A DNA stretch of 64,000 nt, from assembly GCA_963920665.1 (NCBI GenBank), contig OY987270.1, positions 12,302,019-12,366,018 on the forward strand. The letters run 5' to 3'. The notes beneath the pieces were generated by a model that made no database searches, had not been told where the DNA came from, and saw only the letters and a list, made by a program, of their open reading frames with translations. Origin of the DNA: Straminergon stramineum. Lineage: Eukaryota; Streptophyta; Bryopsida; Hypnales; Calliergonaceae. Shown piece after piece: positions 1 to 64,000 of this stretch. Position 1 is the first letter of the stretch. Each line of letters opens with the position of its first letter. Made by a program: the position numbers and the translations under genes.

Positions 1-2295
1 TTGAACAATCATAAATTACAAAAATGCTAAAAATTGAAATTTCATTTTTGGAAAAAAGAAATTGAAGTTAAATTCTTTAAAGATTCAAAATTCATTCAAA
101 AGATCTATAAATAGTTTTGAAATTTTCACCATACACATACTTTTTACTCTTAATTTTTCGTATTTTTTTAATTCAAAAAGTTGTATAGTACATATATTTA
201 AAACACAAGTTTCTTTTGTCCAAAATCCTTGGGCCTTAAGGAGGTAACTACTCTTAGAATGAGATTTTACACTGTCCATGGATTTTTTTAAGCACTTAGG
301 TTTCTATTTTTTTTGCTAGCACATCCTGTTTGGGATGTTATTTGAACTTGAAAATCTTTATAAAAGTAAAACAATGAATTTTTTTTGAATTAGGATTCAT
401 ATTGAAGTTAGATGTCAAAATGACAACGCACTATTTCTTTATATGGTTGAAAGAATGATCATTTCAAGTTGATTACAAATTATAAGCACAATAAACTAGT
501 ATTTCTGCTAATGGTGTCTTCTTTTGAGTAATTTTGAATGGATAGTGTCTTCTTGAAAAATTCATATTTAAATATGGAAGGTACACATGTCCTACTGGGA
601 TTTGTAGTTAATTTTTTTGAGAACATGTGTTATCTTCCCCCCTTCTTTGGTTGTTTTTTCCCCTACTTTGGTTGTTTCTCCCGCCCACACACTCTAGTTA
701 GTTTTCCCTCTCCTTTCCCTACTTATATTTTTAGAGTGTATCCCCCCTCCCCAAACATTATGGGTTATATCCTTGGTCTATATCTATATACATATATGTA
801 ATCTATACATGTTGTATCCATAATATGTACCATATCTGTATTTGTATCATATCTAATATTGTATTATGTATTTTGTATTTGGATAGCTTAGATCACATCT
901 TAAAGATCAACGGCTTGTGATTATTTAAGCAATCGAAGACATTCAAGAGGGGAAGCATTTAAAAAAAATTAATGGCTTGTGGTTTTTGGCATTGGAAGGG
1001 GGGGTAACTAATGCAAACACCAGAAGGTGTTTGCATCTTTTGAGTAAATAGTCACTTGGATGCTACTTCTTTACCAAGCTCAATTATATCGTCAAACAAT
1101 AAGTTTTTTTTGGTCATAAATGAAGTTGGATTGAGAGTGACTACTATAATAGAAACACCCAAAACTATCAATATACAAGAAATTCAACATAGTTGGATGT
1201 ACCTTTTGCTAGAAAAAATATTTTTGTAGTATTAGCAATAGAAAATCATGAATTTTGAAAAAAAATCATAATTTTTGGATATGGCATGTATTTTCTATAA
1301 ATTTTTCAAAGTGGTAGCTCACTAGATCATTGAAACTCTCACATAGGAAGACCTGAAATTGAAACCTAACAATTTCAATAGTCAATCAATCAATAGTTTG
1401 TAAGGGGACAATTTTCATCCATTGTTCAAGGACACTTTAATGAAAGGCTAGGGACATTTCTAGGGAACTCTACTATACATGAATTGAAACAAGGAAGCTT
1501 TTGGATGTTTCTACCTTATCCAATGAAAATTCTCACTTCCTTTCCCAACTTCTTTTTAACTCTCAGGTTAACTCTTCATCTAAAATGGTCCACTATCTTA
1601 AATTCGAAGGTCTTCATTTTCTTAATCCTTTAGGAAAAAAAAGTCAATTTTAACAATGGATGAAAATTTGCCCCATCAGGAGTTAAAGTATTTAACCTTT
1701 AAAGAACAAACCCAAGTTACCCATTTCAAAAGGGCTTGATTTTGAGAGAATCTTCACCAGAGCATCACATTATTGGTTTGTAGTTGATAATAGTCTACAA
1801 CAAACCAACTTACATCTTGATGTGATTATCTTTGTCTCCAAGAAGTGTATCTACCAAGCTAAGTTTTGGGTTTCAAAATGCAATTTGAATGCATGATTCT
1901 TGCATTGGAAAGTTTGTTAAAATTTTTGAAAAATAGCTTTGAAATTGCCCATTGCCTTGATGAGGGCAAAAGCTCATCATTCATAATCCATTTGAAGAAA
2001 CTTCATCATGCTTGTATTAGAAAGATTATGAAATCCAATTTTGGACAACCTCTCCAAGACCCAAAATGTTATTCAAGGGTTAAGAACTTAAAATGCTTAC
2101 ACAACAACAAGTTTGGGAAGTTTCAGTTGGACCTTCAAGCAAGGATTAGTTCTAGCCAAAATGAAAACCTAACTACTGTAGATATGTGAGTCCCAATATT
2201 TTTTTGCCAAAAAATTGAGAGGGTAAGTATCAAATAAATAGCTATGCTACGAGAAGCTTTGCTGTATAGCACTACAATCATGGAACAAGGGAATC
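1..2295. other. AT-rich stretch without a recognisable gene
   Basis: Both strands read as AT-rich, homopolymer-rich DNA with only short chance ORFs. I see no splice-supported coding run, RNA gene or clear terminal inverted repeat here. Confidence 0.6.
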
Positions 2296-2558
2296 AAGAC
2301 ATTGATGAAAGAAACACATTCTCTCCTCTTTCAATAGCTGCAGTGAAGATAAACAATGACTCATCTGCCAGGAATTCCGGAATTCCTGGTGCAAAAATGA
2401 GGTCTTTTGCTCCGGCACTCTTCACAAGCCCGAGGGCATCTCTCGCTCGGCCTTCCCCCAAGGTTGAACCGCCTTGGCGTCCCTGGTTGTTTATTTCCTT
2501 CTCTTATTAATTGACTGTTCCCTGTTTTGCTTTTAAAAAAAAGACATTGATGAAAGAA
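2296..2558 (+). mobile_element. Small poly-A retro-insertion with 18-bp target duplication
   Basis: The 18-bp string AAGACATTGATGAAAGAA occurs at 2296-2313 and again at 2541-2558. The 227 bp between are richer in GC than the surroundings and end in an A run just before the second copy. A long direct repeat plus a 3' A tail is what target-primed reverse transcription leaves, so this is a SINE, a 5'-truncated LINE or a retro-copied transcript. Its 3' part does not resemble the 3' end of the LINE at 27110-38251, so a different source is likely. No open reading frame of note survives. A 16-bp palindrome-like stretch around 2373-2388 lies inside. Confidence 0.7.
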
Positions 2559-3669
2559 GAGTACCACTCTTTCATTTTCTTATTATTTAATTCCTTAAGG
2601 ACCAAGGAGGAGTCTAAATTTTCAAAATTGTAAAGAAGTATAAAAAGATGCAATTAAAAATAATATCTCAATAGTGACTTTCAAATAAAAGTTGAAAAAT
2701 ATGATAATTAGATTACATCCACATGGTTAGATCAATTATTGCACTTCCTCATATTTATCAATAATTTTTTAAACCAAAAATTAAAAGTATTTTTAATTCA
2801 ATTTGAGTTTAGATTAAATATTTGTACTTTTCTCGAGATTTTTTTCTTTTGAATTAAAAAACGTTGGATTCTAATTATAATGATCCCTTAAAAATTTATT
2901 TTACTTCTTATTTATTGAAGTCACTTTTTGAACTAAAATGTTTAATTTTAAGATCATACATGTATAGACTCCTTGAGCTATAGAATACATGTAAAGAAAA
3001 GTTTTGAAAATCTACACCACACTAATGTAAGAGAGCCAACCCAAGAATCTACAAACAAAATAATGGATTAAAAACAAAGATTTGGGTATTCAAGAGATGT
3101 TTGCATTCAAAATAAGGTAAAACAATCCATTGTGGTCAAATGACCCATAGCGGTCACCTAGGAAGTCCCCCCATTGTGGTTTTTTCTAGACCCCATCATG
3201 GATTTTATTAATAAATGAGATTTGGACCACAATCAATGTCTTACCTAATAGTAATGGAGTGATTAGTGACTGCATTAGGAACTTCTAACTTTTTAGTGTA
3301 ATTTCATTGTAGGAAGTGATTTTTTTAGGCCTTTCACATTAGAAATTATTGAGATTGCTTTCAGTGTGTAAGATGAGCATGATGGATACAAATTTTGTTG
3401 GTTTTGGGGTAGTCTACAAACTCTTATGGACCATAATGGGCTGAACACTTCAAAAATTCATAGCAAATTCATACTTTGTTAAAAAAAATATATAATTTCA
3501 AATGCTCTCACTATTTCTCACACTTGTGTTTATGTGGAAAAAAAATGAAAAAATTTCAGCCATGGCATGAGTACGAACTCCTAATTCTGACTGCAACGGG
3601 TTGTTTTACCTTATGCACATGTAGTCTTGTAGGGTTTAAAGTGGTTTGATTTTTGAGTAAGGTAGCTAC
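2559..3669. other. AT-rich intergenic DNA, nothing recognised
   Basis: No coding run, RNA gene or paired terminal repeat is visible. The sequence is AT-rich with scattered homopolymers. Confidence 0.5.
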
Positions 3670-3963
3670 TTAACCCTTAAATTTTGGGCTGGTAAATGTG
3701 GAAATCATACCTTTTGGTATTAAGCAACATCATCTACTTTAAAAAACACCCAAAATACTCATTGGAGGTCAAACTATTGTATAAGCTTTTAATGCTATGG
3801 CTCTTCCATCCCTTTGTTTCAAAACCCCCCAAAAAACTATAGTGTAGGATCTCTCCTTTTTGCACAAAATTCCAAGGATGAACAATTGCACTTTTGTCCT
3901 ACATAGGAAGATTCTTTGTCATTTGTCAAACAAAAAACTTCTTCAACATTGTTTAAGAGTTAA
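3670..3963. mobile_element. TTAA-flanked MITE, CCCTTAAA family (copy 1)
   Basis: TTAA stands at 3670-3673 and 3960-3963. The inner ends read CCCTTAAA on the left and a degenerate complement on the right. The interior matches the copies at 11398-11619 and 21479-21760 in shared words: a segment reading GACATCATCTACTTTA, a 'CATTGGAGGTCAAA' segment, and a 'GGATGAA..TTGCACTT.TGTCCTACATAGGA' segment. TTAA target sites are typical of piggyBac-type transposition; that assignment is inference because no transposase is present. Confidence 0.6.
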
Positions 3964-4224
3964 ACTTCCTCACACTACCTTATATTGATGCAAAACCTTC
4001 ATCTTTTGGTCTACTAAAGTTGCTTTCTTTCATCATTTTGATTCTATGTTGCATATGACAAGTTTTCATTACAAAAAAAAGTATTCCAAACATGAATTTC
4101 ATGCCTTATTGACTCTCTTTTGAGATTGTAAATCAAGCTTTTGTTAGGAAATCACACCAAGTACGAGTAGGGGAGTTTAGAGGATGCCCACTCTTGCTCA
4201 ACCAAAGTGCCACAGAGAGACACA

Positions 4225-4556
4225 CACTACAACAAAAAAATGGTAAAATAATGTGTGTTCAAAATCCAGTGTAATTTTTTTGACCACATTTTTATGTATG
4301 TGTATATGGTTGGCCTTTAGATTCTTTTGCAATTTCTGATTGCAATTTTTAGAATTGTGGGACACGTAATATACTATTGGAAAGTTCTTGAAAATAGCTT
4401 TCAAACCGTTTATTACAAGCCCCCCAAATTTAAAAATTGAAGTCAAAAATTGCAAAAGAAGCTAGCTATTTGCATAGTGGGCCTTCAAAAGAGTGTGGTC
4501 AAAAGAACCACACTCCATTTTGAGTGCAATTTTTTTTAACATATTTTGTTATAGTG
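4225..4556. mobile_element. CACTA-like MITE, about 330 bp
   Basis: The left end reads CACTACAACAAAA at 4225 and the right end is its near complement, ending TTTTGTTATAGTG at 4556. Subterminal stretches also pair (GTGTGTTCAAAATCCAGTGT on the left, its imperfect complement near 4495-4530). CACTA termini are the hallmark of En/Spm elements, whose target duplication is 3 bp; the flanks here (ACA and AAC) do not match exactly, so the insertion is old or the call is slightly off. The middle (about 4330-4440) resembles the hairpin modules of the hAT-type element at 29555-33777. Confidence 0.55.
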
Positions 4557-6091
4557 AACTGTATAGTCTGGCATGCCCCATATTTGAACAATATCTGGCA
4601 AAGAAAGCACCCCACAAGGTTGGATGGAACCGGACTTGCTTTGCACTAATCACCGCTCCTTGGACTAGTCATTATACAGAGTATTTCATTATTAAGATCC
4701 ATGGGACCAATGGGACCAGCAGTGGGACATAACATAACGTAGATGATAAAGAAGAGTAAGTTAACTTGGAAGTGGCTTGCTTTTCAAAGGCGTGCCTCAT
4801 GGTTCAGTTGTGTCTGTAATTGAACTTGATAGCCAAATCTGTGATCCACTGAGCATTTCTGAGGGACAACCAAAACAACTCATAAGGCCATACCATCCTT
4901 CCTCCCTTCCCTCCCCTTTAGCATTGAACAGATGGCAGTGAATTATCTCCACATGACAGAGCAGAGAGTGGCTTTCTAATTGGTCAGTGTTTGGGTGAGA
5001 ATCCAATCCGCAACTGAAGGGGAGGGAAGGGGAGGGATAAGTAAGCTTAGAATTTTGGAAGTTCCATTGTTTGTCAACAAATAAACAAAGAACTGATAAG
5101 GTATCTTAAGCTATGGCCACGTGGGAAACTGGATGGGGCCAATTCCTTGCTTGACTACTGTAAGTTATATAATAAGTTATTATAACTTCAAGTCCACCAT
5201 GAACGGAAGGAGCTTAGACGAAGCAACACACTGCCACCTGTACTAAGGTGGACCACTTGGAGCTCTTCAGTTGCTGAGGAGCTGTCAAGGAACTGCCACT
5301 GGACTACATTAACGTATGTTAAAAAAGTGAAGAGAAGAGAAACTGAGCGACTCCTCCCGCCATGTGCAATTGTGCATGCCCAGAATGGAATTAATTTATA
5401 GATCCCGCATCCCTGGACTCTGCCATAGAAAAGGAAGGGAAAAATATCTCAATTGTGCATGAACTGACGGAGTACTGATGGGAGTCACAGTCACTGACTG
5501 ACCAGCTACTGTAGGGTACAGGGTACAGTACAGGAGAAGTAGTCTACACCATTGAAGGTACTGTAGAAGCACCCAAATGCGACACTTGTTTTGGATCTCT
5601 TGATATGGAGGGAGTGTACAAAAAAAAAAATGATACGTGTGCATTTGGAAATGGATTATGAAACCAAACCAAAAAATTGGTTTCATATTTTTCCGAGCTT
5701 GTATGAATATTATACGAATTTCTGAAAAGTACTTCATAGATGCACCTACAGTGGACACTAGACTAACACCAAAGTGGGCACAGAAACACCCAAAAGCAAC
5801 ACTCTCTAAACTTGGATCAAGTACATGTGATTGGTTGCTTATTGGAAGAGCAACAACTTCTTCAAGCCCCACTTGTCTACTTTAGGTCCATAAGTGTTTG
5901 GATTTAGGTTGTTTTTTAGATGTCATCGAAAAAATCGTGTGATATTTAGGTGCTTCTACCTTACTATAGTTACAAACTCTAAGTCTGTAACACTAAATGT
6001 CATCAACGATGGGAAATGGTCAGGTATGAACACTAATTGTCAACTATGTTTTTATTTTTATTATTTGAAACAAAAGGGACAAGCCCAATGC
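4557..6091. other. Mixed-composition intergenic DNA, no gene recognised
   Basis: Composition is less AT-rich than the neighbours, for example at 4800-5000 and 5100-5560, but open frames are short, have no recognisable motif and no splice pattern I can trust. It could be decayed genic DNA. Confidence 0.4.
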
Positions 6092-6193
<102 letters not shown>

Positions 6194-6660
6194 TGCCACC
6201 TCAACTAAAGGCAACCATGTAAAAACAACATCCAATAACTAATCTCAATTCCAAGGTTGGTAGATTACCCCTTGAAAGACCATTGTTCTTTTGGGGGTCA
6301 AATTGGATTTTGGGTAGATATCTACAGTCTCAACTTTTGTCATGATTTTTTGAAGCATTTTTGAAAGATAAAAAATTTGATAAGCTCCATGGTAATATGA
6401 TTTTATTTTCAATTGGTGCCTAAAAACAAATGTTATGCCCAAATAAGCTCAAAATAGGGAAGACCGGGCAACAAAAAAAACATTTCAAAAACTTGATTTT
6501 TTTTCAAAAATATCTTTTCTTCATAGATTATATTTTTATTGAAAGCTATGGACAATCTTGTTTTGGGGGCAATCTAAGCATCTTCTTGAAAAAATAACTT
6601 GTAGGATTCATTTTTTAATGCAATTTTTACAATTTTTTGAAAAAAAAGTTCCATACACAA

Positions 6661-7048
6661 GGTAGTAGGCTTATAAACTGCTCATCTAGGGAGTAGTCTG
6701 CCTTTTCCATGTATTTCTTTTCATGGGAATATTTTTAGCTTATTTTTTAGAAAAAGATAAGTAGATGTAGAATGTAATACAAGTGGTTTCATATTTTTTT
6801 GAAGCATTATTGAATTAGTTATGACTTTTCAAACAAGTTGGGTCATAGGTCCCTCTTTACGACCCTAGGTCTTGCATGAATTGTTCACTTGAAGTTATAA
6901 AGAGAAATGGGGAAAGCAAGGAGAATGATTGGCTCTTGTAATAAATTATACTTTTTTTCTCGATCCATTCAAATGACTATCTCATGTCCATTTCAAAGCT
7001 AAAGTAGGGGTGATTTTGAATGCTCGAGTAGAGTTCGAGCTTCCTACC
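6661..7048. mobile_element. GGTAG-terminus TIR element (copy 1)
   Basis: The left end reads GGTAGTAGGCT and the right end is its near complement ending CTACC at 7048. The interior is alignable by eye over nearly its full length with 12015-12423, including GGGAATATTTTTA, AAGTGGTTTCATATTTTT, GAAGTTATAAAGAGAAATGG and GAGTTCGAGC. Flanks (ACAA/TTAT) are degenerate compared with the TTAA/TTAG flanks of other copies. Non-autonomous and non-coding. Confidence 0.6.
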
Positions 7049-7454
7049 TTATGAAAAATTTAGATTTTTCTTTTATCTTGTACCTATTTTTATTTAATAA
7101 AAACTTTAAGAATGAAAATGAAGTTTATTTCTTTATTTATCTTGGAATCTTAGCTCAATTTGCCATCATAAAGATTTAAACCTCAGAACTTTGTAGACAA
7201 TGCAAATAATTGAAGTTAAAAACGTTTAAAGTCAAATAATCTTAGTTCTAGAGTGTGAAAAAAAATTCTTCACTTGAAAAGTCATTATCTTGCAATCTAT
7301 ATTGTCCAAATTTCTGAAATTTATTCCACACATTCTCATGCTAGTTAGGTGTTAGATCCTATAGTTAGGTGTCCCCGAAAAAACTATTTTCAATTTTTTT
7401 TTGCTCTTTGCAATAGAAATGGTAGTTTTAAGTGTTATTTGGCAAAATAAGGCC

Positions 7455-7726
7455 TTGGTTCTTTAGGGAGGGTTGCTATTATGTGAGCATAGGAGTGTGA
7501 GCCCATGAGCCTACAATACTATACACCTATATTATAGGTGTATATACCATAGAAACCGTCTATGATTATAGGGTATATATGTTACAAATACCCATATTAT
7601 AGGTGTTTATGATACATACACCTTCTATAGTGTGTGGTATCTATATTATAGGTACCTATAATGTAGGCTCAATGCTCACAAGCTCGCATTCTTGGGCTCA
7701 CATACTAGCACCATTGGTTCTTTAGG
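7455..7726. mobile_element. MULE-like MITE with 13-bp target duplication
   Basis: The direct repeat TTGGTTCTTTAGG lies at 7455-7467 and 7714-7726. Inside, the left terminus GGGTTGCTATTATGTGAGC and the right terminus (complement of GGTGCTAGTATGTGAGC) form an imperfect inverted repeat of about 17 bp. The body is a run of short palindromes around TATTATAGGTGTAT. The length of the duplication is closest to Mutator-like elements (9-11 bp), allowing for a chance extension. A related copy was split by the LINE (27064-27109 and 38253-38440). Confidence 0.7.
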
Positions 7727-8963
7727 TGGTTAAAGCTCCATAAGGGATCTTTTTTTCTCCCAACAATTTGCATTCCCTCCATTCTACCAAAGACTTCCCA
7801 ACTCATCATAAACTTCTCAAAATTTCTCAAGAATTGAATGTTAAGTTCTGGTTCAAGATTAACTTGTTTAGTCATATTTGCCCAAGCAACTTTGTTGTAA
7901 AGTAGTCTACTCTTAAAGTGAACATTTAAGGGATGGTTGCTTTTTTGTGGAAGCTAAACTCCAGTGATTTTTTTAGGCGATTTGTCGTCAAATTGCACCA
8001 AAATGATGAACCTTGCACCACACCCTTAGAACATAAATAGGAAAATTTTAGAAATAATCACCAAAAAACTTCAAATTAAAAAAAATCTTAGAAGAAATTG
8101 CCAAATTGTGGATGAAAATAGAAATATGGATATATGATATGTGCTAATGTGATATTTTCTATCCAATACGTGGATGAATGTTAAAATTTGGAGCACCACT
8201 ATACCATCTAATATCACCACTACGACACTTTCCCAAAGATGAAAAAAAAACCTTGCTAAACTCTTTGAAACAATTTTCAAAAAATCTTCGTAGGAAGAAA
8301 AATGGAATTGATATGAAGTCCAAGTCGTTTCATATTTTTTGGACCTTTGTGATATTAGTTACGTATTTTTGAAGTTGAAACATAGTAGTCACCAAAAGCA
8401 AACCACCTCCTAAAATATACATTGTTGGTATAGTGAAGAAAGAAAAATGTACCTTTATGTCATGATTACTTTTAGAACACATGAACTTTTAGAGTAAACT
8501 AACCAAGTCAATCTTGTAAATCCAAGCTTGTTTGTTGAATATTTAGTCAGTACATTGCAACCAAATGATCTAGATACATATTATATGAGGAACGAAATGT
8601 GGCTAAATTTCTTGAAGCTCGTGGGCGGTCTTCATGAAAGATAAGTTGGTTAGCTTCCACTGAAATTGTCATCTAAGTCAAATTTCCACCAAAGAAACTA
8701 AACTAGGACCGAGATGGTTTACTTTATGCTCAATGAATGTCCAACAATTGTCAACTAAATGATTGAGAATTAGAGTAAATTACATGACAGGATAAATAAC
8801 ACTATAGACATCATGGCACTAAATTTCATCATGAGAGTAGTACACGGCTTTGCTCTTATCATCCTTGATTATTAACCATATGTGATTTTGAAGAACACCA
8901 TTAGATAAACTCTAATATGTCTCAAATACTCCTTACTTGATTGATGTTGGTATCTCATTAATC
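7727..8963. other. AT-rich intergenic DNA with a possible weak TIR element
   Basis: A weak terminal pairing is seen between GGTTGCTTTTTTGTGG near 7933 and the complement of GGTGGTTTGCTTTTGGTG near 8393-8410, which would define a roughly 480-bp element. Pairing is short and no target duplication was found. No gene is visible. Confidence 0.3.
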
Positions 8964-9112
8964 ATGTAAAGAAGGACTGGTCATCATGAAAATCATCATT
9001 TTTGATACAGTGTGAATAAATTTGTTGTAAAAAAACCAAAGTACTCATTGAAAGTTAAGCTATTGAGCAAGACCTCCCCTTTTTGCACAAAATTCCAAGG
9101 ATGAACAATGGC
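8964..9112. mobile_element. Fragment of the CCCTTAAA/TTAA MITE family
   Basis: Contains the family's marker words (AAAGAAGGACTGGT, a 'CATTGAAAGTTAAGC' segment and CCAAGGATGAACAATGGCA) in the same order as 11398-11619, but the right terminus is missing. A truncated copy. Confidence 0.5.
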
Positions 9113-9489
9113 ATTAGTGTCTGCAATAGCTTCACAAGGTTAAGCACAAACATTTTAATTTTTTTTGATAATGGGAAACACTACATCGAACTAAGAGCAC
9201 AAGGCTCCGGCGAAAATATTTAGATTTTTGATCTCTGTGCTTTTTCTATTTTAAAAACAAAGGAACCAGGAAACAAACACAGAAACAAAGAGAACCAACT
9301 TGAAAGGAAGGCCCTACGCTGGGTGACTCAATCAAAAACTCCCATCTTGGGATGAGAGAGGTTCCAGTGCATCTGTCTTTGCTCCCTGACTCCAAAGAAC
9401 TTAACCCCTCATCACCTGAAGTCCAAACATGTGTAAAAGCTGACTTGCTTTTCAAGTCCTATAAGTCTAAATCTCAGTGAGGTATGAAA

Positions 9490-10383
9490 ATCTCAACCGT
9501 ACAATATCGTAGTGTGGATGTTGTAGATGGTGTGAAAAAAATTTGGGGTCATTTGACCGTATAGATTGAAAGATTAGAATGTTTTAGTGTTGAAAAAAGA
9601 TGCTGAAATTTTCTAAAAAACACATTTGGAGGTGAAATTCGATTTCTAAACCTACTCAAATGAAAAAATTTTGAACTACAAAGTGATTCAAACCAAAAGA
9701 CAAACACTTTGGTGAAAAAAAATCTCATTCAATTGACTCATTGTGTTTGCAAAATTGTTTTGAAATGTCAAAAAACAGTGAAAAAAGTAGCAAAAAATCA
9801 CATCTATGTCTAAACCTCCCTCTACTAAAATGCTTCTCAGTCACTCATAACCTCTTGAATTCATATGAAATTTTAATCTTATAAACAAGACTAGTGTGCA
9901 CAACTTTTCCAACAAAAATGATTGAAAACAGACCATGTATGAAGAAGTTACAAGCCGCCAAAGTTCATTGTAATGCAAAAATGTTAGGATTTTGAACTTC
10001 AAATTGCTCCTAGACATTCAAAACAACTTGGATTGACATGAAAATTTTACCACAATAATTAGGCTTTGTAGGGAACAAAACCCAACAATTTTTTTATTTA
10101 TTGAAAACGAACATTTGATGAGAAAGATACAAACCCCCAAAGTTGCAGCCATTAGAATGTAGTGAGGTGAACTCAAATTGAACTTGTGAACTTTGAATGG
10201 CTCTCAAAACCTCAATACATCTTGGATTGATCTGAAAATTTTACCATTGAAACTAGACTAATATGCGCAACTTTCCCAACAAGTTTTTATTAAATTCCGA
10301 CATTGGATGCAAAAGTTACAACACTTTGAATTTTACTGCCAGACTATGAGAGGACACTTTTTGTCCCCTCTGGCGGTGAGGGG
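9490..10383 (-). repeat. Long TTAA-family repeat, about 900 bp, inverted copy
   Basis: The reverse complement matches the repeat at 14898-15799 segment by segment: a TTAACCCCT-type terminus at 10376-10387, then 'GTTGTAACTTTTGCATCCAA', and three diverged sub-repeats of about 180 bp centred on ATCAATCCAAGATGT. The left end cannot be placed precisely. No coding capacity. It shares its right TTAA (10384-10387) with the next element. Confidence 0.6.
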
Positions 10384-10805
10384 TTAAGGTAGACTAGCCC
10401 ATTTTCGCCATCTTCCTATAACCACCATCCTATTTTTGGCCCCATCTCCACCATGAAACTCACCCAAATCCATTCACTATTCTAACAATTTCAGTGCATT
10501 AATTCCAACTTGGGTAATGTGTCAGCCTTTGATTGGTGGATACTCCAGTGCTAATAGGTATATGTAATGGCGGTTATAGGTTTAGTATAGGACATTTATG
10601 ACTCTAGTCTAATGGCGGTTTTGTAATTTAGGCAGACCACTTTAGAAATTCATAAAAATTACAATTTTTATCGGAAAATTATAATTCCACTTGGGTTTGA
10701 TTCGTGAAACATGTGCACACCTCTGAAAAATATGTGCCCTTCCTAGAGTTGGTCCTAATATACTCAGATTGCGAATCAGGGTGGTAATAGGCTGGTCTAC
10801 CTTAA
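10384..10805. mobile_element. TTAA-flanked GGTAGAC TIR element (copy 2)
   Basis: TTAA stands at 10384-10387 and 10802-10805. The inner left end GGTAGACTAGCCC and the inner right end (complement of GGTAGACCAGCCT) pair over at least 13 bp with one mismatch and continue with partial pairing. The 414-bp interior is non-coding. The same termini recur at 25352-25568. Confidence 0.7.
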
Positions 10806-11393
10806 TCTGCAGCCAGACGCTGTCGAACCGCTTGAGAAACAAGCCTGCCTTGTCAGGGTAGAGTTCACACAGGTTGGAGGCTTGGAGCCACGCAAACATT
10901 TGGCTAAACTAGCATATGGCATTTCTTTTTTTATATAATTTTAAAACTAGCATATGGCATTTGGTCGCAGCATGATGGGCAATTGGCTGTTTCGATCAGA
11001 CAGAATAATTCTGGGTTGATCCCAACTGATCGCAACTGAGTTTAGTAAAAAACAATCAATATAATACTGTTAACTTAACTTATCTGGAGTAAGCTTAATA
11101 TTCACTTTCATTTCCCACATGCGGAGCAGTGACTGAGGCAACACATGCATCATATGCATTTCTAATCTACGATAATGAGTGCTACTCACATAATTAAGTT
11201 TCTAATCCTATGAGAAAGAAATGCTGGGCACCCTGGTCAACTGCCTCAAGTGCTAAAGAAAGGGTGACAGAAGGGCACCCCTCTGCCAATCCAATCCTCA
11301 AGTGGCCTGACTCAAAAAAGTTGCTACAGTTAATTAATTTCATCCCCTTGCTAAAGCTTAATCACTAAAAAGTTTGTCCATGCAAACCTTTTC

Positions 11394-11623
11394 TTAACCT
11401 TTAAAGGACGGACTGATGACCATGGAAATCATGGCTTTTGGAACCGTGTGACATCATCTACTTTATAAAAACCAAAAATATCCATTGGAGGTCAAATCAC
11501 TGTAGAAGATCTTCCCTTTCCACCCCTAATTCCGAGGATGAATAGTTGCACTTCTGTCCTACATAGGAGAATTCCTTATCATCCATCGGACACCAAACGT
11601 TCACGTCGGCGTTTAAGGGTTAA
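11394..11623. mobile_element. TTAA-flanked MITE, CCCTTAAA family (copy 2, full length)
   Basis: TTAA at 11394-11397 and 11620-11623 encloses a 222-bp element beginning CCTTTAAAGGACGGACTG and ending GGCGTTTAAGGG. The interior matches copies at 3674-3959 and 21479-21760. Flanking TTAA and CCCT-type ends resemble piggyBac-derived MITEs. Confidence 0.7.
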
Positions 11624-11906
11624 GTCAAATAGAGCAAAAAACAAAAAAAAAGAAAACAAAAAACCTTTTCTTAAGAAAGGAGAACTGAAGCACAAATAAT
11701 GAAAGCTGCCAAGCTGGCCAAGGGAAAAAGTCAGAACTGGCAAAACAAAAGCTCAAAACTTAGGGCCACTTCACACTACGGCACAAGGTCGAGAGTTTGT
11801 TGATTTTAGCCAATGAGATTGCAGAAACCCAAGAGTTCGGCCTCTTGAGCCTTCACACAAAGAGGCACAATCCAAAGTCCGTCACCCACTTGTTTGCCTA
11901 CATGGC

Positions 11907-11973
11907 GACAGACTCTCAATTAGAGTTTGGGTCTCCATTTTTGGCCGACCCAAACTCTAATCAAGAGTCCGTC
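11907..11973. repeat. Perfectly folding inverted repeat
   Basis: ATTAGAGTTTGGGTC at 11919-11933 pairs with GACCCAAACTCTAAT at 11948-11962, and the arms continue outward with GACAGACTCTC and GAGTCCGTC-type pairing. The loop is 14 bp. It probably belongs to a MITE whose outer ends I could not define; a GGGCC-CTTCACACTA-like end occurs near 11766. Confidence 0.55.
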
Positions 11974-12010
11974 AAGTGTTTTTTTTCAGAATCTGACAAA
12001 ATCTCAGCCA

Positions 12011-12427
12011 TTAAGGTAGAAGGCTAATAAATTGTTCATCTAAGGGCTGGTCCACCGTTTTCATGTATTTCTTTTCATGGGAATATTTTTATCTAATTTT
12101 TCAGACGAAGAGAAATAGATGTAGAATTTTAACACAAGTGGTTTCATATTTTTTGAAGCATTATTGAATTATTTATGAATTTTCAAACAAGTTATGTCAT
12201 AGGTTGCTATTTATGTCACTAGGTCCTCCATAAATTGTTCACTTGAAGTTATAAAGAGAAATGGAGAAAGCAAGGATAATGATTGGCTCTGGCAATAAAT
12301 TATACTTTTTTCCTCGATCCATTCAAATGACTATAGAGGTTGATTTAAAGACCAGTTAATGTCCATTTCAGAGCTTTAGTAGGGACGGTTCTTAATGCCC
12401 GAACGGAGTTCGAGCCTTCTACCTTAG
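12011..12427. mobile_element. TTAA/TTAG-flanked GGTAGAAGGCT element (copy 3)
   Basis: Element 12015-12423 starts GGTAGAAGGCT and ends with the near complement AGCCTTCTACC. Flanks are TTAA on the left and TTAG on the right. It is a diverged copy of 6661-7048 over its whole length. Confidence 0.65.
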
Positions 12428-12440
12428 ATCGGATGCCCTC

Positions 12441-12520
12441 CCTTGTTTATTTGTTTATTTGTGTCCCCATTGGGGTTTGAACCCTAGTCTCCACCATTAC
12501 AATGGGGAGTCTTTGCATTC
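12441..12520 (-). repeat. Possible tRNA-related SINE fragment
   Basis: On the minus strand a string close to the pol III B box (GGTTCAAACCCC at about 12473-12485) lies downstream of a sequence with weak A-box character, and the 3' side ends in an A/AAT-rich tail (the TTTATTTGTTTATTTG run on the plus strand). No target duplication was found. Low confidence. Confidence 0.3.
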
Positions 12521-12792
12521 TATGAACCTACTTCCCTTCAATGTTTAATGCCACCTTTTTATTCCATTTATATCCTTCATATTCCTTGTTTAATGATGAG
12601 AGCATGTGCTATAATTATTTTTCCAAGGCCATTTTTGACTCCTTTCTCATGTTTTTTAACCTTTTGCCTGAGAAAATTGTCACATGGGTGACAATTTATT
12701 AAAAATTTCAGAAATTGGATGGATTAGAAGTCGAAAAAAATGGTATAGGTTTGGACTTTGGGCTTGGACTTTGGGTTTAGACTTTGGACTTT

Positions 12793-12943
12793 GGCCTTTG
12801 GAGGCTTCACACTATGGCCAGCTGAAGGCTCCAATTCCTAGTTTTTTTGGCCTATTTATTGCTCATTTCCTTGGACTCTCACCAAAGTTTGGCCACTCAA
12901 TCCCACGGCCTCTCGACTTGGATGGCCATAGTGTGAAGAGGCC
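12793..12943. mobile_element. Candidate MITE with GGCC..CTTCACACTATGGCC termini
   Basis: Left GGCTTCACACTATGGCC (12803-12819) pairs with right GGCCATAGTGTGAAG (12923-12937) in an inverted repeat; the arms extend with GGCC. The same terminal word occurs near 11766 (CTTCACACTACGGC), suggesting a family. No duplication identified. Confidence 0.5.
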
Positions 12944-14893
12944 CTTAGAAATGCGAAGCTAAGAAAAAACTAGAAAATGCAAGCAAGTCCAACCTACTGC
13001 ATTCTCCAATTTTTCAAAGCTAATTCAAAAATGGAAGCTAGGCAAACCAATCCTCCCATCCATTTTGTTCAACCATCCACCAATTATTTACTTTCATACC
13101 CAACATGACTTCATAGTAGTAAACTCTATTCAAAAGTTGTCATACCTCATAGGAAAAAACATTAGCTTTTTGTTGATATAATTTTTTTCAAAATTTCAAT
13201 TGGTGCCCTTGGATAAAAAATTATGCCACAAGAAGCTCAAAATAGGGGAGATCAAGTAGCAAAACTTGAAATAATTTCTTATCTCTTATAGATTATGTTA
13301 TTGTGTATATTGAAAGATCTAATTCATTACATTTGGATTAGTGATGTGAAAGTTATAGAACTTCTTGTTTGTAGGCAATTGTAGAAACTTTTTGAGAAAA
13401 TAATGTACATGATCCATTTTTAATTCAATTTTCAAAATTAAAGAAAGGAACTTCTACATGGTTATGTATGCTTGCTAGGCAATCTCACCAAGGGAATTAG
13501 TTTGTTTTAATTCCATCTTAGAACTATTCATGATTTAGTTTTCCCTTCAATCTCATATTTATTTCTACTTAATAATAATTTATAGAAAAAAAATAAAGTG
13601 TGATTTTTGAAATTTGTCCCAAATATTTTCAACTCAAATCTTCAACATAAATTTCTTTTAAATCAAAATTTTTTCACCAAAAATTTGAAGTTAAGAAGAT
13701 TCAAAATCAAATAATCTAGTCACATAATGTGCACCAAAAACCATTTTCTTCACTTTAAATGCAAATATCTTGCAATCTACATGGTGAAAGTTTTTGAAAT
13801 CTCTTCTGCACATTCTTACACTAGTTTAGCACAATATCATATTGCTAAATATGCAAAAAATTAGTTTGTAAATTAGTTTGCCCTTTGCAATAGAAATTGT
13901 AGTGTTTAGTAGGATTTGATGAAAAAAGGCCTTGAGACTTTATGGCTAATAAACAACATTACAAGTGTCTTATGCTTTAGTGACAACTTGACACAAGTTG
14001 GAAAGGCTTGCTCTATGACATGGCCAAGACTACCATTTGGAAGGGTCTCATTTGTGAAAGCAATAGTAATCCTAAACATTCCAATTCACTCCATTGCTTG
14101 GGGCCTTCCACATTAGGGTAATTGAAAGGGACATCTAACATTGGTGAACAATGTTATGGATGTTTATGTCCAACTCTAGTGGAAATTACATGACCTCATT
14201 GTTATATTGGGACTTGAGAATTTCTCAAGAAAAGGAACATCTTGTTTTTAAAAGGGGTTACCTTCTAACAAAAGCATCATTGATGGAATTCACCATGAAT
14301 TCTTTGGTTCATGAGTTTAGATATTTAAGTCATTTGCAATAGACGCTTGATTGATATTGGTCATTCACACTTGAGTTAATCCTTAAACGACGGACCAAGC
14401 TAGGGGCTTACTTTTTAGAGCATCATCATGAATTTTTTTTCAATTCCCAACTACATGTGAACTTCTTGATATCATTTTCTTTGTCTTCATGGGATGCATC
14501 TATCAATCTAAATCTTGGATATTGAATCACAATTTGAACTCATATTTTTCTTCATAGGAAAGTTTCATCACTTCTTTTTTGAATAGTAGCTTAGAGGTTG
14601 CCTATGGCCTTGAGGAGGGTGGAAGTTCATCATTGATTATTCATTTGGACAAGCTCCATGAAGCCTCTCAAAGACAAATCTTGAAATCTGAGTTTGAGAA
14701 GCTCTCCTAAGGCCTCCAATGTCCTTTAACCTTGAAACAATGTTGCAACCTAAAAGTGTCCATCTTTGGGATGTTGTGTGGAAATAGGAGGTTTTGCATA
14801 GTAGTTTGTCCTCCAATGAGTTTTTTTTAAGGAAATGATGTACACGATACTTCAAAGGATGATTTCCATTGTGACGAGTTGGGTGTTCTAAGG
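12944..14893. repeat. Diverged repeat DNA related to 6230-7450 and 25723-26677
   Basis: Segments 13150-13330 and 13690-13930 match parts of 6400-6560 and 7190-7450 (words such as ATTGGTGCC, AGCTCAAAATAGGG, ATCTTGCAATCTA, CTTTGCAATAGAAAT). Another related block is 26450-26680. This is a dispersed non-coding family with no ORF worth reporting. Confidence 0.5.
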
Positions 14894-15803
14894 TTAACCC
14901 CTAAACATCATGGAGGACCAGAAGTGTCCTCGCATAGTTGAAGTCCAATTCAAAGTGTTGTAACTGTTGCATTCGATGCCCAAATTCAATACAAGTGGTT
15001 GGAAAATTTGAGCTCTCTCTTCTAGTTTGTGTGGTAGAATTTTCAAATCAATCCAAGATGTACTGTTTTTTAAGCCAATCAAAGTTTAGAGGTTCAATTT
15101 GAGTTCACTAAACTCCATTTGATGGTTTCAACGTGGGGGGCTTGTATCACCTTCATCCAAGCTTCTTTTTTAATAAAATTTGTTGGGTTATGTTCCCCCT
15201 GAAGTCTAATTATTGTGGTAAATTTTTCATGCCAATCCAAGTTGTTTTGAATTTTTGGGAGCAATTAGAAGTTCAAAATCCTGACATTTTTGGATTAAAG
15301 AGAACTTCGGTGGCTTGTTTCTTCTTCATACAATGTTGATTTTCAATAATTTTTTTTGGGAGAAAGTTTGGCCTACTAGTCTAGTTTGTGTGTTTGAATT
15401 TTTATATCAATCCAAGAAGTTATGAATGGTTGAGAAGCATTTTAGTAGAAGGAGGTTCAGCCTTGGATATGTTTTTATCTTGGTATATTTTGACATTTCA
15501 AAGCCATTTTGCAGGCACAATGAGTCAATTGAATGATATTTTCTTTCACCAATGTGTTGGTATGTTGGTTTTGAATCACTTTATAGTTTCAAGTTTATTC
15601 ATTTGAGTAAGTTTAGAAATCGAATTTCACTTTCAAATGTGTTGCTAGGAAAGTTTCATCATTTGTTTTCAACACTAAAACATTATAATCTTGTAGTCTA
15701 TGTGGCCAAATGACTCCAAATTTGATTCATGTCATCTACAACCCATACAATACAAGCAATGATGTTTTTGAACCCAAAATGGCCTTGGGCTTTTAGGGGT
15801 TAA
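14894..15803 (+). mobile_element. TTAA-flanked long repeat element (902 bp)
   Basis: TTAA at 14894-14897 and 15800-15803 encloses an element starting CCCCTAAACATC and ending GCTTTTAGGGG, so the first 8 bp form an inverted repeat. The body contains three diverged sub-repeats of about 180 bp (ATCAATCCAAG-type words near 15051, 15235 and 15409). Related copies lie at 9490-10383 (inverted) and 22788-23715. No coding capacity. The right end abuts the GC-richer leader region of the VOC gene. Confidence 0.65.
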
Positions 15804-16537
15804 GAGTTCTCCTTCGTTCGTTCTTTCTTCTTCTTCTTCTTCATTTGCTTGGGATGTTTTCGACGCATGCATTCCCCCTCCGTTTCTTCCTCTTGTTTTC
15901 TCCGGGGTCAAGGGAGCTGGCACCGAACCCAGGTCAGTTCAGTCCCTGTTGGTCGAAATTTCTCCCCACCAAGCACCTGTGCAAGCTGGCGGTGGTTTCC
16001 CTTAATCCCGATTCCTCTTTTGCTTAAGGTCAGTCCCCCCAATTAGGAAGGCTGCTGCAGAGTGCAGCAGCTACGCAGGGAAGGGGCGCCACCCCCACTA
16101 CAGCACTCTGCTCTTCCTCGTCCTCCTCCTGCTACTGCTGGTCTGTTGCAGATCCCGGACAGGGTAACCGGGGCCAGGTCAGCGCGGGAAAGGCAGGCCG
16201 AGTCGAGTTTCCACCCGAGTCCCCGACGGACGGATGGACGCTGCTGCGCAACAGTAGTCCCGGCGAGTGGCACGATTCGGGCGTCATTAGATGCTATTCT
16301 CGTGCAGCATAGAATGCATGGGCTCCGGGAGACGTTAAAGCCGCGAAGCTCAGTGCTAATTCGCAGCAAAAGAAATTCAGGCTTCCCACTTTCACTTGGA
16401 TCTTAGCAAAGTTAAGCTTAGTAGCTCAGCTCGCTCACCCTCGGCGGTGCTCACACTCCCCCTTCTCTCTCGCTCTGTCTCTCACTTGGTCTCTCGCTGC
16501 TCTGTCCTCGCTTGCTTGCTCCCTGCCTGCTTGCACC
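15804..16537 (+). promoter_or_regulatory. Probable promoter and 5' leader exon of the VOC gene
   Basis: Composition changes abruptly from AT-rich repeats to GC-rich DNA with a (TTC)n/CT-rich tract at 15825-15845 and another CT-rich stretch at 16455-16520. Pyrimidine-rich patches are common around plant transcription starts. The stretch ends in CACC followed by GTAAGT at 16538, a consensus plant donor. Translated frames are short and unlike known proteins, so I treat it as promoter plus untranslated leader. The exact start site is not visible. Confidence 0.45.
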
Positions 16538-18177
16538 GTAAGTCTCCTCTTCTTCATGCTCGTCGTTGGTACGTGTTTCAAAGTTTAGGCAAGCTGGATC
16601 CCATGTCCTGTTTCGAATGCCGCCGCTTAGGATCGACCCCTGGCTGGGGCTTCTGGTCATTGTCGTCGATCGTACTTGGCCTGAAGGGTCCGCGCCTCAC
16701 GTTTCCTTCCCCGTGTCCTGATTGGAAGGGAGTGGCTCCTGTGGGGATCGATCCCTGGTTCTTGCTGTCATTGTTATTGTTGGACTTCGCGTGATGGACG
16801 GTTGCACCACGTGTTTCTGGCGATTCAGAAGGGTACTGTTGGGATTCATCTCCATCGTGGGCAATGTGGTGCATGTCCGATCAGATGGATTCCACTCGCG
16901 TTATCTGATTTTGGGTGCCGTTTCATAGTGTCTTTTCTTGCTCGGTCGGCGCGAATTATTGTAGCCAGGAGGAATGTGAATATCCAACGAATCCGTACCT
17001 CGGGGGTGGGGATTGTCGACTTTCGCGATTTCGATCGGAGACTGTTGCATTGGGGTTCAGTCACTGTAGGCGTGATCGTGGCTGCAGTTCAGTTCCTGGT
17101 GGCTGCGAGTCATGGAATGGAAGCGATCGTCTCCTGGAGCAGGACTCGCGGTTGCCACGCTCTCACTTTCTTGATCGATCATCTTGGGTCACCTGCGATG
17201 CCACGCTAGCTGAGGCATGACATTCCCAAGGCGCAAGCTGGTGGGACGTACAGTGGTGAGCGGGATGTTTCGCAGGGGGCCTCGGATGCATGATTTGTTT
17301 GACGATCTTGACGTAGCATTAGGTCGATGCGGGCTTTGTGTGTTTCTGGCCATATCCAGGTCAGACCCATGGAGCAAGCAATGTTTGTAGGAGTTCCGTA
17401 GAGCAAGAAGCTGCACTTCCCTTGTTAACTCCTTGCCTCTGCAAATTCCACGATTTTTCAGTAATCTGCGCAGTTTCAATCGGTTTCGAGCGGAGATCAC
17501 GAGGCATAGTTGGTTGATAAACGGATCTGACACCGAGACACGTGTATCTAGTGTAGATTTCGAATGAGCAGGGACTCCGGGTTCCGTGCGTTCGCTTGGA
17601 ATTCACGGATTCGGCGTGTACGCCAGCAACTCTACACTTGGACGAAGATTGTGAAACTGCTCAGTGGTCCTCCGCTTGGAAATCACTGCAGGGAATGGTT
17701 CTTCTGATATTTCTTAGGGGTCTGATGAGCAGGTGGCACTTCAATCGCTGTTGTAACCGCGCTGGTAGTTGATCTGCTAATTATCCGCAGTTCAATGTTT
17801 TTAATTATTTATTATTTGCGCACACCTCGACTATTATTAGTATTTCCCAAGTCCACTTTCGGTAGGTTGACTGCGACTGTCTGGATGATACCGAGGACGT
17901 GTCACATGATAGGGTCCCATCATTGAGAGTTTGGGTAGTAAAACTACAGTAGGATTCTAGCTTGACTACTGCTTAGTCACGTTTATAGCAAAGGATTTTG
18001 AGTACGCCTTGTGATCTCCGTTTGAATCAATCGTTTCGTTTGTTGGAATGGGTTTCACATTATGGGTTTCTGTTGTTGCGTCTCCCAGTTTGCTTGCATA
18101 CCTTTCTCAATTCCTAGGCAGTGCTAGAGTACTTCCTTGTCTCATATTCTGATCTGTGTTTCTTGTGGAGTGTGCAG
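16538..18177 (+). other. Probable long 5'-UTR intron of the VOC gene
   Basis: GTAAGT at 16538 and a pyrimidine-rich acceptor ending TGTGCAG at 18177 would define a 1.64-kb leader intron ending about 200 bp before the VOC start codon. Open frames inside are short and overlap on both strands, without conserved motifs. Leader introns that enhance expression are frequent in plant housekeeping genes. The splice assignment is inference and needs transcript data. Confidence 0.4.
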
Positions 18178-18381
18178 GTTCAGGGCAAGGACGTTATTGA
18201 AACCTCTAGCCATTTTCGATTTCCTGGAAGGCTTTTTACTTTGACTGATTCCTTCCCATTTGGGGGTCCTTGAATCCTTCCAGAGTTTTCAATTGTGGGC
18301 TGCAAGACATTGTTTCTTCATCCTCAAAGGTGGTAGTATTGGGGCATAGAGAAATCAATTCTTTCTGATCTAGCAGCGGCT

Positions 18382-19154
18382 ATGGCGATCCAGAAAGACG
18401 TCAAACGGTCCTTGCCTCTCAAATCTTTGAATCATGTCTCTAGAGTGTGCCGAAATGTGCAAGTCACCACCAATTTCTACGAGAAGGTGTTAGGCTTCAT
18501 TCCTGTCGTGCGCCCAGAAGCCTTGAAGTTTGACGGAGCATGGTAAGCTTGAAACTGAAGTGTCTTCTGCTTGGGCCATTTATGTGGGAAAATTCCTTTA
18601 CTTATTGGATTACTGATTTTGTGTTTTCGTGTACACGTCTTCTCTTTTCACAGGCTTCACAACTACGGCGTAAGCATCCATCTACTGCAGGCTCAGAACC
18701 AGGAGCTTTCTACGCTTCCTCCAGCGGTCAAGGAAATTAACAGCAGAGATGACCATCTCTCTTTCCAGGTATAATTTTCTATTGGTCACATTCTTTGATA
18801 TTTCGATGAAGCTTCAGTGTGCTCTTGACTCTGAAATGTACAATATTTATCCTGTAGATTGGGAATGGACAGATTTAGAAGTCTTCAAAAGCCTGTGAGA
18901 TTTTTCTCCTCACCAATGACTGTGATGCTGTACAGAGTGACTCCATATTAGGGGTGGAGCAGGCACTGAATGATCACGGCATCAAATATTGTCGAACAAC
19001 GGTCGATGAGGGCGGCGTGCTGATTGAACAGGTGTTCTTCCATGACCCAGATGGTTTCATGATCGAGATTTGTACGTGTGAGAATTTCCCTGTGCAGCCT
19101 TTAAACGCCTCGGCCAGTTTCTGCAGTCTATCACCTGCATTATCAGCTCGGTGA
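18382..19154 (+). CDS. VOC/glyoxalase-I-like protein, three coding exons
   Basis: Coding exons are 18382-18542, 18654-18768 and 18936-19154, with GTAAGC..CAG and GTATAA..CAG introns, giving 164 aa. The product opens with MAIQKDVKRSLPLKSLNHVS and has the plant glyoxalase I-like (VOC superfamily) pattern: His18 in the first strand, DDHLSF with His88, and FFHDPDGFMIEIC with Glu136, which fit the metal-ligand positions of the fold. Plant members of this short family are about 165-180 aa, so length is complete. They are predicted cytosolic and related to methylglyoxal detoxification, though several plant relatives lack proven lactoylglutathione lyase activity. No signal peptide is seen. Exon 1 is out of the short open frames and was joined by splice consensus and frame (53 codons plus 2 nt, then 1 nt plus 38 codons). 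It is the only undamaged ordinary host gene here. Specific substrate is not determinable. Confidence 0.88.
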
Positions 19155-21474
19155 GGCTGCAATAATGCCAGCACTTTCTGTTTGCGAGTTGTACTGGACT
19201 GCACACTGGTCGTCAAATTCCAAATCATCAGATATTATTGTCTTGGGGATATAAATTGGTATCTTCCTCAAGACCTGAAAAATATCATGGACTTGCAACC
19301 CAGTCTCTTGAGTAAAATATTAATTCTGCATAGCGGGTCATAGGTAGTAGTTAGTTCAGTTGTCAGCGAGTGGTTTAGCATAGATGGGGTAATAAGAGGC
19401 ATTCACATATTTGAGTCTAGCTTTACCAACATTGTAAGTACAAGCTGAGAGGTATTGAGAGGAGTGGGTATGCAAAGTAACAGCTAGCATCTGGTGAGAT
19501 TCTTGGGTTTGAGCATGGTTATTTTTCTGCTTAGGTGAGATTTTGGTTAATCAGGAGATCCTCAAAATGAATCAGAGATGCCGACTGCCAATCTTCAGTA
19601 AAAGACATTGGCAATTGGCTGTGTACCTGATACTAGTCCCTATCCAATAATTTTTTTTTTGTGGATTTCGTTTTACGTACTTGTTCTTTATATCTCGCTT
19701 TGCATTTACGGACAGATCTCTGTCTATTCTTGTGTGATAGCGTCCCTTGAAGGTGTCATTTGTGTGTTTGAATATCTCGCCAAATCGTCATAGTGCTGTA
19801 CGTTTCACTCGTGCACGCTTGTATTGCACGTAAGTGCAGGACTTAATATATACAGAGTATATGTTTATACAGAGTAAGTTATAGAGTTTATGGGTGAGGG
19901 TTTACGATCCTTGTTTTCACATATTGTAAACATTCCCTTTGGTGCCACATACACTCAGAACCCTGATTGGCAGTTGGTGCAAGCTAAATTTCATTTATGG
20001 ATTCTTTGGAGACAAGGATGTTTCAACACTTGCTGCAAGGTTTTCATAATGAAGGTGGCTTCATTCTCAACTTCGTTGGCATTTGGTGTCAGTGTGATTG
20101 ACTTTTGTAAGTGGAGCTTAAAAATCTTGAGAGAAGGAGCTGAAGCTGTTTGAGTACGAGAATAGAGGATCCAATTACCCACTACTACTGCAACTGTCGG
20201 CTAGTTTCTGAGTCTAGTGTGGCTTCTGAGTGCAGCGAGTCTGTACTGTTACATGAAGAGGTTTTTCGTATGTGCTCACTCGTCAAGACCTAGAATCAGT
20301 AATTCTCTGCGTCTAACTAAAAAAGTCTAGAGTTCTAATGGAAGAAGCTTTAAAACAAGAAGTCGAAAATTTCAGAGATTTTGAATCAAAGGAAAAATTG
20401 AAGGGGTATCTCAACTCTCCTTAGCAAATATGAGGGGTTGAGAATCTTAGGTTAGACATCAAAATGACCCCAGCAGGTCTCGCATGCAGTGTTAATTCCC
20501 AGGGCAATTTATCGCAAATAACTGATCTGTCGTAGATGTGAATGACAAGGCTGTATCAATTTTTAAGTTTTTTGGGGCAAAATGTGGCCAATTTCATTCG
20601 AACGAGAGCCAGGGATTTGCCAAATCTTTCTTATGATAGTACAGAATGGAACCCAAATGGATCTATGTAGTTTGAAATTAATAGCCGTCGTCTTTCCCTT
20701 CATCGCTCCATGAGCGATCTGTACAAGTCCAAAAATTTTACGCTGCTCGCATGCGGTCTAACTTAACTCCCTCGTCGGAGTGGAGCAAACTTCTTCATAT
20801 GCAACTAATGCTGGATCCAGTATTGTGGAGCTTCGGGGTCACAACATGCATCATGTTTCAGTTATCCAGAACCGAAATCCACTCAGTGGCAATAGGATCC
20901 AGTAATCCGAGGGCATGGAGAGCTGGCTCAGCCCTGAGAAGGCGATTTCATGATTGCGCTCCAAAACTTTAGGAGCGGCATTTTCGTAAACTAAGAACCC
21001 TAGTGCACCTAATTTTAGTGGTGACAACTTTGCACAACTGCACACTTGGGGGAGGAATCCGACAACCTGTAAGTTAGTGTGAGTAGAAGCACGGAAAAAT
21101 TAATTTCCCTGTCTAAATAGTTCATTTGAGTAACTTTCGAAAATGTTTCTCGTGGTATACCGCATTTTGTTACCTATTTTTTAATCCGTTTTAGTGAACT
21201 TCCATGAATATGGAATCCGTCAGACAAAAGAAATTTTGGAATTCTACAGGGGCTTGTGCAAGAGTTGCAAGAAGAGAATCGAAAGTATTTGTTGGAAAAT
21301 TTTGGGGGGAGCCTCATGAAAAGTGGAGGAGACAAGTTTCTGACTTTCAGAAAACTAATTTCAACATCAGACCTAAACTTTTGGGTTGCTTTTAGTTGAC
21401 ACATGACAAAGCTTCTCCTAAAATGAACAAGTAGAACCTCTTTTAGTGCACCCTCCCTTGGAACATAATATGCA
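19155..21474. other. 3' flank of the VOC gene and unassigned DNA
   Basis: The 3' UTR of the VOC gene probably occupies the first few hundred bases; no unambiguous poly-A signal can be chosen. From about 19900 to 21470 composition is intermediate and ORFs are short without motifs. I see no second gene, RNA gene or paired termini. Confidence 0.4.
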
Positions 21475-21613
21475 TTAACCCTTAAATGTCAAAGTGGACA
21501 TTTTGTGTCCGATGGATGACAAAGAATCTCTCCATGTAGGATAGAACTACAACTATTCATCCTCGGAATTTTGTGAGAAAAGGGTATGTCTTCTACAATA
21601 GTATGACTTCCAG

Positions 21614-21696
<83 letters not shown>

Positions 21697-21764
21697 GTAG
21701 ATGATGTCAAATGGTTCCAAAAGGGAGGATTTCTACAGTCACCAATCCGTCCTTTAAGGGTTAA
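21475..21764. mobile_element. TTAA-flanked MITE, CCCTTAAA family (copy 3, full length)
   Basis: TTAA at 21475-21478 and 21761-21764 encloses CCCTTAAATGTC on the left and CCTTTAAGGG on the right. The interior carries the family words in inverted order compared with 11398-11619. A 76-bp (AT)n tract sits in the middle and accounts for its greater length. Confidence 0.75.
21617..21692. repeat. (AT)n microsatellite, about 38 units
   Basis: A perfect dinucleotide tract of about 76 bp inside the MITE. Confidence 0.98.
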
Positions 21765-22783
21765 GAGAGTTTGTAGACATTAGGTGGTCCATGCCCATGA
21801 TTCAAGATGAAATGACAAGTGGCCCTTTGGCTTCTCTAAATGCATAAACCTCTTAGTGCATAGTCCCAACACTATGCACTAAGGGAGGTTCTACTTGTAG
21901 TTTGTCCCAACTCACATAGAAATGAAAGCATTCTATAACTTGACTCTAGAAAACTTAGAAAGTAATTTTTTTATTATAACATAGTTTGGAAGTTTGCTCT
22001 CCATCATTACCACATACATGGCGGGATACATGGCAAACAAATAGGCAACAACAATTTCCAAATTGAAAGTGTACCATCAATGCTTAGACTTGCCAAAGAT
22101 TCTCTTTCCCATTGTAAAAGTTGCTTATTTGTTAGGATTGACAACTATTCCAAACACGGTTTTTTCTTCTATAAGTTGTTGATTATGATAATTCATGATT
22201 TAGATTCCTTATAGCTTTCCATAGTGTAAGACTTGTAATTGGTTGGAAGGTAACTTGTAAGTTGCATAGTGGAGTACACAAATGATTTAGTGTTGTGAAA
22301 TGATGAACTTCTTGTTGCACTATTAGACATACTCTTTGTACTTGCACTCAAAATTGAAAAAAGTCAACTTTGAATGTTCATAGTCGATTATAATAACATC
22401 CAAAAGATTTAATTTATATCATTTTAACATATAGGGTATGTATTCTTCTTTCAATTATAAAGGGCAAAGGATGTTTGTAAAGAAAAATTGTCAAAAACCA
22501 CCATTTTGGAGGTGCATTAACCTACAAATTGAATAGTTTTCTGAAGTCCAACCTTTCAAAAGTGTCGTTACCATCATGTCAATGAGGGGAAAAAAATTTA
22601 GCCTATTTGACATCATGGATTGTAAGATTAGAAAAATTGACCCTATCAAATAGGGACAACAAATTTCAAGCCTTTTTAGATTAAAAAACTTTCTCTATAC
22701 AAAAATGAGGATTTACACCATTCATTAAATATCTTATTAGGTACATTCATGCAAAATTTCAAAAATAAATATGGTGTCTAACT

Positions 22784-23715
22784 TTAACCCCTAAGCACTC
22801 CAAGTAACTAGAATTGTCTCCATATAGTTTGGAAGTCTAATTTGTGGTATTGTAACTTTTGTATCCAATGTCTAACTTTAATAAAACTTATTGCATAGTT
22901 TGTGTGGTAAAATTTTCAGATTAATCCAAGATGTATTGATGTTTTAGGAGACATTCAAAGTTCATGGGTTCAATTTGAGTTCACCAAACGGCATTTTGAT
23001 GGTTGCAACTTTAGGGACTCGTATCTCCTTCATCCAATGTTCATTTTTAATCAAATTTGTTGAATTAAATTCCCCTTGACGTCTAATTCTTGTGTTAAAA
23101 TTTTCATTTTAACATTAAAAAAAATTTGGAATGTTTAGAAACGATTCAAAGTTCAAATTCTGGACATTTTTGGATTATAGCTAGTGAACTTTGGCAGCTT
23201 GTTTTTTCTTCAAATAGGGTCAATTTTCAATAAAAAAAATTTGGAGAAGTTTCTCATACAAGTCTAGTTTGTGTGGTTAGAATTTTATATCAATACAAGA
23301 AGTTATGACTATCTAAAAATCATTTTAGTGGAAGGGGTTCAACCTTAGATTGGGGTTTTGCAACTTTTTGACATTTCAAAGTCATTTTGCAAACACAATG
23401 AATCATTTGAATGGTATTTCCTTTTCACCAATATGTTGGCTTTGAAGCACTTTATTACTCACAATTTTATCATTTGAGTTAGTTTAGAAGTCGAATTTCA
23501 CCTCCAATGTGTTGCTAGGAAAATTTCAGCATCCTTTTTCAACGTGAAAACATTATAATCATGCAATCAATGTGGCCAAATGACTCCAAATTTGATTCAT
23601 CTCACCTACAACACATACACTACTAGATTGCATGGTTAAGATTTTTTATACCTTAATGACATTTAGACTTGTAACACTTCAAAAGCAATCGTGTTCTTAC
23701 TAAACCCAAAACGAC
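22784..23715 (+). repeat. Long TTAA-family repeat, third copy
   Basis: Starts with TTAACCCCTAAG at 22784 and follows the same order of sub-repeats as 14898-15799 (AATCCAAGATGT near 22924, a diverged unit near 23105, CAATACAAGAAGTTATG near 23291). The right terminus is not recognisable and probably decayed. Non-coding. Confidence 0.55.
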
Positions 23716-25347
23716 ATTTTTCTATTGTGGATAGTGGGGTGAATAGATTCTATTATGAGATTGTTGAAAATTTTATATTTTCTCACTAGTAATAGTAGCA
23801 AGTGATAGGAGGTTTCAATTCACCTTAAACCCTAAATCTCATACTTTTGCATATTCATTTTGGGTGTCCCTATCTTACTCTTCATTAACTTGCAATATAA
23901 AGAGGTGAAGTAATCCGGCAATACACTAGCCATTATTTGGTGATTTCTTATGCATTGGGGAATTGTTTTTTGAAATCAATATGGTGAACTCATAGAGTCA
24001 AATCTTTAGAATATCAAAGGAATAAATTTCAAAATCTTTGACTACATTGATTGCAAGATTATAGTGTTTGAAGTTAGAAGAAAATGTTATTTTTCAAAAC
24101 TGTCAAATATAGTTAACAGAGTATGAACTCTTCTTAGAGTGTGATTTTTGGTTGAAATTTATTCTTATGACAACTACATATTATATTATGTAAGTTACAT
24201 ACATGCCAAATTTCAAAAATAGATGAAGGATTTAGGAAAAGATTTTGAACTACTTGAGGTACCTTGAATTGCCCAAGCTCCCCTAGATTGCCTTAATTTT
24301 TCAGTCAATATAATAATTTTTCATTTGGGTAACTAATCATAATTTTTTTCTTCCCATAGAGGTGGTTAGTGTATGCACCTTGTACTAAAATTCCCAAAAC
24401 ATCTATTCAAACATGACATTCTTAGAAATCTATCTAAACATTCAATTGTCAAATAAATAGAATATTGTCTTTTAAAGGTACGGTAATATGGTAGCAACTA
24501 CGTTGGGCATTTGAAAACTCACAAGATAACATCAAAATGTAAAAATGCATTGGCAAATGATGCCTCACAAGGCATACTCACCTTTAAGCACTACCTATAT
24601 TGGGACCTTGAATGACCACTTGCATTCATCCAAAACTACCATAAGCATTAAAATTCATAGAATATTGTGTGAGTGCCAAAAAATTATGAAATGACTTTGA
24701 TGGGTAGTTTTGTGAAAACTTAAAATATTTACATAAATTAATGATGCTAATTGTACAATTCTAAAGAAAATAAAAGAAGATTTATTTTTTTTAAAAGGTC
24801 CTTATGTGGCTCTATATTAATAATTTGGAAAAAATATATTAAGACATTGTTCTAAACATTCTAATTTGGTATTTTAGAACAACTACAATTCAAACCAATA
24901 CAATTGCTTGATCTATTCATTGCATATGTGTTTGAAGCTTGGACTCTATACTTTTGGGGTAAATGAATGTCACATCAAAGGGAATGAAAGGTACATTTCA
25001 AGAATACAAAGTATTTCACTTGTAACAAAGGTCTCTATTTACACACTCAATTACTACATGCATACAAAAAATTGGCATTGGATTTGGAGCTTCCTTCCAC
25101 TATCAACACTCTCCTAAAGTCATTATTTATGAGAAATTGCACCAATTTCACTTGTTCCAAGTGTACAATATTTTCTGAATAATGTTTTTGACCATCACAA
25201 AATTCTTAAATTGGCATTGAAGGAAAACCTTTAATTTTTTTGTTAACAAAAAATTTCAAACCATTTCAAAATTCCTTCCCTATTCAAATATAACTTTGTA
25301 TTCAAATCATACCTTCTACCCTAGCAAACAAATGTATTCAATTTTCT
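23716..25347. other. AT-rich intergenic DNA, nothing recognised
   Basis: Short chance ORFs only. No terminal repeats or RNA genes were seen. Confidence 0.5.
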
Positions 25348-25572
25348 TTAAGGTAGACAAACCCATTACCACCCCTTAACCCAATACCACCCAAATGTAG
25401 GGTCCTCATTGATTCTATGACGATAATTTATGATAGTAGTATATGCTTTAACTCACATTAACTTCACAATAGGACATGCACTATAATTTTACATTCTCAC
25501 TCTAGAATCAATGAGGCCCCTACATTTGGGTGATATTAGGTCAAGGGGTGATATTGGGTAAAGCTACCTTAG
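25348..25572. mobile_element. TTAA/TTAG-flanked GGTAGAC MITE (217 bp)
   Basis: Element 25352-25568 begins GGTAGACAAACCCATTACCA and ends with the partial complement GGTGATATTGGGTAAAGCTACC. A long inner pairing follows: CAAATGTAGGGTCCTCATTG on the left and CAATGAGGCCCCTACATTTG on the right, so nearly half of each arm folds back. It shares termini with 10388-10801. Confidence 0.7.
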
Positions 25573-25718
25573 AGGTTACATGGTCTGAAGAGAAGGTCTC
25601 AGACTAAAGTTATATTGCATGGAAATAGGTTTCTATTTAAAATGTAGTGTAAGAATGTCATTCTAGACAATCACATTCTTGAGTTCAATATTAATAGATT
25701 GTCTATTGTGAACTTGCT

Positions 25719-26681
25719 TTAACCCCTAAAGGACCAAATGGTGTTTTTTGACAACATAGTGATTTCAGCAGCTCACTACAAATGGAATTTTTATTTTTTT
25801 CCTTTGAAATTTTCACACAACATGTGTCGGAGGAGTAGCTTTAAGACCCAACAATTTTCATAACTTTTGAACACATGGTTAAAAAGTTATTATATGATAT
25901 GTTGTTTTCATTGCTTAGAGGGCAGCCTAGGCAATAAGAAAAACTTCTTTAAAAATCACTTTTAAAAAAAATAAAAATTTGAAATTTATTTTCCTGATTT
26001 ACATATACATGGAAAGCTTTGAATCATTCCATTTTGATTTATGAGATGAAAGTTATGAAGAGTTTTAGTTGTGGATAGTTTGTGGGTAGTTTGTGGGTAG
26101 TAATGGAATCTCTACTCTAAAATAAATTTTGAAGACCTTTATTTAACTCAATTTTTAATGTTTTTGAAAAAAAATAAAAACTTGAGGTGTAGATTGTTTA
26201 TTACAACTATTTAACCATTGGGATTGGCATTTTTCAATTCCATAAATAAATGATTAACAATTTAGTATTTTGAATCATTCTCTACTTCTTTCAACTTACT
26301 ATTTTTTTCCCATATGTTGTACAATTCCAAATGATCTAAAATTTTTCAAGCATGTAGCCAACATGACTTGAAGAATGAATTCAAAGAGTTACAACCATTT
26401 TGGACATTTTTTCATAATGATCTGACCTTGTGAAGTGCAGCTGCCCGGATTTTTGCAGGGCCAAAAAATGGCTTTTTGTCACTTCAAATGCTAATATCTT
26501 GCAATCCAAACGGTGGAAATTTCTGAAATTTTTTTCACATCTTCCCAAACAAGCATAATACAAGATCCTACGGTTACATTTGTCCCAAAATGTATTTTTT
26601 TAAAAATTTGTTACTTGTACTAGAGATGATAGTTTTGGAGCGTTTTTGGTGAAAACATAGTCAAATACATTTATGGGTTAA
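25719..26681. mobile_element. TTAA-flanked long element (955 bp)
   Basis: TTAA at 25719-25722 with CCCCTAAAGGACC inside, and GGGTTAA closing at 26681. The right third matches 7200-7450 and 13740-13930. Non-coding. The left end is the same terminal type as 14898 and 22788. Confidence 0.5.
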
Positions 26682-27063
26682 AACTTATAAGTTTTTTTTG
26701 TTTTTTTTACTTTACCTAGTCTTTTGGTTGAGGTCGTTTGCTCTTTGGAGTATTATTCATAGTACTATGACCTTCTGTAAAAAAATATTTTAAAAGAAAA
26801 CAAAATATGGATAATTATTCTAATATTAAAAATCATATATCTTCAAAATTTGAGACCTTACTATAGGTCAAAATTCATTTATGAAATAGGATGAAGATTT
26901 TTTAAGAAAATTGTCACTTTAATGTTTAAATAATTAAAAAAATAGTAAAAACATTCAATTTTAAAAAAAAAATTGGACATTTGTGAAGAATTTATATTGA
27001 GCACATTTCACCAAAAGAATGAGCTCAAAACTGTCTTCAATGTTCATAAGTGCGCATGATAGG

Positions 27064-27109
27064 GGGGAGGGTTGCTATTATGTGAGCTTAGGATTATAAG
27101 TGCATGTTA
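27064..27109 (+). mobile_element. Left fragment of a MULE-like MITE split by the LINE
   Basis: GGGTTGCTATTATGTGAGC at 27069-27087 is identical to the left end of the MITE at 7468. The match stops at 27109, where the LINE starts. The right fragment is at 38253-38440. The last 11 bp (27099-27109, AGTGCATGTTA) are the LINE target duplication. Confidence 0.7.
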
Positions 27110-27521
27110 TGAAGAGCTGCGGTGGTCCTCAAGGCAATGGAGGTGCTCTGGATTGAGGTGTTGCTTCCGAGATAGAGATGCGTCAGTTAGGCAATTGGTC
27201 TCGACGCCCTCTCTAGCTTCGAGATGCAACAAGATTGAAAGAGAGAATCGCATTGAGTGGGGGGCGCTGCGATGCTCCAAGAGCACCTTCACGGCTGTGA
27301 AGCCTCATGTGAGCGATCACTGGATTCGTATCGCTCCCGTTTCTGATACCCAATCCCTGTTTGTATGATTCTATTTAGTGATCATTCTCTTTCCACTGGC
27401 CGTATAGGCACAAGGAATCAAACTTGGGTGGGGTAGAAGTTTAAGTTTTAGGGTTTCCTCTCGCCTTTTACCATTCGTTTTTAGGGTTTAAGGAAGGCCC
27501 CCTTGAGCTAAGCGTATCACG

Positions 27522-29137
27522 ATGGGGAAATCGTCATACGCTAATACATTGAAGGTGAAGTTGGCTCACGCGCTGGTAGCATCGTACCATGCAAGCAGTA
27601 GCCACGGAGGAAGCTTGTCAACGTTAGAAGAAGCGATTGAACCCAAGCTGATCGCCGCAATCTCCAACGTGGGAAGGAACGCCAAACTCCACCCGACAAA
27701 AGCATCACTGGGTGAATCCCTTCCAGCTGGCTATACTCGTAGCTCCTTTGGCTTTCTCATATGCAATACGATTCTTGAGGTTAAAGTCAACCAAGAGACA
27801 GTCAGGAAGGAAACTGAGCGTTTGCAAAGGCTTGCCCTAGTTGCATATTTTGTGGGAGGGCGCCAATCGCAGACATCGCTCGAGCAATGGGTTGCAACAA
27901 TCCAGGAGCAGATTGGCGAATGGGTTGGCTTAGGAAGGGATCTCAGCAAGGGCTTTTTCCAGCTCTTCACTAGGCAAAATGTTGCGATTCAGAAATTGCT
28001 CATACACATCCCACATAGGTCAAGATGGGGCACCTGTATCATGCAAACTTGGGCCACGGGTTTCAATGCCAATCAATCGTCCAGCATGAAAATCCCAACT
28101 TGGATCACTCTAAGAGGCATCCCCAGCAAATTCCTAGGTGTGGCAAAGGAGATAGTAGGAGGGCTCGGGGAACTGCTCAGGAGTGACAGGCGCAATCCGC
28201 TTACTGCAAACCAGCGCTTCTGCATGGCGCTGCAAGCCGATCAAGGGTGGAAAACGAGACTAGTAGTTGCCAACGAAAGCACCAAAGAAAGAATCGTCAT
28301 CGAAGTCGACTACTATAACCTCCCAATCCGCTGCCGATATTGCCTCTCAACAGACCACTTGATGAAGGAGTGCCCACGTTCACACCGAAATGGCTCGAAG
28401 TAGAGTGCATCTCAAGTGGGGAACCCTCATGAAGGAACTGGAAATCCCAACAGGGCAGTCTCCCACATGGTGAACGAAGCTGGGCAGGGCAATGGCTCCC
28501 TACCTCCTCCTCCTCCTATTGGGAACCACATCCCGGTAATCCTGATCCCAAGCGAAGGATCCAAAGGCGCTCTCTTGGGCAAACCAGGGGACCAATCTCC
28601 CAATGGTAATCTGGTGGAAAAAGAAGCTGACGATGAAGGCTGGGAGATAGTTAGCTGCGGGAAAAAGGCCTCGAGAATGGCCTCTACAAACCGCAATGCG
28701 AAGACAGGCCCTCTCCCCCGTAGCTCTCTTCCCTAGGCAGACGTTGGGAGACCCCCAAGCCAAGCCTCCAAGAGGGTGGCGGACGAGCAGGAAACCTACC
28801 CACCAATCACCAATCCAACCAGTAGAGCAAATCCAAGACGCTCATCTGATCCGAGAAGGCAACTCAGATTGCAGGAAAGAGACCCTCAACCCCCAGCTAG
28901 AGAATGCGAACGGCACTCTCCCAACCATAGGAGCCACGTGATTCTGCCAACGCATGAGGGAAGGCAGGGCTTTGATGGGGCCCTTGATCCGCCAAAGTCG
29001 GACTTGCTTAACTTCAGCCCAAGGGAAATTGACTCGGTCAGCGTTCAAGTGCCAACCCTTAGAGGAGTAGCCAACTAAGCGGGAGCAACACCTAACCAGA
29101 GGAACAATGATGCTCAGAGTCATCCTAATCGATCTTA
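27522..29137 (+). pseudogene. LINE ORF1: DUF4283-like and CCHC nucleic-acid-binding protein, broken
   Basis: The first 293 codons (27522-28403) are open. Residues about 100-215 have the layout of the plant DUF4283 region (a hydrophobic strand at ALVAYFVGG, then a GF-FQLF strand and a PTWITLRGIP segment). Residues 271-284 form a zinc knuckle CRYCLSTDHLMKEC, pattern CX2CX4HX4C. ORF1 of this type coats LINE RNA. The same frame continues with stops at 28401, 28734 and 29076 before ending at 29137. A basic, proline-rich tail continues in a shifted frame from about 29300 (a GILDEWREKVFEWLRKRYGD run) to the insertion at 29555, and after the insertion that frame would run into and overlap the ORF2 start. 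So one frameshift separates the two parts. The internal stops fit Gln codons. Confidence 0.8.
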
Positions 29138-29644
29138 GGCTCCTTCGCTAGACTTGAACATTCAGACGGCCCCCTTCGGCACGGCCGTAATAGCAGCTAG
29201 TCCCGAAGATGCCTCACTAGCATTCCCGCCAATCTTAAACTGAATTCGCACCTCCCCCTTGCCCAAATGCTAGCAGGGCCGGTCACTCCGCATACCCCGA
29301 GAGCTCAAGGTATCCTTGATGAATGGAGGGAGAAAGTGTTTGAGTGGCTTCGTAAACGCTACGGCGACGCAGTCCCTCCCCTGTAGAGCAGAGCCTTGAC
29401 TCCCAATCAACAAACGAGATGAACGGAAGTAGTTGAAGTAGCCCAGAAACAGAGATCCTCTTTGCTCAATCAAAGGCGTGTAACTCCAAGACGAGGATCT
29501 GAGGGCTCCAGCCTTCGAAATACGAAGCTCTTTCCAGAGCCCCCCCATCCCCCCCAAGGTTGACAGGGCGTCCTGATGTAGCTGCCAGCATCCGCGTCCG
29601 CAACCCCCCCGGACGTCTTGTGACATTCGGAAAATTTGGTTATT

Positions 29645-29950
29645 ACCCTTGGGTAATTTCCTGTCCGCGACCCTGTTCGCATCGCCGTCTGTGATTTCTG
29701 CAGCCCGTCCGCCTGTCCGTGACCTTGTCCGCCATCCCGTCCGCTCGTCTGCGACCCTATTTGCCATCCCGTCCGCCCATCCGCGACCTCGTTCGCCATC
29801 CCGTCCGCCACTCCGTGACCCCGTTCGCCATCTTGTCCGCCCGTCCGCGACCCCGTCCACCATCCCATCTGCCCGTCTGCGACCCCGTCCGCCATCCTGT
29901 CCACGTGTCTGCGACCCCGTTCGCCCACTCCGTCCGCCGGGCGGACGGGT
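29645..29950. repeat. GTCCGCC-type tandem array, left
   Basis: Irregular tandem repetition of CATCCCGTCCGCC and CGTCCGCGACCCC words, unit about 12-30 bp. Open frames across it are low-complexity Arg-Pro-Ser runs and are not credible genes. The position just inside the left hAT terminus fits subterminal transposase-binding arrays seen in hAT elements; that role is inference. Confidence 0.8.
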
Positions 29951-30440
29951 GGACGCTCACTATGTAGTCGCAGCAACTTTCACTTGCAATTTCCGAATTC
30001 GTTTTTTAGAATTTTGGAGAGTGTAATATACCATTGGAAAGGTCTTAGAAATACCTTTCCAATGGTATATCACACGGTCCAAAAATCAAAAATCTTGAAT
30101 CGGAAATGTCAAAAGAAGTTTGTTGCTTTAAAACATGGGCGTCCACCTTGGTGTCCGCCCATCCGCCTAGCCGTCCGCCCTCCCGTCCGTCCCCCGTCCA
30201 CCAAGCAGACGGGCGGACGGGTGATCAGCTGGACGGACGCTCACTATGTAGTCGCAACAACTTTCACTTGCAATTTCCGAATTCGTTTTTTAGAATTTTG
30301 GAGCGTGTAATATATAGTTGGAAAGTTCTTGGAAATACCTTTCCAATGGTATATCACACGCCCCCAAAATCAAAAATCTCGAATCGGAAATGTCAAAAGA
30401 AGTTTGTTACTTCAAAACATAGGCCTTGCTGTTCGCCCTC
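29945..30440 (+). repeat. Hairpin module, two direct copies
   Basis: Two copies of a roughly 290-bp module (from about 29945 and about 30232) start GGACGCTCACTATGTAGTCG and contain a central near-perfect stem, ATACCATTGGAAAGGT pairing with ACCTTTCCAATGGTAT around 30031-30070 and again around 30312-30350. The modules are separated by GGACGG-type linkers. Confidence 0.8.
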
Positions 30441-30895
30441 TTGTTCGCTAGGCGGACGGGCGGACGGGCGGACGGTGAATGCTGATGGGCGGATGGGCGG
30501 ATGGCGGAAGGCAAACGGGGAGGAAAGGCAGGAGGAAGAGGCGGGCGCAAGGGGCCATGGGTGATGTGTTTTCAAGTTGGTGGAATTCAACCTATGGTGG
30601 ACTGGTGGACGGGTAGAGAGGCGGATGGGCAAATAGGCGGACGAGCGGATGGGGAGGAGGGCAGGAGCAAGAGTTGGATGCGAGAGTCAAGTGTTTTCAA
30701 TTTGGTAGAGGTTGGCCCACGGCGGACGGGCGGACGGGGAGGAAGGCGGGAGCGAGAGTTGGGCGCGAGAGTCAAGTGTTTTCAATTTGGTGGAGGTCGG
30801 CCCAAGGCGGATGGGCGGACAAGGGAGAGGGTGAGAGGGAGAGGTGTTTTTAACTTTGTAGAGGTAGGCGGATGAGCGGACGGGTAGAGCATGCA
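30440..30895. repeat. GGACGGGC array and about 100-bp tandem units
   Basis: After a (GGACGGGC)n tract, a unit containing GTGTTTTCAATTTGGTGGAG followed by GGCGGACGGGCGGA recurs about four times (near 30557, 30697, 30777 and 30844). Open frames across it are artefacts of the repeat. Confidence 0.7.
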
Positions 30896-32427
30896 ATGCA
30901 TGGTGAATGAAGAAAGCTATAGAAATTATGTCTTTAATATGTTATATAGTGAGGCACTAAATCAATACAACTATGAAAAGTGTCACCAAATAGCCTCTTC
31001 TTTGGAAAATCATTTGATTTGTAAACAAAAAATTCAAATGGATGTGTAATTAAAAGGAATTTAGTTTTACATTGGTGGTTTTTTACAAGTTTGCCATATC
31101 AACAATACTTTTTGGCTAATAGCAAAAGATATTCAAAGTCAAAATTGTAACAATTTAATTGGATTCAATTTCTAATTGATTTCTATGCCTTTGAAGGAAA
31201 GTAATTAATTCCTAAAGTCTCAAAGGCCCTACACTCTTATAGAGGACTCTTGTGAAATATGATCTCAATGAAATGATTTATTTTTGAATTTTTATCCAAG
31301 ATTCTTCGCTTATTAGCTAGATTTTTCAATAGAAAATATTATAAAATTAAAATCATTAGTGCCAAAATTTAAAGTGAAGAAAATGAAAAGACCGAGAATC
31401 AAGTATAGCACGACAAAAGAAAAGATTTTTTTTCTTTAAATACAAATATAATGCAATGTATGCACTTAATGTTATCAAGATGATAACATTACTCCCATAC
31501 ATTTTTATACTAATCTAGTACAAATTCCTATGGTTAGATATAAAGTTAATTTATAAAGTTTTTTGCTCTTCACAATAGAGATGGCAATTTTGAATGATAT
31601 TCGATAGAAAAAAAGGCTTAGGACTTTGCAGGTTCAAGATTTAAAAAAATCCTTGGCCTACACAACTACATAAGCAATTAAATCAATATTGTAAATTTAT
31701 AATCTACAAGATATGATATTATGAACCTTCTCATAAAATCATTTGCAAAAAAGTCTTGAGATGAAAATCTGAAACGGACTTGTAATCATTGGAGTATGAC
31801 CTACTTATCTCAATTGCTGTATTTGAATTTTGAAAGCTCATCATATTTGAAGGTCAATCACATTTTACACTACCTAAGCTCTAATATTTTAGGGTTGTGA
31901 TAAATTTATTGATGGTTTACAATTTAGGGTGCACACATGTATATATAAGTATAAGCATGTATGATAAGAACCTCTATTTCATTTTTATTGTATAAATGCT
32001 TACTTTAATGTAGTCCACATCATATCATATAAAATTACATTACAATACTTAAATCATTTTGAGCATCATCCCATAAATGTTGTAATAGAATAATGAGATA
32101 ATATAAATTCTTTTAGAATATTTACGTTGGTGTTTTGTACTATCAATGCATTCTATAACAAAAATTGAAGAAATACTCTAGGTTATAATCCAATGATCCA
32201 CAATTGTGTAGTAGCCCATAATAAAGTAAATCTCAAGAACAATTGAAACCTAAATGACAAAGATAGTAAGATCTACATATGCATCACATTGTCATGATTG
32301 CATTCTAAACTTCAAATATTAAAAAATAAAACATATTTCACACATCACACCACTACTTTTGAAAACTCCTACAACGTTATAAGTTAATATGTACAATTGA
32401 GGGTTCTACAATTCAAATTTTTTTTGT
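30896..32427. other. AT-rich core of the hAT-type element, no gene
   Basis: No coding run over 60 codons and no repeat of note except 31410-31640, which resembles the dispersed family at 7190-7450 (ATCTTGCAAT, CTTCACAATAGAGATGG words). Confidence 0.5.
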
Positions 32428-32463
32428 AGGGTATACGGTTTAGGGTTTAGGGTATAGGGTTTG
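32428..32463 (+). repeat. Short interstitial telomere-like repeat (TTTAGGG)
   Basis: Four imperfect plant telomere units in a row (GGTTTAGGGTTTAGGGTATA). They lie inside the hAT-type element, so they were carried in or captured rather than marking a chromosome end. Confidence 0.75.
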
Positions 32464-32719
32464 GAAAGCATGTTTAAATGTGGGGTGGAAAACTTGGAAT
32501 TATTCTTTTCTTACATTAATATTGCATTGGATACTTGTCGCATTAAAGAGTCTTTTTTTGGAAATGAAGCAGCAATTCTGCACTTTTCAGAATTAAATGT
32601 AATAAAACTGCCGGCGGACAGAGGACAAGTAGGTTATAAGGAGGCAGACGGCATTATGTTGGCTCGGAAGGTCGGGGCGGACAGGAGGGCGGACGGCTAG
32701 GCGGACGGGCAAACACCAA

Positions 32720-33490
32720 GGCGGACACTCACTTTTTGAAGCAACAAACTTCTCTTGGCATTTCCGGTTGGAGATTTAGGTGTTTCAGGGCGTGTCATAT
32801 ACCGTTGGAAAGGTCTTGGAAAGACCTTTCCAACGGTATATTACACGCCCCAAAATTGTAAAAAATGAATTCGGAAATTGCATTTGAAATTGCTGTGACT
32901 ATATAGTGAGCGTCCGCCCAACTGATTCCCCGTCTGCCCGTCCGCCCGTCCACCAAGCAGACGGGGGGGGGGGGGCGTGGACGAGAGGGCAGACGGCTAG
33001 GCAGAAGGGCAAACTCCAAGGCGGACACTCACTTTTCGAAGCATCATACTTCTCTTGGCATTTCCGGTTGTAGATTTTGGTGTTTCAGGGCGTGTGATAT
33101 ACCATTGGAAAGGTCTTTCCAAGACCTTTCCAACGGTATATTACACGCCCAAAATTGTAAAAAATGAATTCGGAAATTGCATTTGAAGTTGTTGTGACTA
33201 CATTGTGAGCGTCCGCCTAGCTGATTCCCCGTCTGCCCGTCCGCCAAGCGGACGGGGGGGGGGGGGCGGACGGGAGGGCGGACAGGCGAACTCCAAGGTG
33301 AACACTCACTTTTTGATGCATCATACTTCTCTTGGCATTTCCGGTTGTAGATTTTGGTGTTTGAAGGCGTGTGATATACCGTTGGAAAGGTATTTCCAAG
33401 ACCTTTCCAACGATATATTACGCACCCTAAAATTGTAAAAAATGAATTCGGAAATTGCATTTGAAAGTTGCTATGACTACATAGTGAGCG
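32720..33490 (-). repeat. Hairpin module, three inverted copies
   Basis: Three copies of the 29945-type module in opposite orientation (stems centred near 32815, 33115 and 33395, each TATACC-TTGGAAAGGT and complement), separated by GGACGG/CGTCCGCC linkers that include G runs of 10-12 bp at about 32964 and 33255. With the left pair they make the element a large foldback structure. Confidence 0.8.
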
Positions 33491-33792
33491 TCCGCCTAGC
33501 TAATTCCCTATCTACCCATCCGCCTGTCCGCCTGACCGCTTGACTGTCCGTCTGCCCGACCATCCGTCTGCTCGTCCGCCTGTTCGCCTGACCGCCCATC
33601 CGCCCGTCTACTCGACCGCCCGTCCGCCCGCCTGCCCGCATTTACCTAGGGTAAATTTGCGGACGGCATTTTTTACCCACCGGAGACGCAGCGTCCGTGG
33701 AGTCCGGACGGCCAAACATCCGGACGTCCGATTTTTGGACGCGATTTTGCCTGGGACGCTCACTTTTGTCAACCCTGATCCCCCCGTACCTT

Positions 33793-36700
33793 ATGAAGGT
33801 GACACTAGTGTCTTAGAATGTCTAGGGGTTAAATGACCCTATGAAGCTAGATGTCGTTCGCAACTATTACAGACAACAGTTTGGCGCCATAGATGTCTTG
33901 TGCCTATAGGAGCACTGCTTGAGGGGCGCCAAGCTTGAGAAGCTGAACTGTTCTTTCTAGCCGCAGGCCGTGTTCATTGGTCAGGAAGCCACCCTAGGAT
34001 TCGGGAACGCAGCAGGAGAAGAAGGGGCGGGGACAGGCGGTATCTGTATGTGGTTGGCCCCGCACATCGCCCACCGAATCACGGACAAGGGCCACTCGCT
34101 ATGTGGGTGCGCCCAATGGGTGCGACTAGGAGGGGTCCCCGGGGGCGACATTTCCATCCTTAACATCTATGCCTCCAACAGCATGCGAGCGAGGTGTGCG
34201 CTTTGGGAATCTCTCCTCAATTCCCTATCAAGAAGCTGCTGCTGGATCCTATGCAGAGACTGGAACTTCGTTGAAATGCAAACAGACAAATCCAATCTCA
34301 ATGGCCAATTTATCTTGGATGAAGAAAGCAGGCTCTTTTCTCTTCTAAAGCACGCATTGGATGTGTCGGACTTCTTCCCAGGGGGAAGAATCAAATTCTC
34401 TTGGGACAATCGCCGCCGCAATGCTCTCCGCTCCATGGCCAAGCTAGATCGCTTCTACATCTATAATCTACGAGGAGCAAGACCACAGCCGGTAACCAGC
34501 TACGAGATCAAGGGAGGTATCAGTCACTCCGACCACCTGCTAGTCACCATCACCATGTAGCTCCTTCCAACACCCCACAGGAAATCGTCCTACAAGATGA
34601 GTAACTGGTACCTTAGAGATCCAGAGGTGAAATCAGCAGTAGGAAGAATATGGAGCGAAAATCCTACCCTGCAGTTCACAGGGAAGCTAAGGAAAGTGGT
34701 CAAGTACTATAAAGCATTTTGCATCAAACGGGTGAACGAACATAGAGAGGTGGAATCCATGTTACGAAAGCGCCTTGTAGATGTGCAAGGAGAGTTGCAA
34801 AGCGACCCGTAGAGCCAACTAGTACAGGAAAGGATTGGGAATCTCTCAAAGCGACTAGCCATGTTTGAAAAACACACGGTTGAAGGCCAAAGGATCCGAA
34901 GTCGCGTCAAGTGGATAAAAGCCGGGGATTCCTGCACAAAGGAATTTTTCCACGCCGCAAGGCTCCACATAGGAGCATCATGCATCTCAGAGCTTGTGGA
35001 TGATCAGGGGCGGGTCTACACTGACCAGGGCAATCTCGAACGGCTATGCTTGAATTTCTACGAGAAATTGTACGCTGCCCCTTCGAGGATGGCAGCCCAA
35101 GAAGAAGCGGTGTCTGGGGCCCTCGCTGGAATTAGGCCCCGCCTGTCGGAGGCCATGAAGATATCCCTAGCCAAGCCGCTAATCGCAGCTGAACTTGACC
35201 TCGCGCTCTAGGGCTTAGAAGTGGGTAAATCTCCCGGCCCAAAAGACGTGCTCACTGAGTTTTACAAGTGCCACTAGGGCACGATAAAGGAGGATTTTCA
35301 CAAAATGGTAGTGGGTGCCATGAAAGCAAAGCATTTTCCCCCCGGCATTACTACAGGCCAAATTGTAGTGTTGCACAAAGGGGGTCCACGGAATCAATTG
35401 ACAAATTGGTGACCAATTATGCTATTGAACGTCATATACAAAATTTACGCCAAAGCTCTGCAATTGCGTCTTCAGCCCATCTTGATGGAAATCATTGATG
35501 CTGATCAGTCAGCCTTTTTGCCTCTCTGCTTCATACTGGACAATATCATGCTGACTCATGAAACGATCACTTGGTCCCAGCACACGAAACAACCTCTAAT
35601 TTTTCTCAAGCTAGACTTCACCAAGGCATTTGATATAGTTGACTGGGGCTTCCTCTCTCAAGCTATGCGGGCCTTTGGCATCCCCCCAAGCTTCATCAAC
35701 ATGACTGATTTGCTCTTTCACGGAGCATAGGCCTCTGTCAACGTCAATGGGGCACATTCCCCCCTTTTCCCCATCAAGCGTGGGGTTAGGCAAGGTTGCC
35801 CCCTTGCGCCATACTTGTTCCTCATTGTAGTCAAGGTCCTCAATGTAATGATAAAGTCAGGGATTTCAACAGGAGTGGTAAAAGGCATCCAACTCCCGGG
35901 TAGATTGCGACAATAAGCCATCACCCAGTTCGCAAATGACACATCCCTCACCCTACTCAGGGAAAGGGAACCAGTCAAGGCCACCATCGCCCTGCTGAAG
36001 CAATTTTGCGAAGCCTCAGGGTTAATTCTCAATTGGTCAAAAGCCTGCGGCTATAAGAAAGCAGCCACCGAGCCAATTTGGCCAGCATGGACTCAGGACC
36101 TGGGCATCGCATGGGTGGAGGAGGACAACCTCAGCAAGCTGCTAGGCACCCCCTTTGGCTTAAACACAGACACCTCATCGGTAGACGAATTTCTGAAGGA
36201 AAGAATAGAAAAAAAAATCCAGCTCTGGTCAATAGCAAAAATCAATTACATAGGGAGAGGAATCATTGTGAACAACGTGCTGTTGGGCTCAACCTATTTT
36301 TTTGCTTCAATATGGGGTGGCACTCAGGCAAGTATAAAGCAGGTCAAGGTAGCATGGCTGCAATGCTGCCAAAAAAAAGATGAGGGGGGAATCAATCTAG
36401 TCCATCCCCAAGACGCCTTAATAGCTTTAATGGTTAAATGGGTTATCAAAGCCTGTGAACTGGGAAATTCAAATCTCCATGTGCTATTGAGGCATAGGCT
36501 CAGCAACTTCCAACCATATGCAGGTGGGCACTGGTCGCTGAGCATGGAGTTTTTCTCACTCCCTCACTTTCAGGCGCATAAAGGCTCAGCAGCCTGGACC
36601 AGAGTGGGGACTACTTGGTGCAAGCTACGCACAGAGACAAGGCCGGTCTATCCAGTATCGCTAGAAGAAGTTAGCGGTGAAGCCTTTTGGTGGTCCTAGT

Positions 36701-38037
36701 TTGTCTCCCCAATTGGCCTTGGTTTCTCCAAAATCCGAGTTGCCCAACTCCACAGGAAAGGCCTTAGAAGGATCAAGGATGTGCAAAACAAGGGGCAACT
36801 CTTCTCATTCGCAAAAGTAAGCGCAAAGTTCGGACTCAAAAGGAACGAGGAAGCGACATGGCAGGCAACAGTTATCTCTCTTCAAGCTCAATGGGGCCCA
36901 TTGCTAACCAATTCCTTGCCCCCTACTCAAGAAGGGGAGTGGATTGGTTGGTTCACCAACGAAGAAGCTTGAATCCCAACCTCAGTGCTCCAACTCCCGA
37001 CAAGCGCATCGGTTCCAATTGGCTGGCTGGCCCTAGGGCTGTGGCCTGATGATTTCGAGACCCCGGGATTCACTGTCCTTTCGCAAGCTTGCGTGCTCCA
37101 AGCTAATTCCCCAAAAGAAGACAGAGACTGCATGCTAAGTGGCCTGGGATGCTTCTGTAGGGTGCGTGTAGTCTCAATCACACGAGGCCCAACAAATACA
37201 ACCGTTCGCCTCTTCTACGGGAGCATCAATCTTTTGGATTGGGATCCAAGTAAGCTGGCATGTGCAGGGGTAGATGGAAAAGTGCCATTCATGAGTTACA
37301 TGGCAAGTTTGGGACGTCGCCTTCTCAAGAAACATCACCAAGTGCCGAACCCAATAATAAGAAAATGAAGCAGAGTCCTACCGGGCGACTTCAGGCTCCT
37401 TTGGAAAACTGTCTGGCCACCGGAATGGAGCAAGAAAGAAGCATGGCTCATTTGGCACAGGGCCATTGCTGTCAATCACTAGAGAGGAAGAATCGATAGC
37501 ACCATTGACACTCGATGCCCCATTTGTCCTAGAAGATCAGATGAGTTAGTGCTGCACCAATTCTGGGAGTGCCATGCTGCTTAGCATGTGTGGCAATGGG
37601 CCATTCATATTTTGAACACCCTAGTGGCGGGAGTTGAGGCCAAAGGTCCTTGGCGGCCTCTCACTTGGAAGCAAGGCATATTCTCAGTCCACATTCCTCG
37701 GAAATTCAACCCATTTAAAAGAGTTTGGCTTGAAATGCGCTCTACAATGCTTTGGGTGATGTGGAGGCAATGAAATGATGCGGTATTTAACAGCATCACG
37801 TGGTCATCAAAGAGAGTCATGCAAAGTGTCTGGAGTGGCCTTATCGATTACAGAAGAAGCGAATGGGCCAACGTCATGAGCACTAGGAGTAAAAGGTCTC
37901 ACGAGCTCCAACACAAATTGATAATTCAGTTTGAGAGGAGACGATGCAAATTTGGCATCTTTGCTAGAATGGAGGCTGGACAACCCCAGTGGATGCCTTC
38001 CAGGTCGCTCCACGGGTTTATCTTCGAGCCCCCTTAA
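33793..38037 (+). pseudogene. LINE ORF2: endonuclease and reverse transcriptase, frame kept but many stops
   Basis: A single frame of about 1,414 codons runs from ATG 33793 to TAA 38035. In order: an exonuclease-endonuclease-phosphatase domain (about 33793-34560, with the terminal SDH signature at 34528-34536), linker and thumb-like helices, reverse transcriptase (about 35215-36060, with LDFTKAFD at 35611 and the catalytic box at 35929-35940 reading FAND instead of FADD), and a C-terminal zf-RVT type CPIC..H..C segment from about 37516. About 17 in-frame stops are present (33814, 33823, 33958, 34558, 34810, 35209, 35275, 35728, 36970, 37366, 37771 among them), without any frameshift that I can see. 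All sit where Trp, Gln or Arg is expected or possible. No product can be made. Confidence 0.92.
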
Positions 38038-38252
38038 GTCGGTGTGGACAGACTTCTACGGCACTGCCTCCTGCCGGCCATGAGCAGCCCTGCTCTACTC
38101 TTCGTGCTGCGCTGCATTGCGCTTGTTGGTCATTTGTCCATCCTCCTTGTCGTGTCTAGTTGGGTCCCCGGTCAAGCCACTTGTGGCTGGCTGGTATGTA
38201 TATTATTTGTGCAATGAAATTCTGTTTCATTTGTGTCAAAAAAAAAAAAAAA

Positions 38253-38440
38253 GTTCATGTTACATTATAGGTATCTATATTATAGAAATTTTTCATGATT
38301 ATAGTGTAACTATATTATAGATACCTAAATTATAAGTGTTTATGTTATAAACACTTTCAATGGTTGTAGGATATCTACTTATACTTATGCTCAAGGCTTA
38401 TATGCTCGCATTTCCATGCTCATACATTAGCATAGTTGAT
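38253..38440 (+). mobile_element. Right fragment of the MULE-like MITE split by the LINE
   Basis: After the LINE tail, sequence resumes with ATTATAGGTATCTATATTATA and ends with ATGCTCATACATTAGCA, parallel to the right half of 7468-7713. The outer flanks (TGATAGGGGG near 27056 and TGATACTAGG near 38442) may be the remains of the MITE's own duplication. Confidence 0.6.
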
Positions 38441-38771
38441 ACTAGGGAGCCCTATTGCACAAATGTGGAGGACATAAAATAATCTATTTTTAGATGCCCC
38501 TAATATGGAACATGCCTACTTACCATGAAAATAGACCACAAAAACTTTAGCTCTTGATCATTAATTTTATGTACTCAAAAGGAAACAAAAACCCTCAATC
38601 TAAAAGTGTGATAAATTAGAAAAATAGACTTTGAAATATAAAATGATTTTTTTTTTAAATTTCAGAAAAAAAATAAGGGATATGATTGCAATAGAAACAT
38701 CAATCTTTAGTAAAAAAATTCAAGTTCATCGGGGTCATAATTCAAAAGTTATAGTAGATCACAAGTCCATC

Positions 38772-38946
38772 CACTAGAAGAAAACATCGTTGATTTCAAC
38801 AAAATCTAGGTGACGCAAAATTCAATTTTCTACCAAAAAATGCAGAAACTGCGTTGTAGCCAATATAGTTTCTGTGTTTTTTTAGCAGAAAATTGAATTT
38901 TGCGTCACCTAGATTTTGTTGAAATCAATGTCATTTTCTTCTAGTG
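38772..38946. mobile_element. CACTA-like foldback MITE (175 bp)
   Basis: Begins CACTAGAAGAAAACATCG and ends with the complement of CACTAGAAGAAAATGACA. The arms pair almost perfectly for about 65 bp (AAATCTAGGTGACGCAAAAT and its complement) around a loop of about 45 bp. CACTAG ends suggest a CACTA-type MITE; 3-bp flanks (ATC/GTC) match in two of three positions. Confidence 0.7.
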
Positions 38947-39456
38947 GTCATACTATATGTGACATGAGATGTGACATAAAAAAGGACCGGTGTTTCTTGC
39001 AAACACCTTCTTCAACTAAAATTGAAGTTCAGCTATAGGAACCTAGTTCATAAACATAGTGAACTTTTCTTTGTTAGTATACTTTGGAATATGCACCATC
39101 ATCATTGAGACTACATAAATCAACATCTTGAGTGGGATGCAAAACGCGATGATTGTGATATATGCTATCACAAAGAGATTGTACAAAGATCCATTGAGCT
39201 ACTACATCATGTTGATGTATCAATACAGTAGACCTTCTTGAGCAAGCAATAGACTCTTGAGCCTTGTCTCTACATGGGGAGGCAACCATCTTATGTGCAG
39301 CATAAAAGAATTATACACATGGTTGTTGCGGCAAACAGTTCGACAACTCGACGAACACGACTTCCAACACGTCAAGTAGACCCTCTTGTCCGTCTAATAG
39401 AGTCAAACTTACCTCTGACTTTTAAAAAAAATTTCACCCTGCCCGTGAGGCCACTT
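38947..39456. other. Intergenic DNA, nothing recognised
   Basis: Short ORFs only, no motif. Confidence 0.4.
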
Positions 39457-39496
39457 GGATGCCATGTGGCAGACACGTGTCTTCCACGTAGCATCC
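39457..39496. promoter_or_regulatory. 40-bp palindrome centred on a G-box-like ACACGTGT
   Basis: GGATGC..TGTGG..ACACGTGT..CCACGTAGCATCC pairs across its centre. CACGTG is the plant bZIP/bHLH G-box core. It lies next to reversed array units at 39503-39530, so it may belong to a regulatory region. Function is inference. Confidence 0.4.
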
Positions 39497-39500
39497 TAAA

Positions 39501-39990
39501 GGGGCGCATGCGGGTGTAGGCAACCACGGGTAGGGCGACTTTGGGTTTAGGCTGGTGGGCGACCGCAGGTGTCGAGTATGTGGCAAGCTGCGAAGCAAAG
39601 ACACGAAGTGAGAACCCAAAGAGAAGTAACGCCCCACAATTACCCGCGGTCGCCCCTAAAGACCCGCAGTTGCCTCCCAAGGGACCTGCACGTGCCCCCA
39701 AAGACCCGTAGTCGCCTCCCAAGGCACCCGCACGCGCCCCCAAAGACCTGCAGTCGCCCCCTAGAGGACCTACACGCGCCTCTGAAACCGTAGTCGCCCT
39801 CCAAAAGACCCGTATGCACCCTTATACCCGCAATCGCCCCGTCTAGGACCCGAACGTGCCCCTAGACCCGCAATCGCCTCCTCGGACCCGAATGCGCCCT
39901 ACCAGACCCGTAGTCGCTTCCCGAGATCCGTGCGCGCCCCCTGGAGACCGCGGGTTCAACCGGTGGTCGCCCACCCGCACTCGCCCCATG
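39501..39990 (+). repeat. 13-bp CpG array 1, upstream of the 40208 gene
   Basis: From 39640 to about 39990 the units ACCCGCGGTCGCC, ACCCGCAGTTGCC and the variant CCCGCACGCGCC recur every 17-25 bp on the plus strand, pointing toward the gene at 40208. A smaller set in reverse orientation and one forward GGCGACTTTGGGTTTAGG block (39534-39551) lie at 39501-39570. Frames across the array give Pro-Arg-Ser low-complexity peptides and are not genes. Confidence 0.8.
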
Positions 39991-40207
39991 ACCAACTCTC
40001 ACCCACACTCACCCCACCTACTTATCCACTCGCCCAAGACCTTTTGGGCACCTTTCATTGAGGCTTCTTGTCTTGTATCCTTTAGTGGCTACATGCGTGA
40101 ACCTTGACTATTTACTATTTATTACATTCATCCACCCTTCTTACCTTACTAGTTGTGGACCACCTAAACTCCCAAACGAGTTTTTTGAGCCTTAGACACG
40201 ACAATCA

Positions 40208-42703
40208 TTGATGGCCACTGGAGTTAACAATGCGAGGGCATTGCCTATCTCCGCTACTGCACAGACCGCTGGGGCATTACGAAAGGCTACCAAAGACAAA
40301 CATCGCAAGCGTTGGGGTACTATTCATCAGAAGCGATTGCACGTGCTCAATAGTGAAGCCCACCTTGCTTTTAAGGGTTGGAATGAAGAACCAGAGCCTT
40401 GGACAATACAAACCTGCGAAGACTACATCGAGTGGTGCCACATCGGCAAGTTCTTTCCTTTATGGCGTCATCATTATAATCGGCACACCAATAAGGCCAA
40501 CTTGAAGTACTGTGAGAATCCAACATTCCTTCAAAGATGCATTGAATTGTGGCAAGTCCTCTACAAAACTGCCTTTGTAGATAGGAACGAGGTCCCCCTC
40601 TTCCTTGCTAGAAGAGCATATGTTGAGGTCGCTCTAAACAAAGAGGTTGATTGGAGCACAATCAAGGGAAGTACGTATGTCACTCGGCCAGAGAGTGGTT
40701 TCATCCCAAAAAGAGTTCTAGCCTTTCCTGAGGGGGGACTTGGTCCTATTCGAAGTGCATACAAAATGCAAACCCCTGCCACTAAGGTTGACACTGAGGA
40801 GTTTGAAGAAGATGATAACTCTGATGGTACGCGCGTCTATAGGGTCATATGAATCGTGGAGCAATCTGTTTGCCCCAATGAGGTTCAAAATGAAGTTGTA
40901 GAAGGACCCGCGACATCCACGGGACAACGACCAAGGCAACCATTTAGAGTACGGTGTTCAACAACACGAGTGGGACCCGCACCGATTCCAACTATAGTTC
41001 CTAACCCATCGCTGCCAACATAGCGCACAAATGATGTCTTTGACTTTGGGCCCGATGAAGACACGGCTATGGAAGAAACTAACCGTGTTCCCATTTCTCC
41101 ATCAACAATGGGCTCAAGCCACGACATTATGACTTTGGCAAAAGCTCTGGACCTCCTCAAGACCAAAGATGTTGAAATTTCTTCACTACAGAATGAAATG
41201 AGGAAATTGTGATGTGAGTGTGAACAAAAAAGTACACTCATCTCTCAACAAACTACAGAACTGCAACGCCTCCGTGAGAAAGACCATGACACTTTCACTT
41301 TGTCGGATATGGATGACGCCTTTGTTGAGTAGAACCTCCAAAATGTGGACTAGGTTGTGGGGGACCTTACCAACCATATCCTTCAGCATTCTCCTCTTGC
41401 CAAGCGCACTAGACGCTCCCCCATCATTCTGAATACACTTCCTACTATTGTTACAAGATATACTACCAATGACACAATTGAACTCAATGGGACCCAAGAC
41501 TCTTTTTCGTTTCCTGTGGTTCCATCAATTATTCAATTGGAGAAAGACCATGGACTTCAAGAAGAAAATAAGATGCTTCGAAGAAAGTTGGCTGAGTTGA
41601 CTACCACATACTACCATTGGAAGGTTGCCTGCATTCTCTCCGTGGATAGATCCCAACAAGTTGCGAGGGAGCTAGAGAAAGTTTCTAGAAACTTTGTTGC
41701 AAATGCTCCTAAACGTGAGTATGGACTAATGTCATGGGCATTGTTGGAGGACATGTTTCCCAATAACATGTGCATGGTGGAATTGCCACAAAAGGAGGTC
41801 ATAGATTGGAGCAAAAATGGTTGGGACCACGAAAATCAAATGTCTAGCCACATAGAAGAGAAGAAATGAATGCTACTGTGGCCTAAGCCTGCACCTTTTG
41901 TTTTGGACCATACCAAATGCCCCATATGTCTTGAACAATTTGGCCCCGAAGGGGGTTGAGCACTAGGATCTTGTGCACATGTATAACACCCCCAATGTCT
42001 CATCACACAATGCTTGATTAGACGATGTTGTGTGATTTGTTCAGCACCATTCCATGATCGCCTGTATACCATGTTCAACTTGACAACGTACATGCCTCCT
42101 TCTTGGGAACACACACGTGATACTACAGCTGACACAACCTTGTGGGGCCGAGATTTGGTTTGGAGTTGGCGAGGAAGACAACATGATCAAGAAAAAGGAC
42201 TTGCTAGCTCGCAATTGAATTGGGAAACAGACCCAGACGAAATTGCTAGAGTTGCATCGAGGCTCATGGGAAAGGGGCCACAAAACGAAGGGAGGAGGGC
42301 ATTCTTCTTCCAATGTCTTGGTGGATATTGGGACAAGACCTCCTCAACCTTCAAGTGAGGTCCTCATCTGCAATGACACCGTTGGAATTTAGAAGGAGAA
42401 AGGGTGGCTAATCAAGATGATAGTGCCTCCCTAGAAGACTTGACTAGTATGGCTTACCTCGACTCTACATACGGACCATATTACCAAAGTCAAGCACTTG
42501 ACTACTTGTTGGAAGCACATTCTCTACAAACAAAAAGGACCCTCCAAGCTCTACAGGACTCCAACGTGTTGCAATCAATTTTGAAGGTAGACGGACCAGC
42601 TTCACGAACCTGTGCAAAGTGAAAGCTAGAGGTTGGGGAAGCATCGACCTACGAAGAAGGTGAAGGAAGTGGCTCTCAAAACAACCCAAATGTAATTGAC
42701 TAG
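40208..42703 (+). pseudogene. WC-KLFP domain protein with coiled coil and RING-H2-like end, broken
   Basis: One frame of 832 codons from ATG 40208 to TAG 42701, broken by about 11 in-frame stops (40850, 41021, 41210, 41330, 41351, 41867, 41957, 41984, 42356, 42374, 42620) but no frameshift. Residues about 30-160 carry the unrecognised domain shared with 43957-45429 and 53218-53859: EPWTIQTC, YIEWCHIGKFFPLWRH, RCIELW, KEVDWSTIK. The middle is acidic and helical with heptad-like stretches. At 41918-42040 a CPIC, CAH..HPQC and CVIC spacing fits a RING-H2 zinc finger, which in ubiquitin ligases binds E2 enzymes; it is interrupted by stops at 41957 and 41984. Its 5' side has array 1 but no clear copy of the 20-bp core block. 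All stops can arise by C-to-T or G-to-A changes. Confidence 0.7.
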
Positions 42704-43956
42704 ACATTTGTAGGAATCATGCAATTTAGCCTTACTTCCCATCATAATAGATGACAAGTAAGGGTTAGGTTTTAATTACACTATGTTTCTAGTTGTTTTG
42801 GCAAGTACGATGGAGTGGTTTAGGGTTTTCTTCTTTCATTCCACTTCTACGACTTCCTAGCATACCTATGTATGGCAATTCCATATGGCATTGATTTTTA
42901 TTTAATACTACCTTTTTTTCCTCTCTACCAAAGTACCAATTTCTAAAATCATATCAAGAATGATCTTTTCCAGTTCTTCCAAAAATAGTTTGTATGAACC
43001 AAATCAACAAAGCTCTTAAAGTTTAACTTTTCAAATTAATTTCACTTGCATTGAGAAGAAAACTAGGTCACTACTCACTAGAGTGGAGCATCATTGTCCA
43101 ATTGGATATTTCCTTTCATATTCTTAAAAATCGTGAGGTTCTAATTATAGGAAGCTTTTCCTCTAAGCTTTCAAGATACTTGGCCAAAGAAGGAATAAAA
43201 GGGGTTCAAATACAACATGCCCCTTTTCGTGGATGTTGACTTGTTGACTTCACATTACTATACCTTCAAATGGTTCACCCTGTCCTGGGAGGTCAAAATT
43301 TTGATTCATAAAAAACATGAGTGGGCCAACTTACATATCAAAACTACCTAATTCCTCAATATCCATTGTAATTTTCTTCAAATTACGCTAAAGCTAGAAT
43401 TCTAAAAAATCCTATATACAAGGAGGAACAATGAAGCAAATCACCCGAGACAAATAAGCCCAATAAATTTCCTCGATTAATATGGTATTTTGGGCATAAT
43501 CAGTTTTTTGTTCTCCACTATTCATATGAAAATCATTAATACAAGTTGTACTGTAGATTTCACGACGACATTCTCACAAAATAGTGAAAATACTATGTCA
43601 ACTTTTACAGTCAAGAATCAAGAACTTCCCATCAATCCCATGTTCCTATTCGATTGTAATTATGTGCGAGAATCCCATTCCATTCATCATACCATCACCT
43701 TCTCCCAAAACATGAGAGAGACATATTCATCCATATAGAAAAGTTGTAAGATCCAAAAATGGTGTGGCATTTTCTCCCTTCCATGCACACTACTAGTATG
43801 CCCACACCAATTTAACTATTCTAGTACAGACATTGCTTCAAGACACCATATACATTGTTTTATCTCAAAACATTGCATTTCTTTATAACACCATGATAGG
43901 CAAAATACAAAATAATCGTGGTGAAAGTATTTATCCTCATTGTATTCCTAGGTATT
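42704..43956. other. AT-rich spacer between convergent genes
   Basis: Lies between the 3' ends of the 40208 (+) and 43957 (-) genes. No gene, array or terminal repeat was seen. Confidence 0.5.
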
Positions 43957-45429
43957 TTATTTTGTGTTGAGGTAGTCCTTGAAAATGGGCTCCAGACCCA
44001 TTTGTTGTAATTCTGCATCAGACTTCCCTATGCTAGCTCTATTCCACTTATACCAATCCAAAAAAAACCAACTTTCTGCCCTCAGAGCTTTCAACTCCGA
44101 TACCATCAATGGTAATCTGTGCTCATGGAACTTCACCAACTTCTCAAGCGATGCTACTTCTCTAGCAACACTACCATATGTTGAGGAAGAAGCCAAAAGC
44201 TCTACTTTTGGAACGTGCTGGACGGCGGCCTCGTAGTATTTTTTCTTCTTCTCCATTATTTGAAGTTCTAGGCTTTGCCTTTCATTCTGTGCTTGCTGAC
44301 GTTTGCGGACAAGGGTTTCGAGTTTTGATTCCCATATCAAATAATGGTCCATTTTATGCACCTTCCCACTCTTCATTTCCTTCAAATACAAATCGTGATT
44401 TCTTTTGAAGGAATGGAAGCCCTTGTCATTCTCTTCGATGATGTTCGTTATGGCCTTCAACCGTTGCTTCAACACCTCTATGAAAGTGGGATTCATTTCT
44501 TGCTCCTTCAAAGTTTTCAATTGCACGTTCTTTGCACGCAATGCTAATTTTGCACTTTCTATTTTAGCAAGCAACATTGCCTCTTCATTTTCTGAATCGC
44601 TTCCTCCACCACTCCCATCAACCTCTCGCAAAACGGGGTCCACTCTCCTAGCCACCCCATCATCCATGCCTTCTTCATCCGTATCTTGTACTATGATGGG
44701 CTCTTGAGTTGATTGTCCACTTTGGTCGACTCCTACATCCACAGCCGGCCTAGATTCTTGTATGGCAACCTCCTCATCATCGCTGTGGAAAGAATATCCA
44801 TCGTATTCATAGGTGTGTAGATCAGAGCTAGAAGTCTCTGACCAAACCATGCTTTCATTGCCAACAAATGACTTCGCACGCTTCACCTTCGATAACATCT
44901 TCTTTACATCCACAGGTTCATCTGGCGGTAATATTTTTGGAGTCTCTGGAATGATCACAATAGGGACCTCCTTCAATGTTGACCAATCCACCTCCTTCTT
45001 CAACACATATTCAGCATACACCATTCTCACAAGAAAGAAACAGAAATTATCGTTTCGGTAAGTTGAGTCCTCCAAATACAAGTGCTTCCACACCTCACAA
45101 CATCTAAGTATGAAGCCCTCGTCCTTCGAGTATGCAAGATTTACTTTGTTTTGCTTCAGATGTTCTTTGTGCCGACACAAGGGAAATAATTTGCTAATTT
45201 GGCACCAATCCACATATTTGCAAACGGTTTTGTAACTCCAAGGCTCAGGTTCATTTCTCCAACCTTTAAATGCCTTAATCTTTGGATGGATCAAAATGGC
45301 CACATGCTTCTTGTGAATTTTACCGGACTGTTTCCGACCCTTGTCGCGGATGAGCTTCATCTCTTGTCGTATAAGGCATTTGATTGTGGCAGGCGTCAAT
45401 GGTAGGGGCTCATTCTCCATAGTGCTCAA
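43957..45429 (-). CDS. WC-KLFP domain plus coiled-coil protein, intact, function unknown
   Basis: Open for 490 aa. I do not recognise the family. Residues about 38-155 are the domain shared with the 40208 and 53218 ORFs; invariant points across the three are EPW or DW, the WC(H/Q)I-K-(L/F)FP stretch, RH, NL-Y, RC-E and VDW-T-K. Paired Cys and His residues could bind metal but this is not shown. Residues 160-290 are a linker that becomes strongly acidic (DTDEEG, SDSENEEAM). Residues about 295-450 are predicted helical coiled coil rich in Lys, Glu and Leu. The last 40 residues (SWFFLDWYKWNRASIGKSD) may be a separate motif with a weak echo in the 57318 ORF. No signal peptide or membrane segment. 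The ATG at 45429 is the first in frame and lies 248 bp after the 18-bp leader block. No internal stop, unlike its two relatives. Confidence 0.75.
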   Translation of the reverse strand: MSTMENEPLPLTPATIKCLIRQEMKLIRDKGRKQSGKIHKKHVAILIHPKIKAFKGWRNEPEPWSYKTVCKYVDWCQISKLFPLCRHKEHLKQNKVNLAYSKDEGFILRCCEVWKHLYLEDSTYRNDNFCFFLVRMVYAEYVLKKEVDWSTLKEVPIVIIPETPKILPPDEPVDVKKMLSKVKRAKSFVGNESMVWSETSSSDLHTYEYDGYSFHSDDEEVAIQESRPAVDVGVDQSGQSTQEPIIVQDTDEEGMDDGVARRVDPVLREVDGSGGGSDSENEEAMLLAKIESAKLALRAKNVQLKTLKEQEMNPTFIEVLKQRLKAITNIIEENDKGFHSFKRNHDLYLKEMKSGKVHKMDHYLIWESKLETLVRKRQQAQNERQSLELQIMEKKKKYYEAAVQHVPKVELLASSSTYGSVAREVASLEKLVKFHEHRLPLMVSELKALRAESWFFLDWYKWNRASIGKSDAELQQMGLEPIFKDYLNTK

Positions 45430-45676
45430 TCTATACGATCAATTCTACTTGGATACTATGCCAAATATACCAAGCCTAAAACCTTGTTGTACAAACTTAA
45501 ATCTATTACCTCATGGTAATTCACATTTACAAATACATCAACATGAACATTTTCAATCACAATCAAGTTTCAAACAATTCGGCGTGATTTACAATCAATG
45601 GATGAAAGTGACATGAGGAGACATAGAATATCCTCCTCACAACACCCACCTCCCCTCTCAAGCCTGCAATTAGCCA

Positions 45677-46015
45677 CTTCCAGGTGGATAAAAGACAAGG
45701 CACAAAAGGGAAAGATGGGAGACTACGGGTTTAGGATTTGATTTTGTACCCGCAGTCGCCTCAGGGCGAGCGTGGCTCTGGATGGGGAGCGTGCGGGTCG
45801 GGAAGGCGACCGCGGGTCCAGGACCACCGCCAGCGACCGCGGGTGATGGCAACTGTGGGTCTGGGGGCGACTGCAGATCTGGGGCAACCACGGGTCTGGT
45901 GCGACCGTGGGTGAGGGGAACCCAAACTGGGGGCGCATGCGGGTCTGGCGCAACCGCAACTAGGGGCACGTGCGGGTCTGGGGCGACCACAGGTCCCAAA
46001 CCCCTGACCGCGACG
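45677..46015 (-). promoter_or_regulatory. Promoter cassette of the 43957 gene: array 2 and core blocks
   Basis: Reading in the gene's direction: 13-bp units (ACCCGCGGTCGCC and close variants, with CCCGCATGCGCCCC types) from about 46015 to 45770, then the inverted, TATA-like core block at 45760-45741 (GGCGACTGCGGGTACAAAAT), then 47 bp, then the leader block at 45694-45677 (CTTTTATCCACCTGGAAG). The same order occurs before the kinase and the 53218 gene. Promoter function is inference from position and repetition. Confidence 0.65.
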
Positions 46016-46324
46016 GCACATACCTTCACTGAATAGTGAAATTAGATTGCCTTAACAATTAGATTGACTTACCCCCAAATGAACCATGCAAAGAATTCAT
46101 ATTCAAACCCAAATGCATGCAAGTAGGTGATGTGTATGTACAATATTCAATATTTTGGGTCCAAACATGCACTTCACATTAAAAATAGTTTATACACTTG
46201 CATTGCTTTTCCCAAATGAGATGCACAAAAGGTGTCCAATGTTACTATTCCCGCTAGAAAACTATTACATCAAATCCTATGAGAGGACAGAGTCCCGAAA
46301 GACGAATTCGGGTGGTTTCATGAA

Positions 46325-47866
46325 CTATGGTTTACCCATGAGGAGGTCCACCACTTGCGCACATGTTGGTCTTTTGTTAACATCAGGATCAGCTAGTTCA
46401 CGTAACTTCATGGCAAAGTACTTTGATGACTCATGATTTCTAAATAAGTCCTTGTCGTATTCAACCATGTGTTCTATGTTCATGCGTTGGGTCAACTTTC
46501 CAATTGAATAAGAGTCGGACTTCACCGAATATTTGTAGGTCGCTTTCATCACATCTAGACTCGTATCTAAACCCTCTGGCCCAAACAAATAGAACAACTC
46601 TGGAGCTGCCCACCAATGGCCCATCCTCTCAGCATCAAGTTTTTCCTGTTTTTCATATCCAAAATACGAGGGAGCTCCTTCTTGAATACGACTTGCAATT
46701 CCCCAATCACAAATCCCAATGTTGATCTCTTCGTCCGAGAAGGGGGGATAATGCAACAATATGTTCACAGGTGACAAGTCATTGTGCAGCACCCCTGCAT
46801 TGTGCACGAGACTTGTCACATAAACCAGGGCCCACGCCAACTTCGCCTTGTATCTTCGAAAGAGGCTAATTTCTTTTTGTTGTTGGCCTATAAGTTGCTT
46901 GACCAACTTGATTTCATGCCATTCCGCATGCGACACCACCTTCTCATTCAAATGAAGCAACTCTTTGAAATTACCACCATTCCACCACAAAGTGTATGCT
47001 TCCATTGTTTGGTCATGGACAACTAGGAATTTAATAATGGCTGGATGATTCAACGGGCATACCAAAGCCTCCACTGACCGTTCCACCCTCAGATCGTGTT
47101 TGTTCCTTTGCTTTGACAATTTCCCCGCAAAATGTACATGCGCTGGGATCGTGGACATCCCTTCAATGCGTACCTTACGCACCTTTGCATATCCTCCTTG
47201 ACGGCCAAATCGAGTAAGTGGGACCACCTTGGCCTCTGAGTAGACCCACATGATACATGAACCACTATCTCTTGTAAATGCAGCCTTCAATGCATCCGTC
47301 TGCCACCCCATACCCCTAGCTTCGGACCTTGACAATCTTTTTGCTGCAATTTGCCACCAATCCATCTTCTCACGGAACTCCTGGGCCCTATCCGTTTCTC
47401 CAAATCCAGGCACTATAGGTCGCAACTCAAGCATCAACTTCTTGGTGTTGAATATACAAGTTTGTAGGCAATTGCCAATCCATGTTTGCCATTGGTTGAA
47501 ATACACTTCATCCACATCTGCATAGTCCGAAGATTCCTTGCATTTCCTTGTAATAAATTCCTCCAACTCATCCTTGAAGGATTGGATGCCTGCCTCTTTA
47601 TTTCTCAAGTATTTCCTCTCCAAATATTGTACACTTTTTTCCTCATACCATTGGAGACAAGCCTCATGCGCATAGGTTGTATATTGTGCTGGAGGATAGG
47701 TAGGGTCCTTATCGTGTGTTGTCTTGGACTTCTTTGTCTTGGATGGTCCGGCACCTCCAATTACCTCCTTGGTAGTTATATCTACAACAAATGTTGCAGG
47801 ATTATCAAGGTCCTTGTCCCAAGCCGATATCCGACCCGTACTACTTCCTTCCTTTGAAGTAGACAT
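46325..47866 (-). CDS. Atypical protein kinase with unique N-terminal region
   Basis: 513 aa from the ATG at 47866. Residues 1-210 match nothing I know (a low-complexity start, then Trp- and Cys-containing helices such as WQTWIGNCLQTC). Residues about 218-511 are a protein kinase fold: a Gly-rich loop GRQGGYAKV (221-229), candidate beta-3 Lys249 (FAGKL), Glu266, catalytic loop HNDLSPVNIL (361-370, Asp363 and Asn368; Arg of HRD replaced by Asn), metal-binding DWG (387-389) instead of DFG, APE (421-423), Asp451 in SDSYSIG and Arg499. All catalytic residues are present, so activity is possible; loss of the HRD arginine suggests no activation-loop phosphorylation control. An in-frame ATG at 47995 would add 43 residues, but that stretch coincides with the leader block shared as untranslated DNA with other genes. 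No signal peptide or membrane helix is seen. Promoter array 3 lies upstream. Confidence 0.85.
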   Translation of the reverse strand: MSTSKEGSSTGRISAWDKDLDNPATFVVDITTKEVIGGAGPSKTKKSKTTHDKDPTYPPAQYTTYAHEACLQWYEEKSVQYLERKYLRNKEAGIQSFKDELEEFITRKCKESSDYADVDEVYFNQWQTWIGNCLQTCIFNTKKLMLELRPIVPGFGETDRAQEFREKMDWWQIAAKRLSRSEARGMGWQTDALKAAFTRDSGSCIMWVYSEAKVVPLTRFGRQGGYAKVRKVRIEGMSTIPAHVHFAGKLSKQRNKHDLRVERSVEALVCPLNHPAIIKFLVVHDQTMEAYTLWWNGGNFKELLHLNEKVVSHAEWHEIKLVKQLIGQQQKEISLFRRYKAKLAWALVYVTSLVHNAGVLHNDLSPVNILLHYPPFSDEEINIGICDWGIASRIQEGAPSYFGYEKQEKLDAERMGHWWAAPELFYLFGPEGLDTSLDVMKATYKYSVKSDSYSIGKLTQRMNIEHMVEYDKDLFRNHESSKYFAMKLRELADPDVNKRPTCAQVVDLLMGKP

Positions 47867-47973
47867 GGTCTTCTTTTGAAAAACGAGGCGTTCTTGACTT
47901 GAACTTGGAGAGAAAAATGGGCAAAAACTTCCCCTTCTGAAATCACCTTGGCCCACGAGCACGCATTGAGCCA

Positions 47974-48256
47974 CTTCAAGGTGGATGAAAGCCAATGCGC
48001 AAGACCAAGAATGGCGACCGCGGGTCTGGGCGACCGCTTAAGTACCCGAGGTTGCCTTGGGGCGCGTATGGGTCTGGCGCATGCGAAACGGGTGACCGTG
48101 GGTATGGGGCGACTGCGGGTATGGAGGCGACAGCGGGAGGGGTGACTGCGGGTTGGGGTGACCATGGGAGGGGGCGACTACGGGTTCCAGAGGTCCTCGC
48201 GGATGGAGGCAACCGTTCATGTAGGGGTGACCATTGGTCCTAGGCGACCGCAGGTC
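47974..48256 (-). promoter_or_regulatory. Promoter cassette of the kinase gene: array 3 and core blocks
   Basis: Reading toward the kinase: CpG-rich units from 48256 to about 48060, the core block at 48056-48037 (GGCAACCTCGGGTACTTAAG), two more array units, and after 46 bp the leader block at 47991-47974 (CTTTCATCCACCTTGAAG), 108 bp before the start codon. The spacing equals that of the 53218 gene exactly. Confidence 0.65.
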
Positions 48257-49289
48257 CAAAAAGGATGGACCATCCTAAATAATAGCTAAAAGAAACCTTC
48301 ATATGGGATAGAAACATTGGCATTACAACTTCCCACTTCTATTTTGCTTGCTTTCAAATAAAATCATAAGACCACTATGATATGGTCTAGAATGTGGAAT
48401 TAGATTTTGAGTTCTTTCTTTATGGTTCCAAATATATGTCTACAATGTTCACAAAGAAAAAAAAGGAATGGGCCAAAACGGAAAAAGGGAATCAGAAATA
48501 TAAAAGTACAGGACATGATTGACTTCTATTGAAACAAAAAGGGAGAACTTGAAATACTTACATTCTACCATTGCATAATAATATTATAGAGGTTACTTTA
48601 GAAGCATCCAAAGTCTTTTTCTAATTTCTTCAAGTTTGCTCTACAGTGAACATGAATTCGGCTTTTTTACACAACCCTAAATCCTTTTGGGGTGGAAGAG
48701 GTCATAAATGCAAACATACATGTTGCAGAGCACATTGAAATGAACAACAAATGAAGCATATGCACATCAAGTCAAAAGATTGTTGTCCTTGATGAAGACA
48801 TTGTTCAAACCATCAAGGGTGTTTGAATGCTATCATTTCTTTTTTTTGCATGCCAATCCTTCAAAATTGGTCACCCACAAGATACAAGAAATTTCTAAAT
48901 GGACAAGTGGGACACCTTCGAAATCATCCTTCTTAGACGTTGTAAATTGTTAAGTTACAAATTATAGATGCGGTCTTCGGAAGTAAACTTTCCAAGGAGG
49001 ACCACCCCTTCTTACACTACAAAATTTACAAGATGATGAGATGCTCTTCTATCCTATATAGAGAGTTTCTATCATTTATGGACTCAAAATTAGCCACCCC
49101 ATCATTTAAAGATGAAGAACCATCACATGCAAATCCTTATACAATGTACGATTTCTTTGGCTAAGTATTCTATAGAGGACATTCAATATGTTCTTGTAAA
49201 AGCTATCCAAGGTTTACTTCAACTTTTGTATACAAAAAATAATCTCTCTCCAAAGAGACAAAACGTCAAGTTTGGTCACTCCGATAGGT
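48257..49289. other. AT-rich intergenic DNA, nothing recognised
   Basis: No ORF, array or terminal repeat seen. Confidence 0.5.
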
Positions 49290-49490
49290 GAGCAGGAAAC
49301 ATCATTTGATTCCCAAGATTTCGGAGATGTACTATGAGGGTTGAGACGGTCAGTATTGAATTTCGAACGAAGATGTATGAGGTGCAAGGTTGCACCACAT
49401 ACATTTCCGTCCGAAATTCAATACTGATTTCTTATAACTCTCATGGACCATCCCCTAGACCTTGAGAATCAAATCACCTTCCCTCCCACA
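49290..49490. repeat. About 200-bp foldback element
   Basis: The arms TCAGTATTGAATTTCG (49350 region) and CGAAATTCAATACTGA (49416 region) pair perfectly, the inner arms ATGTATGAGGTGCAA/TTGCACCACATACAT pair nearly so with almost no loop, and the outer arms around CATTTGATTC (49300 region) and GAATCAAATCA (49467 region) pair with mismatches. A MITE or a hairpin small-RNA locus; no target duplication was found. Confidence 0.65.
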
Positions 49491-49508
49491 TACCACAGGG
49501 AATTAGCT

Positions 49509-49625
49509 TGACATCTTTTTTTTTTTTGTCGGTTGGCTACAAGAACCAAACCAAATTGATCTCATTGGGGATCGAACCTAAGACCTCTACAAGAACAATG
49601 ACTTCTAGGAAGCCAATACCTTCCA
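49509..49625 (-). repeat. tRNA-related SINE-like sequence
   Basis: On the minus strand a B-box match GGTTCGATCCCC (about 49566-49577) follows about 40 bp after an A-box-like TTGGCTTCCTAG, and the 3' side ends in a poly-A run (the T run at 49509-49519 on the plus strand). This is the layout of plant SINEs. Target duplication not identified. Confidence 0.5.
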
Positions 49626-49739
49626 TGCATCACCCGAAGATGCCTTGAAGACCCCAAGCTCCTAATGAAGTAACTTGTTTTTGGATGTTAAAAGTTGAAC
49701 TCGTTATACTTATTAAAACTTCTTTGGATTGGAAGGCAC

Positions 49740-50825
49740 GCCCTTACCCGCGGTCACCCAAGACCTGAAGTCGCCCCCACCTACGGTCGCCTCCCAATCC
49801 ACGAAATTGGGCTCGAAACCACCAGGACCTGAAGTTGTCCCTACTCGCGGTCACCCCCCCCCATCCACCAAATTGGGCTCGAAACCACCAAAACAGAAGA
49901 CCGCGCCCCCACCCGCAGTCGCCCAGGACCTGAATTCGCCCCCCACCCGCGGTCACCCCCCAATCCACGAAATTGGGCTCGAAACCACCAGGACCTGAAG
50001 TCGCCCCCCATTCCACCAAACTGGGCTCCACAACCACCAGGACTTGAAGTCGCCCCAACCCACGGTCGCCTAGGACCTAAAGTCGCCCCCCACCCGCGGT
50101 CGCCCCCCCATTCACCAAATTGGGCTCAAAACCACCAAAACAAAAGACCGTGCCCCCACCCGCGGTCGCCCAAGACCTAAAGTTGCCCCCCACCTGCGGT
50201 CGCCCCCCATTCCACCAAACTGCGCTCGACAACCACCAGGACCTGAAGTTGCCCCAATCCGTGGTCGCCCAGGACCTGAAGTCACCCCCCCACCTGCAGT
50301 CGCCCCCCCCCCCCCCCATTCACCAAATTGGGCTTGAAACCACCAAAACAAAAGACCGCGCCCCCACTCGCGATCCCCCCCAATCCACCAAATTGGGCTC
50401 GAAACCACCAGGACCTAAAGTCGCCCCCATCCGTGGTCGCCTAGGACCTAAACTCGCCCCCCACCTGCAGTTGCACCCCATTCCACCAAATTGGGCTCAA
50501 CAACAACAAGCCAGAAATCCAACCCCCACCCGTGGTCACCCAGGACCTGAACTCGCCCCCTACTCGAAGTCGCCCAGGACCTGAACTCACCCGCCACCCG
50601 CAGTTGCACCTCATTCCACCAAATTGGGCTCAACAACACCAAGCTAGAAATCCAACCCCCACCCGCGGTCGCCCAAGACCTGAACTCCCCCCCCACCCAC
50701 AGTTGCCCCATTCAACCAAATTGGGCTCAACAACACCAAGCCAGAAGACCAAGCGCCCACCCGTAGTCGCCCAAGACCTGAACTTGCCCCCACCAGCAGT
50801 CGCCTCTATCTTAAAGTCACGCTAG
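49740..50825 (+). repeat. 13-bp CpG array 4 with higher-order unit
   Basis: The largest array, about 1.1 kb. Units such as ACCCGCGGTCGCC alternate with AGGACCTGAAGTCGCC and with about eleven copies of CCAAATTGGGCTCGAAACC, making a higher-order repeat of roughly 45-110 bp. No ORF with its own content lies inside; continuous frames are low-complexity. Plus orientation. Confidence 0.85.
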
Positions 50826-50950
50826 TCCAAAAACCAACGTAGCAGAAGATGTCAACCATCTCCAACACTAATGAAGTCAGACTTAATTGCGTCTTTCATG
50901 GACTACAACTGACCTGTCCTTTAATGTTGGTAGCTAGTTAATACTACAAA

Positions 50951-51042
50951 ATCAGTCTATAAATACAGAATTATAGTAAGACTAATTAGATAAATTGAAG
51001 AGGGTTTTCCAAACCCTAAACCCTAACCCTAAACCCTATAGA
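50951..51042 (+). promoter_or_regulatory. TATA box and telo-box repeats downstream of array 4
   Basis: CTATAAATA at about 50959-50967 followed about 50 bp later by AAACCCTAAACCCTAACCCT (51011-51030). Telo boxes near transcription starts are common in plant housekeeping promoters. No ORF of note follows, so any transcript would be non-coding or its gene has been lost. Promoter role is inference. Confidence 0.4.
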
Positions 51043-51334
51043 AAAACCATGGACCTTCTCTATGTATGCCACCCCAAAAGTAATGTACTTCTATTTTTTA
51101 GGGTGGATAATATGATAAACACATGTGATTTGCTTTTCATTATATGTCATAAAAAAGTTTGAACTCCTAAACCTTGCACTTGTAAGATATAAACCATTGA
51201 AGGTGTCATTTCCGAACTTTTTAATCTTCAATAAAGTCAATATTCATTCACCCCTTCAAATGTGTTTTAAATCCCCTTGATGTATTAAGGGGAGGACTAT
51301 ATTGAAATTCCTATGTTAAAGGATGGAAAATGAA

Positions 51335-52400
51335 ATGACGAGGAGAAGGGTTTCCCCAAGTCTCCATTTTTAAAAACCACTTCCTATGTAGATCAAAAGA
51401 TTTTTTCTTCATGCATCTCACGGTGTTAATATTTTTTTTGTACATCGTTTCCCCCCAAAGGGAAGGTCTCCTCCAAATGTACTACCTCTAAAAATTAAAA
51501 TAGGAAATGGTCATGTTGAATTTTACATGAGCATGAGGAAAAAGAAAATGTCAAGGAGAAGAGCTTTCCCAAGTCTCCATTTCTTAAAACCACTTTTGAT
51601 GTAAATAAAAAGATTTCTCTTGATGCATCCCACGGTTTCAGTATTTTATTTGTACATCGTTTCCCCACACAAGGAAAGGTCTCCTTTTAATGTACTCCCT
51701 CCAAAAATTAAAATAGGAAATGGTCATGTTGAATTTTACATGAGCATGAAGAAAAAAAATTGTGAAGGAGAAGAGCTTCCCCAAGTCTCCATTTTTAAAA
51801 ACCACTTCTTATGGAGATCAAAAGATTTTTTCTTCATGCATCTCACGGTGTTAGTATTTTTTTTGTACATTGTTTCCCCCCAAAGGGAAGGTCTCCTCCA
51901 AATGTACTCCCTCCAAAAATTAAAATAGGAAATGGTCATGTTGAATTTTACATGAGCACGAAGAAAAAAAAATTGTGAAGGAGAAGAGCTTCCCCAAGTC
52001 TCCATTTTTAAAAACCACTTCTTATGGAGATCAAAAGATTTTTTCTTCATGCATCTCACGGTGTTCGTATTTTTTTTGTACATCATTTATTCATTTCCCC
52101 CAAAGAGAAGGTCTCCTCCAAATGTACTCCCTCTAAAAATTAAAATAGGAAATGGTCATGTTGAATTTTACATGAGCATGCGGAAAAAGAAAATGTCAAG
52201 GAGAAGAGCTTTCCCAAGTCTTCATTTTTTAAAACCACTTTTGATGTAGATAAAAAGATTTCTCTTGATGCATCCCACGGTTTTAGTATTTTATTTGTAC
52301 ATCATTTCCCCCACAAGGAAAGGTCTCCTTTTAATGTACTCCCTCCAAAAATTAAAGTAGGAAATGGTTACGTTGAATTTTACGTGACCACATGGATGCA
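51335..52400 (+). repeat. Tandem array of five about 212-bp units
   Basis: AAATGGTCATGTTGAATTTT recurs at about 51506, 51718, 51931 and 52153. Two unit types occur: type A with AGATCAAAAGATTTTTTCTT and type B with AAAAAGATTTCTCTTGATGC, in the order A-B-A-A-B. The third and fourth units are nearly identical. Open frames across it are repeat artefacts. Confidence 0.85.
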
Positions 52401-52627
52401 TGAAGAAGAAATAAAATGTTAGGAAGAAGGGCTTTTCCAAATCTCCACTTTGTCAACCAATTCTCTTTCTTTATTACTTAATTAACTTTTGATCACTTAG
52501 TATTGAATGCCTCAGTCTTAGGATTTTCTAGAGTTAATCCTCAGAAAAGGGGGGAGTGATACTTGAAAAGTTTGAACACCTTCCCTCCAATTTGTTAGGG
52601 CGGAAAACTCAAACTCATGTTTTTTGG

Positions 52628-53083
52628 CGCCCCTGACCCGCGGATGCCCTTGACCCGAAGTCGCCCCTGACTCGCGGTCGCCCCATACGCAGCTGCTCCC
52701 ATCGTCATGAAGTGGAAGACCCTTTGGAATTTGAGACCCGCGGTCGCCCCATTACTTGCGATCGCCTAGGAAATGACCTGTGGTCGCCCTATATGCAGCC
52801 GCCCCCTGTACCCGTGGTCGCCCCATTACCCGAGGTCGCCCAGGAAAAGACCTATGGTCGTCCTATATGCAACCGCCCCCCTATACCCGCGGTCACCCTG
52901 CACCCGAGGTCTCCTTCCAGAAACTCTAATTTTTCTTGAATGGCAATTTTTGGACAGTGGAACCCAGACCAGCGGTCGCCCAAGACCCGCACGCGCCCTA
53001 GGCGACTTTGGGTATTTAAGGGGATACTGGATTCCCAAGTCGTCACTTCCTTCGTCGCACCGCGCCTTTCATCCGCCTTGAAG
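52628..53083 (+). promoter_or_regulatory. Promoter cassette of the 53218 gene: array 5 and core blocks
   Basis: Array units (ACCCGCGGTCGCC, CCCGAGGTCGCC, CCCGCACGCGCC) from 52628 to 52999, core block GGCGACTTTGGGTATTTAAG at 53001-53020, 46 bp later the leader block CTTTCATCCGCCTTGAAG at 53066-53083, and the start codon 135 bp further on. TATTTAA is a plausible TATA box. Confidence 0.65.
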
Positions 53084-53217
53084 CGTCTAACTGCCGGTTC
53101 GTGGGCTGGAAGTTTGGGCATCTACAAGTGTTGTAGCTTCCACGTTTACGAATTCATTTCTTCAATTATATTATCAACAAAAGTCTAATTCTCTTTATGC
53201 TAGAGTGACACGACAAG

Positions 53218-53859
53218 ATGACGAAGAAGAAAGGAGATCGCCATAGCAGGCAACGACGCGCCCTTCTTGACCCAGCGGCTAAGGCATATCGGGGATGGCG
53301 TCATGTAAATTCTGATTGGACCTTGACGACTTGCAAGTTATTTGTGGATTGGTGCCATATCAACAAGCTATTCCCTTATCATCGACACATTCACCATGTG
53401 AAGCAAAAACAAGCAAATCTTCATTACTGCAAGGATGATGCATTTGTCCAAAGATGTATTGAAGTGTACTGAGCATTGTATGGAAAGCGAAAAATTCCAC
53501 GGAGTGAAGTCTCAATGGGCATATGCCAAATGATATATGCGGAGTTACAATTGGGGAAAACGGTAGATTGGATGACCTTCAAGACATCCAAGAATGTCAC
53601 GCTTCCAGATACAAAAGACATTCCAAGAGCGGGTCCTTCAAATAATCCTCGGAATGGGCTAGGGCCCAAAAAGAACATTATTGAAGGAGTGGCAGATGAG
53701 GATTATGTTTGGTCAACATCAACTGGAGAATTGGACTTCGATGAAGAGCCATTGCCTGAACCTAGGGACAGGATGGAAGATACATCAATGGAAGAAAACT
53801 TAGCATTGGTGGTATTTGTCGCGAGCTGTAATCTTAGAAGTCACCATGTTAGTATTTAA
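53218..53859 (+). pseudogene. WC-KLFP domain protein, third paralogue, one in-frame stop
   Basis: ATG 53218 to TAA 53857 in one frame, broken by TGA at 53470. Residues 1-130 hold the family domain (GWRHVNSDW, LFVDWCHINKLFPYHRH, NLHYCKDDAF, RCIEVY, then after the stop ALYGKRK and KTVDWMTFK). An acidic tail follows and ends abruptly at 53859 with sequence unlike the intact relative, so the 3' half is missing or replaced. The stop falls where the 40208 and 43957 relatives have Gln or Lys next to an aromatic residue. It has the clearest promoter cassette. Confidence 0.7.
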
Positions 53860-54237
53860 GGGAGTATAAGTATGTAGAATTTTTCAAAATTCTTAATAGG
53901 CAAAAAGGAGTAGAACCCTCTTAGCCTATACATCTCCCTAACACTGAACGGATGCTCCAGGTAATCCGTAATGGAATCTAGGACGGATCCAGATTCTGGA
54001 AACCCAGATAGCGACAGCCTACTATCTAGACTTCCGGTCTAGAAATAGGGACCCATTATGGGTGAACGGTCCGCTTTACGAACGGTCGGTATTTTGACGG
54101 GCACTTAACCCCGCCACTGCCATTTCCTCTTCCTCTTTTCCCACAACTATTTTGTGCGTGCATAGTTGAGTGAAAGAGTGGTGAGTTAGTGCTCAGGTGA
54201 GAGGTGAGAGCGTGTTCAGATTTTAGAGTGGTTTGAA
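53860..54237. other. Leader of the 54238 ORF, boundary of a probable insertion
   Basis: Composition changes to short GGATCC/CCGGA-rich text that continues through the next ORF. The boundary with the preceding gene is unresolved; no target duplication was confirmed. Confidence 0.35.
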
Positions 54238-56224
54238 ATGGCGAAGGGAGATATCCGGAAGACTTTGGTCACCGGACGGATGGTTTGTCCAACCATTCCG
54301 GAAAGGCCGAGAGACAGATCCCAGCTAGAGGATGACCTTAGTGAGATAGGGTGTGTGAGTCTGTTCATGCGGCCGTGGACCGTAAAGAACGACCGGATGA
54401 TCCAAGAGTTGATAGTAGGTGCTTCCAACCAGTATGAGTTGACGGTGAGAGGAAGACCTCAAATCTGGATTGATGAAGTCTGGGCTAGGGTTTACGGATT
54501 CCCAAAGAAGGGATCTAGTTTAGCATCCCGCACCGACAAATTTACTGTCGGGAAGTTCAAGAACGCTGCCCATTCTAGGGAAGGGTATGCGATTAGTGAC
54601 TGCCTAGATCCACGACATAGGCATGTCCTAGAGTTCCTCATCCCTATCCTATATCCAGAAAAGCCTACCTGGGTTACGGTTACGGTAGCAAACACCATAT
54701 TTGGTGCTTTTGAGGATAGACCAGTGAGTTGGGGCAAGGTGATTGCATCCATAGTCGCCAAATTTGTCGCCAACGTGGGGAAGGGAAAGACAATCCCCAT
54801 AGGGCCGTATCTTTTCCATCTGTATCACCACGCGGAGCTGCTCAGCGATGCGGAAATGGTGGAGTACAACACCGGAGCGACCATCCTCCAATACGGCCTG
54901 ACGGAAGAAGTGACAGCGAAGCAGCCGCCAGTGGAAGAGGACAAGGATCCGGAAGAGGACGAGCAACCTTTGGAACGGAGGCACCGGAAGTCAACGGATC
55001 CGACATCCCAGGGAAAGCTTCTGGCTCAGCAGAAGATCTCTGAAGAGGAGGAAGGAAGCATATCTGGCTTCTTCAAGACCGGATTCAACTGGGTACTCCA
55101 AGCGCAAGAGTACCACGAGATCCTCATGGATCTGCTCAGGCGGATTAGTCGGGAGTTGAAGGTCGATCCCAAAGACATCCTTGACGCGTTGAAGAAACTT
55201 CCAAATCCGGAAGTCCTCGAGCGGAAGGACAAGTAGATCGTCGCCCTGGAAAAGGAGAAAGCGGATCTTCAGGCGAGACTCAGCTGGGCGCAAGGCGAGA
55301 TGGTTGCAACAAAGCAAAGGGAGAAGGAAGCCCTCCAGGTGCTGAAGAATTTATCCGGCTTGGTAGACAAGCCGGCCGATATGGTAATGAAGGCGGCTCT
55401 AACCTAGAGCCGGTTGACCGAGGAAGGGCACCTCACAGGATCGAAGGTCATCCGAATACTCATGGACTTCTCCTCAAGGATGGAGCTCACACTAAAGGAG
55501 ATGAGGCAGCTGCTTGGGCGGATCGACCCCGACCGGGTAATGGACTTCTCCAACTTTCCGGAGATCCATTTCGACACAGAGACACCCGTCAAGTTCACCG
55601 CCTCAATGCCGCTACCTTCAAAACCAGAAGTTCCGCGGGAGACTCTCCGGTACTCCAAGAAACCTTTCTCCAAGCAGTTGGAGAAGACAATCCGGGGAAG
55701 CGTGAAGTTAGCACCCGAGCCAAGCACGGAGCTGGATACAAGACGAGAGTTGGCGCCTCCCGAGATTACGGTTTCTCCACCCATCCCAGTCTTCAACCTT
55801 CCGGAAAAGGAGCCGCTGCCGACACCGTACACCCAAGCCCGTGGCCAACTCATAGAACGAATCGGGGGGTTGTTGAATCCGACTCGGTCTCATCCGGAGG
55901 AAATCGAGCATATGGTGGAGGAGCAGCAACCAAGGAAGGAGATCGAGCCCATCGTGTTGGATGAAACGTCTCCAGGCGAGGAGAATGAGAGGGAGATAAC
56001 TCAGATTGAGAAATCTGAGGAGGAAGAATACCGGATCGGATCGGAGGACGACGACGAGGAAGAAGCCGACTACTCTCCTCCGGAAATCTGGAAGATATAG
56101 ACCCGGGCGGCATTGCGGATGACCCCCATCAAGGCGACCCCGAAGGCAATACCAAGGGCATCTCTGCGAACACCAGTGAGTCAAGGCAGGAGCAGCCAGA
56201 AGAAAGCGCAGAAGGCGAAGTAGT
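54238..56224 (+). pseudogene. Gag-like or plant-mobile-domain-like protein, unrecognised, broken by three stops
   Basis: One frame of 662 codons from ATG 54238 to TAG 56222, with internal TAG at 55234, 55405 and 56098. Residues about 20-225 are a compact globular region (LFMRPWTVKND, VRGRPQIWIDEVWARVYGFP, LIPILYPEKPTWVTVTVANT, GPYLFHLYHH) whose layout recalls plant transposon-associated domains such as the mobile-domain and PF20167 types; this is a resemblance, not a match I can confirm. Next come an acidic segment, helical coiled-coil stretches (VALEKEKADLQARL), Pro-rich segments, an acidic DDDEEEADY stretch and a short basic tail. No CCHC knuckle, protease or polymerase follows. The three stops are TAG in positions compatible with Gln. 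Codon usage is GC-richer than its neighbours. Confidence 0.6.
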
Positions 56225-57317
56225 TAGGAGCTTTCTTAGGCAGATAGGATTTTGATTTTGAACCAGATCCAGATTTCCAAGGGTGGGACCGGGTTCCGGA
56301 TTTGTAGGATCTCACTTTCCTGGATTTCTCAGGAAGTCTGTGAGTGGTCACCTGGATTTCCGAGCGCCTTTTTGGCCTTTTTGGCTTTGAATGTTTTGTG
56401 GTTTTAAGTGTGAGGAAGGTTTGTTGCCTCTCATTCCATCCTAGCATTCTAGTTTGTACTTTGTCATCCTTATTTTAAATCTGAGCCACTAAGTGGACCC
56501 TCAGGGATTGATCTGTTGTATATCCATCTTCCTTGTGTTTCCTTGTGAGTGTATGAAGTATAATAGAGGAGGAGGAAAGGAGGAATCCGAATCTGAGGGG
56601 ACTTGGGTCTGAGTGTTGAGGAACATCTGTTACGTAGTCTAGACTAGTGAACTTGGTCTTGAGCACGTGTCTTTAAACTCCTGGAACGGGAATCCGATTA
56701 GGAGTGGTATGGGTGCAGATCCGGAATACTAGGGAGGGTTCCGTGTGGAGATAAGCAACCACCAGTGGAAGAAACCCCATATCACTTACCAGAAGGTCAG
56801 CCAAACCCTAGGATCAGTTTAGCGAACGACTTACAATCCTTACCTTAGTTCCAGTCTCGGTTGGTCTGTTGTTGTAGTGGAGAAGGCTTGTTACGGATCT
56901 GTGTGACCTGCTTTCCGGGTTGGCCATCCGGAAGGTTGTGAGACTGTCTCCAGTCAATCCAGCACAGTAGTTGGTCTAAGCATGTGTTTTGTGGTTTTGA
57001 GAGAGAAGAAAGAGTGAGAAATACGAGTGGTGTGTCCCTACCCCTCTATACAATCAAAGGTGGACCCTCTGAGGGTTAAACAGAGGTACCAAAAACCAGT
57101 GTTTGTGAGTGAAGTGACAGATCCGAAATCCGAAAACAGAGTGAATCCAGATTGGATTCTGGAAAGTTAGAGCTTAAGTTGGTGGAATGGATAATTGAGA
57201 CTTGCAACAACATACTAGAATCCCCTGGGACGATATTTCGAGTTAGTTTACACGTTTGGGTGTTGTAAATGGTATTTACCGCACGCTAAGCGTACGACAA
57301 TATCCGAAGATGGCAAC
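56225..57317. other. Non-coding 3' region of the gag-like unit
   Basis: Same GGATCCGGA-flavoured composition as the preceding ORF. The last 150 bp (CCCTGGGACGATATTTCGAG at 57221 and TTTACCGCACGCTAAGCGTA at 57274) recall the ends of some plant Ty3-type LTRs, but I could not find a second LTR copy on the left. No gene. Confidence 0.35.
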
Positions 57318-58265
57318 ATGCAATGGACCACACCAACGGATGGAGAACCTTTTATGTCTATGGAACTGATAGGGGTCTGTCGTCCCGAAGATGACGAAGT
57401 GTTCCATTACGTGCAAGCTTGCTTGCAAGAAATTAATGAAGATAGGTTGGATGGGGAGAGTGAAGCTGAAGAAGAGATTCCTTTGACCTTGATGAATTTG
57501 CCTTCCATGGAAGGATTGCGTGAAATGGAACAAGAACATCAAGGTGTACTTGGAGAAGACAATAAACGGCGGACGAAAGAATCCTATAAAGTGGAGTTGG
57601 AGATGCTTTTAAAGGATCTTGAAGAAAAAGAAAGGGAGTGTGAGATCATTGAGAAGCGAAGCGCACAAGAGATTCAGGTTGAGGATGTGGGCACCCTCAA
57701 AGAACTAATTCAAGCTAGACAAACTCGTTTGGCAGCCCAACAAAGAGAAATGGAACAACTGGAATAATTTTACCTCAAGTTCAATAAGGGAGAAGATGGA
57801 GGTTCCAGTTCAAATGTCAATCTTGTTATGGATGAACGACTTCAAGCAATAATGGGAAAATGTAGGATGGAAGAAAACAACCTTGCCATTGAAAAAGGAG
57901 GTGTGGAAAAGGCAAGATCGACATTGAACCGCTTGAAGGAGATGAAGGATGCAGATCCTATTGACCAGTCGTTGCAATCGGATTCATTGTCTGTGGATGT
58001 TGAAGATTTGTCATCCACTACGGAAATAGAGAAGTTGAAGATGAAGTTAGCTTCTGTGAAAAGATTGGAACAGAAGTTGGAGGAAAAGATGTCGTGGCCG
58101 AAGGCACACATTAGGTTCATGTCATTGTTCAAGAAGTGGTGGATCCAAAATAAGATGTGGAACCATGACCTGACTCTTTTGAAGAGGGAAGAGAGAGTGG
58201 CAAGAGCCCAAATAGAACTGGAAAAGAAGAAAAGCAAAGAACAAGGGGAAATGGATGGAGTATAA
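57318..58265 (+). pseudogene. Coiled-coil protein related in layout to the 43957 product, one in-frame stop
   Basis: ATG 57318 to TAA 58263 in one frame, split by TAA at 57765 into 149 and 165 codons (compatible with a Gln codon). The start segment (MQWTTPTDGEPF) resembles the region after the family domain in 53218 (YVWSTSTGELDF) and 43957 (MVWSETSSSD). The rest is long helical coiled coil with Lys/Glu/Leu heptads, and the end (FMSLFKKWWIQNKMWNHD) echoes the WYKWNRAS end of the 490-aa protein. So it may be the 3' part of a fourth family member whose 5' domain was lost to the preceding insertion. No array lies directly upstream. Confidence 0.5.
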
Positions 58266-59134
58266 ATTAGGTGGCTCTTGTTTCTTTTATGACTATGTAC
58301 TTCTTCCAAGATATATGAAGAAAAAGGCTTTGTCCTTATTTTTGTTGAAATACAAGAATGTTTATTTTTATTTTTTGTGTATGAAAATGTGATTGCATTT
58401 GGATCCAAACATTTGAAATTTTGACAAATTTTGATGATTTCAAGTTATGTGAATGTTAATTTCTTGTTAAATTTGTGTAGTGTTTTAAAAAAAAAAGAAT
58501 TCTAGTAACTTTGAGTCTACACAAAGAACCCTCAATAAATTTAAGCTGCATCATCCATGAGAGTTTCAATATAAGTTCATATGGTTGCATTTTTCTGTAT
58601 TTTAACATATGGTTTGCACATATTGTAAATGACAACATTCCCATGCCCTTCACCTTGTGAATGTATGGACTCTTCTTGAGATTTATAATTTGGGAAAAAA
58701 CATCATAAAAAGGTACTCTAAAGAATACTTTTGGACTTGATAGAGAAATGGAAGTTATACATTTTGAGTTGTGGATTCCATGTATATGGTTTGATCAACC
58801 AATGTTTTCTCCCATTTTTCTTTTTAATTTGAAAGAGAAAGTTCTTAATTTTTTTCACATTTGAGTACAAGCTAATTCTATTTATTTTTTATTAAGTTTG
58901 TTGGAATGGATTTGAAATGAGTTTCCCTTCATGTGGTTGTTTAAAAAAAAATTGCATTCTTTAAGTCTATGACCATACTCCCGAAAATCTTTTTTTGAAG
59001 TATCTATAAATACCACGTCAAACCCTTGGATAGCGTTTAGGGTTTAATAAAATCTCTATCTAAACTAGGATGACTTTCATCTAGAAACTCAACGATGGAA
59101 CGCTAACGAGATAACAAAAATGGCCTTGGGTCCT
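58266..59134. other. AT-rich spacer with a TATA-like site
   Basis: No ORF. CTATAAATA at about 59004-59012 and a GTTTAGGGTTTA telo-box word at 59036 precede array 6 and resemble the pair at 50959/51011. Confidence 0.4.
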
Positions 59135-59628
59135 AAGCGTAAGTGCGGTCGCCCTTCAAGTACCCGAAGTCGCCTCTTGTGACCTGCGGTCACCCCCTTC
59201 TACCCGCAGTCGCCCCCCCTAGATCCGCAGTTGCCCCCCTGGACCTGCAGTCGTCCCCTTCTTCCCGAAGTCACCCCCCTCTAGACCCGAAGTCGCCCCC
59301 CCCCCCGACCCGTAGTCGCCTCTTTCTACTTGCATTCGCCCCCCCTTCCACCCGCAGTCGCCACCTGGACCCACACTCGCCCCCCTTACCCGCAGTCACC
59401 TCTTTTTCGACCCGCAGTCGCCCCCCTTGGACTCGCAGTCGCCCTTTCATCCGCATGCGCGCTCCTAGTGCAAACCGTCGACCCGCAGTCGCCCACGAGG
59501 CGAGTGCGCCTGTTATGAGGTCGCCCGTTTCTTGCACGCATTCTGGCTCTCAGGGGGCGACTTGCGGTACTAGAAGGATGGCAGTATAAAGCTGAAGGCC
59601 CGGACTTTGGTTTTCACCTTGCTTCAGG
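59135..59628 (+). promoter_or_regulatory. Promoter cassette of the hAT transposase gene: array 6 and core
   Basis: Plus-oriented units (ACCCGCAGTCGCC and variants) from 59175 to 59520. A core-block relative GGCGACTTGCGGTACTAGAA stands at 59556-59575, with GTATAAAG, a good TATA box, at 59584-59591 and a TTTTCACCTTGCTTCAGG leader-like block at 59611. The start codon is 225 bp after the TATA. At the distal end a core block points the other way (59174-59155, GGCGACTTCGGGTACTTGAA), so the array is flanked by outward-facing cores. Confidence 0.6.
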
Positions 59629-59815
59629 GATGAACTCATGGCTTAAATCTTCAAAAGAGGCTTTTTGTAGATGTTTGGGTCTTTGGAGGGCAACGACTTG
59701 GTTTGCATGGTTTAAAAGACCGTTCAAAGCAAGTGGCTTTGCCATTCTTTTTTCTAAATCAAGGCTCTGATTCATATGATAATATTGTTTGAAGAACTCA
59801 TAGGCGAGGAACAAT

Positions 59816-62800
59816 ATGGCTAGTCGGGGTGAGGGGAGGAGGACTACCATTAACGATACAAGGAGAGCCACGAAGGAGTGGGACCCTTGGTTGGTTGTAG
59901 ACATTGACTGTCAATTTGCGGGAAACACACGAACATGTGTTTTCTGTGGATGGACCTCCGTATTTGTACGAAAGCGGCCATTCTATCACTTTGGATTTGG
60001 CGGCAGGACTGCATCGGAGCGATGTATGAAAATCCCATGGGCAGTATTGCAAAAGTTTTGGACTTGTGGTGGGGTTGTTCCGAAGGAAATGAGCTTTGAA
60101 CAAATGCATGAGGATGTTCCAGAATTTGATGTTGTAGATGAGACTGTGGTTGAGCCTATGTTGGAGGGGGATAGGGAGAGGTCAGAGGAGCCTAGTGCTA
60201 CAAATGAACCAATGCTCCCTATTATAGATTCAGTAGATTCTACTCCTCAAACAATTTTGAGAAGGAGGAATAACCCTTCCATTTCTAGGCAAACTAGCAT
60301 GGATGAGGCATTACAAAGTAGCACGAGAGCAAAGTCGGATACCATGTGGGCTTCTTTCTTTTATGAGGCTAGCATCATGTTCAATGTTGCGCGCCATCCT
60401 ACCTTTGTGAAAGTAGTGAAAGAGACAGCGACATCAGGACTACGATACCAACCGCCCTCATACAATGCTTTACGTACAAGAATGATAGAGCCAAAGAAAG
60501 AAAGTGTTTCTAAAATGGTCACTGAGCGGACAAAGCACTCTATCAAAGTTTACGGAGCGACTATCTGTTCGGATGGTTGGTCTGATACTAATAGCCATCC
60601 ATTACTAAATTTAATGCTCGTGTGTCGTGCGGGGGATGTGTTTCTTGGATCGGTGGATACTATGGAGGAGAAGAAGGACATTGCGTACACAACCAATATG
60701 ATGGCGCAATACATAGAAGAGGTTGGCCCCAAAAACAATGTCCAACTATGTACAGACAATGCCACTGTCATGACAGGGACTTTGAAGGCATTACAAGAGA
60801 AATATCCTCACAAGTATACCCAAGGATGTGTAGCACACATTTTGGACTTGCTTTTAGAAGACTGGGCAAAGGATGTTAAGGTGACGAGAATAGTACAACG
60901 TTGTACGCAGATAGTAAAGTACATCAAGAGGTACCATTCCACATTGGCTCTCTTCCGAAAGTACTCCCCGGACAAGGCATTGCGAATGCCTTCTAAAACA
61001 CGCTTTGCAGTGAACTTCCTCATGATATCACGTGTAGTGGAGTGCAAGTCAGCATTGATTCGAGTGATAATGGATGAGACATATGTGCAATTTGAGGCTA
61101 GTTTGGAACGTCGCCAAAATGGAGATATATTGAGAGCGCGAGCCACTATAGCGCGGGAGGACATTCATTCAGAATCTTTTTGGGTGGAGTGTCAGAATTT
61201 TTTGCACATGGTGGAGCCCATCATTATTGCTCTTTGAGTGTTTGATGGGAAAGCCCCGGCAATGCCTAAGGCTTGGTTGGTTATGAAGACTCTTCAAGAG
61301 CACGTGTGGAGCTTGAGAAACGAACCTTTTTTTCTGAATGATGAAACTGCAACGAAGTTTGAAAGGCAGTTCGAGGCTCGTTGGAAATTGATGCTCACAG
61401 ACCTACACTATGTAGGGGCACTCTTAAATCCTTTCTTGATTGAAGTAGGAACCTTTTGTAACAACGGTGTGGCCAAAAGAGCCTTAAATCGGGTGCTTCG
61501 AAAAATGAGCGAGTCATTGGGATTATCATACATAGAGGCATTGCAGGAGCTCACGCAGTTCGAAGAGAAGACATGTCCTTTTGACCCCTTAGAAGAGGCT
61601 CCTGATATTACACAGTGTAAACTAATGCCTCATCAATGGTGGAATCTTGTGGGTGCTAATGTTCTCCCAAAAATTGCAATGAGAGTTCTATCTTTGACGT
61701 GCTCAGCATCATCATGTGAAAGGAATTAGAGCATGTATTCGTTTGTGCACAATAAAGTGTGAAATCGCCTAACCACATCCAAGGCGGAAGCATTGGTGTA
61801 TATCTACACCAACAGTAAACTTGAACGTGAGAAATGTGGACACAATCCTGCAATGTTCTACGAAAAGTACCTTGTGGATGGAAATACCTCGGAAAAGAAT
61901 GAGGAGCCATTAGGTACAGGATCATCAGGGGATGGCGACCCAGTCAGAAGGGCTCGAGCTAATGAGAACATTAGGTTGGCAAAAGAGCGCCTACGTGGAA
62001 ATATTTGGACAGGACTGATTCGTAGAGAAAAGAGTCCTCCAGGGAGATACAACTATGGAAATACATTTACAGCTCAGAATAATAGGTACTACTCTAAGGA
62101 GGAGGAGGTTCAACGTGCACTGCGAAGGCCCCCGCAACCCTACGTCTCTGCTAGGGATAGGAATGTACCTCCTCCAATAAATTCATCGCCGACGAGGGCA
62201 AGTAGTCCTGACAACCCCAATGAAGGCATAAATAGTCCAATGCTCATAAGAGCTGAGGAACCAAGATCTCCAAATGTTGTAGATCAGGGTTCTACAAGGG
62301 TAATGAACCTACAAAGTGCCGCTCGAGTTGCTAAGGTAAATGAAAGGCAAGAGGAGGCAACACCGCCAACAGACGTCGAAGATGTTGTGCATACAAGCAT
62401 TCCACTTTCTCCATTACGGAGCCCCTTAAGAACAGAAAATGTGGAATATGATTCAGACTTGCCCTTGCAAGTTGTTATGAACTGGAATTGTACGGTGCCC
62501 TTAAGTGGAGGAGGAAACGCAAACAATGCTAGGGCGACTAGGTCTATACCAACCCATGCGACTAGGCCGCCCTTGCATCATAGTCCTCTTAGGGCAGTTG
62601 ATAATGAAGGCCATGCTTCAGCTCCGCTACCCACTCAACCCTCCTCTATTTCTGGCCCTAGAGAATCATCCTTGCTCATGCATGAAGGCACAAGAGGACA
62701 GAAAAAGCGATTGAGGAAGACACAGGAGAGGCTACAAAGAAATCCCAAACGACAAAACCATGTTGTCCAAAGATTCATCATGGGTGAAGCCAATTCCAAT

Positions 62801-63094
62801 CGAAACATCGAGCAATCCAGTAGAGGCGGATGACACCCTACATCCAACCTTGATGGAACAAGAGATGCATTGAGGTTGACTAAACGATTGGTGCAAACTA
62901 GCGGCGATGGCGTCGTGGATACTGAAGTGCGGAACGTGAACCCAGAGGTAGAACATGAAGTGCAAAATGAACGAGTACGAAGGGAGGACGACGAGAATGA
63001 TAACCGTGATGATAATGAAACGGTGGAGGAGTCGGATGATGATTCTGACTCTAATGGTGATGAGGTGCCTAGTGATTACACATTTTCACCGTAA
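59816..63094 (+). pseudogene. hAT-superfamily transposase (BED-like finger, DUF659, C-terminal dimerisation), broken
   Basis: One frame of 1,093 codons with stops at 61235, 61727, about 61760 and 62831. Residues about 35-70 hold a BED-like zinc finger (CVFCGW, then FYHFGFGG and C). Residues about 180-345 are DUF659, with acidic residues in CSDGWSD and CTDNATV that fit the hAT catalytic positions. Residues about 600-655 are the hAT dimerisation region, with QWWNLVGANVLPKIAMRV, LSLTCSASSCERN and then NRL. A long Ser/Pro-rich and finally acidic tail follows (ESDDDSDSNGDE), as in plant hAT-like genes. The first three stops replace residues that are Arg, Trp and Arg in the family. No hAT-type terminal repeat was found nearby, so it may be a gene-like relic rather than a mobile copy; its TIRs do not correspond to those of the 29555-33777 element. 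Confidence 0.88.
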
Positions 63095-63719
63095 CTTTAT
63101 AAATATAGATTTAGAGGTAGTGAAGTGGTAATGTGATGCTTTTGCATAATTTTGGTATGTTGAAGTTTTCCAGCTTAAGTTCATAGGCAAATAGCCTATA
63201 GATGAGTTTTGTGTAGTATCTACTTTAGTATGAAAGCATGATAGTGTTAGAATTACAAAGTTTTGTTCCATGTCTTTAGTGTGGACTTCTACAGGTATAG
63301 ACGTGGAGATCTTAACAAAGTTCATGGAAGTACAATTGAAGTAGAAGTTCATTTATAAGATTGGGTCACTACTCTATTAGTGTGTACAACTTATAAATAC
63401 AATAATACTAATTATCCTTACTTTTTTCTTGTTTTTTTATCTATTTTTGGTGTAATTATTATATCCAATTGCGATATTGGCTTCTACACTTCAATAGGAG
63501 TAGAAAATTAGAATTAGAAATTTCCAACCATATGTAATAAAAACATGTAGAACTCGGAGGCTCCTATGAATGAGTGAATGACCGCAGAATGTAAAGTACT
63601 TAATTTAAGGCTTAGGAGAATGCAATGGCACATGGAAATTGAAGGATCCTAAATTGTGAGCAAGATTGAAATGGTTGTTATATCCATGTTTGCAATTGCA
63701 ATGGCACATGAGGTTGCTC
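63095..63719. other. 3' flank of the hAT gene, nothing recognised
   Basis: AT-rich; no gene or paired repeats seen. Confidence 0.5.
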
Positions 63720-63950
63720 TTAACCTTTAACGAATAGACTAGTGAGTATGGAAATCATCTCCAATGGAACTCTATGATGTGATGTACTTGCCTTTCCCCT
63801 CACAAAAATACTCATTTTTGGCATGAGGACTCAGTAAGATCTCTCTTTTGGAAATTGGGACCCAATTTTCAAAGATGGAAAATTGCATTTATATCGTATA
63901 TTAGAAGTTCTTATCGTCCACGGAACAAAAGAAATTCCTTGCGTATGGGA
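63720..63950. mobile_element. TTAA-starting MITE, CCCTTAAA family (copy 4, partial)
   Basis: TTAACCTTTAACGAATAGAC at 63720 and family words (ATGGAAATCATC, a degenerate GATGTACTT segment, ATCGTCCACGGAACA) match 11398-11619. The right terminus is not clear. Confidence 0.5.
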
Positions 63951-63972
63951 TAAAGCCAAGATCACCCTTTTC

Positions 63973-64000
63973 CTTACACCCGCGGTCGCCTTTACACCCT
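63973..64000 (+). repeat. Start of 13-bp array 7
   Basis: ACACCCGCGGTCGCC appears at 63976-63990 in plus orientation and runs off the window. A further gene unit may follow beyond the end. Confidence 0.6.

Follow-up and report, generated by a model that had tools for sequence, protein, structure and literature searches.

The window, i.e., the whole stretch of 64,000 nucleotides analyzed here, contains most of a giant hAT-type element with five genes of three kinds (Table 1): three WC-KLFP genes, one of them with a RING-like finger, one protein kinase gene and one hAT transposase gene. The initial annotation had described the genes as unrelated, which is correct for the three kinds but not for all five genes, since G1 (40211), G2 (45420) and G5 (53218) share an N-terminal WC-KLFP domain with 39 to 44% identity over the compared stretch. 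The ORF at 53218 indeed has an array upstream, as claimed, but is only part of a gene, which resumes beyond an insertion that is absent from copy d. The open frame of G1 comprises 740 codons in copy d, whose length is one base off that of three other copies. DNA binding by the WC-KLFP domain is a guess, because its structure model is poor (pLDDT 52); a profile search of the domain against the PDB gave no convincing relative (best E value, 0.77). G6 matched DUF659, a domain that we take to be linked to hAT transposases, above the curated cutoff, and 90 of 804 transposase candidates were scored genome-wide. For the C-terminal hAT dimerization domain (PF05699), a fragment that stop codons cut short in the window copy reached 15.2 bits against a cutoff of 21.4, and the C-terminal fragments at 61763-62830 and L017:7425-8756 gave no match. 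Rfam and tRNA scans returned no matches.

Table 1. Features of the giant element and its surroundings (window positions)
Feature	Position	Strand	Remarks
Second hAT-like element	29555..33777	.	4,223 bp; target site duplication (TSD) ATCCCCCC; separate from giant element
Left copy of 8-bp TSD ATTATACA	39310..39317	.	Right copy just past the other end, in flanking locus L029
Giant hAT-type element	39318..64000, on to window-equivalent 64323 in L029	.	25,006 bp; has termini at both ends, each flanked by exact TSD ATTATACA
Terminal repeat RE, CATGGTTGTT...	39318..39346	+	3 mismatches to 29-mer of other copies
Four end-proximal array units	39503..39571	-	Outward reading
G1 upstream array	39640..39985	+	One unit against direction
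G1	40211..42431	+	WC-KLFP domain, middle part matching no family, RING-like finger; 10 in-frame stops in window copy
G2	43957..45420	-	WC-KLFP protein, 487 aa, open
23-bp core, G2	45672..45694	-	21/23
G2 upstream array	45718..46015	-	
G3	46325..47866	-	Protein kinase, 513 aa, open; Pfam Pkinase 1.2e-12; 84 genomic copies scored
23-bp core, G3	47969..47991	-	23/23 (reference)
G3 upstream array	48013..48256	-	
G4 long array, no ORF	49746..50804	+	Higher-order period of ~98 bp
213-bp tandem repeats adjoining G4	51325..52387	.	Matched in short element forms
G5 upstream array	52636..53013	+	Ends at TATTTAAG sequence
23-bp core, G5	53066..53088	+	20/23
G5	53218..58265 (end approximate)	+	WC-KLFP gene, split at 53816-57300 by 3,485-bp insertion
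G6 upstream array	59141..59493	+	
G6	59816..63094	+	hAT transposase, ~1,092 codons, 4 in-frame stops in window copy; DUF659 2e-32
LE array start	63978..64000	+	Outward reading; runs on in L029 before LE terminus
LE terminus	64302-64323 (window-equivalent, in L029)		Preceded by LE array

CpG-dense 13-bp arrays had been reported at seven places, and in fact 85 of the 86 matches to ACCCGCGGTCGCC in the window (up to three mismatches) fall there, the remaining one lying at 17144; ten block-shuffled windows gave 4 to 14 matches each. A genome-wide search yielded 4785 + 4655 matches (up to one mismatch), compared to 44 + 50 for the reversed control. Most units read in the claimed direction, but a few do not: 5 of the 16 units at 39503-39985 are on the minus strand, four of them opening the cluster, and single units read against the majority at 45718-45994 (11 units, one plus), 48013-48255 (8 units, one plus) and 52636-53013 (13 units, one minus). 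No such unit was found among the 22 units at 49746-50804 or the 14 at 59141-59493, and one unit stands alone at 63978. The array described at 49740-50825 has no ORF behind it, as implied. Neighboring units were co-oriented in 679 of 719 cases, with spacers that differ in length and sequence; the conservation of the unit is partly circular, since the scan required no more than three mismatches to the consensus. The spacing of units showed no helical phasing at 10.5 bp (0.043).

Might the arrays simply be noise, tandem CpG-rich repeats of drifting copy number that lie near genes by chance? They do diverge faster between copies (~10%) than other noncoding parts (~3.6%), but in the copies read their place and direction relative to the genes are constant, and the cores stay while the spacers vary, which makes this very improbable. 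In 21 of the 24 gene copies read, four or more units stood upstream and pointed in the direction of the gene (within 1 kb, the remaining three had 0, 2 or 3), with the nearest unit 147 to 335 bp upstream of the ATG. Downstream of the array, G2, G3 and G5 have a 23-bp core in common (21, 23 and 20 of 23 positions, the G3 sequence being the reference; next best in the window, 17), whereas G1 and G6 gave 14/23 each, which is background. Over 112 ungapped positions, G2 agreed only weakly with G3 and G5 (45 and 43 positions; shuffle P values of 0.045 and 0.26). An array for each of the five genes and a core in three of them fit the shared regulatory cassette suggested before, here inside an element.

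The arrays are parts of a single family of hAT-type transposons, a conclusion of which we are almost certain. The window copy overruns the window end by 323 bases. Short terminal inverted repeats (TIRs), CAGGGTTGTTC and CATGGTTGTTC, are present at the two ends, and the termini are CAGGG/CATGG. Searches with longer ends found 298 right-end (RE) and 490 left-end (LE) matches in the genome, compared to 0 and 1 for the reversed-pattern controls; weak terminus-like matches with 5 to 8 mismatches were also seen in L018, L019 and L023. Another copy is 20,548 bp long and is flanked by the 8-bp duplication GGTCAGGC. In six of the nine insertions read (the window copy and copies d, b, c, e and g) the 8-bp TSD is exact, and in copy h 7 of 8 bases match. 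Copy i2 matches at 5 of 8 bases, all three differences being explicable by CpG decay from the target CATCCGCG, which is seen in the window's own G2; copy a also matches at 5 of 8, has no such explanation and was left out of the support count. One copy lies within another copy's G2 and one splits an ORF assigned by eye to the Copia-like class, which implies past movement in the one genome examined. The terminal repeats, the 8-bp duplications, the many copies in fixed gene order and the hAT transposase together establish a transposon and support the suggestion that a transposon carries these genes. A host gene cluster with a common promoter class, its repeats spread by gene conversion, would account for intact single-exon frames with upstream arrays, but not for defined ends, a copy nested in another's G2 or a fixed size near 21 kb; it is ruled out by the target duplications, and its probability is close to nil.

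Among the 100 LE and 100 RE matches listed, 41 pairs faced each other within 60 kb, compared to 2 on the wrong strand. Their size was bimodal, with 15 pairs at 3.1 to 5.8 kb and 24 at 16.6 to 24.4 kb, 17 of the latter at 20.4 to 21.8 kb. The full form is mostly ~20.4 to 21.8 kb long and has five single-exon genes. From the RE on, an outward array is followed by G1, which reads toward the LE with its array in front; by G2 and then G3, both reading toward the RE and each with its array on the LE side; by the G4 array, which reads toward the LE and has no ORF; by G5 and then G6, both reading toward the LE with an array in front of each; and by another outward array, after which comes the LE. A scored kinase lay divergently upstream of 44 of the 90 scored transposases (36 at 7.2 to 8.9 kb), compared to three other geometries, and 32 of the 84 scored kinases had an RE on the expected side among the 100 listed of 298 RE matches (29 at 6.3 to 7.2 kb), again compared to three other geometries. 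Both ends with their arrays, and also the G4 block, have been retained in the five short copies read (3.4 to 5.2 kb), which have none of the five genes; the retention of G4 may point to a single founder deletion as their source. The second hAT-like element in the window contains 55 CCGTCCGCC-like units (up to one mismatch), another CpG-dense unit, in mixed orientation. Rejoining its flanks gave no longer reading frame.

What the arrays do may be judged from their places. If their sole role were that of subterminal repeats bound by the transposase, some of which duplication carried inward to places where they regulate nothing, retention of the end arrays in the five short copies would be expected, and element-protein-bound subterminal repeats are indeed described for CACTA elements in the part of the literature covered (PMC2613891). 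However, the internal arrays lie at least 5 kb from the ends, close to the start codons and directed toward the genes as described above, and we regard this reading as rather unlikely. That they are only promoters or enhancers, perhaps methylation-resisting CpG islands, with end recognition through the TIRs alone, would agree with their orientation toward genes, with their CpG observed/expected ratio (0.73 to 1.08; for the window's left part, 0.56) and with the downstream core common to three genes. Yet each terminus has an outward-reading array with none of the element's genes behind it, and these arrays are retained in gene-less copies; we consider this reading unlikely. A dual role, as gene promoters or enhancers and in end recognition, has in our view an even chance. 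The 13-bp units would then be binding sites for an element-encoded factor, either the transposase or a WC-KLFP protein. In front of genes, arrays would work as self-regulated promoters or enhancers next to TATA-like sequences, and at the ends as subterminal recognition repeats like the TNPA sites of En/Spm; a single bound factor would couple gene expression with end recognition. The kinase and the RING-like protein might adjust the machinery of transposition or oppose silencing by the host, a role that we find doubtful. Somewhat speculatively, a regulon is conceivable in which an element-made WC-KLFP protein binds the arrays, activates the five genes together and marks the ends for the transposase, each giant hAT family having a CpG-dense unit of its own, with unit and protein coevolving in family-matched pairs that insulate families from each other, while kinase and RING-like protein act against silencing. 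As a whole, an element with dual-role arrays and cargo with roles of its own is the best explanation and probably the right one.

Of 33 pairs compared for four genes, most had a plain NG86 ratio below 1 (0.29 to 1.15; two above 1, one undefined), but selection on the cargo cannot be read from these ratios, since most of the signal disappeared under a neutral expectation derived from the element's own noncoding changes. Against this noncoding spectrum (W versus d and a), the ratios were 0.87 to 1.15 for G2, G3 and G6, i.e., near neutral, and 0.61 (P = 0.019) and 0.70 (P = 0.07) for G1. Therefore, selection on the cargo is not clearly evident among the recent copies. Constraint is suggested by distant relatives only: a G1-like gene with 35% identity that kept most RING motif residues, and a kinase-like gene (32% identity in the kinase part, 23% in the N-terminal part) with most kinase motif residues kept.

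Pack-MULE and Mutator elements have long TIRs and a duplication of ~9 bp; the short TIRs and 8-bp duplication found here exclude membership. Nothing pointed to an integrated virus: the kinase and G2 had no relatives in viral contigs, and G2 had none in plasmids. The 8-bp duplications, short TIRs, DUF659 transposase and short nonautonomous derivatives resemble those of hAT elements (Ac/Ds, Tam3, Tol2, Hermes), for which an 8-bp TSD and TIRs of 5 to 27 bp are given as typical in the source excerpt (PMC12506042). Unlike Tol1 (4.4 kb) and Tol2 (4.7 kb), which carry a transposase according to the excerpt of PMC10175614, the element here is ~21 kb long and has five genes with one oriented CpG-dense array each. 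In En/Spm (CACTA), short subterminal repeats are bound by the element protein TNPA, and large CACTA elements include the 20.5-kb soybean Tgmt* and 16- to 20-kb Chondrus families with 4 or 5 ORFs (excerpts of PMC2613891 and PMC6431247). Large size and short subterminal repeats at both ends are alike, but CACTA repeats as described there are subterminal rather than one array per gene, and CACTA membership is excluded by the CAGGG/CATGG termini and the 8-bp instead of 3-bp duplication. The giant algal DNA transposons KDZ and Sola-1 (20 to 30 kb, some with accessory genes) are similar in size and cargo but belong to other superfamilies, and the excerpt does not mention per-gene arrays (PMC12477816). 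ToxhAT/ToxTA of wheat-pathogenic fungi, a 14-kb cargo carrier once classed as hAT, is not a giant hAT element, because it has a TA duplication and is proposed, in the passage cited, to be nonautonomous and Tc1/mariner-like (PMC12506042). Starships are likewise giant and cargo carrying, but are described in the excerpts as tyrosine-recombinase elements of few copies and 27 to 393 kb (PMC10175614; PMC12506042), whereas the element here has a hAT transposase, of which 90 copies were scored; a scan of 10 ORFs of the window and 4 others found no DUF3435 tyrosine recombinase, the first gene of Starships, which excludes membership. Among the papers listed in our literature search, which is no proof of absence, there was no giant hAT element and none with several genes and per-gene arrays.

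Of the eukaryotic DNA transposons described, most are small and have one or two genes. The family described here holds five genes together in many ~21-kb copies, with one array per gene, and would extend giant multigene transposons, known in other superfamilies, to the hAT superfamily. It would offer a system, readable from sequence, for how one transposon regulates several genes at once and for CpG-dense control repeats under methylation, with natural controls in the short versus long forms and in the second element with another unit.

The initial annotation had placed arrays of a CpG-dense 13-bp unit at seven sites in the window, and these indeed hold 85 of the 86 window matches to ACCCGCGGTCGCC (up to 3 mismatches), with 4 to 14 matches in each of ten shuffled windows. 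By majority, the arrays also have the orientation reported there; 8 units in total are opposed, including five in the first cluster, whose opening four units are minus (39503-39571). The genome-wide search that it had called for (326 Mb, 59 contigs) gave 9,440 matches with at most 1 mismatch versus 94 for the reversed pattern. Among 100 exact matches listed, all on contig C1, most clusters had minus units on the left and plus units on the right; the exceptions were a lone plus unit at 11114226 preceding a group of minus units, and cluster b, whose units were all minus. In all sequence read (763 units), orientation was the same in 679 of 719 neighbours, spacing peaked at 17, 22 and 64, and the sequence flanking the units was poorly conserved; conservation of the unit core is biased by the scan criterion. 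Arrays had an observed/expected CpG ratio of 0.73-1.08, compared with 0.52-0.65 for four genes and 0.56 for the window's left part.

Nine unit clusters from C1 were fetched as copies a to i (200 kb in total). Copies a, d, f and i repeat the gene order of the window, with WC-KLFP genes G1, G2 and G5, kinase G3, the ORF-less long array G4 and hAT transposase G6; the short copies b, c, e, g and h contain arrays but no element genes. Copies g, b, c, e and h have common ends, CAGGGTTGTTCTGTCGAAC... and ...GGAACAACCATG, apart from point differences in e and h. The 8-bp duplications at these insertions are TTGATGAG, AAAGGAGG, GAAATAAG, GTTATCCA and ATATTTTC/T; copy g interrupts an ORF that is Copia-like as judged by eye. 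A terminus was visible in 8 of the 9 clusters, and for f a listed left end falls 1.9 kb outside the sequence read. The window itself spans C8:12302019-12366018. Its copy of the element has the right end at 39318, and the left end occupies bases 302-323 of the stretch adjoining the window's right edge (L029). Since both ends are present, each flanked by ATTATACA, the flagged interval is a single transposon of 25,006 bp; a gene-carrying transposon was one of the two explanations offered in the initial annotation. The extra length of the window copy over copy d is mainly due to an insertion in G5, absent from d, and to longer repeat blocks; the window copy and copy a are 94-96% identical to d over blocks of at least 3 kb.

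Right ends gave 298 genomic matches (29-mer, up to 3 mismatches; control, 0) and left ends 490 (22-mer; control, 1). Among 100 left and 100 right ends listed, 41 facing pairs lay within 60 kb versus 2 wrong-strand pairs. The facing pairs measured 3.1-5.8 kb in 15 cases, 16.6-24.4 kb in 24 (including 17 of 20.4-21.8 kb), 12.2 kb in one and 47.5 kb in one. A scored kinase was inside 10 of the 24 large pairs; of the other 14, two were read in part, and both contained G2 and kinase DNA, with one kinase frameshifted and one partly missing. Genome-wide, at least 84 of 787 kinase candidates were scored, each with an identity of 90% or more; 77 were exactly 1,539 bp and 25 stop-free, the window's own copy among them. 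With the first 473 transposase residues as the query, at least 90 were scored among 804 candidates, all at least 89% identical; 27 were stop-free in the searched part, four of these in frames of 1,094-1,096 residues. A scored kinase was divergently upstream of 44 of the 90 transposases, at 7.2-8.9 kb in 36 cases; other geometries occurred 3 times.

All five short copies read retain sequence from both ends as well as the G4 array and its 213-bp repeats; none had a match of at least 150 bp to G1-G3 or G5-G6. They are mutually 75-91% identical in the longest aligned blocks and so form an old lineage; possibly, they derive from a single founder deletion, and a non-coding function of the 213-bp repeats is possible. 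In one case of self-insertion, copy i2 interrupts the G2 frame within an older copy, with flanks CATCTGTG and CATCCGCA; the corresponding window sequence is CATCCGCG, and the 3 differences are all C-to-T or G-to-A changes at CpG. Across the 337 codons compared, 2 sites separate the kinase genes of this nested pair. Copy d interrupts a G1-like gene belonging to a divergent family. This gene has 35% identity and most RING residues, and the family's kinase-like gene has 32% identity in the kinase part and keeps the kinase motifs HND and DWG; both copies carry stops.

Arrays at both element ends read outward. At 21 of 24 gene copies, the upstream 1 kb contained four or more units pointing in the gene direction, which outnumbered opposed units; in the remaining three, that interval had 0, 2 or 3 units. 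Because gene copies share ancestry, the independent evidence is 5 of 5 genes of the ancestral element. The gene-proximal unit, where found, was 147-335 bp 5' of the ATG. A 23-bp core is common to G2, G3 and G5 (21, 23 and 20 of 23 positions; next best in the window, 17) and absent at G1 and G6. Ungapped, G3 and G5 agreed at 67 of 112 positions, where 2,000 shuffles reached 53 at most, and G2 agreed at 45 with G3 (p 0.045) and at 43 with G5 (p 0.26); a gapped G2-G3 alignment gave 69% over 117 bp. TATA-like sequences were read by eye near the gene-side array ends of G3, G5 and G6.

The N-terminal domain common to G1, G2 and G5 (39-44% identity) had no significant Pfam or PDB match. G1 contains a RING-like finger, matched by PDB RING finger 24 (E 2.5e-4) and, below the curated cut-off, by zf-RING_11 (E 9.9e-4). 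Between the copies compared, change in coding genes nearly equals that in noncoding DNA, as expected after recent insertions; it is the divergent relatives that would argue for constraint on the cargo genes. Any functions of the arrays, kinase, RING and WC-KLFP are putative. The DUF659-type hAT, the LINE-like and Copia-like ORFs and the AAACCCT repeats suggest that the DNA is of plant affiliation.

One candidate emerged when hAT-like termini were sought near the window's other CpG-dense repeats (0 of 30 shuffles gave any), and the window's other CpG-rich arrays are located inside it. It has 55 CpG-dense CCGTCCGCC-like units, which point both ways, and rejoining its flanks restored no long frame. 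By its ends and duplication, this second element appears hAT-like.

Positions of copies, related elements and other features
Feature	Position	Description
Copy a	C1:571253-593041	21,789 bp; both ends present; flanks match at 5/8 bases only
Copy d	C1:7509489-7530036	20,548 bp; duplication GGTCAGGC
Copy i2	C1:20720491 to ~20740397	nested copy
Insertion in G5	53816-57300	3,485 bp; long ORFs without Pfam matches; ends TTGTCG...CGACAA by eye
Second hAT-like element	29555-33777	TIRs CAAGGTTGACAG/CAGGGTTGACAA; exact duplication ATCCCCCC
Divergent family	L018:1-2213 and L031:2721-4487	G1-like and kinase-like genes head to head, separated by CpG-rich GGCGTGGACG-like units with two TATA-like sequences
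213-bp tandem repeats	51325-52387	beside G4 array; matched in gene-less short copies read
Telomere-like AACCCTAAACCCT repeat	51012-51038	directly after G4 array
LINE-like ORFs (by eye)	27507-28403, 33961-36699	poly-A-like run after, near 38250
Fold-back inverted repeats	38771-38947, 49304-49474	84% and 77%, respectively

Large CACTA elements of 16-20 kb with 4-5 ORFs and of 20.5 kb are described in the parts of the literature consulted (PMC2613891; PMC6431247), as are KDZ (~30 kb) and Sola-1 (21.5 kb) (PMC12477816), and thus giant multi-gene DNA transposons are already a known kind. ToxhAT, formerly called a hAT, has since been reclassified (PMC12506042). Judged from the sequence of its ends, duplications and transposase, the giant window element is a hAT, and it differs from the hATs known to us or found in the literature in its size, its gene number and its one array per gene.
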